Origin: a virus
Length of the DNA stretch: 47,384 bases
IMG/VR virus record: IMGVR_UViG_3300046535_000545
Coordinates: 1-47,384 of that record
Direction: 5' to 3' (one strand)
Each line of letters opens with the position of its first letter. Position 1 is the first letter of the stretch. A program made the position numbers and the translations under genes. The notes beneath the pieces were generated by a model. The model was not told the origin of the DNA. It saw only the letters and a program-made list of their open reading frames with translations, and ran no database searches. Shown here piece after piece: positions 1 through 47,384 of the stretch.

Positions 1-127
1 CTAGCGCAGACCCTTACACGGTGATTGACCTTGACAACCCTTCAAAGGATGCACAGGGCAACGCGCTAAGCGAGGATGAAACCCGCGACATAATAGCGCA
101 GCACAACGAAGCGGTTTCACGCTTTGA
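1..127. repeat. Terminal direct repeat, left copy (assembly overlap)
   Basis: Bases 1-127 are identical to 47258-47384. The length of 127 is a common assembler k-mer size, so this is most simply the overlap left when a circular genome is written linearly. It lies inside one coding region, so it is not a separate genetic element. Confidence 0.95.
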
Positions 128-2135
128 CAGTTACACGGAAATTAGCCCCAGTGGCGTAGGCGCGCATATCTGGCTACGCGGCAAGGTTCCGGCAGGCCGC
201 AGGCGTAACAAGCTCGAAATTTATTCCGATCAACGTTATATGACGGTTACGGGCAACGTCTGGCTTGACAAGCCGATAGCGGAGCGGGCAGAACAGCTTG
301 CACACCTTTATGAGCTTATGGGCGTCTCTACGGTTGCCGTTTACGACGCGAGCGGAGCGCCGCAGTCCGAAGATGATTTGGCGATTTATAACCGCGCCGC
401 CACAGCCGAAAACGGGGCGCACTTCCTCGCGCTCTGGCAAGGCGACTTAACCGGCTACCCGTCGCAGTCGGAAGCAGACCAAGCCCTTACAAATTTGTTG
501 CAGTTCTACAGTAAGAACCGCGACCAAATCAAACGGCTGTTTATGCAGTCGGCTCTAGGCCAGAGGGCTAAGGCTAGCCGCAAGGATTATGTAGACCGCA
601 ACATTACCAAGGCTTTCGACAACGAAACCCCTCCGGTAGACCTAGACCACGCGGCAAATCAGCTTCGGGAAGTCCTCGCACGGAAGGCCGCAGGGGCACT
701 TGTGGGCGCTTCGCAAGAATGGCAGGCCATAGCAGCCCCGGAACCCGAACAGCCCGCCGCTAGCGCCGCGTCTGTGTACGGAGTGCCCCCCGGCCTGCTA
801 GGCGAGATTGCGCAATATATCTATGGAGCGGCCCCGCGCCCGGTTGGCGAAATTGCCTTGACCGGCGCAATCGGTTTCCTTGCTGGCGTGACAGGCCGCG
901 CTTATAATGTCTCTGGCTCTGGCCTTAATCAGTATGTCTTGCTCTTGGCCCCTTCCGGCATTGGCAAAGACGCTATTAGCTCCGGTATCTCTGCGCTCAT
1001 TCAAGCCATGCAAAGGGCGGGCTGTGGCGTAGCCGACGAATATTTAGGCCCGTCCATGCTTCCTTCGGGGCAGGGGCTTATTCGCCATCTTTCAAAGCGC
1101 AAATCGTGCGTTTCAGTTATTGGCGAATTTGGCCTTCGGATGCAGCGAATGATGGTTAAGAACGCCTCTAGCTCTGAAATTGGGCTTAAGCAGTTGCTCT
1201 TAGACCTTTACGGCAAATCAGGCCGCAACGGCGTTCTAGGTTCGTCGGCTTATTCAGATAGCGATAAAAATGTTGCGGCAATTTCGCGCCCCGCTTATTC
1301 GATCATTGGCGAAAGTACGCAGTCAGAGTTTTACAAGTCGATTGACGAAGCGTCTTTTGCGTCTGGACTTATTCCCCGCTTTACGCTTATTGAATACGAA
1401 GGCGAGCGCCCTAACTTCAACCATAACCGCAACTCCCAAGTTTCGGAACGGCTTGCAAAAACGCTAGCCGATATTGGCGCTCATTCAATGATGACAAACG
1501 TTAATGCGGACCCTACCAAAAATTGCATTGACTTCGTTATGTCACCCGAAGCCGAAGCCGTCTTGCAAGCCTTCCTCGCTTACACAGACCAAGAATGGAA
1601 CCGCACGAAAGACGACGCAGGCCACGAGGTTTGGTCTAGGGCTTGGCTCAAAGCCGCGAAGCTTTCCGCCCTCGCTAGCTTCAAGCATGACAACTGGCAG
1701 ACGCCCACAGTGACACTAGAGGCCGCTAAGTGGGCTTGCGCTTTCGTTGACTTTGAAGTGCGCAAGACACTCGAAACGTACCACGGCGGGAAGCTTGGGC
1801 AGGCCGCTACGTTTGATAGCGAACAGCTAGACCATATGCGTAAATCTATCGGTAAATACATTGCAGGCGACGTTAAGCCGGGCGCTTATGAGAATTACCG
1901 TTTATCCGGTTGCGTTACGAAAAGTTGGATAGATCAACGTTGCGCTCCTTATGCGGCTTTCAAAAATGACAGGCTTGGAACTAACGCCGCTATTAAAAAG
2001 ATCATTACGCAGCTTGTAGAGCATGGCGCTTTGAAGCCGCTAAGCGGCGCGCAAGCCGAAAAGCAGTTCAATAGCTCTGCTTTTGCTTACGCTATCGTTA
2101 ACACGAGCTATTTTTTGATGGGAAGGGCACTCTGA
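1..2135 (+). CDS. Primase-helicase, C-terminal part (continues from 47041 across the ends)
   Basis: The reading frame is open from base 1 and joins in frame to the ATG at 47041, giving about 783 residues. The N-terminal part carries a motif typical of NrS-1-like archaeo-eukaryotic primase/polymerase proteins (KKPYNPLTGR, a Trp-Ser-Ser-Phe stretch, then DPYTVIDLDN). The second half resembles DUF3987 helicase-like ATPases: a P-loop (APSGIGKDAI) at about 940-980 and an IGEFG acidic motif near 1115. The residue after the P-loop lysine is Asp rather than Ser/Thr. The likely role is priming and unwinding at phage replication forks. The GTG at 21 is not the true start. The gene is followed by the AT-rich candidate origin. 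Confidence 0.85.
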   Translation, partial: SADPYTVIDLDNPSKDAQGNALSEDETRDIIAQHNEAVSRFDSYTEISPSGVGAHIWLRGKVPAGRRRNKLEIYSDQRYMTVTGNVWLDKPIAERAEQLAHLYELMGVSTVAVYDASGAPQSEDDLAIYNRAATAENGAHFLALWQGDLTGYPSQSEADQALTNLLQFYSKNRDQIKRLFMQSALGQRAKASRKDYVDRNITKAFDNETPPVDLDHAANQLREVLARKAAGALVGASQEWQAIAAPEPEQPAASAASVYGVPPGLLGEIAQYIYGAAPRPVGEIALTGAIGFLAGVTGRAYNVSGSGLNQYVLLLAPSGIGKDAISSGISALIQAMQRAGCGVADEYLGPSMLPSGQGLIRHLSKRKSCVSVIGEFGLRMQRMMVKNASSSEIGLKQLLLDLYGKSGRNGVLGSSAYSDSDKNVAAISRPAYSIIGESTQSEFYKSIDEASFASGLIPRFTLIEYEGERPNFNHNRNSQVSERLAKTLADIGAHSMMTNVNADPTKNCIDFVMSPEAEAVLQAFLAYTDQEWNRTKDDAGHEVWSRAWLKAAKLSALASFKHDNWQTPTVTLEAAKWACAFVDFEVRKTLETYHGGKLGQAATFDSEQLDHMRKSIGKYIAGDVKPGAYENYRLSGCVTKSWIDQRCAPYAAFKNDRLGTNAAIKKIITQLVEHGALKPLSGAQAEKQFNSSAFAYAIVNTSYFLMGRAL

Positions 2136-2340
2136 TTTAAGGCTCTATAAGGCTTAAAAATGGATTTTTAATAGGTTTTCCGGGGCTTTTAGCCATTTAC
2201 GTTTTTAGGATGCTCTAACACACAAAAAGAAAGAAAAACTTAAAAACCTTAAAAACCTTAAAACCCGTTAAAAACATACAAAAACAATTAAAATACATTA
2301 AAAATATATATATGTATATAGTTAGAGTAGAGCTAAGGCT
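2136..2340. other. AT-rich phased A-tract region, candidate replication origin
   Basis: Runs of 4-5 A begin at 2224, 2234, 2242, 2251, 2260, 2270, 2280, 2290 and 2300, an almost exact 10-bp period that is known to bend DNA. They are followed by an alternating TA stretch (2304-2320) that should melt easily. The block is directly downstream of the primase-helicase gene and has no convincing gene on either strand. Bend plus unwinding element is classic origin architecture, but the function is inferred. Confidence 0.6.
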
Positions 2341-2367
2341 AACACTTACGGTAAGAATGGGCTGGCA

Positions 2368-2592
2368 ATGCTGGAATTTACTGAAGTTACATTCTATGAC
2401 AAGACAATAAAAGCTTGGGCATGTCGCGGCGCAATCAATTTGTATATGATACTTTACAGCGCAGAATGTCAGGCGTATTTTGTTCTTGTGCGGGCTTACG
2501 ACAGTAGCGAGCTTGAACAGTTGCCGGTTATGTATAAGACACAAACGCGAGCGGTTAAGGCTGCGTCCGTACACGCAAAGAGGACAGCATGA
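2368..2592 (+). CDS. Small hypothetical protein
   Basis: 74 residues, mixed alpha/beta composition, with no motif I recognise. Its stop overlaps the next start (ATGA at 2589-2592), so the two are translationally coupled. It is the first gene after the candidate origin and opens the rightward accessory operon. Confidence 0.65.
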   Translation: MLEFTEVTFYDKTIKAWACRGAINLYMILYSAECQAYFVLVRAYDSSELEQLPVMYKTQTRAVKAASVHAKRTA

Positions 2593-2870
2593 CAGAGCTA
2601 CATTTTGAAGGCAAAGGCCGCAGCTTGGTTGTGCGCAAGGTAACTGTGGGCGGATATATGCGGGTAAACGTTTCGCGCGAAAACAGCTATGGCCCCGGCT
2701 ACTCACCAAAGGGCGGGGGCTGGCGTGTGATTGAAGCTGGCGATTATCTTTTTCAGTTTAAGAGCAAGGCTAAGGCGATTGCATACGCAAAGGGCTTGAC
2801 AGGCGCTATACGCAAGGCTAAAGCTGTTGACAACGAGGGGGGCTTGATATGCCGTATGACACGCAACTAG
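2589..2870 (+). CDS. Small basic hypothetical protein
   Basis: 93 residues, Lys/Arg/Gly-rich with a central GGGWRV stretch. The composition suggests a small nucleic-acid-binding protein, but no family is recognised. Coupled by ATGA to the gene before it and overlaps the next gene by 22 bases. Its sequence contains a TTGACA-17-TAAAGC match (2796-2824) that could serve the next gene. Confidence 0.65.
   Translation: MTELHFEGKGRSLVVRKVTVGGYMRVNVSRENSYGPGYSPKGGGWRVIEAGDYLFQFKSKAKAIAYAKGLTGAIRKAKAVDNEGGLICRMTRN
2796..2824 (+). promoter_or_regulatory. Possible sigma70 promoter inside a gene
   Basis: TTGACA at 2796-2801, a 17-bp spacer and TAAAGC at 2819-2824, the geometry shared by the phage's clear promoters. 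It lies about 25 bp before the ATG at 2849. It sits within coding sequence, so chance is a real alternative. Confidence 0.35.
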
Positions 2871-3079
2871 CTAACGCAATAAGCAGCTTTGCAGCAATGC
2901 CAGAGTTTACGGCGGTTTGCTACGTCGCGGCTGCGGCGGTAATCGTTGCAATCTTCGTAATCGAATTTGTGCGTAGCCGTATGGAGCGCAAGCCGCGCTT
3001 TCGCAATCGTCGGCTTGAAGTTATCGCACAAGTTGAAGCTAGGCGGGCTGCGGCCCGCGCTGCACAATGGAGGGGCTAA
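2849..3079 (+). CDS. Small single-pass membrane protein
   Basis: 76 residues. A hydrophobic segment at about 21-42 (Ala/Val/Ile-rich) is followed by an Arg-rich tail, which suggests N-out/C-in topology in the inner membrane. A strong purine-rich ribosome site (GAGGGGGG) precedes the ATG. Function unknown; small phage membrane proteins near early genes often act on the host envelope or on superinfection. Confidence 0.65.
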   Translation: MPYDTQLANAISSFAAMPEFTAVCYVAAAAVIVAIFVIEFVRSRMERKPRFRNRRLEVIAQVEARRAAARAAQWRG

Positions 3080-3081
3080 CT

Positions 3082-3288
3082 GTGAAACGCAAGGACGGGC
3101 AACAGCGGCAAGACGCTGTTTATAAGCTTCTCGCGCAAGGCAAGACGAACAAGGAAATAGCATATCGGTTAGGCATGACTTATGATAGCGTTGTGCATAA
3201 CGTTGAATGCTGCTTAAGGCAGTATGGCGCTAGCAATCGCGTAATTCTTGCGCTGAAATATCATAACATTTACGTAGAGGCGAAATAA
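3082..3288 (+). CDS. Stand-alone LuxR-type helix-turn-helix protein
   Basis: 68 residues from GTG 3082, preferred over the in-frame ATG at 3067 because GGAGGGG at 3069-3075 lies 6 bases before the GTG. The protein is little more than a GerE/LuxR DNA-binding domain: a TNKEIAYRLGM first-helix region, a recognition helix around YDSVVHNVE, and an ASNRVILAL end. No receiver or ligand domain is present, so it probably binds DNA constitutively, perhaps regulating phage or host genes. Confidence 0.75.
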   Translation: MKRKDGQQRQDAVYKLLAQGKTNKEIAYRLGMTYDSVVHNVECCLRQYGASNRVILALKYHNIYVEAK

Positions 3289-3483
3289 ATGTCTAACAGG
3301 ATTAAGGATTTGCAAGAGGCAGTCCGTGAACGCTTGCACTCATACGAGGAAGCGCAAGCCGTGCAGCTAAACATTGCAGCCGAAGCTAACGCCGCTACGG
3401 CGTCCGTTCGCCGCATGTATCGCGCTCTTGCCACGGCGCAAGCCCGACTTGAGGTTGCCAAGGAAAACGCCAATGATCGTTAA
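3289..3483 (+). CDS. Small coiled-coil protein
   Basis: 64 residues, almost wholly helical, Ala/Glu/Arg-rich with heptad-like Leu and Val spacing. Starts directly after the previous TAA and overlaps the next ATG by 11 bases. No known family. Confidence 0.6.
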   Translation: MSNRIKDLQEAVRERLHSYEEAQAVQLNIAAEANAATASVRRMYRALATAQARLEVAKENANDR

Positions 3484-3580
3484 GTTGGCCTTCGTCGCCT
3501 TCGCTAGCTTGCTGGCTAGCGAAGCTGCGGTTTTGTTCTATCATGCGGCCTTGAACTTTTGGAGCGCGAACAATGGTTGA
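3473..3580 (+). CDS. Tiny membrane protein
   Basis: 35 residues. One hydrophobic helix covers most of the chain (LAFVAFASLLASEAAVLFY). Overlaps the genes on both sides by about 10 bases, typical of a compact operon. Function unknown. Confidence 0.5.
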   Translation: MIVKLAFVAFASLLASEAAVLFYHAALNFWSANNG

Positions 3581-3752
3581 TAAACTTCTCGCGCTTAATG
3601 ACGCGGCTGCGGCCATTATCAAAGCTCGCGCGGAACTGTTGCAGGCTGAAGCCGACGAACGCACGGCTTCGCGCAAGACGTTTCAGGCTAGACAGGCTTT
3701 GTTAACGGCAGAGGATAACTTTAATAGGGCAGATGCGGAGTATATGAAATGA
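3573..3752 (+). CDS. Small Ala-rich helical protein
   Basis: 59 residues, all helix-forming (Ala, Lys, Arg, Glu, Gln). Linked to the next gene by ATGA at 3749-3752. Similar in style to the 3289 and 4874 products; the three may be diverged copies of one small coiled-coil family, which is inference. Confidence 0.55.
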   Translation: MVDKLLALNDAAAAIIKARAELLQAEADERTASRKTFQARQALLTAEDNFNRADAEYMK

Positions 3753-4729
3753 CCGCATTAACCACTAAAAAGATCGAGATCGAACGTCTGAAGCTGGAAG
3801 TGGCCGACTTAAACGAGGGCTTGACCATCGCCTATATGCAAGGCGCGGAAAGCGTCAAGGCCGAGCGGGACGCGGCCATTGCCGATGCCCTCGCCCTCGC
3901 GAATGAAATGCAGGCGTGCGGGGAAGAAACCGAGCGGGTCCGCAAGCAGCGCGATAGGCTGCGGAAGGCGCTCCAACCATTCGCGAATGTTGCCTATTTG
4001 GTCGATGAGAATAACCCTGACTGCGATCTCGCCGCCACCATCGCCTGCAACGATTTATCGACGCGGCATATCCTCAACGCCCGCGCCGCTCTTGAAGCCG
4101 CCGAGGCCGCGCGAAAGGATGTGCATACTGCGCACACCCCTCTTTGGCGGCAGATCGAGGAAATCGAAAAGCGCCTAATGGCGCAATTAGGCTTCCCCAA
4201 CAGCGCCTCTCACAAGAGCGCGTTCGATCAGTTCGCCAACGAGTTGAGCAGACTGCTCGCCGCCAGCCCCGCCGCGCCGTTTGCTGCTCCCACGGCTGAA
4301 TGGTACAGGCGCGCCGCCGAACGTGAGGGCGATCAAGAGGTAAGCGCCGGAATTTGTTTCGATAGCCCTGTGTCCAAGCAAGAGCGCGACCGACTGATAG
4401 CGAGCGGCGCGCTTCCCGCCACTACCGAGGGAGGCGACAGACGTTCTTATGAGGGCGGGATGCGAAGGGCTGCGGAAAAGATCGAAGACAACGATAGGGG
4501 CGTTTCCGCAGAGATTGCCCGCGCCGCCGCCTATGAGCGCGGCAGACATGCGGGGCTGCGCGAGGCGGCAGAGATTGCGAAAGCCTACGCGCAGAAGTGG
4601 GCCGAAGCCACAAAGCGCGCGTGGTCAGGGGTAGGCGAGGCTTTTTGTGAAAGCGCGGCGAGTTCGGGAAACGAACTTGCGACCGCTATCGAAGCCCGCA
4701 TCAAAGAAGGGCAAGCAAATGGAAATTGA
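3749..4729 (+). CDS. Coiled-coil/Ala-rich accessory protein, probably recently acquired
   Basis: 326 residues: an N-terminal coiled coil (about 5-75), an Ala-rich helical middle, and a C-terminal Ala/Arg/Glu helical part. The layout is like Ead/Ea22-type phage accessory proteins, but no domain is certain. Base and word usage differ from its neighbours: GCC/GAG/ATC-rich codons, seven GATC sites (rarer elsewhere) and almost none of the phage's usual GCTAGC words. This suggests transfer from a GC-richer replicon. Confidence 0.65.
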   Translation: MTALTTKKIEIERLKLEVADLNEGLTIAYMQGAESVKAERDAAIADALALANEMQACGEETERVRKQRDRLRKALQPFANVAYLVDENNPDCDLAATIACNDLSTRHILNARAALEAAEAARKDVHTAHTPLWRQIEEIEKRLMAQLGFPNSASHKSAFDQFANELSRLLAASPAAPFAAPTAEWYRRAAEREGDQEVSAGICFDSPVSKQERDRLIASGALPATTEGGDRRSYEGGMRRAAEKIEDNDRGVSAEIARAAAYERGRHAGLREAAEIAKAYAQKWAEATKRAWSGVGEAFCESAASSGNELATAIEARIKEGQANGN

Positions 4730-4877
4730 AACACGTATCGAACGCAATTTTACGGAGCAAGAGCTAAGCGAGTTTCTTAGCAGCTTTGTAGGCGAAGTAA
4801 ACACGCAAGAGGTACGCGCGGCAATCGCTAAATGGATTAACGACAGAACTTCAATCGTAGTAGAGGTAACACAATGA
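4719..4877 (+). CDS. Small hypothetical protein
   Basis: 52 residues. ATG 4719 is chosen because an AGAAGG ribosome site precedes it and because it overlaps the end of the previous gene by only 11 bases. The chain begins with many Glu and a FTEQELSEFL helix. Function unknown. Confidence 0.6.
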   Translation: MEIETRIERNFTEQELSEFLSSFVGEVNTQEVRAAIAKWINDRTSIVVEVTQ

Positions 4878-5119
4878 TGAACTATGATGATCTTGTGCGC
4901 GTCGCGAATGTTCCGACGCAAACAAACGACCTTAACAAAGCAGCGGCAGACCTTAACAAAGCAGCCGCAGCCGTTAAAGAAGCTCGCATTACGGCCCAAA
5001 AAGCCCTTAACGCGGTAGAGTTAGCTTGTAGGGTTAGCCGGGAAGCAAAGGCAGAGCTTGACGCTCGCATAACAGCGTTTAATGATCTTTGTTCTAATGC
5101 TACAGGGCTTGCTAAGTGA
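4874..5119 (+). CDS. Small helical protein with internal tandem duplication
   Basis: 81 residues, Ala/Lys-rich helix. A 21-bp unit is repeated in tandem (4928-4948 and 4949-4969, one mismatch), giving DLNKAAA twice. Starts at ATGATGA overlapping the previous stop; the second ATG (4877) is equally possible. Its stop overlaps the next GTG. No family recognised. Confidence 0.6.
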   Translation: MMNYDDLVRVANVPTQTNDLNKAAADLNKAAAAVKEARITAQKALNAVELACRVSREAKAELDARITAFNDLCSNATGLAK

Positions 5120-5541
5120 TAACCCCGGAAATGCTAGCCCGTTCGGGCACAGAGGACGCGGAGCAATCTGCGCTATTTTGCTGGCTGGCTCTGCAACGGG
5201 TTCCGGCCATGCGGCTAGCCTTCGCAATCCCGAACGGGGGCAAGCGCGACAAGATAACAGCCGCGAAGCTGAAGGCCACAGGGGTTAAAGCCGGGGTTCC
5301 AGACATTATGCTACCTGTCGCAATGGGCGATTTTCACGGCTTGTTTATCGAGCTAAAGCGGCAAGCTAGCTTTAAGACCGGCAAGCGCGGCGCTCTGATC
5401 ATTGACCGGGCCGCAGGAACCGCTAGCGACGCGCAAGACGGCTGGTTAGACGATTTGCGGGGGCAGGGGTACCGGGTTGCGGTTTGTGAGGGCTGGCTAA
5501 GCGCCGCTCGCGAAATAACCGACTATCTAGACCACGAGTAG
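5116..5541 (+). CDS. VRR-NUC domain nuclease
   Basis: 141 residues, close to a minimal VRR-NUC (PD-(D/E)XK fold). The family pattern is complete: an early acidic helix (EDAEQS, about 13-18), the IPNGGKR turn (38-44), GVPDIML with catalytic Asp63, FIELK with Glu79 and Lys81, and a Gln-containing helix (DAQDGW, about 105-110). Stand-alone phage VRR-NUC proteins are thought to resolve or nick branched DNA. GTG 5116 overlaps the previous stop; ATG 5131 is an alternative. Confidence 0.9.
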   Translation: MITPEMLARSGTEDAEQSALFCWLALQRVPAMRLAFAIPNGGKRDKITAAKLKATGVKAGVPDIMLPVAMGDFHGLFIELKRQASFKTGKRGALIIDRAAGTASDAQDGWLDDLRGQGYRVAVCEGWLSAAREITDYLDHE

Positions 5542-5551
5542 GGGGCGAAAA

Positions 5552-5761
5552 ATGGAAATGCTAGGGACAATCGCCCTTGCCTGCGGAGCAACCTTCTACC
5601 TTATCCTTGCTGCGTCTATCGTAAGCGCCGCATTAAAACGAAGTCGCAGACGCAAGCCAGACCGCTACGCGCGCGCTTATGAGCTACTAGCGGAAAACAA
5701 GCTAAAAGCCGAAGCTCTACAGGTTGCGATTGACGATTACCGCAAACGCTTTCCTGAATGA
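5552..5761 (+). CDS. Small single-pass membrane protein
   Basis: 69 residues: a transmembrane helix at about 5-28, a basic patch (KRSRRRK) and a helical cytoplasmic tail. The ribosome site AGGGGG precedes ATG 5552. Last gene of this run, followed by a hairpin. Function unknown. Confidence 0.65.
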   Translation: MEMLGTIALACGATFYLILAASIVSAALKRSRRRKPDRYARAYELLAENKLKAEALQVAIDDYRKRFPE

Positions 5762-5768
5762 ACGATCT

Positions 5769-5796
5769 AGCCCGGTTCGCAAGCGCCGGGCTAATT
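5769..5796 (+). terminator. Probable transcription terminator
   Basis: Stem AGCCCGG/CCGGGCT (5769-5775 with 5786-5792), plus a small inner CGC/GCG stem, then an AT-rich AATTTATT tail. Lies just before the next promoter. Confidence 0.55.
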
Positions 5797-5820
5797 TATT
5801 TGCGTAAGCCAACTTGACGC

Positions 5821-5849
5821 TTGACAACTGGCTAACGCGGGCTTAGGTT
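5821..5849 (+). promoter_or_regulatory. Sigma70-like promoter
   Basis: TTGACA (5821-5826), 17-bp spacer, TAGGTT (5844-5849). Shares exact spacing and a similar -10 with the promoters at 6432, 8001 and 8867, and is followed by a GGAG-containing leader before ATG 5876. Confidence 0.8.
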
Positions 5850-5875
5850 CGCGTTAGTCGAATGGAGCTAAGCAA

Positions 5876-6100
5876 ATGTCTACACACGTCGCAACCGTAA
5901 ACGCCTTCGCAAACAAGTTCGGCGGTTTCACTGGCGCAATCCGCAACGAAGCTACCAAGGTTGTAACGCGCGAACGGTTCGCGACCTACGACGAAGCGAG
6001 GAATTGGGTTAAGGCTACCGCTTGGGAAGTCTGCGGCCCGGTTCGCTTCGCAGCTATGCCCCGCAAAGGCGAATATTTTGCGAACGTTTGGAGCGCCTGA
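5876..6100 (+). CDS. Small hypothetical protein
   Basis: 74 residues, with a DEARNWVKAT helix and basic/aromatic residues. Expressed from its own promoter at 5821 with a GGAG ribosome site. No family recognised; the neighbouring 6102 and 8057 products have the same size and style. Confidence 0.65.
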   Translation: MSTHVATVNAFANKFGGFTGAIRNEATKVVTRERFATYDEARNWVKATAWEVCGPVRFAAMPRKGEYFANVWSA

Positions 6101-6101
6101 A

Positions 6102-6266
6102 ATGAAAACCGCAACCCGCTACGTAATCCGCATGACGCTCGCCAAGAATGGCGAAGTGCGCGAAAGCCGGGCCTATACGGCGCGCGAAGTTAAGGCCCAC
6201 GTTAAGGCTATCGGGGCGTCAATCCTGTTTAGCAGCGTAAAAGTTCGCGAACTGGCAAGGGGTTAA
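6102..6266 (+). CDS. Small basic hypothetical protein
   Basis: 54 residues, starting one base after the previous stop. ATG 6102 is preferred to an upstream in-frame codon because it does not overlap the 5876 gene. Basic, probably one helix and several strands. Function unknown. Confidence 0.6.
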   Translation: MKTATRYVIRMTLAKNGEVRESRAYTAREVKAHVKAIGASILFSSVKVRELARG

Positions 6267-6270
6267 GGCA

Positions 6271-6435
6271 ATGTATCTTCTTATTTATAAGGTTTACCAA
6301 CAATCCACATGGAACGCTCATAACGTTTTGTTTGATACACGAGAAGCGGCACAAACCCAAGGCGATAGGATGAAAAGCAAGGGGACTTACGCTATTCGCG
6401 TAATTTTCATCGAAATAGAACACTATGAGCGTTGA
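6271..6435 (+). CDS. Small hypothetical protein
   Basis: 54 residues (starting MYLLIYKVY). AAGGGG lies upstream of ATG 6271. The stop overlaps the -35 of the next promoter. The repeated Tyr/Ile start and the charged C-terminus (IEIEHYER) are the only visible features. Confidence 0.55.
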   Translation: MYLLIYKVYQQSTWNAHNVLFDTREAAQTQGDRMKSKGTYAIRVIFIEIEHYER

Positions 6436-6460
6436 CAACGCAAACGGCTTGGGCTAGGTT
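6432..6460 (+). promoter_or_regulatory. Sigma70-like promoter
   Basis: TTGACA (6432-6437), 17-bp spacer, TAGGTT (6455-6460). The leader carries ACGGAG just before ATG 6488, as at 8001. Confidence 0.8.
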
Positions 6461-6487
6461 GTGTGCATGGACAACGGAGTTAAGCAA

Positions 6488-6745
6488 ATGACAACCCCAT
6501 ATACGCGCCTTCCCCGCACGTCGCCCTATCAGAGCCAGACAACCGCAGAGCTTGAGCGGCTTGTTAGCATTTGGGAACCGCAAAGCATTGCAGACCCATC
6601 TATGGGGCGTTGGGATAATTCATTAACGTTTCGCCATAAAATTGCGAGCGTTAAAGCGGAGATTGCATTTAGGGCTGCAAATCCGGGCAGCTACGAAGCA
6701 GAGCAAGCACTCGAAGCTATTGGAAAAACGAAGTTTGGTTGGTGA
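6488..6745 (+). CDS. Small hypothetical protein
   Basis: 85 residues. ATG 6488 is chosen because it follows ACGGAG (6475-6480) and lies downstream of the promoter; an upstream GTG at 6461 would precede the expected transcript start. The Glu/Arg/Ala composition suggests a mainly helical protein. Function unknown. Confidence 0.65.
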   Translation: MTTPYTRLPRTSPYQSQTTAELERLVSIWEPQSIADPSMGRWDNSLTFRHKIASVKAEIAFRAANPGSYEAEQALEAIGKTKFGW

Positions 6746-6752
6746 AAGCCCA

Positions 6753-7328
6753 CTAGCCCCCCTGAAAAGCCCTCTTGAACCGGCCCAAGGCTAGCTCAAG
6801 GGGGCTTTCGCTGTAGGCTCTAGCCGGAACAACCGCGACAGGGCTTGATTGTAAAGCTTGGGTTCCGGTTCGCGGCCCATTTTCGGACTTAGTAGGTTGC
6901 GGAACGTTGAAGGCATAGGCGTTGCTCGATCTAAGGACGCGCCAACGCCACGCGGGCAGGCCCGGCAAGCCCTCGCAACGTTCGCGAACCCTGCGGAGCC
7001 TGTGCGACCACGAAAGCAGCCCTGCCCCCTCTAGCGCCTTCAGAGCGGCCCCGACAGTTGATCGCGCGCAACCCGCCCGCTCCGCAATCGCTTCGTAGCT
7101 TGGAAAGCATAGCCCCTTGGCTGCGTTGTGGAAACCGTACAAGAGCGCCCCAAGGACGGCATAGGCTTTAGCCGTGACAACCCCGTAAGCGCAGCCCTTG
7201 GCCCGGTTGCGCATCATGCCACGCGCCAGCGTCATTAATCGGGCCTTGGCCTCGCGGTCTAGAGGCTGCGGCTTGCCATAGCCGAAAGCCTTCTGCCTTA
7301 CCGGGCGTAAGTGTTTGGAAATGAACAT
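6753..7328 (-). CDS. Winged-helix DNA-binding protein (replication-initiator or regulator type)
   Basis: 191 residues from ATG 7328, preferred over 7355 because GAAGG precedes it at good spacing. The central domain reads as a winged helix: FPSYEAIAERAGCARSTVG, then ALKALEGAGLL and a basic wing with many Arg. This form is common in alphaproteobacterial plasmid and phage proteins described only as helix-turn-helix proteins. It is the only leftward gene in the 47-kb rightward half, is GC-richer than its neighbours, and is probably a transferred regulatory unit. The targets are unknown. Confidence 0.75.
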   Translation of the reverse strand: MFISKHLRPVRQKAFGYGKPQPLDREAKARLMTLARGMMRNRAKGCAYGVVTAKAYAVLGALLYGFHNAAKGLCFPSYEAIAERAGCARSTVGAALKALEGAGLLSWSHRLRRVRERCEGLPGLPAWRWRVLRSSNAYAFNVPQPTKSENGPRTGTQALQSSPVAVVPARAYSESPLELALGRFKRAFQGG

Positions 7329-7694
7329 AGAACTACCTTCGCGGGTTGGGGCCACGTTCGGAAGGGTTGAAAACCGGGCAAAGCTTCGCCGCTAGCGAAA
7401 ATTGGCCTTTTCGCTTGACTTGTTCGCGAGCTTGAAGGAAAGTCGGGTTGTCTAGGCCCTTGTGACTTTCCCCCGGTTTGCTCCGGTATGCAGCCCGCCC
7501 TCGTGGCGGGTTTTGCTATTCTGGCGTCTGGCGTCTCCTTAACCTTCGCAGCCGACTCGCGCGCATAGCTCGCGCGGGCGCTCTAGCTTGCCTGATTTGC
7601 GGCTTAGCGGCAACCCTGCAAATTTGACGCGGCCCCCTAGGCTTTCGCCCGAATAAGTGCTAAAAATTTAGTGTCAATAGGGAGAGGTTAACAA
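7329..7694. other. Intergenic region between divergent genes
   Basis: 366 bp with no convincing gene. It should hold the promoters for both flanking genes, but none matches the phage's TTGACA-17 consensus cleanly. It contains a terminator-like hairpin (7494-7514), one of the three GANTC sites in the window (7554) and, at 7662-7675, an AT-rich near-palindrome (CTAAAAATTTAG) reminiscent of the 46669-46774 operators. Confidence 0.5.
7494..7514 (+). terminator. Intrinsic terminator
   Basis: CCCGCC (7494-7499), 5-base loop, GGCGGG (7505-7510), TTTT. It sits in a gap with no rightward gene just before it, so it may end a short untranslated RNA. Confidence 0.6.
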
Positions 7695-7940
7695 ATGTTT
7701 ATCATTTTGCCGAATAAGGCCCGCCTAGCTGTTGCCCACATTGTCAGCTACGAACCGCATGGAACAAGCGGGGTTCATATCGAGACGATAGCCGGGGCGA
7801 TAATCCTTGAGAACATTACGGTCGAAAGGCTAGACGCGGCGATAGCCCGAATAAACATCGCCGCAGCGGCCCGCAGCCCTTTGGCCCCAAGCCTTAAGCC
7901 CCCTTGCGATGAACCGCCACATAGGGCCGAACGCCATTAG
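7695..7940 (+). CDS. Small hypothetical protein
   Basis: 81 residues. The first half looks like a small beta-rich domain (IILPNKARLAVAHIVSYE), then an Ala/Ile helix and a Pro-rich tail. GGGAGAGG lies before ATG 7695. Function unknown. Confidence 0.65.
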   Translation: MFIILPNKARLAVAHIVSYEPHGTSGVHIETIAGAIILENITVERLDAAIARINIAAAARSPLAPSLKPPCDEPPHRAERH

Positions 7941-8000
7941 CTAACTGTGGGCAGTCAAAGCCAGCCGCGAAGATAAGAGCAAAAAGTTTGCGGTTGGCTG

Positions 8001-8029
8001 TTGACATTGCGTAAGAGCGGCTGTAAGTT
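8001..8029 (+). promoter_or_regulatory. Sigma70-like promoter
   Basis: TTGACA (8001-8006), 17-bp spacer, TAAGTT (8024-8029). ACGGAG precedes ATG 8057. Confidence 0.8.
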
Positions 8030-8056
8030 CGTTGCACGAACAACGGAGTTACGGTA

Positions 8057-8296
8057 ATGACGCGCACGATTTACACAATCAAGCAAGACGGCGTAAAGGT
8101 CGCGGAAACTTTTGCTTGGAATAGTGCGCGGCGCAGGGTTTGGGCTATCGCCAAAGAACACGCTACCCGCATTAATGGCGCGTTTGAGCTTGTTTCCGAG
8201 CAAGCCACAAAAGAAGGTTTTGGCTACATTGCGGGCGTGTACGTCTGGCAGGGCACGAACGGCGAACAAATCACGCTGCAAATAATCAAGGCTTGA
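8057..8296 (+). CDS. Small hypothetical protein
   Basis: 79 residues with a basic helix (SARRRVWAIAKEH) and beta-rich C-terminal half (YIAGVYVWQ). Single-gene unit with its own promoter. No family recognised; resembles the 5876 product in layout. Confidence 0.65.
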   Translation: MTRTIYTIKQDGVKVAETFAWNSARRRVWAIAKEHATRINGAFELVSEQATKEGFGYIAGVYVWQGTNGEQITLQIIKA

Positions 8297-8321
8297 CATA
8301 GAGCTAGCGCCGCCGTAAAGG
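8293..8321 (+). promoter_or_regulatory. Probable sigma70-like promoter
   Basis: TTGACA (8293-8298) overlapping the previous stop, 17-bp spacer, TAAAGG (8316-8321). Transcription would begin near 8328, in front of ATG 8354. The promoter overlaps a hairpin (8304-8331). Confidence 0.55.
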
Positions 8322-8340
8322 TAGGCGCTAGTTTCGTTTT
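8304..8340 (+). terminator. Hairpin with T-rich tail, probable terminator
   Basis: CTAGCGCC (8304-8311) pairs with GGCGCTAG (8324-8331) across a 12-base loop; the tail reads TTTCGTTTTT. Ends the 8057 unit and overlaps the next promoter. Confidence 0.65.
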
Positions 8341-8353
8341 TGGAGGTAGGGTT

Positions 8354-8581
8354 ATGGATTACAGGATTAGCACTTGCCGCTTTTGCGGCGAAAGTTCAAT
8401 CAATGGCGAAGGTATGGTTAAGTATGGCGTAAGGCATTACGGGCATTTTCGCTGCTACCTTGAAAGCGGCAAGACGCTTGACAAGTTGCCAGCTTGGAAA
8501 GTTGGCGAGTTTCCCCATAGGCTGCTTAAGGAAAAGGGCCTTATCGAGCAAGCCCGGCAGATATTTAGCAAGGAAGGCTAA
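8354..8581 (+). CDS. Small zinc-finger protein
   Basis: 75 residues. Candidate zinc ligands are C8 and C11 (CRFC) and a His/Cys pair in HYGHFRC near 29-35. The second half is a basic helix. GGAGG lies before ATG 8354. Nucleic-acid binding is likely but the target is unknown. Confidence 0.65.
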   Translation: MDYRISTCRFCGESSINGEGMVKYGVRHYGHFRCYLESGKTLDKLPAWKVGEFPHRLLKEKGLIEQARQIFSKEG

Positions 8582-8585
8582 CGCT

Positions 8586-8840
8586 ATGCTCCTAGAATTA
8601 AACGACATTTTCGCGCAAGATTGCCGCGAAGCTAACGCAGCCGTTAAGGCCGCTCGCGCTGCTATGCAGACCGCTACGCCGTTTCAAATTAACGCTTGTT
8701 TGGGGGCTATCATTAAAGCCAACAATGAACAGGCTACGCTAGCCGCAGAGCTAATCAAGCTGCTAGGTACAGACGCGCCGAAACAAGCTGCTAGGTACAG
8801 ACGCGCCGAAAAGCGTAAGCTTGCACGGCTATTGGGGTAA
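8586..8840 (+). CDS. Small helical protein whose C-terminus arose by a frameshifting duplication
   Basis: 84 residues from ATG 8586. Ala-rich helices with a basic end. A 28-bp unit occurs twice in tandem with no mismatch (8756-8783, 8784-8811). Because 28 is not a multiple of 3, the first copy reads LLGTDAPK and the second ARYRRAEK. The ancestral frame was therefore shifted and the basic tail is new. Function unknown. Confidence 0.65.
   Translation: MLLELNDIFAQDCREANAAVKAARAAMQTATPFQINACLGAIIKANNEQATLAAELIKLLGTDAPKQAARYRRAEKRKLARLLG
8756..8811 (+). repeat. 28-bp perfect tandem duplication
   Basis: Two identical 28-bp units (8756-8783 and 8784-8811) inside the 8586 gene, read in different frames. 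Confidence 0.95.
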
Positions 8841-8866
8841 AAATCAATCCAATCTAAAATAGCCGC

Positions 8867-8895
8867 TTGACAACCGTAAGCCCATTGCGTAAGTT
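8867..8895 (+). promoter_or_regulatory. Sigma70-like promoter
   Basis: TTGACA (8867-8872), 17-bp spacer, TAAGTT (8890-8895), upstream of ATG 8933. Confidence 0.8.
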
Positions 8896-8932
8896 CGGCA
8901 TATCGGAACACATACGCGAAGGGCTTACGCAA

Positions 8933-9283
8933 ATGGCTACGACCTCTTTCAGCTTCTACGAACTTCCCGTTACGGTTGGCGGTATCGAATGGCTGCTTAC
9001 GGGCGAAGATATTGGCCTGCATTTTGGAGTGCAGAGCGCAGACCCGGAAGTAGGCATAATGGAGGCTTACGCGGAGGACATTTGCATTGATGATGATTCA
9101 ATCGAGCTTGTAGGCTTCTACAGGTTGCCGTCTGGCGAATGGACAGACGAAGAATACAAGCTTGTCCTCGAAAGCGATATGTTTGCTTTCGTGCAAGTCG
9201 AAACCGCCGCATATCGCACAATGGAAGATGCGGCGAACGCTGAAAGCGAAAGGGATAGGGATTATGGCGATTACAACTATTGA
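8933..9283 (+). CDS. Acidic hypothetical protein
   Basis: 116 residues from ATG 8933; an upstream in-frame start at 8867 would fall inside the promoter. Strongly acidic (many Asp/Glu: EDICIDDDSIE, ESERDRDYGDY). Small acidic phage proteins sometimes mimic DNA and block host enzymes; that is only a possibility here. Overlaps the next gene by 20 bases. Confidence 0.65.
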   Translation: MATTSFSFYELPVTVGGIEWLLTGEDIGLHFGVQSADPEVGIMEAYAEDICIDDDSIELVGFYRLPSGEWTDEEYKLVLESDMFAFVQVETAAYRTMEDAANAESERDRDYGDYNY

Positions 9284-9485
9284 AACCCCGACTTGGGCTA
9301 ACCCGTTATGGCATAGGGGTTACAAGGTTTTCGCCGCAAGCAATGGGCAACCGCCGCTTAGCTTCGTTTTCGTTCATGATGACTTTGACGGAGCGCCAGA
9401 CGCTAACGATTACCGGAACGGTTGGGCTAGGACGCTTCAGGGGGCTAAGGACCAAATAGACGAAATAGAGGACGACGCACAATAA
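9264..9485 (+). CDS. Small acidic hypothetical protein
   Basis: 73 residues from ATG 9264, overlapping the end of the 8933 gene. Aromatic N-terminal half, then DDFDGAPDANDY and a highly acidic end (DQIDEIEDDAQ). Probably made together with the 8933 product. Function unknown. Confidence 0.6.
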   Translation: MAITTIETPTWANPLWHRGYKVFAASNGQPPLSFVFVHDDFDGAPDANDYRNGWARTLQGAKDQIDEIEDDAQ

Positions 9486-9490
9486 ATTTA

Positions 9491-9517
9491 AAGCCCCCGG
9501 TTTACGGGGGCTTTTTT
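9491..9517 (+). terminator. Strong intrinsic terminator
   Basis: AAGCCCCCG (9491-9499), 5-base loop, CGGGGGCTT (9505-9513) and a run of six T. Confidence 0.9.
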
Positions 9518-9571
9518 CTGCGCTAAGCATGGCCTTGCAATAGGGCTACGGCCTGCAACCCAAGGCGCACA

Positions 9572-9823
9572 GTGTTTAGCAAAGCAGGCGTAGGCAAGTG
9601 CCGCGTAGACTTCCTAGCCCTTCCTCCGTTTTCCAAAGGCCCCGATAGGCGCTACAGCATTGAACGCGAGGGTGTACTTTTCGGCGTTATGTTCATTGTG
9701 CCAGAAACCGGCCACTGGCGGGCGGAACTGCCAAGCGGCTTCAAGGTTGACGGCAAGACATTTGCAGCCGTGGCGGACCGCGTAGAGCTTCGGGCGGACG
9801 CCTACAAGCCGGGGGCGCACTAA
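9572..9823 (+). CDS. Hypothetical protein, GTG start
   Basis: 83 residues. AAGG lies 6 bases before GTG 9572, and no better in-frame start exists before codon 40. The sequence looks beta-rich (RRYSIEREGVLFGVMF). Its stop overlaps the next ATG. Function unknown. Confidence 0.6.
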   Translation: MFSKAGVGKCRVDFLALPPFSKGPDRRYSIEREGVLFGVMFIVPETGHWRAELPSGFKVDGKTFAAVADRVELRADAYKPGAH

Positions 9824-10137
9824 TGTTCATCGTTCGCGTCGTTCGCAGCACTGGCGATACTCTTGCAGAAGTGACTTGCAAGGGGGCAGACAACGCCGTT
9901 AAGCAGATGCTTTTGCAATACCACGCCATAAGAGCGGCTGCGAAGTTGCCGTTTGAGCCTATCAGTGAGGATTTAATGCAAGCCTCACTTGAACTTCTGC
10001 CACGCGGCGAAAGCGTAACATGGGCAACTGCCGGGGCGCATATCCATGCCGGGGTTGCCGACATAGCCGAATTTACGAAGCTTGAAGGCAAGCGCAAATT
10101 CGTTGCCGCAAAAAAAGCGGTATCAAGACTAAATTAA
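9823..10137 (+). CDS. Hypothetical protein
   Basis: 104 residues: a beta-rich start (MFIVRVVRSTGDTLAEV), then helices and a basic C-terminus. Coupled to the 9572 gene. No family recognised. Confidence 0.65.
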   Translation: MFIVRVVRSTGDTLAEVTCKGADNAVKQMLLQYHAIRAAAKLPFEPISEDLMQASLELLPRGESVTWATAGAHIHAGVADIAEFTKLEGKRKFVAAKKAVSRLN

Positions 10138-10156
10138 ACTAGGAAGGAAACAGGCC

Positions 10157-10333
10157 ATGATGCTTAAACATGACGACTTGGTTGCGGAGTTTGAAAAGCT
10201 CAAGGCGTCCATTAGAGACAACGACGAACCGGCAGGGATGCTAGCTGCTTTGGCTATCGCCGCTTCGTTGTGCCACGCCGTACACGCTGCGGCTCTTAGC
10301 TTGCAACTTATTTCGCATAATACGGAAAAATAG
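10157..10333 (+). CDS. Small hypothetical protein
   Basis: 58 residues. AGGAAGGAAA lies before ATG 10157. Acidic first half, then an Ala/Leu-rich helix (MLAALAIAASLCHAVHAAALSL) that could be a weak membrane helix. Function unknown. Confidence 0.55.
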   Translation: MMLKHDDLVAEFEKLKASIRDNDEPAGMLAALAIAASLCHAVHAAALSLQLISHNTEK

Positions 10334-10335
10334 GG

Positions 10336-10364
10336 TTGACGGCACAAATCGTAACCCCTACAAG
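10336..10364 (+). promoter_or_regulatory. Probable sigma70-like promoter
   Basis: TTGACG (10336-10341), 17-bp spacer, TACAAG (10359-10364). It has about a 60-base leader to ATG 10432, the most strongly codon-biased gene of this half. Confidence 0.65.
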
Positions 10365-10431
10365 CAAAGGGCACACGGCGCAACGGCGCTAGTGTCTAGG
10401 TTCTAAGGCTCAACAGCGAAGGCTCAAAAAC

Positions 10432-11130
10432 ATGGCTAAGAATGCGAAAAAGATTGAAATTCCCGCTACCCCGGCTAAGCAGGCCCCCGGCGTTGACGTT
10501 GCGGCGCTCCGCGCCATTGGCGAAGCTACCCGTTCGGGCGGTTTCCTGTACGTTTCCCCCGAAGCCAAGCCGCTTGTCGATTTGGGCTTGATCGCCGTCA
10601 ATCTGGAAATGACGGACGAAAACGGCAACCCGGCTGCGAAGATTACCGAAGTGGGCGAAGGTTTCCTTGCGAACTATGGCGAGGACGAAACCCCGGCTTC
10701 CGAAGCCGCTCCGGTTGTCGCGGCTGGCAAGCCCTCGTTTGAAGTTATGTCGGGCTTTACCATCCCGGAAGTCAAGCGGGCTAGCGGCGGCGGCGCACAG
10801 TCGATCTATCCGTTTGAAAAGCTCGAAGTCGGGCAATTCTTTTTCATCCCGAATAGCGCCGACAAGCCCCACGCGGCCAAGGACTACGCTTCAACGGTTT
10901 CAAGCGCCAACGGCAGACTTCAGCCCAAGCGGTTCAAGATCGTTGTCGCCTACGATGCGGACGGCAAGGAAACCGGCGCGAACGTGGGCCGCTTGCCGGA
11001 CTATGACGAAGCGGGCTTGATTGAAGCTCGCGAGCGTTCCGCCAAGCGCGCTGCGGCCCGGCAGGCTACCAAGGCCGCGAAGGCTACCCCGGCTTCTGAA
11101 GCCCCGGCTACGGCGTTCGTTGCTGCGTAA
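10432..11130 (+). CDS. Probably abundant phage protein of unknown function
   Basis: 232 residues. Helical N-terminal part (about 1-85), a linker, then a compact segment beginning YPFEKLEVGQFFFIP (about 127-141) followed by ASTVSSANGRLQPKRFKIV. A YPF-x-K/M-L-x-VG-x-FF-x-P pattern recurs in short phage proteins thought to contact DNA (I recall it as DUF7303, not checked). The C-terminus is Ala/Lys-rich and basic. Codons are uniform and like those of the capsid and sheath genes, so it is probably highly expressed. It has its own promoter and terminator. Confidence 0.7.
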   Translation: MAKNAKKIEIPATPAKQAPGVDVAALRAIGEATRSGGFLYVSPEAKPLVDLGLIAVNLEMTDENGNPAAKITEVGEGFLANYGEDETPASEAAPVVAAGKPSFEVMSGFTIPEVKRASGGGAQSIYPFEKLEVGQFFFIPNSADKPHAAKDYASTVSSANGRLQPKRFKIVVAYDADGKETGANVGRLPDYDEAGLIEARERSAKRAAARQATKAAKATPASEAPATAFVAA

Positions 11131-11243
11131 CACGGTAAGGGGCCGCTCGCTTGACCGTTCCGAGAGGTAAAAGGCAAGGTCTTTAATCAGCCCTGCCCCT
11201 ACCAAAGCGTTAGCGCCAGCTTTTCAGGCAGCGTTAATAGAGG

Positions 11244-11280
11244 CCCCAAGCGGTTTAACTATCGCTTGGGGTTTTATTTT
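11244..11280 (+). terminator. Strong intrinsic terminator
   Basis: CCCCAAGCG (11244-11252), 10-base loop, CGCTTGGGG (11263-11271), then TTTTATTTT. Ends the 10432 transcript and separates the accessory region from the packaging genes. Confidence 0.9.
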
Positions 11281-11306
11281 GCCCTCACGTACTGTATTCG
11301 TAGAGC

Positions 11307-11879
11307 ATGGAAGCAGCGGCGCATATAGACGACGAACCGGAAACCGTTAACGGGTTCTTTTCGCGCGTACAGCCGCAGCCGTTCGGAACGTTTACGCGCC
11401 ACGCGCGCAACGTTGCTATTGACATTTTTCTAACCGCGCTAGGCGAAGGCGACAAGCCCACAAAAGCAGCCGGTAAAGCTGGCGTTTTTCCTAAGCAGCT
11501 AGAGCTATGGGCTAGCGAACCTACGGACGAAGGCCGGATATTTGCGCTCCAATGGCATCATGCGGAGCAAGCCGTTTTAGAGGAAAAAGAGCGCAAGCTA
11601 GAGGACTACGCGATTAACGGCGTTTGGGAGTATGTGACAACCAAAGACGGCATTGCAACCGAATACGACCCTGTTAAACAAAAGCGGGTTCCGCTTATGG
11701 TTCGCAAGCATGACGGAGCGTTTAAGAAGTTTTGGGCTGAAGCCAACATGCCGGGCAAGTATGGCAAGAGGCTAGCACTCACAGATGCAGCTAGCAAGGC
11801 AAGAGACGTTACGGATTTTACGCAGGAAGTACCGCAAATTGAGCCAGACGAACCCGGCCCCGCGCAACCGTTTCTTTAG
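11307..11879 (+). CDS. Terminase small subunit (probable)
   Basis: 190 residues. The N-terminal third has a helix-turn-helix-like KPTKAAGKAGVFPKQLELWA stretch near 53-72, and the rest is helical and charged. It sits directly before, and overlaps, the large terminase gene, the usual order in tailed phages. Its role would be recognising phage DNA for packaging. Assignment rests mainly on position. Confidence 0.75.
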   Translation: MEAAAHIDDEPETVNGFFSRVQPQPFGTFTRHARNVAIDIFLTALGEGDKPTKAAGKAGVFPKQLELWASEPTDEGRIFALQWHHAEQAVLEEKERKLEDYAINGVWEYVTTKDGIATEYDPVKQKRVPLMVRKHDGAFKKFWAEANMPGKYGKRLALTDAASKARDVTDFTQEVPQIEPDEPGPAQPFL

Positions 11880-13269
11880 TCAACAGGCTAAGCGGGTAAT
11901 CGCGAACGCGCGTCACGGCTTGTCTAAGGCCCGGCGCAAGCCTCTCACGGTTAAGCAGGCGAATATTTACCAGTGGGGCTGGCAACCGGAGGCCCGCTTT
12001 CGCGTCGGGGTTTGTGGGCGGCGCTTCGGGAAAACGTTCCTAGGGACGGAGGAAATTCAACGGGCGTATCGGCTTGCCGTAGAGCAAAACGTACATCCTG
12101 ATAACGAAATTTGGTACGGAGCGCCAAGCTTTAAACAGGCCAAGCGGGTTTTCTGGCGTAGGCTCAAGCGTACTTTTCCTAGGCAATGGGTTGCGGGCAA
12201 GCCGAATGAGACGGATTGCAGCATAACAACCACAACCGGCCATGTTATCCGCATTGTTGGGCTAGATAACTACGAAGATTTGCGCGGCTCTGGCCTGTGG
12301 TTTTTCATTGCCGATGAATGGGCAGACGCGAAACTACTTTGTTGGACGGAAGTTATCCGGCCCATGCTGGCAACGTCTGGCGGTTCCGCACTCTTTATCG
12401 GAACGCCGAAGGGCTTTAACCATTTTTATACGATGTTCCTTGACGGCTGCGGCAAAGTCGCGGGCTGGAAAAGCTTCGTCTATACAACCGTACAGGGCGG
12501 CAATGTTCCGCAAGACGAAATAGACGAAGCTAGGCGGACGCTAGACCCTAAGACGTACCGGCAGGAATGGGAAGCGACCTTTGAAAGCTATAGCGGGCGC
12601 GTCTACTACACTTTTAGCCGTGTGGAGCATGTCGGCACGTTAGCCGAAACGGCGTATGATCCTAACGCGCCTATCCATGTCGGCATGGATTTTAACATTA
12701 ACCCCATGTCGGCTACTGTGTGGCAGGAACGCAACTTGCCGGGCCGCGCAACCCCGCTACTCGTGCAAATTGACGAATTGCTTATCCCAACGTCCGACAC
12801 GGACGAAATGTGCAGAGAGCTTAAAGCCCGCTACGGTAGGCCAAGCTTTGAGCCGGGCGTCTTGAAAGTGGATCACATAAGCGTTTATCCAGACCCGGCA
12901 GGCGTACAGCGTAGGACTTCAGCCGGGGGCCGCACAGACATTTCAATCTTGACCGATGCGGGCTTTAATGTCGTAGCCCTGCGTTCACATCCTCTTGTAC
13001 GCGATAGGATCAGCTTCGTTAACCGCAAGTTCAAGAGCGCAGACGAACAAATCCACGTCAAGATTAGCCCGAAGTGTACGTTTTCGATTGAAAGTTACGA
13101 GCGGCTAGCCTACAAAGAGGGCACGAGCGAACCGGATAAGACTTTGACCTACGAAGGCCGCGACAGCATGACGCTAGACCATATAAGCGACTGCACAGGC
13201 TACTATATCTTTGCGCGCTTCGGGCAAGCTCCGTTGCGTATTGTCGAAAGTACACATTGGGGCAGATGA
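11785..13269 (+). CDS. terL: Terminase large subunit
   Basis: 494 residues. ATPase: Walker A GRRFGKT (78-84), Walker B LWFFIADE (171-178), then a coupling motif in SALFIGTPKGFNHF. Nuclease: VGMDFN (first Asp, about 300), a middle acidic region near SAGGRTDISIL, and a late Asp in LDHISDCTG. This protein pumps DNA into the prohead and cuts it. ATG 11785 gives a 95-base overlap with the small subunit; TTG 11839, 9 bases after AGGAAG, is a plausible alternative start. Confidence 0.95.
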   Translation: MQLARQETLRILRRKYRKLSQTNPAPRNRFFSQQAKRVIANARHGLSKARRKPLTVKQANIYQWGWQPEARFRVGVCGRRFGKTFLGTEEIQRAYRLAVEQNVHPDNEIWYGAPSFKQAKRVFWRRLKRTFPRQWVAGKPNETDCSITTTTGHVIRIVGLDNYEDLRGSGLWFFIADEWADAKLLCWTEVIRPMLATSGGSALFIGTPKGFNHFYTMFLDGCGKVAGWKSFVYTTVQGGNVPQDEIDEARRTLDPKTYRQEWEATFESYSGRVYYTFSRVEHVGTLAETAYDPNAPIHVGMDFNINPMSATVWQERNLPGRATPLLVQIDELLIPTSDTDEMCRELKARYGRPSFEPGVLKVDHISVYPDPAGVQRRTSAGGRTDISILTDAGFNVVALRSHPLVRDRISFVNRKFKSADEQIHVKISPKCTFSIESYERLAYKEGTSEPDKTLTYEGRDSMTLDHISDCTGYYIFARFGQAPLRIVESTHWGR

Positions 13270-13270
13270 T

Positions 13271-14737
13271 ATGCTAAAGACGCTTGCCGGCAATATCGCT
13301 TATGACAAAGACTTGCCAGTTAGGGCACATACGCTAACTGTGCGTATGAAAACGCTTAGCGGCAAGCTGTATGACAGCCTTGCTTATGCGTTCTATCAAG
13401 AGCGTAACAGCCTAGGCGAATACGTACCGATGCGCGACAGACGCCCAAGCGCCCGCTATAATATTGCGCGCATCCTCGTAACCGATACTGTGGGCATGTT
13501 GTTTGGCGACTTGCATTTTCCGCGCATTTGCATTGCCGGTAACGAGGACGCAGAAGCAGCCGTATTGCAATTCGTAAATGAAACTGGCTTGCCTTCAATT
13601 ATGGAGGCCGCAGCCACGCGCGGAAGTATCGGAAGCGTCGTATTGCGCTATCGTATTTTCAAGGGCAAGAGCTTTTTCGACGTGCTTGACACTCGTTATC
13701 TTACGCCAGAGTTTCAGCCGGATAACCCGGACGAATTGCTTAAGGTTACAGAGCTTTATAAGATTAAGGGCGAAGATTTGCGGGCCGCAGGCTACGCTAT
13801 TGCGGACGATAAAAACAGCGTTAGCTATTGGTTCCGGCGCGAATGGGATGACAAGCGCGAAATTTGGTTTAACCCCAAAGAAGTTATTGACGAAAAGGGC
13901 AAGAACTTTACAGAAGATACTACGAGGACGGTAGACCATAAGCTAGACTTCGTTCCGCTTATTTGGATTAAGAATTTGCCGGGCTGCGACGAAGTAGACG
14001 GCGAACCTACGTTTAGCGACGAACTTGTAGAAACTGGCATTGAAATTGAATACTTGCTTAGCCAGAACGGGCGCGGGCTGAAGTACGCCAGCCAGCCCAC
14101 AACGGTTATTACTTCCGATAATAAGCAGGGGCCGGTTCCGGCTGGCGATACTATCCTTTTGCCGTCTGAAGGCGATGCGAAGCTATTGGAAATTGGGGGC
14201 GGGGCCTCTGAAGCCGTGGTTAACTTCGTTCGGTTCTTGCGCGAGCTTGCCCTTGAGGCGGGCGGGGGCAACCGTACGGACGCTAGCAAGCTTGGAGCGG
14301 CTAAGTCCGGTAGGGCTATGGAGCTAATGCTTGGCGCGGTTATCAACGTCGCCAGCAAGCTTCGGAAAACGTATGGCGACGGGGCGCTATTGCCCGCTAT
14401 TCGCATGATGCTACAGGCGCAAGCCAAGTTGCCGCTTGTGTTCCGCGACGGTTTGCCTATTCCTAAGATTGCGGCTAACGCTGCGCTTTCCCTTAATTGG
14501 CCCTCGTGGCAAGCGCCCACAACGTCAGACATAAACGAGCTAGCTAGCGCGTTTTCTATCGCCAAAACAGCCGGGCTTGTTTCAACAGAAACGGCTGTTA
14601 AGAACCTTTCCTCTATTTTCGACGTTGACGACATTCCTAGCGAAGTTGCGGCGATTGAGAAAGAGGCTAGCGAAGCGGCTGCGCTACAGGCCAGTATTAA
14701 AGCCCCTGTAGCTAAGCCGGATAAAACTAACGAGTAA
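13271..14737 (+). CDS. Portal protein (SPP1 gp6-like)
   Basis: 488 residues from ATG 13271, directly after the terminase stop. Length and pattern fit the SPP1-type portal family: ARYNIARILVTDTVGMLFGD near the start, DVLDTRYLTPEF, a central stem and FVRFLRELALEAGGGNRTDASKLGAAKSGRAME in the clip/crown region. Forms the dodecameric DNA channel at one capsid vertex. The gene order terminase-portal-scaffold-capsid supports the call. Confidence 0.9.
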   Translation: MLKTLAGNIAYDKDLPVRAHTLTVRMKTLSGKLYDSLAYAFYQERNSLGEYVPMRDRRPSARYNIARILVTDTVGMLFGDLHFPRICIAGNEDAEAAVLQFVNETGLPSIMEAAATRGSIGSVVLRYRIFKGKSFFDVLDTRYLTPEFQPDNPDELLKVTELYKIKGEDLRAAGYAIADDKNSVSYWFRREWDDKREIWFNPKEVIDEKGKNFTEDTTRTVDHKLDFVPLIWIKNLPGCDEVDGEPTFSDELVETGIEIEYLLSQNGRGLKYASQPTTVITSDNKQGPVPAGDTILLPSEGDAKLLEIGGGASEAVVNFVRFLRELALEAGGGNRTDASKLGAAKSGRAMELMLGAVINVASKLRKTYGDGALLPAIRMMLQAQAKLPLVFRDGLPIPKIAANAALSLNWPSWQAPTTSDINELASAFSIAKTAGLVSTETAVKNLSSIFDVDDIPSEVAAIEKEASEAAALQASIKAPVAKPDKTNE

Positions 14738-14751
14738 CGGAAGGTTTGAAA

Positions 14752-15387
14752 ATGAACATGAATAACATTTACCATCGTAAGCTGTTGGCGTCGCGCGGTA
14801 TCCTGTTCAATGGTGGCGGGGGCGGCGCTGGCGACCCTGCGGCGGTTGCCGCTGCTAAGGCCACGGCGGACGCCGAAGCGGCCCGGCTGGCTGCGCTGGC
14901 CTCGGAGGATGACAACGAGGACGATGACAACGTTAAAGACATTGAAAAGCTTCGCCGCCGCATGTCTGGCTATCGGCTCAAGGCTAAGGAGTTTGAAGGC
15001 AAACTTACGGCTGAAACTGCGAACCGCGACGCGGCTATCAAAGCTGCTACTGAGGCAACCACAGTTGCCATTAACAAGGCCGCAGACGAAAGGCTCTTGC
15101 GCTCTGAAGTTCGGGCCGCTCTTAAGGCTGCGGATATTATTGACGCAGGCGATGCAATGAAGCTTTTGGACCTTTCCGCTCTGAAATTGTCAGAAAATGG
15201 CGAAGTAGAGGGGTTGGACGACTTGATTAAGAAAGCCAAAGAGGGTAAGGCTTATTTGTTCAAGGCGGTTACGACTTCGCACAACGGCAAGCCCCCTAGG
15301 CAGTCTGACGCTTCGGCTAAGACCGCTAAGGAAATGACGGACGCGGAGGCAGACGCAGAGCTAGCACAGCTTTTAAAGCGCCGCTAA
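14752..15387 (+). CDS. Head scaffolding protein
   Basis: 211 residues from ATG 14752 (ACGGAAGG upstream). Gly-rich start, acidic stretch (EDDNEDDDN), a long charged helix typical of scaffolds, and a basic C-terminus ending LLKRR, which in this class contacts the capsid protein. Sits between the portal and capsid genes. No protease domain is visible, so the scaffold probably leaves intact or is cleaved by another enzyme. Confidence 0.85.
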   Translation: MNMNNIYHRKLLASRGILFNGGGGGAGDPAAVAAAKATADAEAARLAALASEDDNEDDDNVKDIEKLRRRMSGYRLKAKEFEGKLTAETANRDAAIKAATEATTVAINKAADERLLRSEVRAALKAADIIDAGDAMKLLDLSALKLSENGEVEGLDDLIKKAKEGKAYLFKAVTTSHNGKPPRQSDASAKTAKEMTDAEADAELAQLLKRR

Positions 15388-15399
15388 CCTTGAAACATA

Positions 15400-15425
15400 G
15401 CCGGGCGCATGACGCCCGGCCTTTT
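15400..15425 (+). terminator. Intrinsic terminator
   Basis: GCCGGGCG (15400-15407), 5-base loop, CGCCCGGC (15413-15420), CTTTT. Lies between scaffold and capsid genes, so the capsid gene probably also has its own promoter in 15426-15497, though I see no clear one. Confidence 0.8.
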
Positions 15426-15497
15426 AGGCAAAGTGCATGACGCCGACGCCTAAGCCCGTCGAATTTAACGCCGCGCTTACGTAAAGGACTTGCGCAA

Positions 15498-16832
15498 ATG
15501 TCTATTCAGAATTTCCCCACCGCCCTTCAGCCTATTATTCAGCGCGGCTTCCTTGCTCGCGCCTTTGAAAAGACCTTGCAGGGCCAGCTTGGCTATCGCG
15601 ACGTTGCAGACCGCGAGGACTTCCCGAACAAGGTTGGCGAAACGATTACCAAGACCCGTCGCGGCCTGAAGGCCCCCACGACTACGGCGCTTGTTCCTTC
15701 GGCTAATACCAATCTCGATAACGGTTTGTCGCCTTCGGCTTGGACGGTTGAGCAGTACACGCTTTCAATCAATATGTACGGCGATACTATTGACTTGAAC
15801 ACTGTCAACGAAGGCGTGGGCATTGCTTCGCAGTTCGTGGCTAACGCCGAAGTTAACGCTAGGCAGGCTGCGCAATCGGTTGACCGCTTGGCCCGTCAGG
15901 CGCTCTTTTCGGCTTATATGAGCGGCAATACCTTCATTAACTCCACGCTTGGAGCGCCTGCGGCGGTTGTGTCCGTTGACGATATTACCGGCTTTACTAC
16001 CGTGCTGGTTCCCGGTACGCAGTTTGCGACGCCTTCCGCCGTTTCGTCTGGCAACCCGCTTCCGATCACGATTAACGGCACGGTCTACAACGTTATTTCG
16101 GCTGCGGCGGACGTTACCAATATCTCTTACAATGCTGCGGCTGGCGGCATCTCTGGCAAGCTTACGCTTTCCGGTAACGCGAGCATTGTTAACGCCACTC
16201 TTGGCAATGCGGTCATTTCGTCCGTTGCGCCTACCGTTGTTCGTCCGAATAACAAAAGCTCGTCTAACGGCCTGTCGGCTACTACCGATTTGCTGCTTAT
16301 GTCAACCATTCTTTCGGCTGTTACCGTGCTGCGTAACAACGCGGTTCCGAAAGTCAATGGCCGTTATCTGTGCTTCATTGACCCGACTTCGGCTTTCGAG
16401 CTTTTCCAAGACCCGGCGTTCCAGTTGCTCTATCGCGGTACTGGTACTTCGTCGCAGGCTTATCAGAGCGGCGAACCGATTGACATGCTTGACGTTCGTT
16501 TCGTTCCGACGAACGAAGCTTACCTTTCGGTTAACGCGGCTGGCGTGGTTGTGCATCGGCCCATCATTGTGGGCAAGGGCGCTTTGGTTGAAGGCGATTT
16601 TGCTAACCTCGGCAATACCGATACGAAAGCGCCTAATAGCATTATCGACATTATTGACGGTATTGCGATGGTTACGCGCGCCCCGCTCGATAGATTGCAG
16701 CAGATCATTGCTCAATCTTGGTATACCATCCTAGGCTTTGCGGTTCCGACTGATATTACCGCGACGCAGACCATTATCCCGACTGCAAACGCCGCTTACT
16801 ACAAGCGCGCAGTTGTGATTGAACACGGTTAA
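15498..16832 (+). CDS. Major capsid protein
   Basis: 444 residues, following the scaffold gene. Strong uniform codon choice indicates very high expression. Starts with a helix-rich arm (FPTALQPIIQRGFLARAFEK), then a spine region with many Thr/Ser. A Gly/Ser/Val-rich stretch at about 160-260 looks like an inserted beta domain, and the C-terminal half (LCFIDPTSAFELFQDPAFQ) fits an HK97-like fold. The inserted domain could be surface-exposed. The fold assignment is inference from position and pattern. Confidence 0.9.
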   Translation: MSIQNFPTALQPIIQRGFLARAFEKTLQGQLGYRDVADREDFPNKVGETITKTRRGLKAPTTTALVPSANTNLDNGLSPSAWTVEQYTLSINMYGDTIDLNTVNEGVGIASQFVANAEVNARQAAQSVDRLARQALFSAYMSGNTFINSTLGAPAAVVSVDDITGFTTVLVPGTQFATPSAVSSGNPLPITINGTVYNVISAAADVTNISYNAAAGGISGKLTLSGNASIVNATLGNAVISSVAPTVVRPNNKSSSNGLSATTDLLLMSTILSAVTVLRNNAVPKVNGRYLCFIDPTSAFELFQDPAFQLLYRGTGTSSQAYQSGEPIDMLDVRFVPTNEAYLSVNAAGVVVHRPIIVGKGALVEGDFANLGNTDTKAPNSIIDIIDGIAMVTRAPLDRLQQIIAQSWYTILGFAVPTDITATQTIIPTANAAYYKRAVVIEHG

Positions 16833-16871
16833 GCCCTCGCTAGGTTCCTTTCCTCCCTACCTAGCCAACTA

Positions 16872-16900
16872 CGGCCCGGCGTAAATGCCGGGCCGCTTTT
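16872..16900 (+). terminator. Intrinsic terminator after the capsid gene
   Basis: CGGCCCGGC (16872-16880), 6-base loop, GCCGGGCCG (16887-16895), CTTTT. Likely partial, letting the neck genes be read at a lower level. Confidence 0.85.
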
Positions 16901-16913
16901 AAGGGGCGTAGCT

Positions 16914-17303
16914 ATGACTTTGACCGCAGACCAAGCTACAGCACTCCGCAGACATGCCGGTTACGGCCTGTTGGGGAATTCCTTGCCGTCTACTTATACC
17001 GGCTACCGTTTCTTTACGGAGTTTGGCCTACTCGAATTTCGTCTTAACAACTTTTCTGCTTCAGAGCTTACGGTTGCACTCCGCTTTCAGACGCAGCTTG
17101 ACGCACTCGAATTGGCGATTTTTGGCGCTGGCGACAACCTAGACACGGCTGCGGCTAGTGTATGGACGCACAACAAAAACGAGCTTTCAGACCGCGAGGC
17201 GCTTTACCTTAGCTTCCGCAAAAAGCTTTGTGACTTTCTCGCTATTCCGTTGGGGCCTTACGCTGTTGGCTCTGGCGCTAGCTCTTATTCGGTTCCGGTC
17301 TAA
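16914..17303 (+). CDS. Head-tail connector-like protein
   Basis: 129 residues; mostly helical first half (TADQATALRRHAGYGLLG) with a short beta-rich end. Position directly after the capsid gene and size match the gp15/gp6-type head-completion adaptors that dock on the portal. No signature motif, so the call is positional. Confidence 0.55.
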   Translation: MTLTADQATALRRHAGYGLLGNSLPSTYTGYRFFTEFGLLEFRLNNFSASELTVALRFQTQLDALELAIFGAGDNLDTAAASVWTHNKNELSDREALYLSFRKKLCDFLAIPLGPYAVGSGASSYSVPV

Positions 17304-17947
17304 TGGAACTTTCCGCAATCCAAGCGAAGGTTTATAAAGGCTACGCTAGGGCTGCGTCTGTTGTCGGCTCAAGCTACGACGCCTTGCGCGTGAACGGGGC
17401 GGATAACCCCGTTTCCGGTACTCCGGTTGCTACCCTAATGGCGCAATTCACGCCGCACAGCGCGAGCAACTTTAGCTTTAACAAACCTAGCGACTTCAAA
17501 AGCCCGTTGTTTCACGCCATGCTTGACGGCTCTTTGGTTCAAGTTGGGGATTACCTTGTAGGCGTTGACACGTACTTTCTTGCTGGCCTAGACCCGTTGC
17601 AGCCTCCGCTTGCTGTTGCCTGCAATCATGTCATCTCGCTTTACACTCGCGCGGAAACGGACGGGGAAGGCGTACAGAATTACGGTAGCCATAACTTCGC
17701 TACCGATACGCCCCTAGCCCTCAACTGGCCCGCCTCGGAGCTTAAAGGTTCGCGCGCAGTCAACGATACAACCCTTCCGGGGGACGCCGGTTTTGGTATG
17801 TTTGACTTTATCTTGCCGGTTACATTTCCGGTTACGATTGTTCCGGCTATGCTCATTAGAGACGATTTAGGCTTTGTGTTCGTTGTGCAAGTCGCAGACA
17901 AAACCGCTAACGGCTGGCGCATAACTGCCAAAATGGGAGTTGTCTAA
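17303..17947 (+). CDS. Virion protein of the head-tail junction (unknown)
   Basis: 214 residues, beta-rich, overlapping its neighbours by one base each side (TAATG-type junctions). No domain recognised. A stopper or neck component is likely from position between connector and tail genes. Confidence 0.55.
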   Translation: MELSAIQAKVYKGYARAASVVGSSYDALRVNGADNPVSGTPVATLMAQFTPHSASNFSFNKPSDFKSPLFHAMLDGSLVQVGDYLVGVDTYFLAGLDPLQPPLAVACNHVISLYTRAETDGEGVQNYGSHNFATDTPLALNWPASELKGSRAVNDTTLPGDAGFGMFDFILPVTFPVTIVPAMLIRDDLGFVFVVQVADKTANGWRITAKMGVV

Positions 17948-18759
17948 TGGCCGATCAATCGGACGTAGAAGCAGCCATTTGCGAAGCTATCGGAGTTTCC
18001 CTCTTTGGTGGCACTAGCCCTAAGACAGCCGTTCCGCTTGTAGGCGCTCCGGTTACGGTCTTTCGGGGCTGGCCCGGTTCCGTCAAGCTTGACGCGGTTC
18101 TTTTAGCTTCAACCCCTGCGGCTATGGTTTCCGTTTTCACGCGGAACGAAAGCGAAAAGACGACAACCCGCTACCCTATGGTTTGGAAAGACGCGGGCGG
18201 GCCTACCCCTGCCCTCACAGCGGCGATAGCTGGCGCTCAAATCACGTTCGGGGGCGAATGTGCCCCCCTGCCCTTGAATGTCGCTGTGGCCGTTCCGGGG
18301 GCTGTTTATACCTACGCCGTAGTGCCCACAGACACGCTAGAGGACGTTGCGGCCTACTTCGCGGACGCCATACCGGGGGCAACCGCAGCCGGGCCGGTTC
18401 TAACGTGCAACATAGCCGTCTTGCGGGCAACTGTGGGCGGTTTAGGGCCTGCGGTTCGCGAAGTTCGCAGACAAGTTAAGCAATTCGTCGCTACGATTTG
18501 GACGCCTTCGCCTGCTATCCGCGACGCAATCGCTAACGTTATTGATCCTGCCTTGGCGACCTTGCTTCGCTTGCCTATGCCAGACGGCACGGTTGCAATC
18601 GTTCGCTATGCTTGGTCGCGCTCCGATGATGGTTTACAGCGCGCTAATTGCTTCCGGCGTGATTTTGCCTATAACGTTGAATATGCTACAACAAACGTGC
18701 AAACGTTCTATGACGTTATTGCGCCTTCCGCCACTATTGCAAGCGAGGCTTCTGCATGA
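17947..18759 (+). CDS. Neck or tail-terminator-like protein (unknown)
   Basis: 270 residues. The N-terminal half has a domain starting DVEAAICEAIGVSL and a Pro/Val-rich middle; the C-terminal third (DDGLQRANCFRRDFAYNVEYATT) is often seen in phage neck proteins. Larger than typical tail terminators. Overlaps the next gene by ATGA. Confidence 0.5.
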   Translation: MADQSDVEAAICEAIGVSLFGGTSPKTAVPLVGAPVTVFRGWPGSVKLDAVLLASTPAAMVSVFTRNESEKTTTRYPMVWKDAGGPTPALTAAIAGAQITFGGECAPLPLNVAVAVPGAVYTYAVVPTDTLEDVAAYFADAIPGATAAGPVLTCNIAVLRATVGGLGPAVREVRRQVKQFVATIWTPSPAIRDAIANVIDPALATLLRLPMPDGTVAIVRYAWSRSDDGLQRANCFRRDFAYNVEYATTNVQTFYDVIAPSATIASEASA

Positions 18760-19820
18760 CTACGTTAACAACGGTACAGAACCAAATTGACGGCGCGATT
18801 GTTCCTAACAACAAAGGCGGTATTACTGCCGTTGTGCTGGCGTCCGTTTTGCGCAACATGGTTAGCCTGTTTTCCAACTATGCGCCGCTATTAACCCCGT
18901 CATTTACTGGGCCGGTTAATGTTGACGGAGCGCCGATAGCTAGCGCCGCCTTTCTCGCCACGAGCGGCGTTTTGCAGCCGTCTAATAACCTTTCGGAACT
19001 TGTTTCCGCCCCTCTGGCGCGTTCGCATCTTGGCCTTTCTGCCGTTGCTTCTTCGGGGGCGTATGCCGACTTAATCGGAACGCCTACGGCTACCCTTGCC
19101 GGTAATGCAGACGTTACGATTACAAGCCCGGCTAACGGCGATACGATTATTTATAACGCTGCTACTAGCAAGTTCGTTAACAGTCATCGCAACCCTATCG
19201 CAACGCAGACGGCTAACTATGTTCTTGCGTTAACCGATGATTTTACCACGATAATTTGCAATTCAGCCAGTGCGCTTACATGCACTGTGCCGCCTAATAG
19301 CTCTGTTGCTTTTCGGGTAGGCGATGAAATTTCGCTTATTCAGGGCGGGGCCGGTTCGCTTTCGGTTGTGGCGGGGGCTGGCGTTACGATCAACAGCCCG
19401 GCAGGCTTGGTTTTCAACAGCAAGAACCTTCAGGCAATCTTGACCAAAACCGCAACCGATACTTGGAATTTAACCTATTTGGGCTTGCCTGCGGCTAACC
19501 CTTTGCCGGTTTACAACGCCGGTAGCGTGTCGGGAACAATCGTTCTCGATTACCGCAATGGCGACGTTCAAGTTATTTCGTTGACGGGCAATACAACTTA
19601 CAGCATTAGCAACTGGCCTGCTACCGGCCTTGCTAAGCTTACTCTTATTGCGCAGAATACAGGGGCCTATACCCTTACGCACCCAACGTCTAAATGGGGC
19701 AATTCCGCAGCCGCGCCTACTCTAACTTCTGGCGCTGGCAAAGAAGATTGGTACATGCAAGCAACTTTCGACGGGGGCGCAACCCTGCGCGGTAACGTTA
19801 TCAATCAAAACTACGGTTAA
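18756..19820 (+). CDS. Fibre-like virion protein
   Basis: 354 residues, Ala/Thr/Ser/Asn-rich. Contains NNLSELVSAPLARSHLGLS, a short repeat type common in tail-fibre shafts, then a beta-rich C-terminal part that reads like a beta-sandwich. It lies upstream of the sheath gene rather than with the other fibres, so it may decorate the head or collar. Substrate unknown. Confidence 0.6.
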   Translation: MTTLTTVQNQIDGAIVPNNKGGITAVVLASVLRNMVSLFSNYAPLLTPSFTGPVNVDGAPIASAAFLATSGVLQPSNNLSELVSAPLARSHLGLSAVASSGAYADLIGTPTATLAGNADVTITSPANGDTIIYNAATSKFVNSHRNPIATQTANYVLALTDDFTTIICNSASALTCTVPPNSSVAFRVGDEISLIQGGAGSLSVVAGAGVTINSPAGLVFNSKNLQAILTKTATDTWNLTYLGLPAANPLPVYNAGSVSGTIVLDYRNGDVQVISLTGNTTYSISNWPATGLAKLTLIAQNTGAYTLTHPTSKWGNSAAAPTLTSGAGKEDWYMQATFDGGATLRGNVINQNYG

Positions 19821-19832
19821 GGGGTACTTCGC

Positions 19833-20873
19833 ATGACAAATCTTTTCTTTGGCGGCGAAGATGTAGACTTCGCCCCTTCCGGCGTAAGCGCGATCACGGT
19901 TAGCACTTCTGCCGGTCTTTTCCGCAGCACGTACGCTAGATGCGGAATTGGCATTACGGGGCAGGCGGTAGCAGACCCGCCCAGTTTTCTATTCGCCCCG
20001 CCCGCGAATTGGTCCGCTTCGGCGTCAAGCTTCTGGGTTCACTTCCAGATGTGTCCCACGATTGCAGGCCCCTCTGTTAATAACAGCACTCTCGCCAATG
20101 CACAGTTCTTGCGCCTACTTGATACGGCGGGCGTTGCCCGCCTACTGATTCGCGGTACAGGAACTAACGGGCAGTTTAAACTTAGTACCCGAAATGCCGC
20201 CGGAACAATTACCGACTTGGTAACTTCCGCCGCTACGGCGTTTCCTGCCGGGCTTGCGCAAGTTGATGTGTTCGTTAATTATGGCACGGTCGGCGAGTTT
20301 AGCGTTTACATTAACTCCGCTCTTGCCGCGCAATATCTTGGCGACATTACGACTAACGCGGGCGGGCAGACTTTCAATAACCATCAATTCGCCGGATGGG
20401 CAACTGCTTCTGCCCCGGTCTGCTATATCTCTGAGTGCCTAGTCGATACGGCAGACACTAGGGCGCAAAGCTTATTCCTCGCCAACTCTAACACGGCGGG
20501 AACTAATCAGGCTTGGACGGGTACAGCTACTAACGTAAACGCAACCACAATTAACGACGCAAATTTCGTGTACTCGCCAACAGCCGCGCAGATACAGGAA
20601 TATAAGCCCGCGTCCTTGCCAGCCGGGGCTTGGGCTATTGTTGGCGTAGGCATGTCGGCCCGTATGCTAGACGGAGCTTCGGGGCCGACTAAGGCAGACT
20701 TCGTAACCCGCATCGCCAGTACGGAGTATCTTTCCGCTGATCGCACGTTAACGGGCAGCTTTACGAATTACGGCAACTATTTGCAGACTGTGAACCCGGC
20801 CACGTCTAGCGCGTGGGCGCTAGCAGACGTTGCGCCTACTAATATGCAATACGGCCTTAAATCAATCACGTAA
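19833..20873 (+). CDS. Virion protein with a possible carbohydrate-binding fold
   Basis: 346 residues, beta-rich, with Trp/Phe-containing strands (SSFWVHFQMCP, VDVFVNYGTVGEFSVYIN) resembling concanavalin-like (LamG) jelly rolls. Follows the fibre-like gene by 12 bases. A role in surface adsorption is plausible but unproven. Confidence 0.55.
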   Translation: MTNLFFGGEDVDFAPSGVSAITVSTSAGLFRSTYARCGIGITGQAVADPPSFLFAPPANWSASASSFWVHFQMCPTIAGPSVNNSTLANAQFLRLLDTAGVARLLIRGTGTNGQFKLSTRNAAGTITDLVTSAATAFPAGLAQVDVFVNYGTVGEFSVYINSALAAQYLGDITTNAGGQTFNNHQFAGWATASAPVCYISECLVDTADTRAQSLFLANSNTAGTNQAWTGTATNVNATTINDANFVYSPTAAQIQEYKPASLPAGAWAIVGVGMSARMLDGASGPTKADFVTRIASTEYLSADRTLTGSFTNYGNYLQTVNPATSSAWALADVAPTNMQYGLKSIT

Positions 20874-20885
20874 GGGCGTCCAACC

Positions 20886-21125
20886 ATGTCACAAGCCAAC
20901 GCCGTAAACGCATCAAAGCTTAGTAACTATTTTGTTTTGAAAGCGTCCGATGTGCGCACATCAAAGCTTAACAGCTATTTCGTATTGAACGTCAATAGCG
21001 CACTTGTCGCTAAAATGAACTGCTATGTAATTCTTCGTGCTGTAATGCAAGCCTCCAAGTTAAACCTATACTACATCGTAACGGGTTCGCCGGGCGGGGC
21101 CGCTTGCCTCTTAATCGGCCCTTAG
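20886..21125 (+). CDS. Small protein of four short repeats
   Basis: 79 residues built of four related units of about 17 residues, with the core SKLxxYFVL: ASKLSNYFVL, TSKLNSYFVL, VAKMNCYVIL and ASKLNLYYIV. The last segment is a Gly/Leu tail. A minor virion protein is likely from its position just before the sheath gene. Confidence 0.6.
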   Translation: MSQANAVNASKLSNYFVLKASDVRTSKLNSYFVLNVNSALVAKMNCYVILRAVMQASKLNLYYIVTGSPGGAACLLIGP

Positions 21126-21140
21126 CTACGCCTAACCTAG

Positions 21141-21169
21141 TTGCGTAACACAAAGTTAAGTGTTACACA
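21141..21169 (+). promoter_or_regulatory. Possible promoter with embedded operator, before the sheath gene
   Basis: TTGCGT (21141-21146), 17-bp spacer, TACACA (21164-21169). An inverted repeat GTAACAC/GTGTTAC (21145-21151 and 21160-21166, 8-base loop) spans the spacer and touches the -35 and -10. A repressor or late activator could bind there. Confidence 0.45.
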
Positions 21170-21205
21170 GAACATAGCGCCTACCCACAAAGGGAAAAAG
21201 AGCAA

Positions 21206-22732
21206 ATGACTATTTATCGCGGCAACCTCTTGAACACTACGGCGCTGGCTACTCCGGGCCTTTACATCAACGTTATTGCGCCTTCTATTATCAACCTTAA
21301 CGGCGTTCCTACGAATGTCGGCGGTTTTGTTGGCATTGCCTCTTGGGGGCCGGTTAACTCGCCTATTGACGTTGGCTCTATTACTGACTTTCAGGTGAAA
21401 TGCGGAAACCCGATGGCGCGGACCTATGACATTGGTACGCATATCATGGCCGCGACTTGGCAGGGTAACGCAGGCGTCTACAAAGTCGTTCGCGTCACGG
21501 ACGGAACCGATACGAAAGCCTCCGCTACTGTGGGCACTATTGACGGCGTATTTTCGTCGCTGTTCACTGGCATTGGTGGCAACGGCACTACGGTTACTCT
21601 TTACGCCGGGCAGGCCACGGGAACATTCCGCGCGGTTGTCAATCGCCCCGGCAACATGCCGGAAACCTTCGCCAACATTGGCGGCACTGGTAACGCCTTT
21701 TGGCTCAATCTTGCTGCCGCGATCAATAACGGGCAGAATAGCCTTAGCGGCCCCTCCAATCATGTCACCTTCGCGCCGGGCGCGGGCACGGACGCCCCGA
21801 TTGTCGGCACTGTCTACACGCTTGCGGGCGGAACCGATGGAGCTACGACCATAACTGACACAATCGTTATGGGCACGGACGGCGCGACCCGCACAGGCAT
21901 GTACGCCTTGCGCGGCACTCCGGTTAGCGTCGCGGCGCTCTGCGACGTTACGACTGAAAGCACTTTCGCAAACCAAGTTACTTTTGGCTCCGCTGAAGGT
22001 ATTTACATGGTTGGCGTTGGCGCGGTTGGGCAGTCGATTAGCACGGCTGTTAGCTTGCTGCAAACTGGCGGCATTTCGGACCCGGCTTTCGTCTACATCC
22101 TTGGAGATTGGCCCGTTGTCGAAGATAACGTACTTGGCACTATCCGCGTTATTTCGCCGCAGCCGTTTAAGGTTGGCGTCTTGGTCAATCTCAACCCCTC
22201 GGAAAGCTCGCTTAACAAGCCTATTCAGGGCATTGTTTCGACTACGCGCCTTGAAGCCGGGTTGCCCTATTCGGACGCCGATTTGCAGTCGCTTTCACTC
22301 GCTAACATTGACGTTCTCACGAACCCCATTCCTACGGGCAATGTTTTTGGTTTCCGTATCGGGCGCAATTCGTCGCAAAACCCGGTTATTCATGGCGATA
22401 ATTATACTCGCATGACTAACTATCTTGCCGCTACTTTCGAGAAGGGCCTTGGTTGGGCAGTCGGCAGAAAGAACACGCCTAACTTGCGCCAAGATGTTAC
22501 GACTATCCTTGACGCCTTCCTGCAAAACCTCTACGAAAACGAGATGATTGCGGACTGGGATGTTATCTACGACGCCCGCATGAACCCGCAGAGCCAGATT
22601 GCGCTTGGTTATTTGGTTATGACCGTTCAAGTTCAATATCTGTCTATCGTTGAATACTTCGTCTTGAATGTGCAGGGCGGGCAGTCGGTACAGGTTACAG
22701 TTTCGCAGGCCGCTAAGCTCTTGGCTGCTTAA
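21206..22732 (+). CDS. Tail sheath protein
   Basis: 508 residues. Typical contractile-sheath order: N-terminal strand-rich PGLYINVIAPS, GGFVGIASWGPVN, a protruding variable beta domain (about 100-270), and the conserved C-terminal core with GLGWAVGRKNTPNLRQDVTTILDAFLQNLYENEMI and a final beta strand for the sheath mesh. High-expression codons. Defines the phage as a myovirus. Confidence 0.95.
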   Translation: MTIYRGNLLNTTALATPGLYINVIAPSIINLNGVPTNVGGFVGIASWGPVNSPIDVGSITDFQVKCGNPMARTYDIGTHIMAATWQGNAGVYKVVRVTDGTDTKASATVGTIDGVFSSLFTGIGGNGTTVTLYAGQATGTFRAVVNRPGNMPETFANIGGTGNAFWLNLAAAINNGQNSLSGPSNHVTFAPGAGTDAPIVGTVYTLAGGTDGATTITDTIVMGTDGATRTGMYALRGTPVSVAALCDVTTESTFANQVTFGSAEGIYMVGVGAVGQSISTAVSLLQTGGISDPAFVYILGDWPVVEDNVLGTIRVISPQPFKVGVLVNLNPSESSLNKPIQGIVSTTRLEAGLPYSDADLQSLSLANIDVLTNPIPTGNVFGFRIGRNSSQNPVIHGDNYTRMTNYLAATFEKGLGWAVGRKNTPNLRQDVTTILDAFLQNLYENEMIADWDVIYDARMNPQSQIALGYLVMTVQVQYLSIVEYFVLNVQGGQSVQVTVSQAAKLLAA

Positions 22733-22738
22733 ATAACG

Positions 22739-22759
22739 CGGGGGCTAAGCCCCCGTTTT
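22739..22759 (+). terminator. Intrinsic terminator after the sheath gene
   Basis: CGGGGGC (22739-22745), 3-base loop, GCCCCCG (22749-22755), TTTT. Confidence 0.85.
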
Positions 22760-22783
22760 CTCTTGCCTTGACAGGGGCTTAAA

Positions 22784-23227
22784 ATGCCGGTTAATGACTT
22801 CAATGTAGGCCGCGACGTTACTTTCACCATTTTTGATAAGAATGGTGGCGTAATCGTTGACTTTAACATCATTACGGGTTTTGACCGTAAGCAGAAAACG
22901 AACGAAATTAAGGTCAAGGGTATTGACGGCACTATCCGTTATGCCTTTACCCCGGATGGTTGGGAAGGCACTATTGAACTTGACCGGGCCGACAGCAACG
23001 CAGACGCCTACTTTGCGCAGCTTGAGGAACTTTACTTTAGTGGCGCTAACGTGCTTGCCGGGCAGATTACCGAAACGACTACGGAAGTTAGCGGCAATAT
23101 TACGCAGTTTCGTTACGAGCGTACGGTTATGGCGTTTGACGACGCGGGCAAGATTGAAGGCGACAAGGAAATTAAGCTCAAGATTAAATGGGCTGCTAGC
23201 AGACGCCGTAAAATCAAAATCGGCTAA
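22784..23227 (+). CDS. Tail tube protein
   Basis: 147 residues, a normal length for contractile-tail tube subunits. Beta-strand-rich with FNVGRDVTFTIFDKNGGVI at the start, a central DGWEGTIELDRADS and a basic end (WAASRRRKIKIG). Follows the sheath gene; the sheath-tube-chaperone order supports it. Confidence 0.9.
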   Translation: MPVNDFNVGRDVTFTIFDKNGGVIVDFNIITGFDRKQKTNEIKVKGIDGTIRYAFTPDGWEGTIELDRADSNADAYFAQLEELYFSGANVLAGQITETTTEVSGNITQFRYERTVMAFDDAGKIEGDKEIKLKIKWAASRRRKIKIG

Positions 23228-23272
23228 GGAACTACGGCCCCCAACTGTGGGCGCAACAAGGAAGGCTCAAAA

Positions 23273-23662
23273 ATGACGGACGTTTCAAACATTCAAGTCA
23301 ACGCTACGCCTACGGCTTCAGCTTCGCCGCTTGAGGCTATGAAGGACACGCGCCCAAACGAACTTACGACTGCGGACGCACAGGGCCGGAACATTACCGT
23401 TCGGCGCTCTACGCCGCTCGATCTGTTCCGGCTTACGAAGGTCTATGGGGACAAAGCGACGCAGGCAACGCTTAACCTCGCTATGATCGTTTCGAGCGTT
23501 ACGGCTATTGACGGCGAACGGGTTGTGCCCCCCGGTACTGACAGACAGATTGAAGCTCTGTTTGCCCGGCTTGGTTGGGATGGGTTCATTACGGCCCGCA
23601 ATCTTACGACGCAGCTAGACCCGCCCGCTGATACGGACGGATTGGAACTGGCAAAAAACTAA
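23273..23662 (+). CDS. Tail assembly chaperone, short form (G-like)
   Basis: 129 residues ending at a TAA directly after A AAA AAC. Acidic, Thr-rich, predicted chaperone for the tape measure protein. Its 3' end carries a programmed -1 frameshift site producing a longer fusion with 23659-23835. Confidence 0.85.
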   Translation: MTDVSNIQVNATPTASASPLEAMKDTRPNELTTADAQGRNITVRRSTPLDLFRLTKVYGDKATQATLNLAMIVSSVTAIDGERVVPPGTDRQIEALFARLGWDGFITARNLTTQLDPPADTDGLELAKN

Positions 23663-23835
23663 CAGAGGACGCCGATTTTTGTAATCGAGTTTGGATTGTA
23701 AAAAACGGTTGTCCGCCTGAATTGGCCTTCTCATTAGCCCCTGCTTATCTTTTGGCTTGGACGGTTGTTACAGCTAGGTTTGAGGGCAACGAATACGACT
23801 TTGCTAGCCAGACGTTCAAACGGAAGGACAAATAA
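23273..23835 (+). CDS. Tail assembly chaperone, frameshifted long form (GT-like)
   Basis: Ribosomes that slip back one base at A AAA AAC (23653-23659) read on in the -1 frame as LTEDADFCNRVWIVKNG and so on to TAA at 23833-23835, adding 58 residues for about 187 in all. This matches the conserved G/GT frameshift of tailed-phage chaperones. The T part has no start of its own before 23659. Slippage frequency cannot be seen from sequence. Confidence 0.85.
23653..23659 (+). other. Programmed -1 ribosomal frameshift site
   Basis: Classic X XXY YYZ heptamer A AAA AAC in the correct phase (GC|A AAA AAC|TAA). The zero-frame stop immediately after it favours slippage. Confidence 0.9.
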
Positions 23836-23837
23836 CA

Positions 23838-24281
23838 ATGGCCCGCGAATTTTCCCTTACAGGCTTCGCGGGCTTTTTAACTAAAGCGGTTGTCCATTAC
23901 GAAGTTGAGAAAGCCCACGCCCTCAAGAAAGCCGCGAAGGTTTTGCAAGAGGAAAGTCAAAGGGTTATCGGAACTTACGATTATGGCTGGCCCGAACTAG
24001 CCGAAAGCACGAAGGCCGATAGGCTCCATAAAGGCTACACGGAAAATGACCCGCTTTTGCGCTCTGGCGAAATGCGCGAAAGTATCGAAATTGGCCCTAT
24101 TTCGGGGGGCGCTCTTACGACAACTATTGAAGTCGGCTCAAACAACGATAAAGCCGTTTGGCAAGAGCTAGGGACAGACCGCATACCGGCCCGCTCATTC
24201 CTTGGGCTTGCGGCAGTCAAAGAGACGCCCGAAATAATCGAAATTCTAGGCGGCTCAATACCGCTGATAAAGCTACCGTGA
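23838..24281 (+). CDS. Tail-completion / HK97 gp10-like protein
   Basis: 147 residues. N-terminal helix, then SGEMRESIEIG, a strand region, VGSNNDKAVWQELGTDRIPARSFLG, the hallmark of virion-morphogenesis proteins that cap or join tails. Unusually it sits between the chaperone and tape measure genes. Confidence 0.8.
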   Translation: MAREFSLTGFAGFLTKAVVHYEVEKAHALKKAAKVLQEESQRVIGTYDYGWPELAESTKADRLHKGYTENDPLLRSGEMRESIEIGPISGGALTTTIEVGSNNDKAVWQELGTDRIPARSFLGLAAVKETPEIIEILGGSIPLIKLP

Positions 24282-24294
24282 AAGTGGCCCGCTA

Positions 24295-26208
24295 ATGTCC
24301 ATGTATAAAATTGGCGTTGAAATTGCGATGCACGGTAATGCGTCGTCTTTCTTGGGTATGATCGTTAAAGACCTAATCGGCATGAACGGCCATGTAAACA
24401 ACGCCGTTGCCGGGCTTGGCCGCGTTAAGCTTGCGCTTGCTGGCGTCGGAACCATTATGGCGGGCGGCGCTATCCTTGGGGGCATGAATAGCCTTGTTGA
24501 GCATGGCAATAAGCTTGTTAAAGTGCAGCAAGACATGGCGCAAGCTGGCGCTTCACAGGTTGAAGTTCAAGAGGCGCTTAAAGAAAGCACTCGCCTAACT
24601 GGCATATACCGTAACATGGGCGTTACGGAGACTATGAAGCTTATAAATGACAGTCGCGGTATTTTTGGCGACATGAAAGAGGGCATACACTTTGCGGAGA
24701 GTGTCACTAAGTCTGGTTCATTCCTAAAGGCGTATATGGGGGACGAACATGGTAAGAACGCTGAAGCGGGCTTGCGCAAGGAGCTAGACGCGGCGCTTAA
24801 GTCTGGCGAGCTTTCAAGCAAGCTTTCGCGCTCTGAAATGGACGCCCACATTCAAGAGCTTACGGCTATGAAGGTAGCGTTTGGCGACCAATTAAAAATC
24901 GGGCAATATCTCACAGCACAACGCAGCGCGAAGCAGTCGCTTCGCAGTGCAGACGACGATTTCCGTTATGGTATGTTTCCGGCAATGGTTCAAGAGAATG
25001 GATCAAATGCAGGAACAATGCTTATGACGGCGTTTAACAAGATTGTTAACGGCACAGGCAACCGCTCCAAATCGTTAGAGAAAATGGCCGAAATTGGTTT
25101 GTTAAACGCGGATCAAATCGACTATGGCAAAGACGGCCACGCCAAGGGGCTTAAAGACGCTAACGCTATAAAGAATAATAAAGAGGCTGCCATTAACTTC
25201 GCTAGCTATGTTAATGGCACTATCCGCCCGCTACTCGAAAAGAAAATGAATGACGAAGGCGTTAAAGGCGATTTAGATAGGCAAATTCGCATGGGGCAGT
25301 TAGTCGGGCAAATGTGGCCCGATAGGAACGCCGCGCAAGCTATTAGCGAAATGTTGCAACAGTTCACCAAATTCAGCAAAGACGCAGGGCTTATCAAGAC
25401 GGCTCATGACAAATTGCAGAATGGCGGCTCTGGCGCTTATGTCAATAAGTCTTATGAGGGCCAGAAACAGGCGTTTGAGACGCAATGGACAAACACGCTT
25501 GAGCTAGCGGGCGCTCCGCTAGTTGGCAGGGCTACCGAAATGCTCAAAGGCTTGAATGGAGCTTTGAGCGGCGTAACGCAATGGCTTGCAAACGCAGACC
25601 CGGCGAAAATCAAAATGGCCGGGGCCGCTCTTACGGGGCTTGGGGCGGGCTTGGTTGCTCTTGGGGCTGTGCTGCTTGGCGGGGCGCTCTTTGCCGCTAT
25701 CGGGCTTGGGGGCTGGCTGGTTGTGGGCTTGGCTGCGGTAGCGGCAGGCTTTGCGGCGTTTGGCGTGAACTTCGCCAGCTTTAAGAAAGGATGGGATGCT
25801 TTAGCCGATTGCGGCCCGGCAATCGCTACCATTGCAACAAAAATCGGCGGTATGCTCTCAGCGGCTATTGCTTCAATTCCGGGCTATTGCTTGGACGCGA
25901 TTAAGGGCATGGCTAGTTCAATCGGTAGCGCCATTGCAGGCGCGTTGCCTAGTGCTAGCTCTATTCTGCATAAGTTCGGGATAGGGCATGGCGACGCAGC
26001 CCCAAGCTCAAGCCCCGTCCCCGGTAAGCAAAGTTCTAACGGGCCTACAATGTCGGGTACGCAAAAGCAAGCCGTTAACGGCAACGTCTACATGGACGGT
26101 AAAGCCGTTGGGCGCGTTGCTCTTAATTCCGTTGCCCGAAGTGAAACGCGGGTAGGCTCCATTTCCGGCCATGATACTTCGTTACATCCCGATTACGCGA
26201 GTGCATGA
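24295..26208 (+). CDS. Tape measure protein
   Basis: 637 residues. Helical, with membrane-active hydrophobic segments at about 44-64 and 440-492 (Gly/Ala/Leu-rich), and a Ser/Pro tail. Fixes tail length and probably aids DNA entry. The length implies a tail of roughly 95 nm by the usual 0.15 nm per residue rule. A second ATG at 24301 could also be used. Confidence 0.9.
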   Translation: MSMYKIGVEIAMHGNASSFLGMIVKDLIGMNGHVNNAVAGLGRVKLALAGVGTIMAGGAILGGMNSLVEHGNKLVKVQQDMAQAGASQVEVQEALKESTRLTGIYRNMGVTETMKLINDSRGIFGDMKEGIHFAESVTKSGSFLKAYMGDEHGKNAEAGLRKELDAALKSGELSSKLSRSEMDAHIQELTAMKVAFGDQLKIGQYLTAQRSAKQSLRSADDDFRYGMFPAMVQENGSNAGTMLMTAFNKIVNGTGNRSKSLEKMAEIGLLNADQIDYGKDGHAKGLKDANAIKNNKEAAINFASYVNGTIRPLLEKKMNDEGVKGDLDRQIRMGQLVGQMWPDRNAAQAISEMLQQFTKFSKDAGLIKTAHDKLQNGGSGAYVNKSYEGQKQAFETQWTNTLELAGAPLVGRATEMLKGLNGALSGVTQWLANADPAKIKMAGAALTGLGAGLVALGAVLLGGALFAAIGLGGWLVVGLAAVAAGFAAFGVNFASFKKGWDALADCGPAIATIATKIGGMLSAAIASIPGYCLDAIKGMASSIGSAIAGALPSASSILHKFGIGHGDAAPSSSPVPGKQSSNGPTMSGTQKQAVNGNVYMDGKAVGRVALNSVARSETRVGSISGHDTSLHPDYASA

Positions 26209-26969
26209 ACATGGCAACTTTAACTTTAGGCCCTATCACTTTCCAAGAATTTGAGATACCGGCTAAGGTTCGCATACCGGGCGGGCATAAGTTAGGTAAA
26301 AACGTTAACATTGGCGGCAAGCGTATCACTCACGCGATGGGGCCGGATGATGGTAATATTACATGGTCCGGTATCCTCTTGGGGGCGGGCATACAGGCCC
26401 GCGCTTCAGCCCTCCAAGCTGTAAAGGATGCGGGCCGCGAAGTTCCGTTCTTGTGCGGTTCCGAGTTCCGCATGGTCATTGTTGAGGACTTGGAGCTAAA
26501 CTATCAAGCTTTTGAAATTCATTACCATATAAGCTGCTATGTCACGTCTAACCCTGCTAGAGACGCCACAAGCGGGGTTGGCGGGGCGCTTGGGCTTACC
26601 GGGGCTATTGGCGTTGACGTGTCGGCTATTGCTGGCATCGTTGGGGCCTCGCCTATCGTGTCGGCAGGCATGGCCGCGCTAAATACAGCGGGGGCCGCTC
26701 TGGCTGCGGTCCCGTCTCTGTCGGCTATAGCCCTACCGGCCCTTTCGGCCTTTGTGCCCCCTGTGCGCGCTGCGGCTGGCTTGCTAGCCTCCGAAGTGGC
26801 AAGCGCCGGGGCTATCATTTCAGCCGGGCCGAACACTGCGACAAGCCCACAGTTTGCGGCCTCCCTTGTGGGCATAGGGGCCGCTTATGATGCGCAAGTC
26901 ACCAAGGGCGCGCTAATCAACTACGGCAACCGGATTGTCAAAAACCTAGTCGCAGCGGGGGCCGCATAA
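26205..26969 (+). CDS. Tail protein, gpU-like (baseplate hub or tail end)
   Basis: 254 residues. The first 120 (LGPITFQEFEIPAKVRIPGG, a hydrophobic G-rich turn, EVPFLCGSEFRMVIVEDLE) resemble P2 gpU. A long Ala/Val/Ser-rich second half is unusual for the family. Coupled by ATGA to the tape measure gene, as expected for a tail-tip protein. Confidence 0.65.
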   Translation: MNMATLTLGPITFQEFEIPAKVRIPGGHKLGKNVNIGGKRITHAMGPDDGNITWSGILLGAGIQARASALQAVKDAGREVPFLCGSEFRMVIVEDLELNYQAFEIHYHISCYVTSNPARDATSGVGGALGLTGAIGVDVSAIAGIVGASPIVSAGMAALNTAGAALAAVPSLSAIALPALSAFVPPVRAAAGLLASEVASAGAIISAGPNTATSPQFAASLVGIGAAYDAQVTKGALINYGNRIVKNLVAAGAA

Positions 26970-27193
26970 TGTCAAACCTAATTCTCACGCCTACCCCTGT
27001 TAACTCCGTTACCGTAGCAGCGGGAAGCTCGCTTTTCGCGGTTGCAGCGGCGTACTTAGGCGACGCTACCAAATGGAACCAAATAAGCGACATGAACCCG
27101 GCGCTTAATGGCGACCCTTTAGTTACACAGGTTACGACGCTTAGCCTTCCTACTGATACTATCGAAAGCAATGGAGGCTTAATTGGTCGCTAG
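26969..27193 (+). CDS. LysM-like tail protein X
   Basis: 74 residues. The pattern GSSLFAVAAAYLGDATKWNQI followed by DMNPAL and LSLP fits the LysM-type P2 gpX family, which sits in the baseplate hub and may touch peptidoglycan. It overlaps the next gene (TTG 27183). Confidence 0.8.
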   Translation: MSNLILTPTPVNSVTVAAGSSLFAVAAAYLGDATKWNQISDMNPALNGDPLVTQVTTLSLPTDTIESNGGLIGR

Positions 27194-28175
27194 CCCCCGC
27201 GCTTGGCTTAGTATCAAAGGCCAGCGGGCCGATTGCTTGCATGTAAGCACAACCCGCACAAAGACAAAAAATTCTGATACTTTTGAAGCCTGCTTAGACA
27301 TAAGCACAATGGGCGGGCTTAGCTATTGGGGCAACGTTGCGTCTATTCCAGACGTGCAAGCTATCTTTAATGGGGTTCCGCTCGTTACTGGCGACATAAC
27401 GTCTATTTCGTCTATAGACCTTTTGGAGCAAACGGTTACAGTTAGCGGCAAGTGCCATTCTAACAAATTGAATAAGGCAAAGACAACAGAACAGGTTATG
27501 AACAAGAGCGCCAAGAGCGCCATTGAAACGTTCGCTTCGCGGCATGGCCTTACGCTCAAAATGAGCGGCGGTAGCTCCGAACAGATGGGTAACAAATATC
27601 AAATCGACACGAACGATTTGACGCACGGCGAAACCGAATGGGATGCTATCCACAGGTATCTTGACCGCGAGGGGCTTGCCGGTTGGGTTAGTAACAAAAC
27701 GCTCAATATAGCCCCTATAGGGCAGACCACGGGTGGGGTTACTATCGTCTATAAACAGGGTATTATTGTTAGCGCAAATGCGTTTCACGTAACTTTTAGC
27801 CGTGACTTGGATATAGCCGCAGGCGTTACAACCAATGTTAAATCTTGGCACAGCAAACAAGCTAAGGTTATTGAAAGCAAGCAGACCTACGCCGGGGGCG
27901 GTACGCCGCTTGTTTTCAACTATCACGCCCCGGACTTGACGCAGGCCCAAGCGGACAAGCTCGCGAAGTCGCATCATAAAAAGAACACGTCGCACGAGCT
28001 TAAAGCGGAAATTACGCGCGAAGGCGACGAAACCGCAGACGTGGCCCACGGCGTAACGATAAGCGGAACCGGAACCGTATTCGATACGACATATGAGATA
28101 ACAAGCTTAACCGATAGCGCAACCGAACACGGCTATACGCAATCGCTTTCTGTTACGGCAGGAAAGAGCAAATGA
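27183..28175 (+). CDS. Baseplate hub protein (gpD / gp27-like)
   Basis: 330 residues, TTG start supported by GGAGG at 27173-27177 and the 11-base overlap with the LysM gene. Beta-rich with EQVMNKSAKSAIETFASRHG in the hub-specific helical region and DAIHRYLDREGLAG. Forms the hub ring onto which the spike attaches. Strong fit by position before the spike. Confidence 0.85.
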   Translation: MVASPRAWLSIKGQRADCLHVSTTRTKTKNSDTFEACLDISTMGGLSYWGNVASIPDVQAIFNGVPLVTGDITSISSIDLLEQTVTVSGKCHSNKLNKAKTTEQVMNKSAKSAIETFASRHGLTLKMSGGSSEQMGNKYQIDTNDLTHGETEWDAIHRYLDREGLAGWVSNKTLNIAPIGQTTGGVTIVYKQGIIVSANAFHVTFSRDLDIAAGVTTNVKSWHSKQAKVIESKQTYAGGGTPLVFNYHAPDLTQAQADKLAKSHHKKNTSHELKAEITREGDETADVAHGVTISGTGTVFDTTYEITSLTDSATEHGYTQSLSVTAGKSK

Positions 28176-28732
28176 TTAACATTGAACCTTTCATTAACTT
28201 GATTAAGCGCGAAGCGTCGCGCGTTGTTAAATCAATGGTACGCAACGACGAAGTAGGGGTTTTTGATAGCTATGACCCTAAGACGCACTCCGTAAAGGTA
28301 ACGCTGCAACCGTACGGGCACAAAACCGGATGGATACCTCTTAGTAACTCGCATGTTGGCGAAGGCTTTGGCGTCGCTATCGGCCCCGTTAAGAACACAC
28401 AGTTTTTGATTGGGTTCCGCAATGGTGATAAGAGCGTTCCTTACATTAAAGGCATGTTGTTTTCTGATAGCCAGCAACCGCCGCAAGTTGAAAGCGGCGA
28501 AATTAAATTGCAGAATACAAACGGCACTAACATTTTCATTGATAAGGACAATAACCTAACGCATACGCATAGCACAGGCTCTAGCGTTAAGCTTGCCGCA
28601 GACGGTACGGCTACTGTAACCGCGCAAGGCGCAACGCTGCTAATAAAGAGCGGTAAGATTTACTGCAATGGCACTGGCGGTAAAGCCGTCAAGCTCGCGG
28701 ACGATAGCGTTAGCAGCGTCTTATTCGGCTAG
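28172..28732 (+). CDS. Baseplate spike / assembly protein V
   Basis: 186 residues. OB-fold-like N-terminal half (DEVGVFDSYDPKTHSVKVTL), then a beta-helix-like Gly/Thr/Asn-rich C-terminus. Punctures the outer membrane. No metal-binding HxH tip motif is evident. Confidence 0.8.
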   Translation: MINIEPFINLIKREASRVVKSMVRNDEVGVFDSYDPKTHSVKVTLQPYGHKTGWIPLSNSHVGEGFGVAIGPVKNTQFLIGFRNGDKSVPYIKGMLFSDSQQPPQVESGEIKLQNTNGTNIFIDKDNNLTHTHSTGSSVKLAADGTATVTAQGATLLIKSGKIYCNGTGGKAVKLADDSVSSVLFG

Positions 28733-28785
28733 TTTTTGCTACGCATCCTATAGACTAATCTGTACACACGCTGTAGGGTTCCGGC

Positions 28786-29154
28786 ATGGCCGATTGCGCG
28801 CATTGGATAGGAAGCGACCTATCAACAGACAACACAGGCGACCTAGCAGCCGTAGGCGGTAACGTTTACGGTACGCAAAGAGTATTGCGCCGCCTCATTA
28901 CCGTCGCCACAACGTACATTTGGCATCTTACTTACGGGGCTGGTCTTCCTCAATATGTCGGCTCCGTTGAAAACGATAACGCTATTACAGCCGTAATTAT
29001 GGCTCAAATATTTTTAGAAGATTGCGTAGCTCGAAGCCCATCGCCTACTGTTACGCTAGCGCCTATGCTTAACGGGGTTAACGTAACTGTTGCGTACACT
29101 GATGCTAACACGGGTACGCCAATGCAACTTTCTTTTGACGTGGGGCCGCAATGA
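28786..29154 (+). CDS. Baseplate wedge protein, gp25/gpW-like
   Basis: 122 residues, a standard gp25 length. Contains an Arg-rich QRVLRRLITVATTY (the conserved initiation of wedge assembly) and a late strand region. Lies between the spike and J-like genes, the V-W-J order of phage P2. Confidence 0.85.
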   Translation: MADCAHWIGSDLSTDNTGDLAAVGGNVYGTQRVLRRLITVATTYIWHLTYGAGLPQYVGSVENDNAITAVIMAQIFLEDCVARSPSPTVTLAPMLNGVNVTVAYTDANTGTPMQLSFDVGPQ

Positions 29155-30287
29155 ACCTTAACCTTCGCCCCTTTGCAACGCTCGTTTCTAACTTCGCGGT
29201 TGCCGTTCAATCGGCTTATGCGGGCCTGTCGAATTTCACAGAAGGCTCTATAAATCTGGCGTTTGGCGAGGCTTCAGCTAGCGCCGGGCTATGGCTTCAA
29301 GCCCTCGCCTTCAAGCTTCAGCTTTACGCTCGCGCGGCAACTTGCTTCGGAGAGGATTTAGACAGTTGGGTAAATCAGTTTGAGGTTTACCGGCTTGGCG
29401 CTGTGGCCGCTTATGGCTCTGTCACGTTCAACCGCTTTTCAGCCCTCGCGGCTGCAACCTTTGTACCTGTGGGCACACTGGTTCAAACTGCGGACGGTTC
29501 GCAAATCTTCGCGGTTATCGCAGACGACGCGCTACCCACTTGGGATGCAATCAATAACGGCTACACGATTGCTCTAGGCGTTACGTCCGTTTCGTTGCCG
29601 GTAATGTCAACGTCTGCCGGTAGCTCTGGCAATGTCGCGGCTGGCCTTATTGCTCAAATGTCGGGAACTAGCGTTTCAGCAATCGACTACGTTAGCAACC
29701 CGGCTGCAATGAGCGGCGGGGCAGACGCAGAAACCGATATAGCCCTTAGAGCGCGCTTTATCGCCTTTATCAACTCGCTTTCTAAGGGAACGGTTGGGGC
29801 TGTCGGCTACGCCATCTTGTCGCTTCAGCTTGGCGTTAACTACTCCGTTGTCGAATTTCAGAGCTATGCAGACCCTACGGTTACAATCCCCGCCTATTTT
29901 TACGTTGTGATTGACGATGGAACCGGAGCGCCGCCTAGCTCGCTTCTCGCTTCGGCTTGGGCTGCGGTTAACGCCGTTCGCGCGGCTGGCGTCCAATTCT
30001 CCATATTTGGGCCTACAGTTACGCCGGTTACGGTTGCCGCTACTATCGCCATTGCCCCCGGTTATGACGGGCCTACCGTTATCGGCCAAGTTTATCAAGC
30101 GATTTACACTTTTGTAAATGAATTGCCGCTAGGCGCTGGCCTTGACTATTTGCGGCTTGCGCAAATCGCCTATGATGCCTCCCCCGGAGTTTCGAGCGTT
30201 ACCGGGCTGCTCCTTAACGGGGGCGTTAGCAGCATTGCCGGTAGCAAAATCAGCGTTATCAAGTCGTCTAGCATTGGGGTTGCCTAA
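29151..30287 (+). CDS. Baseplate J-like protein
   Basis: 378 residues. The N-terminal part (INLAFGEASASAGLWLQALAFKLQLY), the central VGTLVQTADGSQIFAV and the ADAETDIALRARFI stretch are J-like hallmarks. Forms the ring joining wedges. Overlaps both neighbours by 1-4 bases. Confidence 0.9.
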   Translation: MNLNLRPFATLVSNFAVAVQSAYAGLSNFTEGSINLAFGEASASAGLWLQALAFKLQLYARAATCFGEDLDSWVNQFEVYRLGAVAAYGSVTFNRFSALAAATFVPVGTLVQTADGSQIFAVIADDALPTWDAINNGYTIALGVTSVSLPVMSTSAGSSGNVAAGLIAQMSGTSVSAIDYVSNPAAMSGGADAETDIALRARFIAFINSLSKGTVGAVGYAILSLQLGVNYSVVEFQSYADPTVTIPAYFYVVIDDGTGAPPSSLLASAWAAVNAVRAAGVQFSIFGPTVTPVTVAATIAIAPGYDGPTVIGQVYQAIYTFVNELPLGAGLDYLRLAQIAYDASPGVSSVTGLLLNGGVSSIAGSKISVIKSSSIGVA

Positions 30288-31036
30288 TGGCTACGCAATT
30301 CGACTTTAACCTAGACTTTAATTCCGACTTTAATAGCGGCGAAGCTTACCTTTCGCCCGCTTTCTTACAGAATGTGCTAACTCGCCTAAAGGGCGCTATG
30401 CCCCCTTGGTTCCCTTACGTTGCGCCTATAAAAGACGCCGTGCTTACTGGCATGGCGAACATATTTGCCGATTGCTATTCGGCTTTTATGGACGCTAAGG
30501 CGAATATGAGGATACCCACAACTACGGGGGCGTTCCTTGACCTTACCGCTTTCGACTTTTTCGGCTCTAGCTTCCTGCGGCAGAAAAACCAAGCGGACCC
30601 GGCTTTCGCGGCTGCTATCGTCAAAGAGATTTTTCGCGAGCGTGTGACACGCAAGGGCATTGTGCAGGCTGTAGCGGACGCCACGGGCGGGCAAGTGCAA
30701 GCCTTTGAACCCTTCAACATTAAAGACTGCGGAGGCTACGGGCAGGGCCGGTTCTACGGTAAAGCCGGGCGCTACGGAAACTATGCACTTCGCGGGCAAA
30801 TGTTCATTGACGTAATAATGCCGATTAACGATATTGGCATTGCGTTGAATGGTTACGGGCAAAAATACGGAGGCTATGGCATAAGCCGTAACGTCTATAT
30901 CTATGAGACGGCGCAAACCGGCTTCGCCTCGCGCCTTGACGCCTTTAGGGCTGTCCTTAACACTAAAGCAACCGGCATTGCCTGCTATGTCGGCTTTGTC
31001 AATACGTTTACGCCTGTCATTCCGTACTGGCTCTAA
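30287..31036 (+). CDS. Baseplate wedge / tail protein I-like
   Basis: 249 residues. Aromatic/Asp start (DFNLDFNSDFNSGEAY), RMKA-type helix with RLKGAMPPWFPYV, then VRVT-like REIFRERVTRKGI (adaptor to fibre). Gly/Tyr-rich middle. Position after the J-like gene and length fit the P2 gpI family that links fibres to the baseplate. Confidence 0.8.
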   Translation: MATQFDFNLDFNSDFNSGEAYLSPAFLQNVLTRLKGAMPPWFPYVAPIKDAVLTGMANIFADCYSAFMDAKANMRIPTTTGAFLDLTAFDFFGSSFLRQKNQADPAFAAAIVKEIFRERVTRKGIVQAVADATGGQVQAFEPFNIKDCGGYGQGRFYGKAGRYGNYALRGQMFIDVIMPINDIGIALNGYGQKYGGYGISRNVYIYETAQTGFASRLDAFRAVLNTKATGIACYVGFVNTFTPVIPYWL

Positions 31037-31048
31037 GGAAACAACGAT

Positions 31049-32533
31049 ATGGATAGGAATTTTGTCTACGACGCTGCGCTAGGCCAAGCTATCGACATTC
31101 TTGCGCCGCAAGTCAACGCTATGTCATCTGTTAGTAAGTTCGCTGAAGCTTTGCTTGCCTTGCCAGCTAGCGCAGCGGCAGGGCTTGGTTGTATTCCTTC
31201 AACGCCCCCGGCGCTTACCGTGCAAGTCTTGCCGGGGCAGCTTTACGCTACCGAAACCGTTGACGCCGTGGCGTTTGGCGACGTGGGCACGAATAGCAAC
31301 GCACTGCTTAAGCAGTTCGTTACGTGGGCTAGCAAAACCCTATCCTGCCCTGCCCCTACCACAACGGGCTTTTCTATCAACTATTTGATTGAAGCGCAGC
31401 CTGCGGAAGTTGACGGCGATCTAGAAACGCTCGAATATTTCAACCCGGCTATCGCTACAGACCCCTCCGCCCCCGCTTGGTCTGGCCCGAACAATACCGG
31501 AGCGCAACAGCCTACGACGCGGAAAGCAACCCTTAACATTACGGCTAAAGCTGGCGTTCCGGCTGCGGCTGGAACCCAAGTAACGCCTGCCCCCGACGCG
31601 GGTTATTTTGGTCTGTGGGTTGTTACTGTCACACAGGGGCAGCTTACGATTACGTCCGGTAATATTTCCGGCTACCCCGGCGCTGTGTTTATTCCTAACT
31701 TGTTTAATTTGCTTCCACTTTCGGGCGGCACTATGACCGGGCCGCTTACCGCCCCTGCCGGGTTTAAGACTATCGTTGCCGGTTACGTGGCTGCTATAAC
31801 CCTAACAGATGCGCAGTCCGGCCAATTCTTTGAGTTTGCGGGTGGGTCTCCGTATAACGTAACTATGCCGAATGATAGTGGCACATATGCGACGCGATAT
31901 ACAGGAGTTGTTACTAGCGGCGCGACCATTACACTCGTGTCCTCTGCGCACAATTTCCTAATCAATGGTGTATACGCTCCGTCATTTTCGCTCCCTAGTA
32001 ACACGTATTTTGATATTATTTTCGACGGCGCTATTTGGGTTGGCTTTGCCTGTGGCCCCGGTATATACGCGACACTATCGGCCCTTAGTGCTGTTGCGGC
32101 TGCGGCGCAGCCGGTTATTCTAACAATGTCGTCAAGTATTGCCGCGTCTAACGGCGTCAATACGACAATAAACACGCTAACGGGGGCAAGTAGCGCCGCA
32201 CTTTCCGTAGCATCGTCGGCAGTAATAGCCTTAGTCGCAGGGACATATCAAATCAATTCGTCCTTGTCTAGTCAGGTTACAACGTCCGGGGCAGCAAACC
32301 CCTTTGACGCAATGTCGATTAGCAAAAATGGCGTAGGAATAGCGTCCAATTCTGCTACCGGCGCTGTAGGCGGGGCAACGTCAAACTACGGCATGACTTC
32401 ATCCACTTCGGCTCTTGTTACCCTTAACATTGGCGATTATATCACGATTACGGGAAATACGGGCTGTGGAAGCAATTTTGTCTCCGCAGATTTCAATGCA
32501 ATAAACTTCTCTATGTATCGGGTAGGACCATAA
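31049..32533 (+). CDS. Tail fibre with C1q/TNF-like tip
   Basis: 494 residues. The N-terminal 200 attach to the baseplate. A GTMTGPLTAPAGF motif (about 231-245) is the classic collar repeat of fibres. The C-terminal 150 (from about 345) read as a jelly roll: VALVAGTYQINSSL, a central Asn/Gly stretch, LNIGDYITITG and a final FSMYRVG, similar to C1q/TNF-like receptor domains. The 3' part uses more A/T-rich codons than the 5' part, as expected for a swapped tip. Probably the host receptor-binding protein. Confidence 0.8.
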   Translation: MDRNFVYDAALGQAIDILAPQVNAMSSVSKFAEALLALPASAAAGLGCIPSTPPALTVQVLPGQLYATETVDAVAFGDVGTNSNALLKQFVTWASKTLSCPAPTTTGFSINYLIEAQPAEVDGDLETLEYFNPAIATDPSAPAWSGPNNTGAQQPTTRKATLNITAKAGVPAAAGTQVTPAPDAGYFGLWVVTVTQGQLTITSGNISGYPGAVFIPNLFNLLPLSGGTMTGPLTAPAGFKTIVAGYVAAITLTDAQSGQFFEFAGGSPYNVTMPNDSGTYATRYTGVVTSGATITLVSSAHNFLINGVYAPSFSLPSNTYFDIIFDGAIWVGFACGPGIYATLSALSAVAAAAQPVILTMSSSIAASNGVNTTINTLTGASSAALSVASSAVIALVAGTYQINSSLSSQVTTSGAANPFDAMSISKNGVGIASNSATGAVGGATSNYGMTSSTSALVTLNIGDYITITGNTGCGSNFVSADFNAINFSMYRVGP

Positions 32534-32537
32534 GAAC

Positions 32538-33086
32538 ATGACAAAGACATATGACTTTATCTCGGCTCTTGCCTCCCTAACCGGCAAGCCCCCTGAAGAT
32601 TTCACGGGCTTCAGCGCGCTTGCGCTGATAGCTCAAGACGACGCCGGAACTTTGTCAATTACGCATTGGGATACGTCGCTTGGCGCTATGCCAACCATTG
32701 AAGCCCTAATCGCTCAAGCAACGGTTACAACCGTTGCACAGCTTCGCGCCTATGCCATTGATAAAGTTAGCCGCTTGCTCGCGCATACTAGAGCTTACCA
32801 CGTTGACGGTCTTACGCTAATGTCAGACTGCACAGACGGCTCTATTGCGAGGCTTAACGCGCTTCTGATGTGGGGTTCGTTTAACGATGCCATTACCGCT
32901 AATTGGGTTGACAACGATTATAACGTTACCGCGCTTACTGGCGCGCAATTCGTTGCTCTTGCTCAAGCTGTTGGCGCTTACGGGCAATCTCTCTTTAGTG
33001 CAGAACTTACCGCCGTGCTTGCCTCTATTGCAGACGGAACGATTACTACAACCGATCAAATTGACGCTTACGCTTGGACTGAATAA
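32538..33086 (+). CDS. Tail fibre assembly chaperone (DUF4376-like)
   Basis: 182 residues. The end (NWVDNDYNVTALTGAQFVALAQAVGAY, later DQIDAYAW) fits DUF4376, frequent in fibre chaperones and fibre tails. It follows the fibre gene by 4 bases, the P2 gpH-gpG order. Helps fold or trimerise the fibre. Confidence 0.8.
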   Translation: MTKTYDFISALASLTGKPPEDFTGFSALALIAQDDAGTLSITHWDTSLGAMPTIEALIAQATVTTVAQLRAYAIDKVSRLLAHTRAYHVDGLTLMSDCTDGSIARLNALLMWGSFNDAITANWVDNDYNVTALTGAQFVALAQAVGAYGQSLFSAELTAVLASIADGTITTTDQIDAYAWTE

Positions 33087-33110
33087 ACGCTTACTGGAAA
33101 GCTTAAGCGA

Positions 33111-33608
33111 ATGTGGCCTAAAGAGAATGTTGCAGAGCTAAACGCCTTCTATGGCAACCCCACAGGAACCAATGGGGAAGCAGCCCCCGCGTGGCAGGCT
33201 AAGAACCTAGTTGCTTGGGTTCCGCCGTACCCAATGTTTTATAGCGACGCGCACAAATCGCCGCTTCATTCTTTGCGAGTGCATCAAAAGTGCCATGAAG
33301 CTTTTGATGCCGCATTCCTTGAAGTGCTTAAGACCTTGGGTTATGAGTATATTAAAGCTCATAGGCTTGATATTTCGGGCGGTACTTTCTGCTATCGCGT
33401 ACAGCGCGGAGGCTCAAGGCTTTCTGTTCATTCTTGGGGCTGTGCTATTGACATGGACCCGGCGCACAATCCTTTCCCTAAGCATTGGGAAGCCGGGGTT
33501 GGTATGCTTGATAAAGCTTTTGTTGCTGTATTGGTCAAGCACGGTTTCGACTGGCGAGGCAAACAAGGCGACAATGACAGTATGCACTTGCAGTTATGCA
33601 GGCATTAA
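33111..33608 (+). CDS. Endolysin, M15-family peptidase
   Basis: 165 residues. The LAS-type signature SVHSWGCAIDMDP gives zinc ligands His107 and Asp114, with His159 in DSMHLQ. Cuts the L-Ala-D-Glu or D-Ala-mDAP peptide bonds of peptidoglycan. No signal sequence, so it needs a holin. A TAA and 24 bases separate it from the fibre chaperone. Confidence 0.9.
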   Translation: MWPKENVAELNAFYGNPTGTNGEAAPAWQAKNLVAWVPPYPMFYSDAHKSPLHSLRVHQKCHEAFDAAFLEVLKTLGYEYIKAHRLDISGGTFCYRVQRGGSRLSVHSWGCAIDMDPAHNPFPKHWEAGVGMLDKAFVAVLVKHGFDWRGKQGDNDSMHLQLCRH

Positions 33609-33623
33609 GCTTTAAGCTTACTA

Positions 33624-33652
33624 TTGCGTAAGTCGCTTTTATTGCCATAATA
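33624..33652 (+). promoter_or_regulatory. Possible promoter between endolysin and holin-like genes
   Basis: TTGCGT (33624-33629), 17-bp spacer and ATAATA (33647-33652), or CATAAT one base earlier. It runs straight into the hairpin at 33659, so a functional promoter here is doubtful. Confidence 0.25.
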
Positions 33653-33658
33653 CACGAG

Positions 33659-33684
33659 CGCCGCTTGAAAGAGCGGCGTTTTTG
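33659..33684 (+). terminator. Intrinsic terminator after the endolysin
   Basis: CGCCGCT (33659-33665), 6-base loop, AGCGGCG (33672-33678), TTTTT. Confidence 0.85.
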
Positions 33685-33727
33685 TGTTTAAGCTGTAGCG
33701 CCCTGCGGAGACTGGCTGTAGGGATAC

Positions 33728-33767
33728 GAGCGCCGGGCCTTTTTGAGCCTTCCGAGGCCCGGCGCTC
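33728..33767. other. Perfect 12-bp inverted repeat before the holin-like gene
   Basis: GAGCGCCGGGCC (33728-33739) and GGCCCGGCGCTC (33756-33767) with a 16-base loop. The loop, not the 3' side, carries the T run, so it is not a standard terminator for either strand. It may be an RNA structure controlling lysis timing or a protein-binding site. Confidence 0.6.
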
Positions 33768-33809
33768 CGATCTACACGCGGAAAGCTCGCCTACAAGGAA
33801 GGGTTCACA

Positions 33810-33983
33810 ATGAATTTTCTGTCTTACGTTATTGATTACGGCCCGGTTGCCGTAACCGCCGCTGCGGCTGCTATGGCTGTTTTGCCGCAGGGCAAGCCCG
33901 GTTCTACTTGGGATAGCGTCCGATCTGGCGTTAACTTCCTCGCCATGAACTTCGGCAACGCCAAAAACGCCCGCAAGCTCTAA
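33810..33983 (+). CDS. Small holin-like membrane protein (tentative)
   Basis: 57 residues. Hydrophobic segment about 5-26 (YVIDYGPVAVTAAAAAMAVLP) and a basic end. Position between endolysin and spanins suggests a holin, but one short segment is weak evidence. AAGGAAGGG precedes ATG. Confidence 0.5.
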   Translation: MNFLSYVIDYGPVAVTAAAAAMAVLPQGKPGSTWDSVRSGVNFLAMNFGNAKNARKL

Positions 33984-34198
33984 TGCGTGGCCTGTCGGCT
34001 ATCCTGTCGGCGCTCAAGGCGCTGTTTAGCTTGCTAGGCATGTTCCAAGCTGAAGCAGGCCGCAGGGCGGGGCGAAGCGAGGTTCTAAGGGCCGACGCTC
34101 AAGCCCTCGCCAAAGCCGAAGCGAAAGTTAGGGCCATTGCGGCGAAGGGGCAAACCGATGCGGAAACTGTGGGCAGTCTCGATAGCGGCAAGTTTTAG
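33983..34198 (+). CDS. i-spanin-like protein
   Basis: 71 residues: hydrophobic N-terminus (LSAILSALKALFSLLGMF) and a charged helix. The o-spanin lies in another frame overlapping its 3' end (34158), the classic Rz/Rz1 design. Spans the periplasm and helps rupture the outer membrane. Starts at TAATG on the previous stop. Confidence 0.65.
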   Translation: MRGLSAILSALKALFSLLGMFQAEAGRRAGRSEVLRADAQALAKAEAKVRAIAAKGQTDAETVGSLDSGKF

Positions 34199-34376
34199 TC
34201 TGGCTGTGGCGGGCTGCGCCGGGCCTAGCGCCCTGTACTGCCCCCCGCTGAAGGGGTACGCCCCGGCAATGCAGACGAAGCTTGCTGGCGAGTTCCCTAG
34301 CCTGCCTAGCGAGGCCCGCACGATGATAAACGACTACGGCCTTTTGCGCCGCGAGTGCAGGGCGATCAAAAACTAA
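34158..34376 (+). CDS. o-spanin lipoprotein (Rz1-like)
   Basis: 72 residues. Signal peptide with a lipobox: Val17-Ala18-Gly19-Cys20 (LAVAGC), so Cys20 should be lipidated and the protein anchored in the outer membrane. Pro-containing mature part. Starts inside the i-spanin gene in the other frame. ATG 34158 is preferred over an upstream TTG because it begins a clean lipoprotein signal. Confidence 0.8.
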   Translation: MRKLWAVSIAASFSLAVAGCAGPSALYCPPLKGYAPAMQTKLAGEFPSLPSEARTMINDYGLLRRECRAIKN

Positions 34377-34398
34377 GGGGGCCTAGACGCCCCCTTTC
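34375..34398 (+). terminator. Intrinsic terminator (weak tail)
   Basis: AAGGGGGC (34375-34382), 6-base loop, GCCCCCTT (34389-34396), then TCTC. Confidence 0.6.
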
Positions 34399-34426
34399 TC
34401 ATACACAAATGCAAGGGCTAGGGGTT

Positions 34427-34762
34427 ATGGATTTTGCTTCGGTTGTATCGGCAGCTTGTGCCGTTAGCTTGGTTCTAATTGCTGTTGGCACAAACCTTGT
34501 TAGGATTGGACAGCTAACCAATAAAGTTACAAACGCGGAAATTCAGCTAGCCTCTATGGAAGGCGAGCTTGAACGCGCGAAAATGGCAACCGTTGCACTC
34601 GCTGCTAAAATGAGTACCGAATACGTCCAACATTCCACAATGGAAAAGCTTGAGACAAGCGTTAACGTTAGTATCACGCGGTTGTTTGACCGCATGGACA
34701 ACGGATTTAATCAGCTTGGCAACCGGATAGACAACTTATTGCAGGCTAAGCCTAACGCTTGA
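34427..34762 (+). CDS. Membrane-anchored coiled-coil protein at the end of the lysis cassette
   Basis: 111 residues from ATG 34427 (GGGG ribosome site). One transmembrane helix at about 6-26, then a coiled coil to the C-terminus. Topology like a second i-spanin or a regulator of lysis. The 3' end overlaps the convergent leftward gene by 11 bases. Confidence 0.65.
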   Translation: MDFASVVSAACAVSLVLIAVGTNLVRIGQLTNKVTNAEIQLASMEGELERAKMATVALAAKMSTEYVQHSTMEKLETSVNVSITRLFDRMDNGFNQLGNRIDNLLQAKPNA

Positions 34763-34952
34763 TTTGGTAGCCGGTTTTCGTCTTGGTTACGACTTCCGGC
34801 CATTCGCCAAACTTGGCGCGGTAACAGGACGCAAGGTAGAAGCCCCGCGCTAGCTTGATGAGCCAGCAAGCGGTTCTAACAACCACGAGTGCGGCGATTA
34901 CCATAACCGCAGCCCCTACCCCATAGACCCAAAAAATAATCCATCCGTACAT
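34752..34952 (-). CDS. Small membrane protein
   Basis: 66 residues. One hydrophobic helix (WIIFWVYGVGAAVMVIAALVVV), then a basic cytoplasmic tail. First of the leftward genes, reading towards the lysis cassette. Function unknown. Confidence 0.6.
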   Translation of the reverse strand: MYGWIIFWVYGVGAAVMVIAALVVVRTACWLIKLARGFYLASCYRAKFGEWPEVVTKTKTGYQIKR

Positions 34953-35257
34953 TAGCCTTGCTCCAATAAATCAGCCAAGTCCCTTAGGCATTGCGCCTGC
35001 GTCCGCTTGTCGTCTGTGCCGTAAACGTCAACATAAGTAGCGCTAATCGTCCTAGCCAAATATGCAGCGGTATCAACGGCAAGCTTGCGGCCTAGCTCCA
35101 CCGTCAAGCTAAGTTCTGTCTCGCACTCCGTTTCTGCAATGGATAATTTGACCGCTTGCCAGCAACCGCCCACAAAGTTCGCCGCGCCAAAGTTCAAAGC
35201 GCCTCGCGCTATAACTGGCTTGCGCCCGCCTCTCTTGGTAACTTTTGCATAGTGCAT
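34952..35257 (-). CDS. Hypothetical protein
   Basis: 101 residues. Basic N-terminus (KVTKRGGRKP), then an acidic helical part. AAGGCGG precedes the ATG. The stop shares a base with the next start (TAATG type). Unknown. Confidence 0.6.
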   Translation of the reverse strand: MHYAKVTKRGGRKPVIARGALNFGAANFVGGCWQAVKLSIAETECETELSLTVELGRKLAVDTAAYLARTISATYVDVYGTDDKRTQAQCLRDLADLLEQG

Positions 35258-35258
35258 C

Positions 35259-35636
35259 TTATGCCGCCTTCCTGTGGTAAGCCTTTTCGTAGCGCGAAAA
35301 CGAAAAGTGCCCCTTTGCCGTTACGCTGGCTTCTACGCGCGCTTTAAGCTCTGCGAAGGTCAAGCCGATTTTGCATGTCCCCAAGTCGTTCTCGTTAACG
35401 CCGGGCAAATCGGCAATGTAGCGGGCAACTTCGCACAGCGCAAAGCCCCTGCCCTCGCCATCATAGGACCGCTTGAAGCCCCATTGCGGAGCGCCGTTTG
35501 CGTCTGCGGTAATCCAACAGCCGTTAGCAAGGCCCATGCCGTGTCGCCCGTCAACCCATTGCGTATTGATGTAAATACGGGTTTCCTTGGTTGTCGGGTT
35601 AACCCAAACGTTGAGCTTCAGGTTTTTGTAAGACAT
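35259..35636 (-). CDS. Hypothetical protein
   Basis: 125 residues from ATG 35636; the longer upstream frame lacks a ribosome site and would overlap the 35641 gene. Beta-rich and aromatic, with a late helical KLRVEAS-like segment. GAGG precedes the ATG. Unknown. Confidence 0.6.
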   Translation of the reverse strand: MSYKNLKLNVWVNPTTKETRIYINTQWVDGRHGMGLANGCWITADANGAPQWGFKRSYDGEGRGFALCEVARYIADLPGVNENDLGTCKIGLTFAELKARVEASVTAKGHFSFSRYEKAYHRKAA

Positions 35637-35640
35637 AGCC

Positions 35641-35787
35641 TTATACCTCAATAACGGTAACACGAACGATAAGCCCCACATCGCGAAGCTGCTTCGCCAA
35701 GCGTTCGGCCCCGGCAAGCGTTTTAGGGTTGGAATAGCTAAACGTTCCGTCAAACCATTCGCTTTTAGTCTTATACAGCTTTTTCAT
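35641..35787 (-). CDS. Small basic hypothetical protein
   Basis: 48 residues. Begins MKKLYKTKSEW, ends RVTVIEV. First gene behind the leftward promoter at 35843, with CGGAG before the ATG. Unknown. Confidence 0.6.
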   Translation of the reverse strand: MKKLYKTKSEWFDGTFSYSNPKTLAGAERLAKQLRDVGLIVRVTVIEV

Positions 35788-35814
35788 CTACGTAACTCCG
35801 TTTCGACTAAACCC

Positions 35815-35843
35815 AACATAGCCGCAACCGTTAGCCCTGTCAA
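35815..35843 (-). promoter_or_regulatory. Leftward sigma70-like promoter
   Basis: On the minus strand: TTGACA (35843-35838), 17-bp spacer, TATGTT (35820-35815). Drives the 35787-34752 cluster. Same spacing as the rightward set. Confidence 0.8.
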
Positions 35844-35857
35844 TCGCCTCTTTGCAT

Positions 35858-37900
35858 TTAATCCGCTAAGCCCCAATTCGGCCCCCGGCTTTGGTCTACG
35901 TTAACAGGGATACGCAGCTTTATCGCGCCTTCCATTGTCTCTTTGATAAAGCGGAACGCCTCGCGCGTTTCGGGGCTATCGTCTCTTACGCTAAAATCTA
36001 ATTCATCATGCACGGTAATGCGCGGAACCCCTACCGCATCAAACACGCCAGACCGTAAGCAGGCCCGCATACCTGTCTTGATAATATCCGGCTCCGAACC
36101 TTGGAACTTGTAGTTAACGCCCCTATACTCATACGCTCGCTTGATCTTGGAGCCATAAACCCTAACCGCTTGCTCTAGCGGCAAAGGCGTTGAGCGCCCG
36201 TAGCCGTCTGGCTCAAACAATGGGAACCGGACGCGCCGCCCTAGCAGGGTTCTCACATAACCAAACTCTTGCACTTCGCGCCCGATTGCTGCCATTGTCG
36301 CTTTAACGTAAGGCGCTCCGCTGTGGTAAGACTTGAAAAACTCTTTAGCTTGTTCGCCTGTCAACCCTGCACTATAGGCCAAGCTCTTTTCGGTTTGCCC
36401 GTATAGAAGCCCGAAGTTGACGTTTTTAATCGGGCGGCGCTTCTCTTTGACAACCGCCGCGTCTGTTGCATCCCATCCCATTAGCGGCGCAACGTTATTA
36501 AAAACGTTTAAATGGTAATCCATGTTTTTATCATTGCGGTAGCTTTCGCGCAAACGTTCCGCGCTACCGTCGCCAGCGTCAACCGCGTAATGCGCAAGAA
36601 TACGATAATGGATTTGGCTGTAATCATTCTTTTGCCAGCAAAAATGCCCCGCATCATGCGTAAACGCCTGCCTAACCTTTTTGCCTAACGCCGTGCGGCT
36701 AGGTATATTCTGCAAATTAGGATCGGAGCTAGCAAACCGCCCTACCATAGTTCCGTTTTTGTCGCCTTTCAGCGGGTGAAACTGTGGGAACAACTTACCG
36801 TCTACGCTCTTGTCGATAATGTAAGACTGTAGAAACGTACCGACAATCTTTTCGTGTTCGCGTATATCGTTCACAAGTTCGCCTAAAGGATGCTCAAGAG
36901 CTTTAAGCCATTCCTTTTCAAAGCTTGGATTACCTATTGCGTCCGCGTCTTTTTCTTGCATAGCCCTCGTAGGTTTGGCGCGCGGATAAGTTATGCCCAC
37001 AGTATCAAACAACCTAGCGAGGTTCGCGGTTGAGCAACTTTCGAGCGTAACGCCGTATTCGTGTTTAACTCTGGCGTAGAGGGCCGCAGTTTCGATTGTT
37101 AGCTCGTGCTTCATTTGCTCTGCTTTGGCTACGTCCACCGTAACCCCTTCGCGGCGCATACGCACAAGCAAGGGGATTAGATCGTTCTCAAGCCTGAATA
37201 GCTCTGTAAGTTCTTGTTTAACAAGTTCCGGCCATTGCCTATCAATAATATCGAGCGGTAGGAAAGCATCTGCTTCGGCGTAGGGACCGACAAGGCAAGG
37301 CGGGGCGCGATAAATGTTCGCGCGAGTTTCGCGCTCTGGCGTCGCAGGGTAGGCGCTCCTAAGCCATGCGTAAAGCTCGCTTGTTACCTTGCCTTGGCGT
37401 AGGTACTTATGGGCTAGCACGTCAAGAGCCACTAAGGCGTTTTCGTCAATAAGCGCCTCTGCAAACTGGCAATCGTAGAGGTCGCCATTTACAAAAATGT
37501 TTTCCTCCGCAAGCCAACCACAATCGTAAAGAAGGTTGGCCCCTACCTTCGGGGTAGGGGTTTCAAGCTGTTCCTTGAGCCAGCCTAGCGTCTGGCGTGG
37601 GTCAAGGTTATCTTCGCCGCCTACCTCGTGGCGCAAAGGGAAGTACCAATTACCCCTATTGCCCGTGCGATCTTGGGCCGCTAGAGACACGCCTACAATG
37701 TGCCCCCGGCCCCGCGCCCAACCCGGCCCGGCTGTGGTCAAATCAGGATCAAAGGTTTCTACGTCAAACCCGATAGCTCGCGCCCCCGATAAGTTGGGCA
37801 AGGTTTGCGGCGGTTTCCAACCCGTAACAGGTATGCGCGGCAACTCGCGCAAGCTGGCCTTTTTGCGGAGCGTAAAGGCTTCCTGATTAAAGAGGTTCAA
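35858..37900 (-). CDS. DNA polymerase, family A
   Basis: 680 residues. A 3'-5' exonuclease: DVETF (about 47-51), LLYDCGWL, YAEADAF. Polymerase: GRFASSDPNLQNIPSR; motif A DYSQIHYR (the usual Glu in DYSQIELR is His here); motif B KRRPIKNVNFGLLYGQ with a conserved Phe in the O helix (which disfavours dideoxy incorporation); motif C VHDEL. Replicates the phage genome. Starts by the 67-aa gene at 37904. Confidence 0.95.
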   Translation of the reverse strand: MNLFNQEAFTLRKKASLRELPRIPVTGWKPPQTLPNLSGARAIGFDVETFDPDLTTAGPGWARGRGHIVGVSLAAQDRTGNRGNWYFPLRHEVGGEDNLDPRQTLGWLKEQLETPTPKVGANLLYDCGWLAEENIFVNGDLYDCQFAEALIDENALVALDVLAHKYLRQGKVTSELYAWLRSAYPATPERETRANIYRAPPCLVGPYAEADAFLPLDIIDRQWPELVKQELTELFRLENDLIPLLVRMRREGVTVDVAKAEQMKHELTIETAALYARVKHEYGVTLESCSTANLARLFDTVGITYPRAKPTRAMQEKDADAIGNPSFEKEWLKALEHPLGELVNDIREHEKIVGTFLQSYIIDKSVDGKLFPQFHPLKGDKNGTMVGRFASSDPNLQNIPSRTALGKKVRQAFTHDAGHFCWQKNDYSQIHYRILAHYAVDAGDGSAERLRESYRNDKNMDYHLNVFNNVAPLMGWDATDAAVVKEKRRPIKNVNFGLLYGQTEKSLAYSAGLTGEQAKEFFKSYHSGAPYVKATMAAIGREVQEFGYVRTLLGRRVRFPLFEPDGYGRSTPLPLEQAVRVYGSKIKRAYEYRGVNYKFQGSEPDIIKTGMRACLRSGVFDAVGVPRITVHDELDFSVRDDSPETREAFRFIKETMEGAIKLRIPVNVDQSRGPNWGLAD

Positions 37901-37903
37901 AGC

Positions 37904-38107
37904 TTATCCTACAAGTTTAAGGCGAAGGCGTACAGCTTCCGACGCCGAATTGCGAGCGTAGCCCTGCGTAATCGCAGCCCTAGAGAATTGGCCCGCGTCG
38001 TATTCTGCGGCGCTTTGTTTGTGCCAATGTGCGGCGGTTTCAGCCTCCAAATTACACATTTGGATTATGCCCCACTGTGCGCGCTTGGTTGCCTTGCTGA
38101 TAGCCAT
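37904..38107 (-). CDS. Small hypothetical protein
   Basis: 67 residues from ATG 38107; an upstream TTG at 38131 lies too close to the promoter. Ala/Gln/Arg-rich, probably helical. Leads the DNA polymerase operon. Unknown. Confidence 0.6.
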   Translation of the reverse strand: MAISKATKRAQWGIIQMCNLEAETAAHWHKQSAAEYDAGQFSRAAITQGYARNSASEAVRLRLKLVG

Positions 38108-38139
38108 TTCCGTAATCCCGGTTGCGTTCAACTGAAGCC

Positions 38140-38168
38140 AACATAAGGCTAGCGTTCGCGTATGTCAA
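38140..38168 (-). promoter_or_regulatory. Leftward sigma70-like promoter
   Basis: Minus strand: TTGACA (38168-38163), 17-bp spacer, TATGTT (38145-38140). Drives the small gene at 37904 and the DNA polymerase. Confidence 0.8.
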
Positions 38169-38177
38169 CAGCTAATT

Positions 38178-39182
38178 CTAATTGCGTACCGTTACCAAAG
38201 CCGCGCGAACGCCAGCCCCACTAAAATACATTATATCTTGCGTCAAATCGGCTTGCGTTACAAGCCCAGTAAGCATCCCCATACGCTTAGCGTTAAAAGC
38301 GGGGCCTTCAGCTAACCCGGAAATTTCGTAGTTAGCCCCTTGTCCTAGGTTGCCGTCCGTCTCTGTCGTAATGCGGCCCTCGCACAGCTTGAGCGTATCG
38401 CGATTAGCGAAAGGCATTAGAGCTTCAATAGCTTCAAAGAACTTAGGCGGCAACGCATCAAACCGGGCCGGTTTTTCCAAAATCAGCCGATAGTTAAGAT
38501 ATTGCTCGCCATAGAGCTTCGTCTTAAACCAAGCGTGGGGGCTAAACCAAAAGGTAACGCTACTTTCGCTGTAGCCGAAGCCCACAAGTGGCCGATTGAT
38601 GCGAAGCAGCGCAGAGACGGAACTTTTCGGCAAGAGCAAGCCGGGCGGCAAATCAACGCCGTGCCAAGCCTCCACCAAAATAACGCTATCCGTCGCCACG
38701 CAAGAGCCAGCCTGAAGCAGCACAGAGCATGTAACGACGCGGGGGGCGCTATCCTGCACAAAGGCCCCTACGACCTTCAGGGCGTCTTTAACCCTATCGT
38801 CTATGACCGCAATACAAGCGTCTGGCGTGACTTCAGGGAACACATCGGCAGGCAGGCATGGAACAACGGCGCGAAAGCCCCCGGAGCGGATTGACAGGCC
38901 GCTAGGCGTCTGCGTAATCGAATGAGAGGCCCCGACGCGGGCCATAGCGGCGGCAAGTTGCGCCCCCTGTGGGCAGGCGCTTAAATCTTCCTCTATGGCG
39001 TGGCCTACCGATTTAATGCCGTCTGTAGCCGTAAGCCAGCCGTCATGCACTTGCACGAACTTCGCAAAATCGTCGCCACCTTCTTTATAAATGCCAGCCG
39101 CGAACTTGAGCGCAGCCGCAAGCGGTATCTTGCCTGTAGCCGGTATTTCGACGGGCTTATCTTTGTTGCGACGCGGAGCCAT
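38178..39182 (-). CDS. DNA sliding clamp-like protein
   Basis: 334 residues, close to a three-domain beta clamp. Clamp-like features: VLLQAGSCVATDSVILVEAW, LLLPKSSVSALLRI, and regularly spaced strand-turn units. A clamp with a family A polymerase would provide processivity. No sequence signature is unique to clamps, so this remains a fold inference. Confidence 0.6.
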   Translation of the reverse strand: MAPRRNKDKPVEIPATGKIPLAAALKFAAGIYKEGGDDFAKFVQVHDGWLTATDGIKSVGHAIEEDLSACPQGAQLAAAMARVGASHSITQTPSGLSIRSGGFRAVVPCLPADVFPEVTPDACIAVIDDRVKDALKVVGAFVQDSAPRVVTCSVLLQAGSCVATDSVILVEAWHGVDLPPGLLLPKSSVSALLRINRPLVGFGYSESSVTFWFSPHAWFKTKLYGEQYLNYRLILEKPARFDALPPKFFEAIEALMPFANRDTLKLCEGRITTETDGNLGQGANYEISGLAEGPAFNAKRMGMLTGLVTQADLTQDIMYFSGAGVRAALVTVRN

Positions 39183-39414
39183 TTGTTAAACCTTGTTCAA
39201 GCTGCAACCGTAGCTCGCGGAGCTTCGCCGTTTTTAGTTCCTGCTTAATCGTGCGGTACTCTACAAGCTCTATGCGTTCTTTCGAGCGGCGGGTACGAGT
39301 ATTAAGGTTGTAGCAGTCTTTGCACTCCTTACGGTACCCATCGCGGTTCTGCTTCTGTTTGTAAAACTTACGAGCGGCCTTTTCTTCGCCGCATTGCTTG
39401 CACGTCTTAAACAT
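39157..39414 (-). CDS. Small zinc-ribbon protein
   Basis: 85 residues. CKQCG (C5, C8) and CKDC (C31, C34), separated by a Lys-rich stretch, form a likely zinc site. A charged helix follows. Might bind nucleic acid. Overlaps the clamp-like gene by 26 bases. Confidence 0.7.
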   Translation of the reverse strand: MFKTCKQCGEEKAARKFYKQKQNRDGYRKECKDCYNLNTRTRRSKERIELVEYRTIKQELKTAKLRELRLQLEQGLTNGSASQQR

Positions 39415-39646
39415 TTTCGGTTAACTCCAAAAACTTTAGACGCGGCAGGCTAACCGGGGCGCGGTAAACTTGCGATGATGCGAAGCCCCACGTTTTCCGA
39501 TTATCGTCTTTATCGTCCTCACAAGCTGGCGCAACGCCGGGCACTCGTTCGGGCCGGTTGCATTGCCGGTTTTCGTTGCCTCGCGTGGTATTATATAGCC
39601 AAGACTGTCTTACGGTAGGTCCCTTGTAATCCTTTGGCATTGCCAT
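39407..39646 (-). CDS. Hypothetical protein
   Basis: 79 residues. GGAGG precedes the ATG. Arg/Asn-rich first half, with Cys 29 and 42 possibly binding metal; no motif. Unknown. Confidence 0.55.
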   Translation of the reverse strand: MAMPKDYKGPTVRQSWLYNTTRGNENRQCNRPERVPGVAPACEDDKDDNRKTWGFASSQVYRAPVSLPRLKFLELTENV

Positions 39647-39659
39647 GTTTTAGCCTCCG

Positions 39660-39875
39660 TCAAAAAGGAATGTCGTTTGTATCGTCGTAATTATCGCAGC
39701 CGTTCGCAATGATGCGAGCGGGGGGCCGCTGCTTATAGCGTTTGCAAATTTCGCTAGGTTCGTCAAAGCCTACGCAGTTAATGCAAGAGCGGAACAAGTC
39801 GGCATGTTTTACGCCTTCAAATATCCTCCCGGCTAGGTCTTTCCATTCGGCTTTTCGGATTGTCGCCTTACCCAT
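39660..39875 (-). CDS. Stand-alone zinc module related to the Cas4-like nuclease tail
   Basis: 71 residues. C31 and C34 (CINC), C44 and C60 (NGCDNY). Spacing of the last pair (15 residues) and the following IANGC-x-N match the C-terminal module of the 41984 nuclease. Probable zinc binding; function unknown. Confidence 0.65.
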   Translation of the reverse strand: MGKATIRKAEWKDLAGRIFEGVKHADLFRSCINCVGFDEPSEICKRYKQRPPARIIANGCDNYDDTNDIPF

Positions 39876-40062
39876 TGTCTTTAGCTTCCTCTGGCTGGCC
39901 TAAGTCACAACCGCTATCGTGCGTCGTAAAGGTACTATAGCCTTCAACCATTTGTTGCAGCATGGGCGGTAGCTCTAAGCGGCAGTTGCCCTTAAGCTTA
40001 AGCTCTGCTTCCTGCACAGGCCAGCCGCTAGGGCTGTAAAATTTGCAATCTCTGCACTTCAT
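39868..40062 (-). CDS. Small Cys-rich protein
   Basis: 64 residues. C3 and C6 (CRDC), C27 and C52 suggest a zinc site of the CxxC...C...C type common in short phage replication-region proteins. Unknown role. Its stop overlaps the start of the 39660 gene. Confidence 0.65.
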   Translation of the reverse strand: MKCRDCKFYSPSGWPVQEAELKLKGNCRLELPPMLQQMVEGYSTFTTHDSGCDLGQPEEAKDNG

Positions 40063-41745
40063 TTACATTACTCCAAAATCATAGCCCACGACTTCAGGCC
40101 ATTTTTTGTTAACCCAAACCTTAACCCGCTTAGGCGCTCTTACGTGTGCGATATGCGTTAACGCTTCGTCAACGTTTTTTGGTTCCCAAGCCGTAGGGAA
40201 CCTAACCCGCCACCAATTTAACGCCTTGCTCCTTACCGGGCCTGTATGGTCCAAGCATACATATTCGTTAAACATTTGCAAGCCGCAAAAATAGCTAACC
40301 TTTATCATAGCCGGGCCTGTTGGCGTCCGCTTGCCTTCGGCGTCTTTGACGCTCTTTTGATGCCGGCTATACAGCACTCGAATAATATCGAATGTTTCGA
40401 CCTCTGGCTGGCTGTCTTTAAGCAATTCGTCGCTTGAAGCTCTGGCAACTAGCTTTTCCTGAAACTCAAACGGAGCGCCGCAGACCGCGCAAACTGGAAC
40501 GCGCGTATGGTTGTAGCAGCCGCAGTTTTCGCAGATTTTAACAGGAACTTCGCCCCCGCCCTTTTCGCCCGGCTTTTTCGGGATAACAGGATCATCAACC
40601 GGACCTAACCGCCGTGTGTTAGCTGCGAAGTCTAGCACTAAGCAGTTTTGCTTACCCGTCGCAGGGCTTGGGCGCATACCCCGCCCTATCATTTGAACGT
40701 GCAAGCTCGCGCTCATTGTGGGCCGCAGACCAATAATCAAATCAATAGGCGGGTGATCCTGCCCGGTTGTAAAAATGCCGTTGTTAGTTAAGCATCTATA
40801 TTCGCCGCGCTTAAACGCCGCTATTCTCGCGTCGCGCTCATTGCCTGTAAGCTTTGAGTGTACGCTAACCGCGCTAACCCCAAGGCTCTGCAACATTTCC
40901 GCAACATGGTCCGCATGTTCAATAGACGCACAGAAGGCAAGCCAGCAATTCCGATCATAGCCTAGCTCTAACGCCTCTTTGAGCGCCTTATATGTCACGT
41001 CATGTTTATCAACCGCAGCCGCTAGTTGCGTTGCGTTAAATTCGCCCTGCCTTATGCCCACAGTAGACAAGTCAAGCTCTGTGCTAGTCCTTCGCGGTAT
41101 TGGGGGCATAAGAAAGCCCTCCGCGATGAACCTCGCAAACCATTCCGGCGTTGTGTAGTCGGCTGCAACATGCGTAAACATTGCGGGCTTAGTCACGCCT
41201 TCGATAACAATATCGTCCGTTAATTTGCCCTGCCCCAAGCGCCAGCCGGTAGCCGACAGGCCAACAATACGCAGCCAAGGGTTCACAGCCCTAAGCGCGT
41301 CAATAATCTTGAAATACATAGCCGTTTCGTTCAAGGACACTAAATGAGCTTCGTCAACTATCAAAAGGTCAATACGCCCGAACAGTTCAATCTTTTTAAC
41401 TACGCTGGCAACGCCCCCGAACGTAATAGGCAACGTGTGGTCTTTCTGCCCAAGCCCGGCAGAATAGAAGCCGTATGGAGCGCCCGGCCAAAGAGCCTCT
41501 AGCTTGCTGGCGTTTTGTTCTATTAGCTCTTTGACGTGCGTAAGGATCATAACCCGCTGATTAGGGTAAGACCGAATAACGCGGGCGGCAAACGCAGCTA
41601 TAACAATGGACTTGCCTACGCCTGTCGGCATTAAGCAGAGCGGGTTAGCCGCTTGAGGCGTACCGTCGCGGTTCACGCCATGCTCTGCAAAGAATTGCCA
41701 AAGCTTTTCTTCGGCCTCTAGCTGGTAATAGCGCGGAACTAGCAT
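40063..41745 (-). CDS. SF2 DEAH-box helicase with zinc ribbon
   Basis: 560 residues. Walker A TGVGKS (41-46), DEAH (131-134), motif III-like GLSATG, helicase motif VI QMIGRGMRP (about 350) and a CENC...CAVC zinc ribbon about 405-430. Resembles UvsW/RadD-type recombination helicases. Likely opens branched intermediates or restarts forks. Its start overlaps the 41739 gene. Confidence 0.9.
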   Translation of the reverse strand: MLVPRYYQLEAEEKLWQFFAEHGVNRDGTPQAANPLCLMPTGVGKSIVIAAFAARVIRSYPNQRVMILTHVKELIEQNASKLEALWPGAPYGFYSAGLGQKDHTLPITFGGVASVVKKIELFGRIDLLIVDEAHLVSLNETAMYFKIIDALRAVNPWLRIVGLSATGWRLGQGKLTDDIVIEGVTKPAMFTHVAADYTTPEWFARFIAEGFLMPPIPRRTSTELDLSTVGIRQGEFNATQLAAAVDKHDVTYKALKEALELGYDRNCWLAFCASIEHADHVAEMLQSLGVSAVSVHSKLTGNERDARIAAFKRGEYRCLTNNGIFTTGQDHPPIDLIIGLRPTMSASLHVQMIGRGMRPSPATGKQNCLVLDFAANTRRLGPVDDPVIPKKPGEKGGGEVPVKICENCGCYNHTRVPVCAVCGAPFEFQEKLVARASSDELLKDSQPEVETFDIIRVLYSRHQKSVKDAEGKRTPTGPAMIKVSYFCGLQMFNEYVCLDHTGPVRSKALNWWRVRFPTAWEPKNVDEALTHIAHVRAPKRVKVWVNKKWPEVVGYDFGVM

Positions 41746-41984
41746 TTCGCTGCCTTGACTTTACCAAGCTTAAACACTTTTGCGCATTTTGGGCAGGTTG
41801 CTGTTCTGTCTTTATGGATTACCCAACCCGCTTGCTTAGCGTTCTTATAGGCGTCTTTCTTATCCTCGCAAGAGTAGTTATGCGGAAACTCCGCGTGTTT
41901 GTGTTCTGCGTTCTTGTAGCTGCAATAAAGGTCTAAGCTATACCCTGAAGCTATAAATTGCGGCGATGCTTTGCGGGTAAGCAT
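41739..41984 (-). CDS. Small zinc-binding protein
   Basis: 81 residues. A CPKC pair (C64, C67) near the end, plus C21, C39 and several His, could form a zinc site. Sits between helicase and nuclease. ATG overlaps the nuclease stop. Unknown. Confidence 0.6.
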   Translation of the reverse strand: MLTRKASPQFIASGYSLDLYCSYKNAEHKHAEFPHNYSCEDKKDAYKNAKQAGWVIHKDRTATCPKCAKVFKLGKVKAAKC

Positions 41985-42859
41985 TATCTTATTTCCTTAT
42001 GGTTTTCACAGCCTTTAGCTATAAACTCTTTCGGAATATTTTGCCCGTACACTTCGCAAAACCATTCGGCGTTAGCTACCGGCTTGGCAGAAGCGCAAGA
42101 GCGGCAGTTAATTGCGTAGGGCTTATCGTTGTGGCACTGGCCCGCGAAGTCGCACATTTTGCAAGCATAGTAGGTAGGCGACTGCGACAGCTTTACCGGC
42201 GCTCTAGTGGCCTCTACAATGTCTGTTGCCTTACGTATGGCGTCCTCCGCAACGCGCGGGTCTAGCTGCACAATTTCGACGTGTAAATCATCGTCGTTTT
42301 TGTTCGTGCAGATATAGAGGGCGTATCTATAACCAAGCCCGGCTCCATAGACGCACATTTGCGTGTAATGCACTGGCTTTGCAATCTTAACGCCCTTTTC
42401 GCAAAGCTCCTTAAACTTCGCGCCGGTTCCGCTTGTCTTAAACTCCGAAAGCATTGGAGGAATAGCGAAAGGTATGTCTGCAAAGGCTAAATGGTTTTTG
42501 CCGTCCGTAGAGCCTCCGAAGTGCCCCGCAACGGCGCTAACCCGAAACTGTTTTCCGTTTTCGTCTACGTCGCGAACTTCAGCCCCTATGCCTCGCAAAT
42601 ATTCGTTAAATCTATGTTCCTCTAAATGGCCTCGCTGAAAGAGGCGTTGCATACGCCCGCTATGCACAACGTAGTGAACCCAACGGAACCCGTACCATAT
42701 GGCGCGGTTACATTCGCCGCCAACCATAGAGGCGCCCAAATGCGAGCGCGGCCCGTCATCATAGGCCCTAATGCAATAGGCTTCTATTTCGGTTTTGACG
42801 CGGTAGGTTAGGAGGTTGATTTGCTCGCGCGTTAATTCAGCTTCGGGTAGCATTTGCAA
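41984..42859 (-). CDS. Cas4/RecB-like Fe-S nuclease with extra zinc module
   Basis: 291 residues (TTG 42859, or ATG 42853). PD-(D/E)XK core: H78, D119 (STDG), E139 and K141 (EFK), Q167 (HYTQM). Iron-sulphur cysteines: C50 (GGEC) and C233, C236, C242 (CxxCx5C), the AddB/Cas4 arrangement. Extra tail with C252, C255, C268, C284 (GCENH) matches the 39660 protein. Exonuclease for recombination is likely. There is no Cas1/Cas2 nearby, so it is not part of a CRISPR system. Confidence 0.85.
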   Translation of the reverse strand: MQMLPEAELTREQINLLTYRVKTEIEAYCIRAYDDGPRSHLGASMVGGECNRAIWYGFRWVHYVVHSGRMQRLFQRGHLEEHRFNEYLRGIGAEVRDVDENGKQFRVSAVAGHFGGSTDGKNHLAFADIPFAIPPMLSEFKTSGTGAKFKELCEKGVKIAKPVHYTQMCVYGAGLGYRYALYICTNKNDDDLHVEIVQLDPRVAEDAIRKATDIVEATRAPVKLSQSPTYYACKMCDFAGQCHNDKPYAINCRSCASAKPVANAEWFCEVYGQNIPKEFIAKGCENHKEIR

Positions 42860-43007
42860 GCGCCTCTTTTAGCAGGCGTATTTTAGCCAGCCGGTTAATG
42901 GATAGTTTGCGCAATCGGCTATTCTTTTCGAGCAACGCCCATTGCGACAACTTAGCTAAGTGTAACTGTCGTCTAATTTGTGCAACGGTTAGCTCTTGGG
43001 TTTCCAT
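42837..43007 (-). CDS. Small basic hypothetical protein
   Basis: 56 residues. ATG 43007 overlaps the end of the previous (43204) gene and its stop overlaps the nuclease start. Arg/Lys/Leu-rich helices. Unknown. Confidence 0.5.
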   Translation of the reverse strand: METQELTVAQIRRQLHLAKLSQWALLEKNSRLRKLSINRLAKIRLLKEALANATRS

Positions 43008-43204
43008 AGCGTAAGCATACCTTCAATTATGGCGAGCGTTTCAGCTTCGCTCATGTTCGTATTCGCATAGCATGTTTTGCCATCATGGGCGAATATTACG
43101 ACGCCTATAGGCGTTTCAAAATCAGAGCCTAGCGTTTCCGCCGTTGCCTGTACTATTGTAGAAAGAACAGCGTCGGCGCTTGCTTGCTTTTTCTCTGGCG
43201 ACAT
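42989..43204 (-). CDS. Small hypothetical protein
   Basis: 71 residues. Helical first half, then a Gly-Val-Val-Ile strand and a helix ending KPKS. Unknown family. Confidence 0.55.
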   Translation of the reverse strand: MSPEKKQASADAVLSTIVQATAETLGSDFETPIGVVIFAHDGKTCYANTNMSEAETLAIIEGMLTLWKPKS

Positions 43205-43221
43205 TACGTTAACCCCGAAGC

Positions 43222-43247
43222 GGCCCGCCCTAAACTGTGGGCGGGCC
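43222..43247. terminator. Strong hairpin between leftward genes
   Basis: GGCCCGCCC (43222-43230) pairs with GGGCGGGCC (43239-43247), 8-base loop. No T-run on the minus strand, so either a weak terminator or an RNA processing site. The loop and right arm contain one copy of the repeated ACTGTGGGC word. Confidence 0.55.
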
Positions 43248-43264
43248 TAGTTCACGCGCCAGAC

Positions 43265-43651
43265 TTAGACAGCCGGGGCGGGTTCCGCAGCCGCAACGGG
43301 TTCAACCGGAGCGGGGGCAACAGCCGCAGTAAGGGCCGACGAATAGCCCGCAAGGTTAGTCGTAACGGTATCAAGCGCCGACGAAGCAGCCGCAAGGGCC
43401 GCAGTATCGGTATTAGCGGGCGAAGCAATCGCCGCCGCAACCTGTGCGCGCAAGTCGTTGATAAGCGACAAATCAGCGTCAAGCGCGGAAACGATGCCAG
43501 CAACCGCGCCACCAAGAGCAACCTGTTCGGCCTGCAAGGAAGCAACCGAAGCGTTAAGGGTTTCAATATCAGCCATAAGTCTAGTTACCTTTATGTTAAG
43601 AGCCAAGAGGCCCATTGTGGAGACGACATTGGAAAGATTACTATTAGACAT
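43265..43651 (-). CDS. Helical coiled-coil hypothetical protein
   Basis: 128 residues from ATG 43651 (AAAGGGCGG upstream). Leu/Ala/Val heptads about 1-105, then a Pro/Ala-rich tail. Unknown; could be a structural or regulatory scaffold. Confidence 0.6.
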   Translation of the reverse strand: MSNSNLSNVVSTMGLLALNIKVTRLMADIETLNASVASLQAEQVALGGAVAGIVSALDADLSLINDLRAQVAAAIASPANTDTAALAAASSALDTVTTNLAGYSSALTAAVAPAPVEPVAAAEPAPAV

Positions 43652-43676
43652 TTAACCGCCCTTTCCGCCGTAGCGG

Positions 43677-44057
43677 TTAAAACTGTTGGCGCGTTGCTAT
43701 TGATAAGCTAACGCGCGCCGTTCCTGCTTTCGTAATTCCAAGTTTGCGGGCCGCTCCAAAGGACAAGTCAATTTCGCGGCCTGTCGATTGCGCGGGGCCT
43801 CTGTCATTAACACGCACAATAACACAGTTATTGCGGATAGTGCACACGTTAACGCGAGTGCCGAAAGGCAAAGACCGATGCGCAGCCGTAAGCTCGTGCG
43901 GCCTAAATACTTCGCCGTTAGCTGTATGCTTTGCAAGTCTTTCGCCGTGGCCGTAGTATGATGCGAGAACACGCCCATGTTGCTTACTCTTTGCTTTAAC
44001 TGGTAGACTGTGGCAGACGATAACGCCCGCCACAGAAAGCAAGACTAAACGACGCAA
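43677..44057 (-). CDS. Exported RlpA-like double-psi beta-barrel protein
   Basis: 126 residues. N-terminal signal (about 1-22, hydrophobic, ending VKA). DPBB core: ASYYGHG, TANGEVF, AAHRSLPFGT with His60, and VNDRGP with Asp85, the residue pair used by lytic transglycosylases of the RlpA family. Would cut peptidoglycan glycans outside the cytoplasm. Unusual within a replication operon, so perhaps acts during entry or against superinfection. Confidence 0.85.
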   Translation of the reverse strand: MRRLVLLSVAGVIVCHSLPVKAKSKQHGRVLASYYGHGERLAKHTANGEVFRPHELTAAHRSLPFGTRVNVCTIRNNCVIVRVNDRGPAQSTGREIDLSFGAARKLGITKAGTARVSLSIATRQQF

Positions 44058-44774
44058 TTAGCGCGGCCCCCACGGCGGAGCGCCCGCGCCAGCCCCCGGA
44101 GCTTGCTGCCAAGCCGGAGGCGCTCCATTGATAGGAGGGGCAACCGGAGCGGCAGGCGCGGAAGGTTGAGCGCCCCAAGCCGGGGCCGCAGGCGCAACCG
44201 GGGCCTGTTCGGTAGGCTGCGGAGCGCCCCAAGCGGGGGCAGGGGCTACAGGCGCAACCGGAGCGCCCCAAGCCGGGGCCGCAGGCTGCGGAGGCTGAGC
44301 AATCGGAGGGGCCATAGGTGCGGGGGCCTGCGGAGCGGCGAACGCCGGGGGCGGGGCCTGTGTAGCCTTGCCCGGCTCATTTCCGCCCCCGTCAAACACA
44401 CGCTTAACTTCGGTATAACCGCCCGGCTCTTGGCCCTTCTGCAAACCTACTTCGATTTGCAGGCGAGCATTACGAAGCGCCGCAGCTTCGTTGTTAAAAT
44501 CAAGCTTGTAAACGCCGGTAGCGTGGCACAGGGCCGAAAGCTGGCGCTGTGCGATTTCGACGGCTTGCGCCGAAGTCGAAAACAGGTTGTAGCGGTTGAC
44601 GATAACGCCAGCTTGCGTCGTCAATTCAATGGCGAGATACCCGCCGGTATTGTCCTTGTTTGCCTTAATTTCCGTCTTGGAAATGTAGGCCGGGAACTTG
44701 CCCACGGGATGCGTAGGCGTCCCTTGTGTCGGGTCAAACTGTGTAGCATCGAAAGTGCCGTTAAAGCCGCTCAT
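44058..44774 (-). CDS. DUF669-like ssDNA-binding partner protein
   Basis: 238 residues. First about 125 carry the DUF669 pattern (YLAIELTTQAG, VNRYNLF, QLSALCHATGVY), known to sit beside Sak4-type ATPases. The rest is a Pro/Ala/Gly/Trp tail with repeated PAWGAP, resembling disordered tails of SSB proteins that recruit partners. GGAG precedes the ATG. Confidence 0.75.
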   Translation of the reverse strand: MSGFNGTFDATQFDPTQGTPTHPVGKFPAYISKTEIKANKDNTGGYLAIELTTQAGVIVNRYNLFSTSAQAVEIAQRQLSALCHATGVYKLDFNNEAAALRNARLQIEVGLQKGQEPGGYTEVKRVFDGGGNEPGKATQAPPPAFAAPQAPAPMAPPIAQPPQPAAPAWGAPVAPVAPAPAWGAPQPTEQAPVAPAAPAWGAQPSAPAAPVAPPINGAPPAWQQAPGAGAGAPPWGPR

Positions 44775-44814
44775 TTTGTGCGCTCCGAATTTGGGCCGCA
44801 GCCCTTGTTACCGC

Positions 44815-45492
44815 TTACGCGGCGATTTTGGCGAATATGCTAGCCAAATTTGCTTGCTCTAGCGGGTCAAGCGCCCCGCTTCTGTCCTTTGCAACGCTTT
44901 GATTATCAAGCTGCGTTTGTAAGGCGGGGTATTGCTTACCGTCTGCCCCTATGACGGAAATAAGCCGGAAAACTTCGTCAAAGAGATATGGGAGTGAAGG
45001 CCCCATTTTGGAGCCGGGCATGGAAGGCTGAAATAACATTCCGCCGTTAGCGTCGTCTCTGCTAAATTCCTCTTTGCAGGAAAAATAGACGTTACGGCCC
45101 GGCAAATCGCGAAAGTCTTTTACGATGCCTGTTAGCTCCGTTATTAGCGCCCCGTATGCTTGGCGCGGGTCTTTGGTTTTCGCCAATTCAGCCTTAAGCA
45201 CTACTTCGCCTATTTCCGTAATGCTGTCAAGGCATAACGTCTGAAATTGCCTTGCCTCATTCGACTTTTTCGCCCAATCGTAAACTTCGCGGAGCTTCGC
45301 CATTGTCGTAACTTCGATATATGGCAGATTGAGCTTGCGAAGGGATAAAAGGCCCCCTTCGGCTGAAAAGATAATAGGGCTAGGGGCCGTTGCACAAAGG
45401 CGGGTTTTGCCCGCCCCGGCCCTGCCATACGTCAAGACCTTTATTCCCTGCTTAGCAGATAGGCCATTCGTTGATTGAATTTGGATAGCCAT
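44815..45492 (-). CDS. Sak4-like RecA-fold ATPase
   Basis: 225 residues. Walker A GRAGAGKT (23-30), Walker B around FQTLCLDS (about 82-90). Length and the DUF669 neighbour fit Sak4/phage single-strand annealing ATPases. Promotes recombination of phage DNA. Confidence 0.9.
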   Translation of the reverse strand: MAIQIQSTNGLSAKQGIKVLTYGRAGAGKTRLCATAPSPIIFSAEGGLLSLRKLNLPYIEVTTMAKLREVYDWAKKSNEARQFQTLCLDSITEIGEVVLKAELAKTKDPRQAYGALITELTGIVKDFRDLPGRNVYFSCKEEFSRDDANGGMLFQPSMPGSKMGPSLPYLFDEVFRLISVIGADGKQYPALQTQLDNQSVAKDRSGALDPLEQANLASIFAKIAA

Positions 45493-45493
45493 A

Positions 45494-45721
45494 TCAATTC
45501 CAAACGATTGTTATAGTGCCAGACGCTAGGAGCGCGATAAGCGAAAGCGTAAACGACGCGAACGCCATAAACGCAAACACGCTGAAGTTGTTTGCAGATT
45601 GGTACGCATTGCGGAGCTTGACCAAATCGCCGCGTCTTACAGCTACAACCCCGACAACGCCACAATCGCTATCAATAAGCACGTTATCAAGCCGGGCTAG
45701 TTCGGGGGCTTTCATTGTCAT
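45494..45721 (-). CDS. Small membrane protein
   Basis: 75 residues. Acidic start, then a transmembrane helix about 47-70 (VFAFMAFASFTLSLIALLA). ATG 45721 overlaps the previous stop (ATGA). Unknown. Confidence 0.6.
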   Translation of the reverse strand: MTMKAPELARLDNVLIDSDCGVVGVVAVRRGDLVKLRNAYQSANNFSVFAFMAFASFTLSLIALLASGTITIVWN

Positions 45722-46038
45722 GCGCCCACGTTAACTTTGAGCCAATCGGGCACGGCAAACGCAACCGCCCCGGCTTCGTCGTAAAGATCATAAACGTAAG
45801 GCCGCAACGCGGGAAGCGCAAACGTCGCGATGTACTCCGCAGCCTTCGGCCTTGCGGCAGTCTTGCCTTCTGCATTGACAAAATCAATGCGCGGCTGTTG
45901 AGCCAACAAATTAGCCCGCTTGTTTATGCAGACGGTTAGCGCCGCTACCGTAAGGTCGCAACGCTTCGCGGCCCGGCTCAAATAGCCCGTATATGCAAGC
46001 TTTCCGTCTGCATGAATGTTAACAATCCGTTCCGACAT
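45718..46038 (-). CDS. Hypothetical protein
   Basis: 106 residues. An N-terminal helix-turn-helix-like stretch (SRAAKRCDLTVAALTVCINKRA) suggests DNA binding; the second half is beta-rich. GAAGG precedes the ATG. Unknown. Confidence 0.55.
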   Translation of the reverse strand: MSERIVNIHADGKLAYTGYLSRAAKRCDLTVAALTVCINKRANLLAQQPRIDFVNAEGKTAARPKAAEYIATFALPALRPYVYDLYDEAGAVAFAVPDWLKVNVGA

Positions 46039-46139
46039 TGCAAAAGCCTTCCGATTGAATTTTGTGGCAGTGAGGGGCTTACGCCTGCCCGCCCCTCTAG
46101 CCAGTCCGTTAGCGTTCGGGCAGGGGAACCCTAACGGGT

Positions 46140-46598
46140 TTACTTCTTAGCCTTCGGCTCTACCAATTCGAGCGTAGGCAAACCGGGCGAAGTTGTCAGA
46201 ACCGCGTCAATGATACGCTTGTACGGGCTGTCTGCCGAAAGAGACTTATATTCGGTTACGCTAAGCGTGGGTTTCCAAGAGACAAGACGCTCTGCAATAA
46301 ACGTTCCTTCGTTGCCCAACGTCTCAAGAACGCCAAGCGCCTTTTCCGTAGCGCCGTCTTTGTTATTCAGGTTATAATTGATCTTGCCTACGCCCTTGAG
46401 CTTGTAGCCCTGCCCAAGTTCGTAATTGTCCGTTCCGACTAAGCCAGCCGGAAACGTGATGGCGAACAGTTCGTTACGCAGAGCGGCTTCAGTTTCCTTA
46501 GCCGCTTCAAGCGCCTTTTTGCTTACCTGCCACATTGCGGTTAGCTGGCTAATAGCCGTATGACGGTCTGCAATAAGGTTGTTGGGTTGAGCGTTCAT
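46140..46598 (-). CDS. First gene of the leftward operon; conserved phage protein of unknown function
   Basis: 152 residues. Helical N-terminus, then NYELGQGYKLKGVGKINYNL, a pattern I associate with DUF7173-type phage proteins (from memory, not checked). It lies next to the Sak4 gene group and directly behind the leftward promoter, so it is an early protein. Confidence 0.65.
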   Translation of the reverse strand: MNAQPNNLIADRHTAISQLTAMWQVSKKALEAAKETEAALRNELFAITFPAGLVGTDNYELGQGYKLKGVGKINYNLNNKDGATEKALGVLETLGNEGTFIAERLVSWKPTLSVTEYKSLSADSPYKRIIDAVLTTSPGLPTLELVEPKAKK

Positions 46599-46630
46599 GT
46601 ACGTAATGCCTTAGCTCGTTTCGATGCACT

Positions 46631-46660
46631 CTTATATGCCGATTACGTTTCACCCGTCAA
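46631..46660 (-). promoter_or_regulatory. Leftward early promoter
   Basis: Minus strand: TTGACG (46660-46655), 18-bp spacer, TATAAG (46636-46631). Two operators lie just upstream. Likely drives 46598 down to about 38178. Confidence 0.75.
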
Positions 46661-46668
46661 GCGGCATT

Positions 46669-46703
46669 TTGCTAAAATTTTCGGGGCATTGCTAAAATTT
46701 TCG
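46669..46703. promoter_or_regulatory. Two operator-like repeats, 20 bp apart
   Basis: TTGCTAAAATTTTCG at 46669-46683 and again at 46689-46703. Centres differ by exactly 20 bp, about two helical turns, so bound proteins would sit on the same face. They lie between the two divergent promoters. Confidence 0.75.
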
Positions 46704-46704
46704 C

Positions 46705-46733
46705 TTGCCATGCGCGGCGGGGTACGCCTAGAA
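46705..46733 (+). promoter_or_regulatory. Rightward early promoter (probable)
   Basis: TTGCCA (46705-46710), 17-bp spacer, CTAGAA (46728-46733), or TAGAAC one base later. Precedes the regulator ATG 46762. Confidence 0.5.
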
Positions 46734-46761
46734 CGTGACAACCACAAACGGAAGCTTCGCA

Positions 46762-46995
46762 ATGAAAATTTTAGTACCTAGCAGCCGACTTGCCCCTATA
46801 ACGCAGGAACTTTTACGTAATAGGCCCCAAGGGCTTACGCTCGTTCAAATCGCCAAGGACACGGCTTTAACCCTTGCTTGGCTTCAATATTTTGTCTCTA
46901 CCCCTAAGCGCGACGCAGCCGCTAGCCGCGTTGAAACGCTTTACGAGTATCTTACAAAAACCAAGCTTGATTTGGTTCCGCCCTCCGGTTCGTAA
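46762..46995 (+). CDS. Cro-like helix-turn-helix regulator
   Basis: 77 residues from ATG 46762. The region TLVQIAKDTALTLAWLQYF with VETLYEYL matches compact phage Cro/repressor-type proteins (XRE-like). A third operator (GAAAATTTTAG, 46764-46774) covers its own start, pointing to autorepression. ATG 46762 chosen over an upstream in-frame codon because the start fits the promoter and the ribosome site ACGGAAG. Confidence 0.75.
   Translation: MKILVPSSRLAPITQELLRNRPQGLTLVQIAKDTALTLAWLQYFVSTPKRDAAASRVETLYEYLTKTKLDLVPPSGS
46764..46774. promoter_or_regulatory. Third operator-like site, inverted, over the regulator start codon
   Basis: GAAAATTTTAG is the reverse complement of the CTAAAATTTTC core at 46669 and 46689. 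Binding here would block translation or transcription of the regulator gene. Confidence 0.65.
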
Positions 46996-47040
46996 GCCTG
47001 CAAATCACGCACTTACGGAAAAGCCGGGGGCCAATGTTTA

Positions 47041-47384
47041 ATGCTCAATCTTGACGCTATACCCACAGAGCTAAAGGCGTTTCGCGCTTGGATTGTCTGG
47101 CGTTCCGTTACGGAGCCGGGCACTTTTAAGCCTACGAAAAAGCCTTACAATCCGCTAACCGGGCGCTTGTGCGACCCGACAGACCCTAGCCAATGGTCTA
47201 GCTTCGATATTGCCGCGCAAGTCGCAGCCCGGTATGACGGGCTAGGCTTCTGCCTATCTAGCGCAGACCCTTACACGGTGATTGACCTTGACAACCCTTC
47301 AAAGGATGCACAGGGCAACGCGCTAAGCGAGGATGAAACCCGCGACATAATAGCGCAGCACAACGAAGCGGTTTCACGCTTTGA
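47041..47384 (+). CDS. Primase-helicase, N-terminal part (continues at base 1)
   Basis: From ATG 47041: MLNLDAIPTELKAFRAWIVW..., with KKPYNPLTGR, a DPSQWSS motif, and DPYTVIDLDN reaching the repeated end. NrS-1-like primase head. GGGGG at 47025-47029 is a possible ribosome site, about 11 bases away. Together with 1-2135 the protein is about 783 residues. Confidence 0.85.
   Translation, partial: MLNLDAIPTELKAFRAWIVWRSVTEPGTFKPTKKPYNPLTGRLCDPTDPSQWSSFDIAAQVAARYDGLGFCLSSADPYTVIDLDNPSKDAQGNALSEDETRDIIAQHNEAVSRF
47258..47384. repeat. Terminal direct repeat, right copy (assembly overlap)
   Basis: Identical to 1-127. See the left copy. Confidence 0.95.

Follow-up and report, generated by a model that had tools for sequence, protein, structure and literature searches.

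The window analysed here, a stretch of viral DNA of 47,384 nucleotides (IMG/VR record IMGVR_UViG_3300046535_000545), raises the question of how a phage genome comes to be almost free of GANTC, the CcrM methylation site in alphaproteobacteria. An exact scan found three sites in the 47,384 bases, at positions 7554, 9095 and 20147, in agreement with the initial annotation of this DNA. The expectation of about 185 sites given there was inflated, as it assumed random bases: base composition alone predicts 184 sites, whereas a first-order Markov chain (dinucleotide null) predicts 97 and a maximal-order Markov estimate 75. When the 71 predicted genes were subjected to 200 synonymous-codon shuffles that preserved every protein and the codon usage, they contained 75.1 ± 6.9 GANTC (minimum, 60) against two observed. 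Among the 16 words of the form XYNY'X', GANTC had an observed-to-expected ratio (O/E) of 0.03, with CTNAG second lowest at 0.60, and it was the most strongly depleted of all 256 XYNZW words. Two of the checks that had been proposed for the depletion, codon-preserving controls and comparison with other 5-mers, thus both confirm it, and GANTC is rarer than in nulls that preserve codons and proteins, as restriction-site avoidance demands.

The route by which the sites were lost can be read from serine codons. GANTC arises wherever a TCN serine codon comes directly after a codon for Asp or Glu. After Asp or Glu, serine was encoded by TCN once and by AGY 53 times, whereas after other residues the counts were 483 and 293, respectively (Fisher p = 2e-20). 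Because the preference for TCN over AGY is reversed only after Asp/Glu, the loss of GANTC proceeded mainly via synonymous change; loss of the dipeptide itself is a smaller contribution, with 54 Asp/Glu-Ser pairs present and 84 expected. That scarcity, together with the halving of the expectation from 184 to 97 by dinucleotide use alone, is what could be cited for composition, codon usage or amino-acid choice by itself as the explanation of the missing GANTC. However, the codon-preserving shuffles, which leave 75 ± 7 sites where two are seen, refute composition and codon usage as the cause, and the serine codon flip is confined to positions after Asp/Glu. The chance that such factors suffice is negligible.

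The gene content of the window was examined next to its site content (Table 1). Because its two 127-base ends are identical, the contig can probably be joined into a 47,257-bp circle, and the genome is probably complete; the primase/helicase gene spans the joint, with a circular open reading frame that starts near 47041 and encodes about 783 aa. The replication block (polymerase, clamp, helicase, Cas4 exonuclease, SSB, Sak4 and primase) is ordered as in Septimatrevirus-like lytic phages, and its polymerase is 63-66% identical to those of Sphingomonas phages Kimi and Birtae and Paracoccus phage vB_PmaS-R3 (R3). The head and tail genes are akin to those of Komagataeibacter phages phiKX1 and phiKX2 and also of diverse prophages. 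Judged by these protein similarities, the phage is a mosaic in which the head and contractile tail differ in kinship from the replication block. For host inference, prophage relatives were distant ones of the head/tail genes only, in Paraburkholderia, a Moraxellaceae MAG and Tanticharoenia. A Pfam/PHROGs scan of about 30 of the window's larger proteins detected neither an integrase nor a DNA methylase, and CcrM-like, Dam and 7-deazaguanine (Que/FolE/TGT) queries gave no tblastn match in the window. Within the proteins examined, the phage therefore appears to carry no recognisable protective methylase or base modification, and phage-encoded protection by a CcrM-like or Dam-like methylase or by 7-deazaguanine was set aside. 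The first 25 kb were searched for near-identical phage records, and there were none. The window is probably a complete, lytic-type, contractile-tailed phage of an alphaproteobacterium.

Table 1. Positions of the residual GANTC sites, terminal repeats and main annotated genes in the 47,384-nucleotide window.
Feature	Position	Strand	Evidence or remark
Direct terminal repeat	1..127	+	identical to 47258-47384
Primase/helicase	21..2135	+	phrog_3022, E 3e-175
Residual GANTC (GACTC)	7554..7558	.	intergenic; exact scan
Residual GANTC (GATTC)	9095..9099	.	within ORF 8933-9283; exact scan
Large terminase	11785..13269	+	phrog_2; 56% to Komagataeibacter phage phiKX2
Residual GANTC (GATTC)	20147..20151	.	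within ORF 19833-20873 (phrog_6368); exact scan
Contractile tail sheath	21206..22732	+	phrog_23; 35% to Komagataeibacter phages phiKX1/phiKX2
Family A DNA polymerase	35858..37900	-	PF00476; marker of the GANTC-free clade
DNA polymerase processivity factor (clamp)	38178..39182	-	phrog_947
Superfamily II helicase	40063..41745	-	phrog_16, ResIII/Helicase_C
Cas4-domain exonuclease	41984..42853	-	phrog_1990, E 1e-94
ssDNA-binding protein and Sak4-like annealing ATPase	44058..45492	-	phrog_6015, phrog_124
Terminal repeat, second copy	47258..47384	+	

GANTC is not the only sequence missing from the window. Observed and expected counts were 0 and 73 for CCWGG, 0 and 42 for CYCGRG, 0 and 50 for GRGCYC, and 3 and 71 for GGYRCC. 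As many as 29 of the 64 six-base palindromes were absent, and all 64 together occurred 438 times against 1010 expected; the median O/E was 0.04 for palindromic six-mers and 0.93 for non-palindromic ones. Type II sites have been widely purged from this genome, and the joint depletion of several known ones is again what restriction-site avoidance produces. Equal depletion of unrelated palindromes had been named in advance as an outcome that would speak against a special role of GANTC. It was observed in part, for CCWGG, CYCGRG, GGYRCC and the 29 six-base palindromes, so that the absence of GANTC is real yet belongs to a wide avoidance. Dozens of these further avoided sites had been overlooked in the initial annotation. 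The breadth of the palindrome loss first suggested a cyanobacterial host, an idea that was abandoned after homology searches. Similar genome-wide removal of palindromes is found in lytic phages that avoid Type II sites, such as T7 and the Septimatrevirus Pseudomonas phage 73. Counting 32 six-base palindromes as near-absent in the window, 24 to 26 were near-absent too in R3, Kimi and phage 73 (26 in the last). The sites themselves differ: phage 73 keeps GAWTC (83 of 88 expected) and lacks GATC entirely, whereas the window keeps GATC at 53 of 87.

Dozens of equally empty sites, most of the palindromes among them shared with R3, Kimi and phage 73, could mean that GANTC is merely one of many sites lost to mobile Type II systems with methylases of their own, and that CcrM is irrelevant. 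The relatives of the window bear on this reading. A search of IMG/VR with four polymerases yielded 80 contigs. Twenty-three relatives with at least 51% polymerase identity, including the Sphingomonas and Paracoccus phages, contained 19 GANTC in total where 1316 were expected, whereas 30 relatives below 51% contained 1543 of 2315. The O/E was below 0.15 in 23/23 close relatives and in 0/30 distant ones. Mapped onto the polymerase tree, low GANTC required 5 changes compared with a mean of about 22 for shuffled labels. No other of the 11 tested motifs was near zero in all 23; GATC, CCWGG, CYCGRG, GGWCC and GGTG varied among the clade members. Only GANTC, of the avoided sites, tracks the lineage. 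This constancy, and the end of GANTC loss at the boundary of the polymerase clade, argue against ordinary Type II systems as the whole explanation, which we consider unlikely.

Because of shared ancestry, the 23 clade members do not represent 23 independent events. Host information came from three of them, infecting Sphingomonas and Paracoccus, in which GANTC counts (observed/expected) were 1/121 for Kimi, 8/246 for Birtae and 0/91 for R3; relatives from other hosts had O/E values of 0.66 (Pseudomonas), 0.46 (Stenotrophomonas), 0.56 (Variovorax) and 0.78 (Microcystis). GANTC loss thus follows phage phylogeny and, with hosts taken from these three members, host class. The link to alphaproteobacteria that had been proposed from the depletion alone is upheld by this clade, and the terminase and tail sheath are closest to those of Komagataeibacter phages. 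The head/tail relatives had O/E values of 0.20-1.02, which rules out loss as a trait of that whole family.

A 15-kb sample of each of several unrelated alphaproteobacterial phages was also scanned. Caulobacter phage Cd1 had 0 GANTC of 61 expected; since it is unrelated, complete loss arose at least twice. Intermediate O/E values were found for PBC5 (0.19), CRP-901 (0.26), SIO1 (0.29) and phiCbK (0.47), and values near normal for DSS3phi2 (0.75), the two pelagiphages HTVC010P (0.92) and HTVC026P (0.99), and jumbo phage PAU (1.24). Because several such phages keep normal GANTC, an alphaproteobacterial host is not sufficient for the loss. The kind of depletion is already known from pelagiphages (SAR11 phages), in which about half of 33 genomes were GANTC-depleted, grouped by phylogeny, and no restriction system was found in the host (PMC9516812). 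These phages of CcrM-type hosts resemble the window, whose host would likewise be of that type: they nearly lack GANTC and cluster by phage phylogeny, and no nuclease is known in either case (PMC9516812). The window represents a strong new case: phages and hosts are unrelated, as it falls in a polymerase clade with Sphingomonas and Paracoccus phages, and its loss stands out from nulls that preserve codons and is accompanied by that of many further sites. An alternative route to protection of the same motif in the same host class is taken by Ochrobactrum phage vB_OspM_OC, which has its own GANTC methylase, and such methylases are often carried by alphaproteobacterial phages (PMC7139368). In contrast, no recognisable methylase appears among the proteins examined in the window, and its sites have been removed instead.

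On the host side, the presence of ccrM and of a GANTC restriction enzyme was surveyed in genomes grouped with two named seed genomes, Tanticharoenia (its class and its family) and Paraburkholderia (its class). The CcrM-type RAMA domain was present in 57/60 genomes of the Tanticharoenia family (Acetobacteraceae), a candidate host family, but exceeded the cut-off in only 4/274 genomes of Paraburkholderia's class. Two of these four genes adjoin a nuclease gene named HpyAIV by NCBIfam; the HpyAIV methylase recognises GANTC (PMC3936762). The same nuclease model matched 3/274 genomes of Paraburkholderia's class, whereas it matched 0/385 genomes of Tanticharoenia's class (alphaproteobacteria) and 0/300 of its family, and an HpyAIV/HinfI-type nuclease in alphaproteobacterial hosts was dropped as a candidate. 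Its absence from the sampled genomes agrees with the description of CcrM as an orphan methylase in Alphaproteobacteria (PMC3973325), and also tells against the ordinary Type II explanation. Among the suggestions of the initial annotation was that the phage stays undamaged by a GANTC-based system. This fits the data best, although the system itself is inferred, given the missing HpyAIV nuclease and the orphan status of CcrM.

The near-zero counts argue for a cost at each single site, as imposed by a cutting enzyme, and the likely target would be unmethylated GANTC, because a nuclease against methylated GANTC would kill the host. On balance, we lean modestly towards the reading that GANTC was purged synonymously against a putative alphaproteobacterial activity that destroys GANTC not methylated by CcrM; a nuclease of the HpyAIV type is improbable in this role. 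According to this proposal, CcrM would keep host GANTC methylated and so give the chromosome a standing immunity, which may allow the host to carry a cutter of fully unmethylated GANTC without a methylase of its own. Phage DNA made outside the cell-cycle window of CcrM would be exposed, each residual site being a potential lethal cut. The sites would be costly during infection, and this would be why almost all of them have been lost by synonymous substitution over a long time. The lineage removes many ordinary Type II sites likewise, and GANTC is the only one of the targets that every alphaproteobacterial member shares. The broader proposal that alphaproteobacteria commonly carry a nuclease lacking a partner methylase that destroys non-CcrM-methylated DNA, so that CcrM, regarded as purely a cell-cycle enzyme, would also provide the mark of self for an innate defence against phages, is put forward tentatively.

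The cost could instead come from CcrM itself, without any nuclease, if GANTC in many phage copies became methylated, titrated CcrM, or recruited GcrA and RNA polymerase, to the detriment of phage expression or with stalling of the host. CcrM is almost universal in the host group, as the RAMA survey indicates, and essential or regulatory there, and the family of GANTC nucleases that was looked for is absent from the 385 and 300 genomes. Furthermore, methylated GANTC affects transcription, and the motif is depleted by a factor of two or more in the chromosomes of alphaproteobacteria (PMC3973325). However, a regulatory cost should hit promoters, yet coding GANTC is gone as well (2 against 75); the titration cost of a last site would be tiny, a poor fit to genomes with 0-3 residual sites; and many alphaproteobacterial phages tolerate normal GANTC. 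We regard this explanation as rather improbable, though less so than that by ordinary Type II systems.

A further parallel is offered by GATC, the target of the orphan host adenine methylase Dam, which is missing from phiX174 (PMC5014478) and scarce in T7 (4 of 53 expected in a Dam-bearing host, with GANTC at an O/E of 1.24), much as GANTC is in the window. By analogy with the role proposed for MutH in enterobacterial phages, a methyl-directed repair nuclease might nick unmethylated GANTC. Mismatch repair is an unlikely agent, because in Caulobacter, which lacks MutH, it does not need CcrM and in this differs from the GATC system (PMC3973325); the repair explanation is highly improbable. The preferred reading, a cutter of unmethylated GANTC, leads to a question that can be put to the test: which factor makes GANTC costly in DNA that enters alphaproteobacterial cells? 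It is raised by the recurrence of the loss in a separate phage clade and an unrelated Caulobacter phage while the known family of GANTC nucleases is missing from the sampled hosts, and its answer could assign CcrM a defensive role. In the GATC system, methylation is read by a known nuclease, MutH; to our knowledge, CcrM and GANTC have no such counterpart.

GANTC content may also hint at the host class of uncultured phages. The clade pattern has one exception. The nearest polymerase relative of the window (73% identity), here named L064, contains 27 GANTC of 61 expected. A methylase was considered as the reason, and its 41-kb record gave no match to PF01555 or PF05869. Nearly all of its sites are GAWTC (26 of 42 expected) and only one is GASTC (of 19), the same split as in Pseudomonas phage 73. 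Its primase is nearest to those of Pseudomonas phages, and half of one tail protein is nearest to a P. fluorescens phage. In these sequences L064 looks like a gammaproteobacterial phage, and a change of host would account for its GANTC.

Genes for 7-deazaguanine (Que/FolE/TGT) were found in the Stenotrophomonas, Variovorax and Microcystis phages L045, L046 and L047, relatives with a replication block of the same type as that of the window. These three phages exhibited little palindrome avoidance (six-mer observed/expected ratios of 0.81-0.88), whereas relatives lacking these genes avoided palindromes strongly (0.25-0.60). Judged by gene presence against six-mer ratio, base modification and site removal thus look like alternatives. 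In the window, an excess of a few six-base palindromes (observed/expected: GCTAGC 47/27, AAGCTT 53/26, GTTAAC 34/13, AACGTT 33/16) coexisted with the total loss of others.

In L064 (positions 1-22034), the window's closest relative by polymerase (73%), GASTC was depleted (1/19) and GAWTC was ordinary. Pseudomonas phage 73 showed the same pattern (GASTC 3/42), and this shared split possibly reflects a host switch in L064. L100 (positions 1-12766), an independent relative outside the polymerase clade, contained only 6 of 71 expected GANTC sites, possibly another separate loss. CCWGG was absent from the window, Paracoccus phage R3, Kimi, Birtae and Pseudomonas phage 73, all of which encode the Vsr-annotated R3 protein or a homolog of it.

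Window features
Feature	Positions	Strand	Remarks
Homolog of R3 protein annotated as Vsr endonuclease	5128-5529		weak (37%, E 8e-11)
Helix-turn-helix protein	6753-7355	minus	weak similarity to phage replication initiators; surrounded by plus-strand genes
Gene-poor stretch	about 7356-8056		adjoins helix-turn-helix gene; contains one of the window's three GANTC sites

The non-palindromic tetramer GGTG/CACC was also strongly depleted across the window (1-47384), with 34 occurrences observed versus 263 expected, or 31 versus 200 under synonymous shuffling. The pooled ratio in the clade was 0.85; most members were near normal, and only a handful, L048 (26/82) and L061 (27/57) among them, had partly low counts. 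The depletion in the window may stem from a restriction system of Type IIS, IIG or III, or from a CRISPR PAM. Synonymous shuffling revealed further depleted non-palindromic words in the window, namely CCCAG (6/70), CTCAG (4/53) and GAAGA (22/88).
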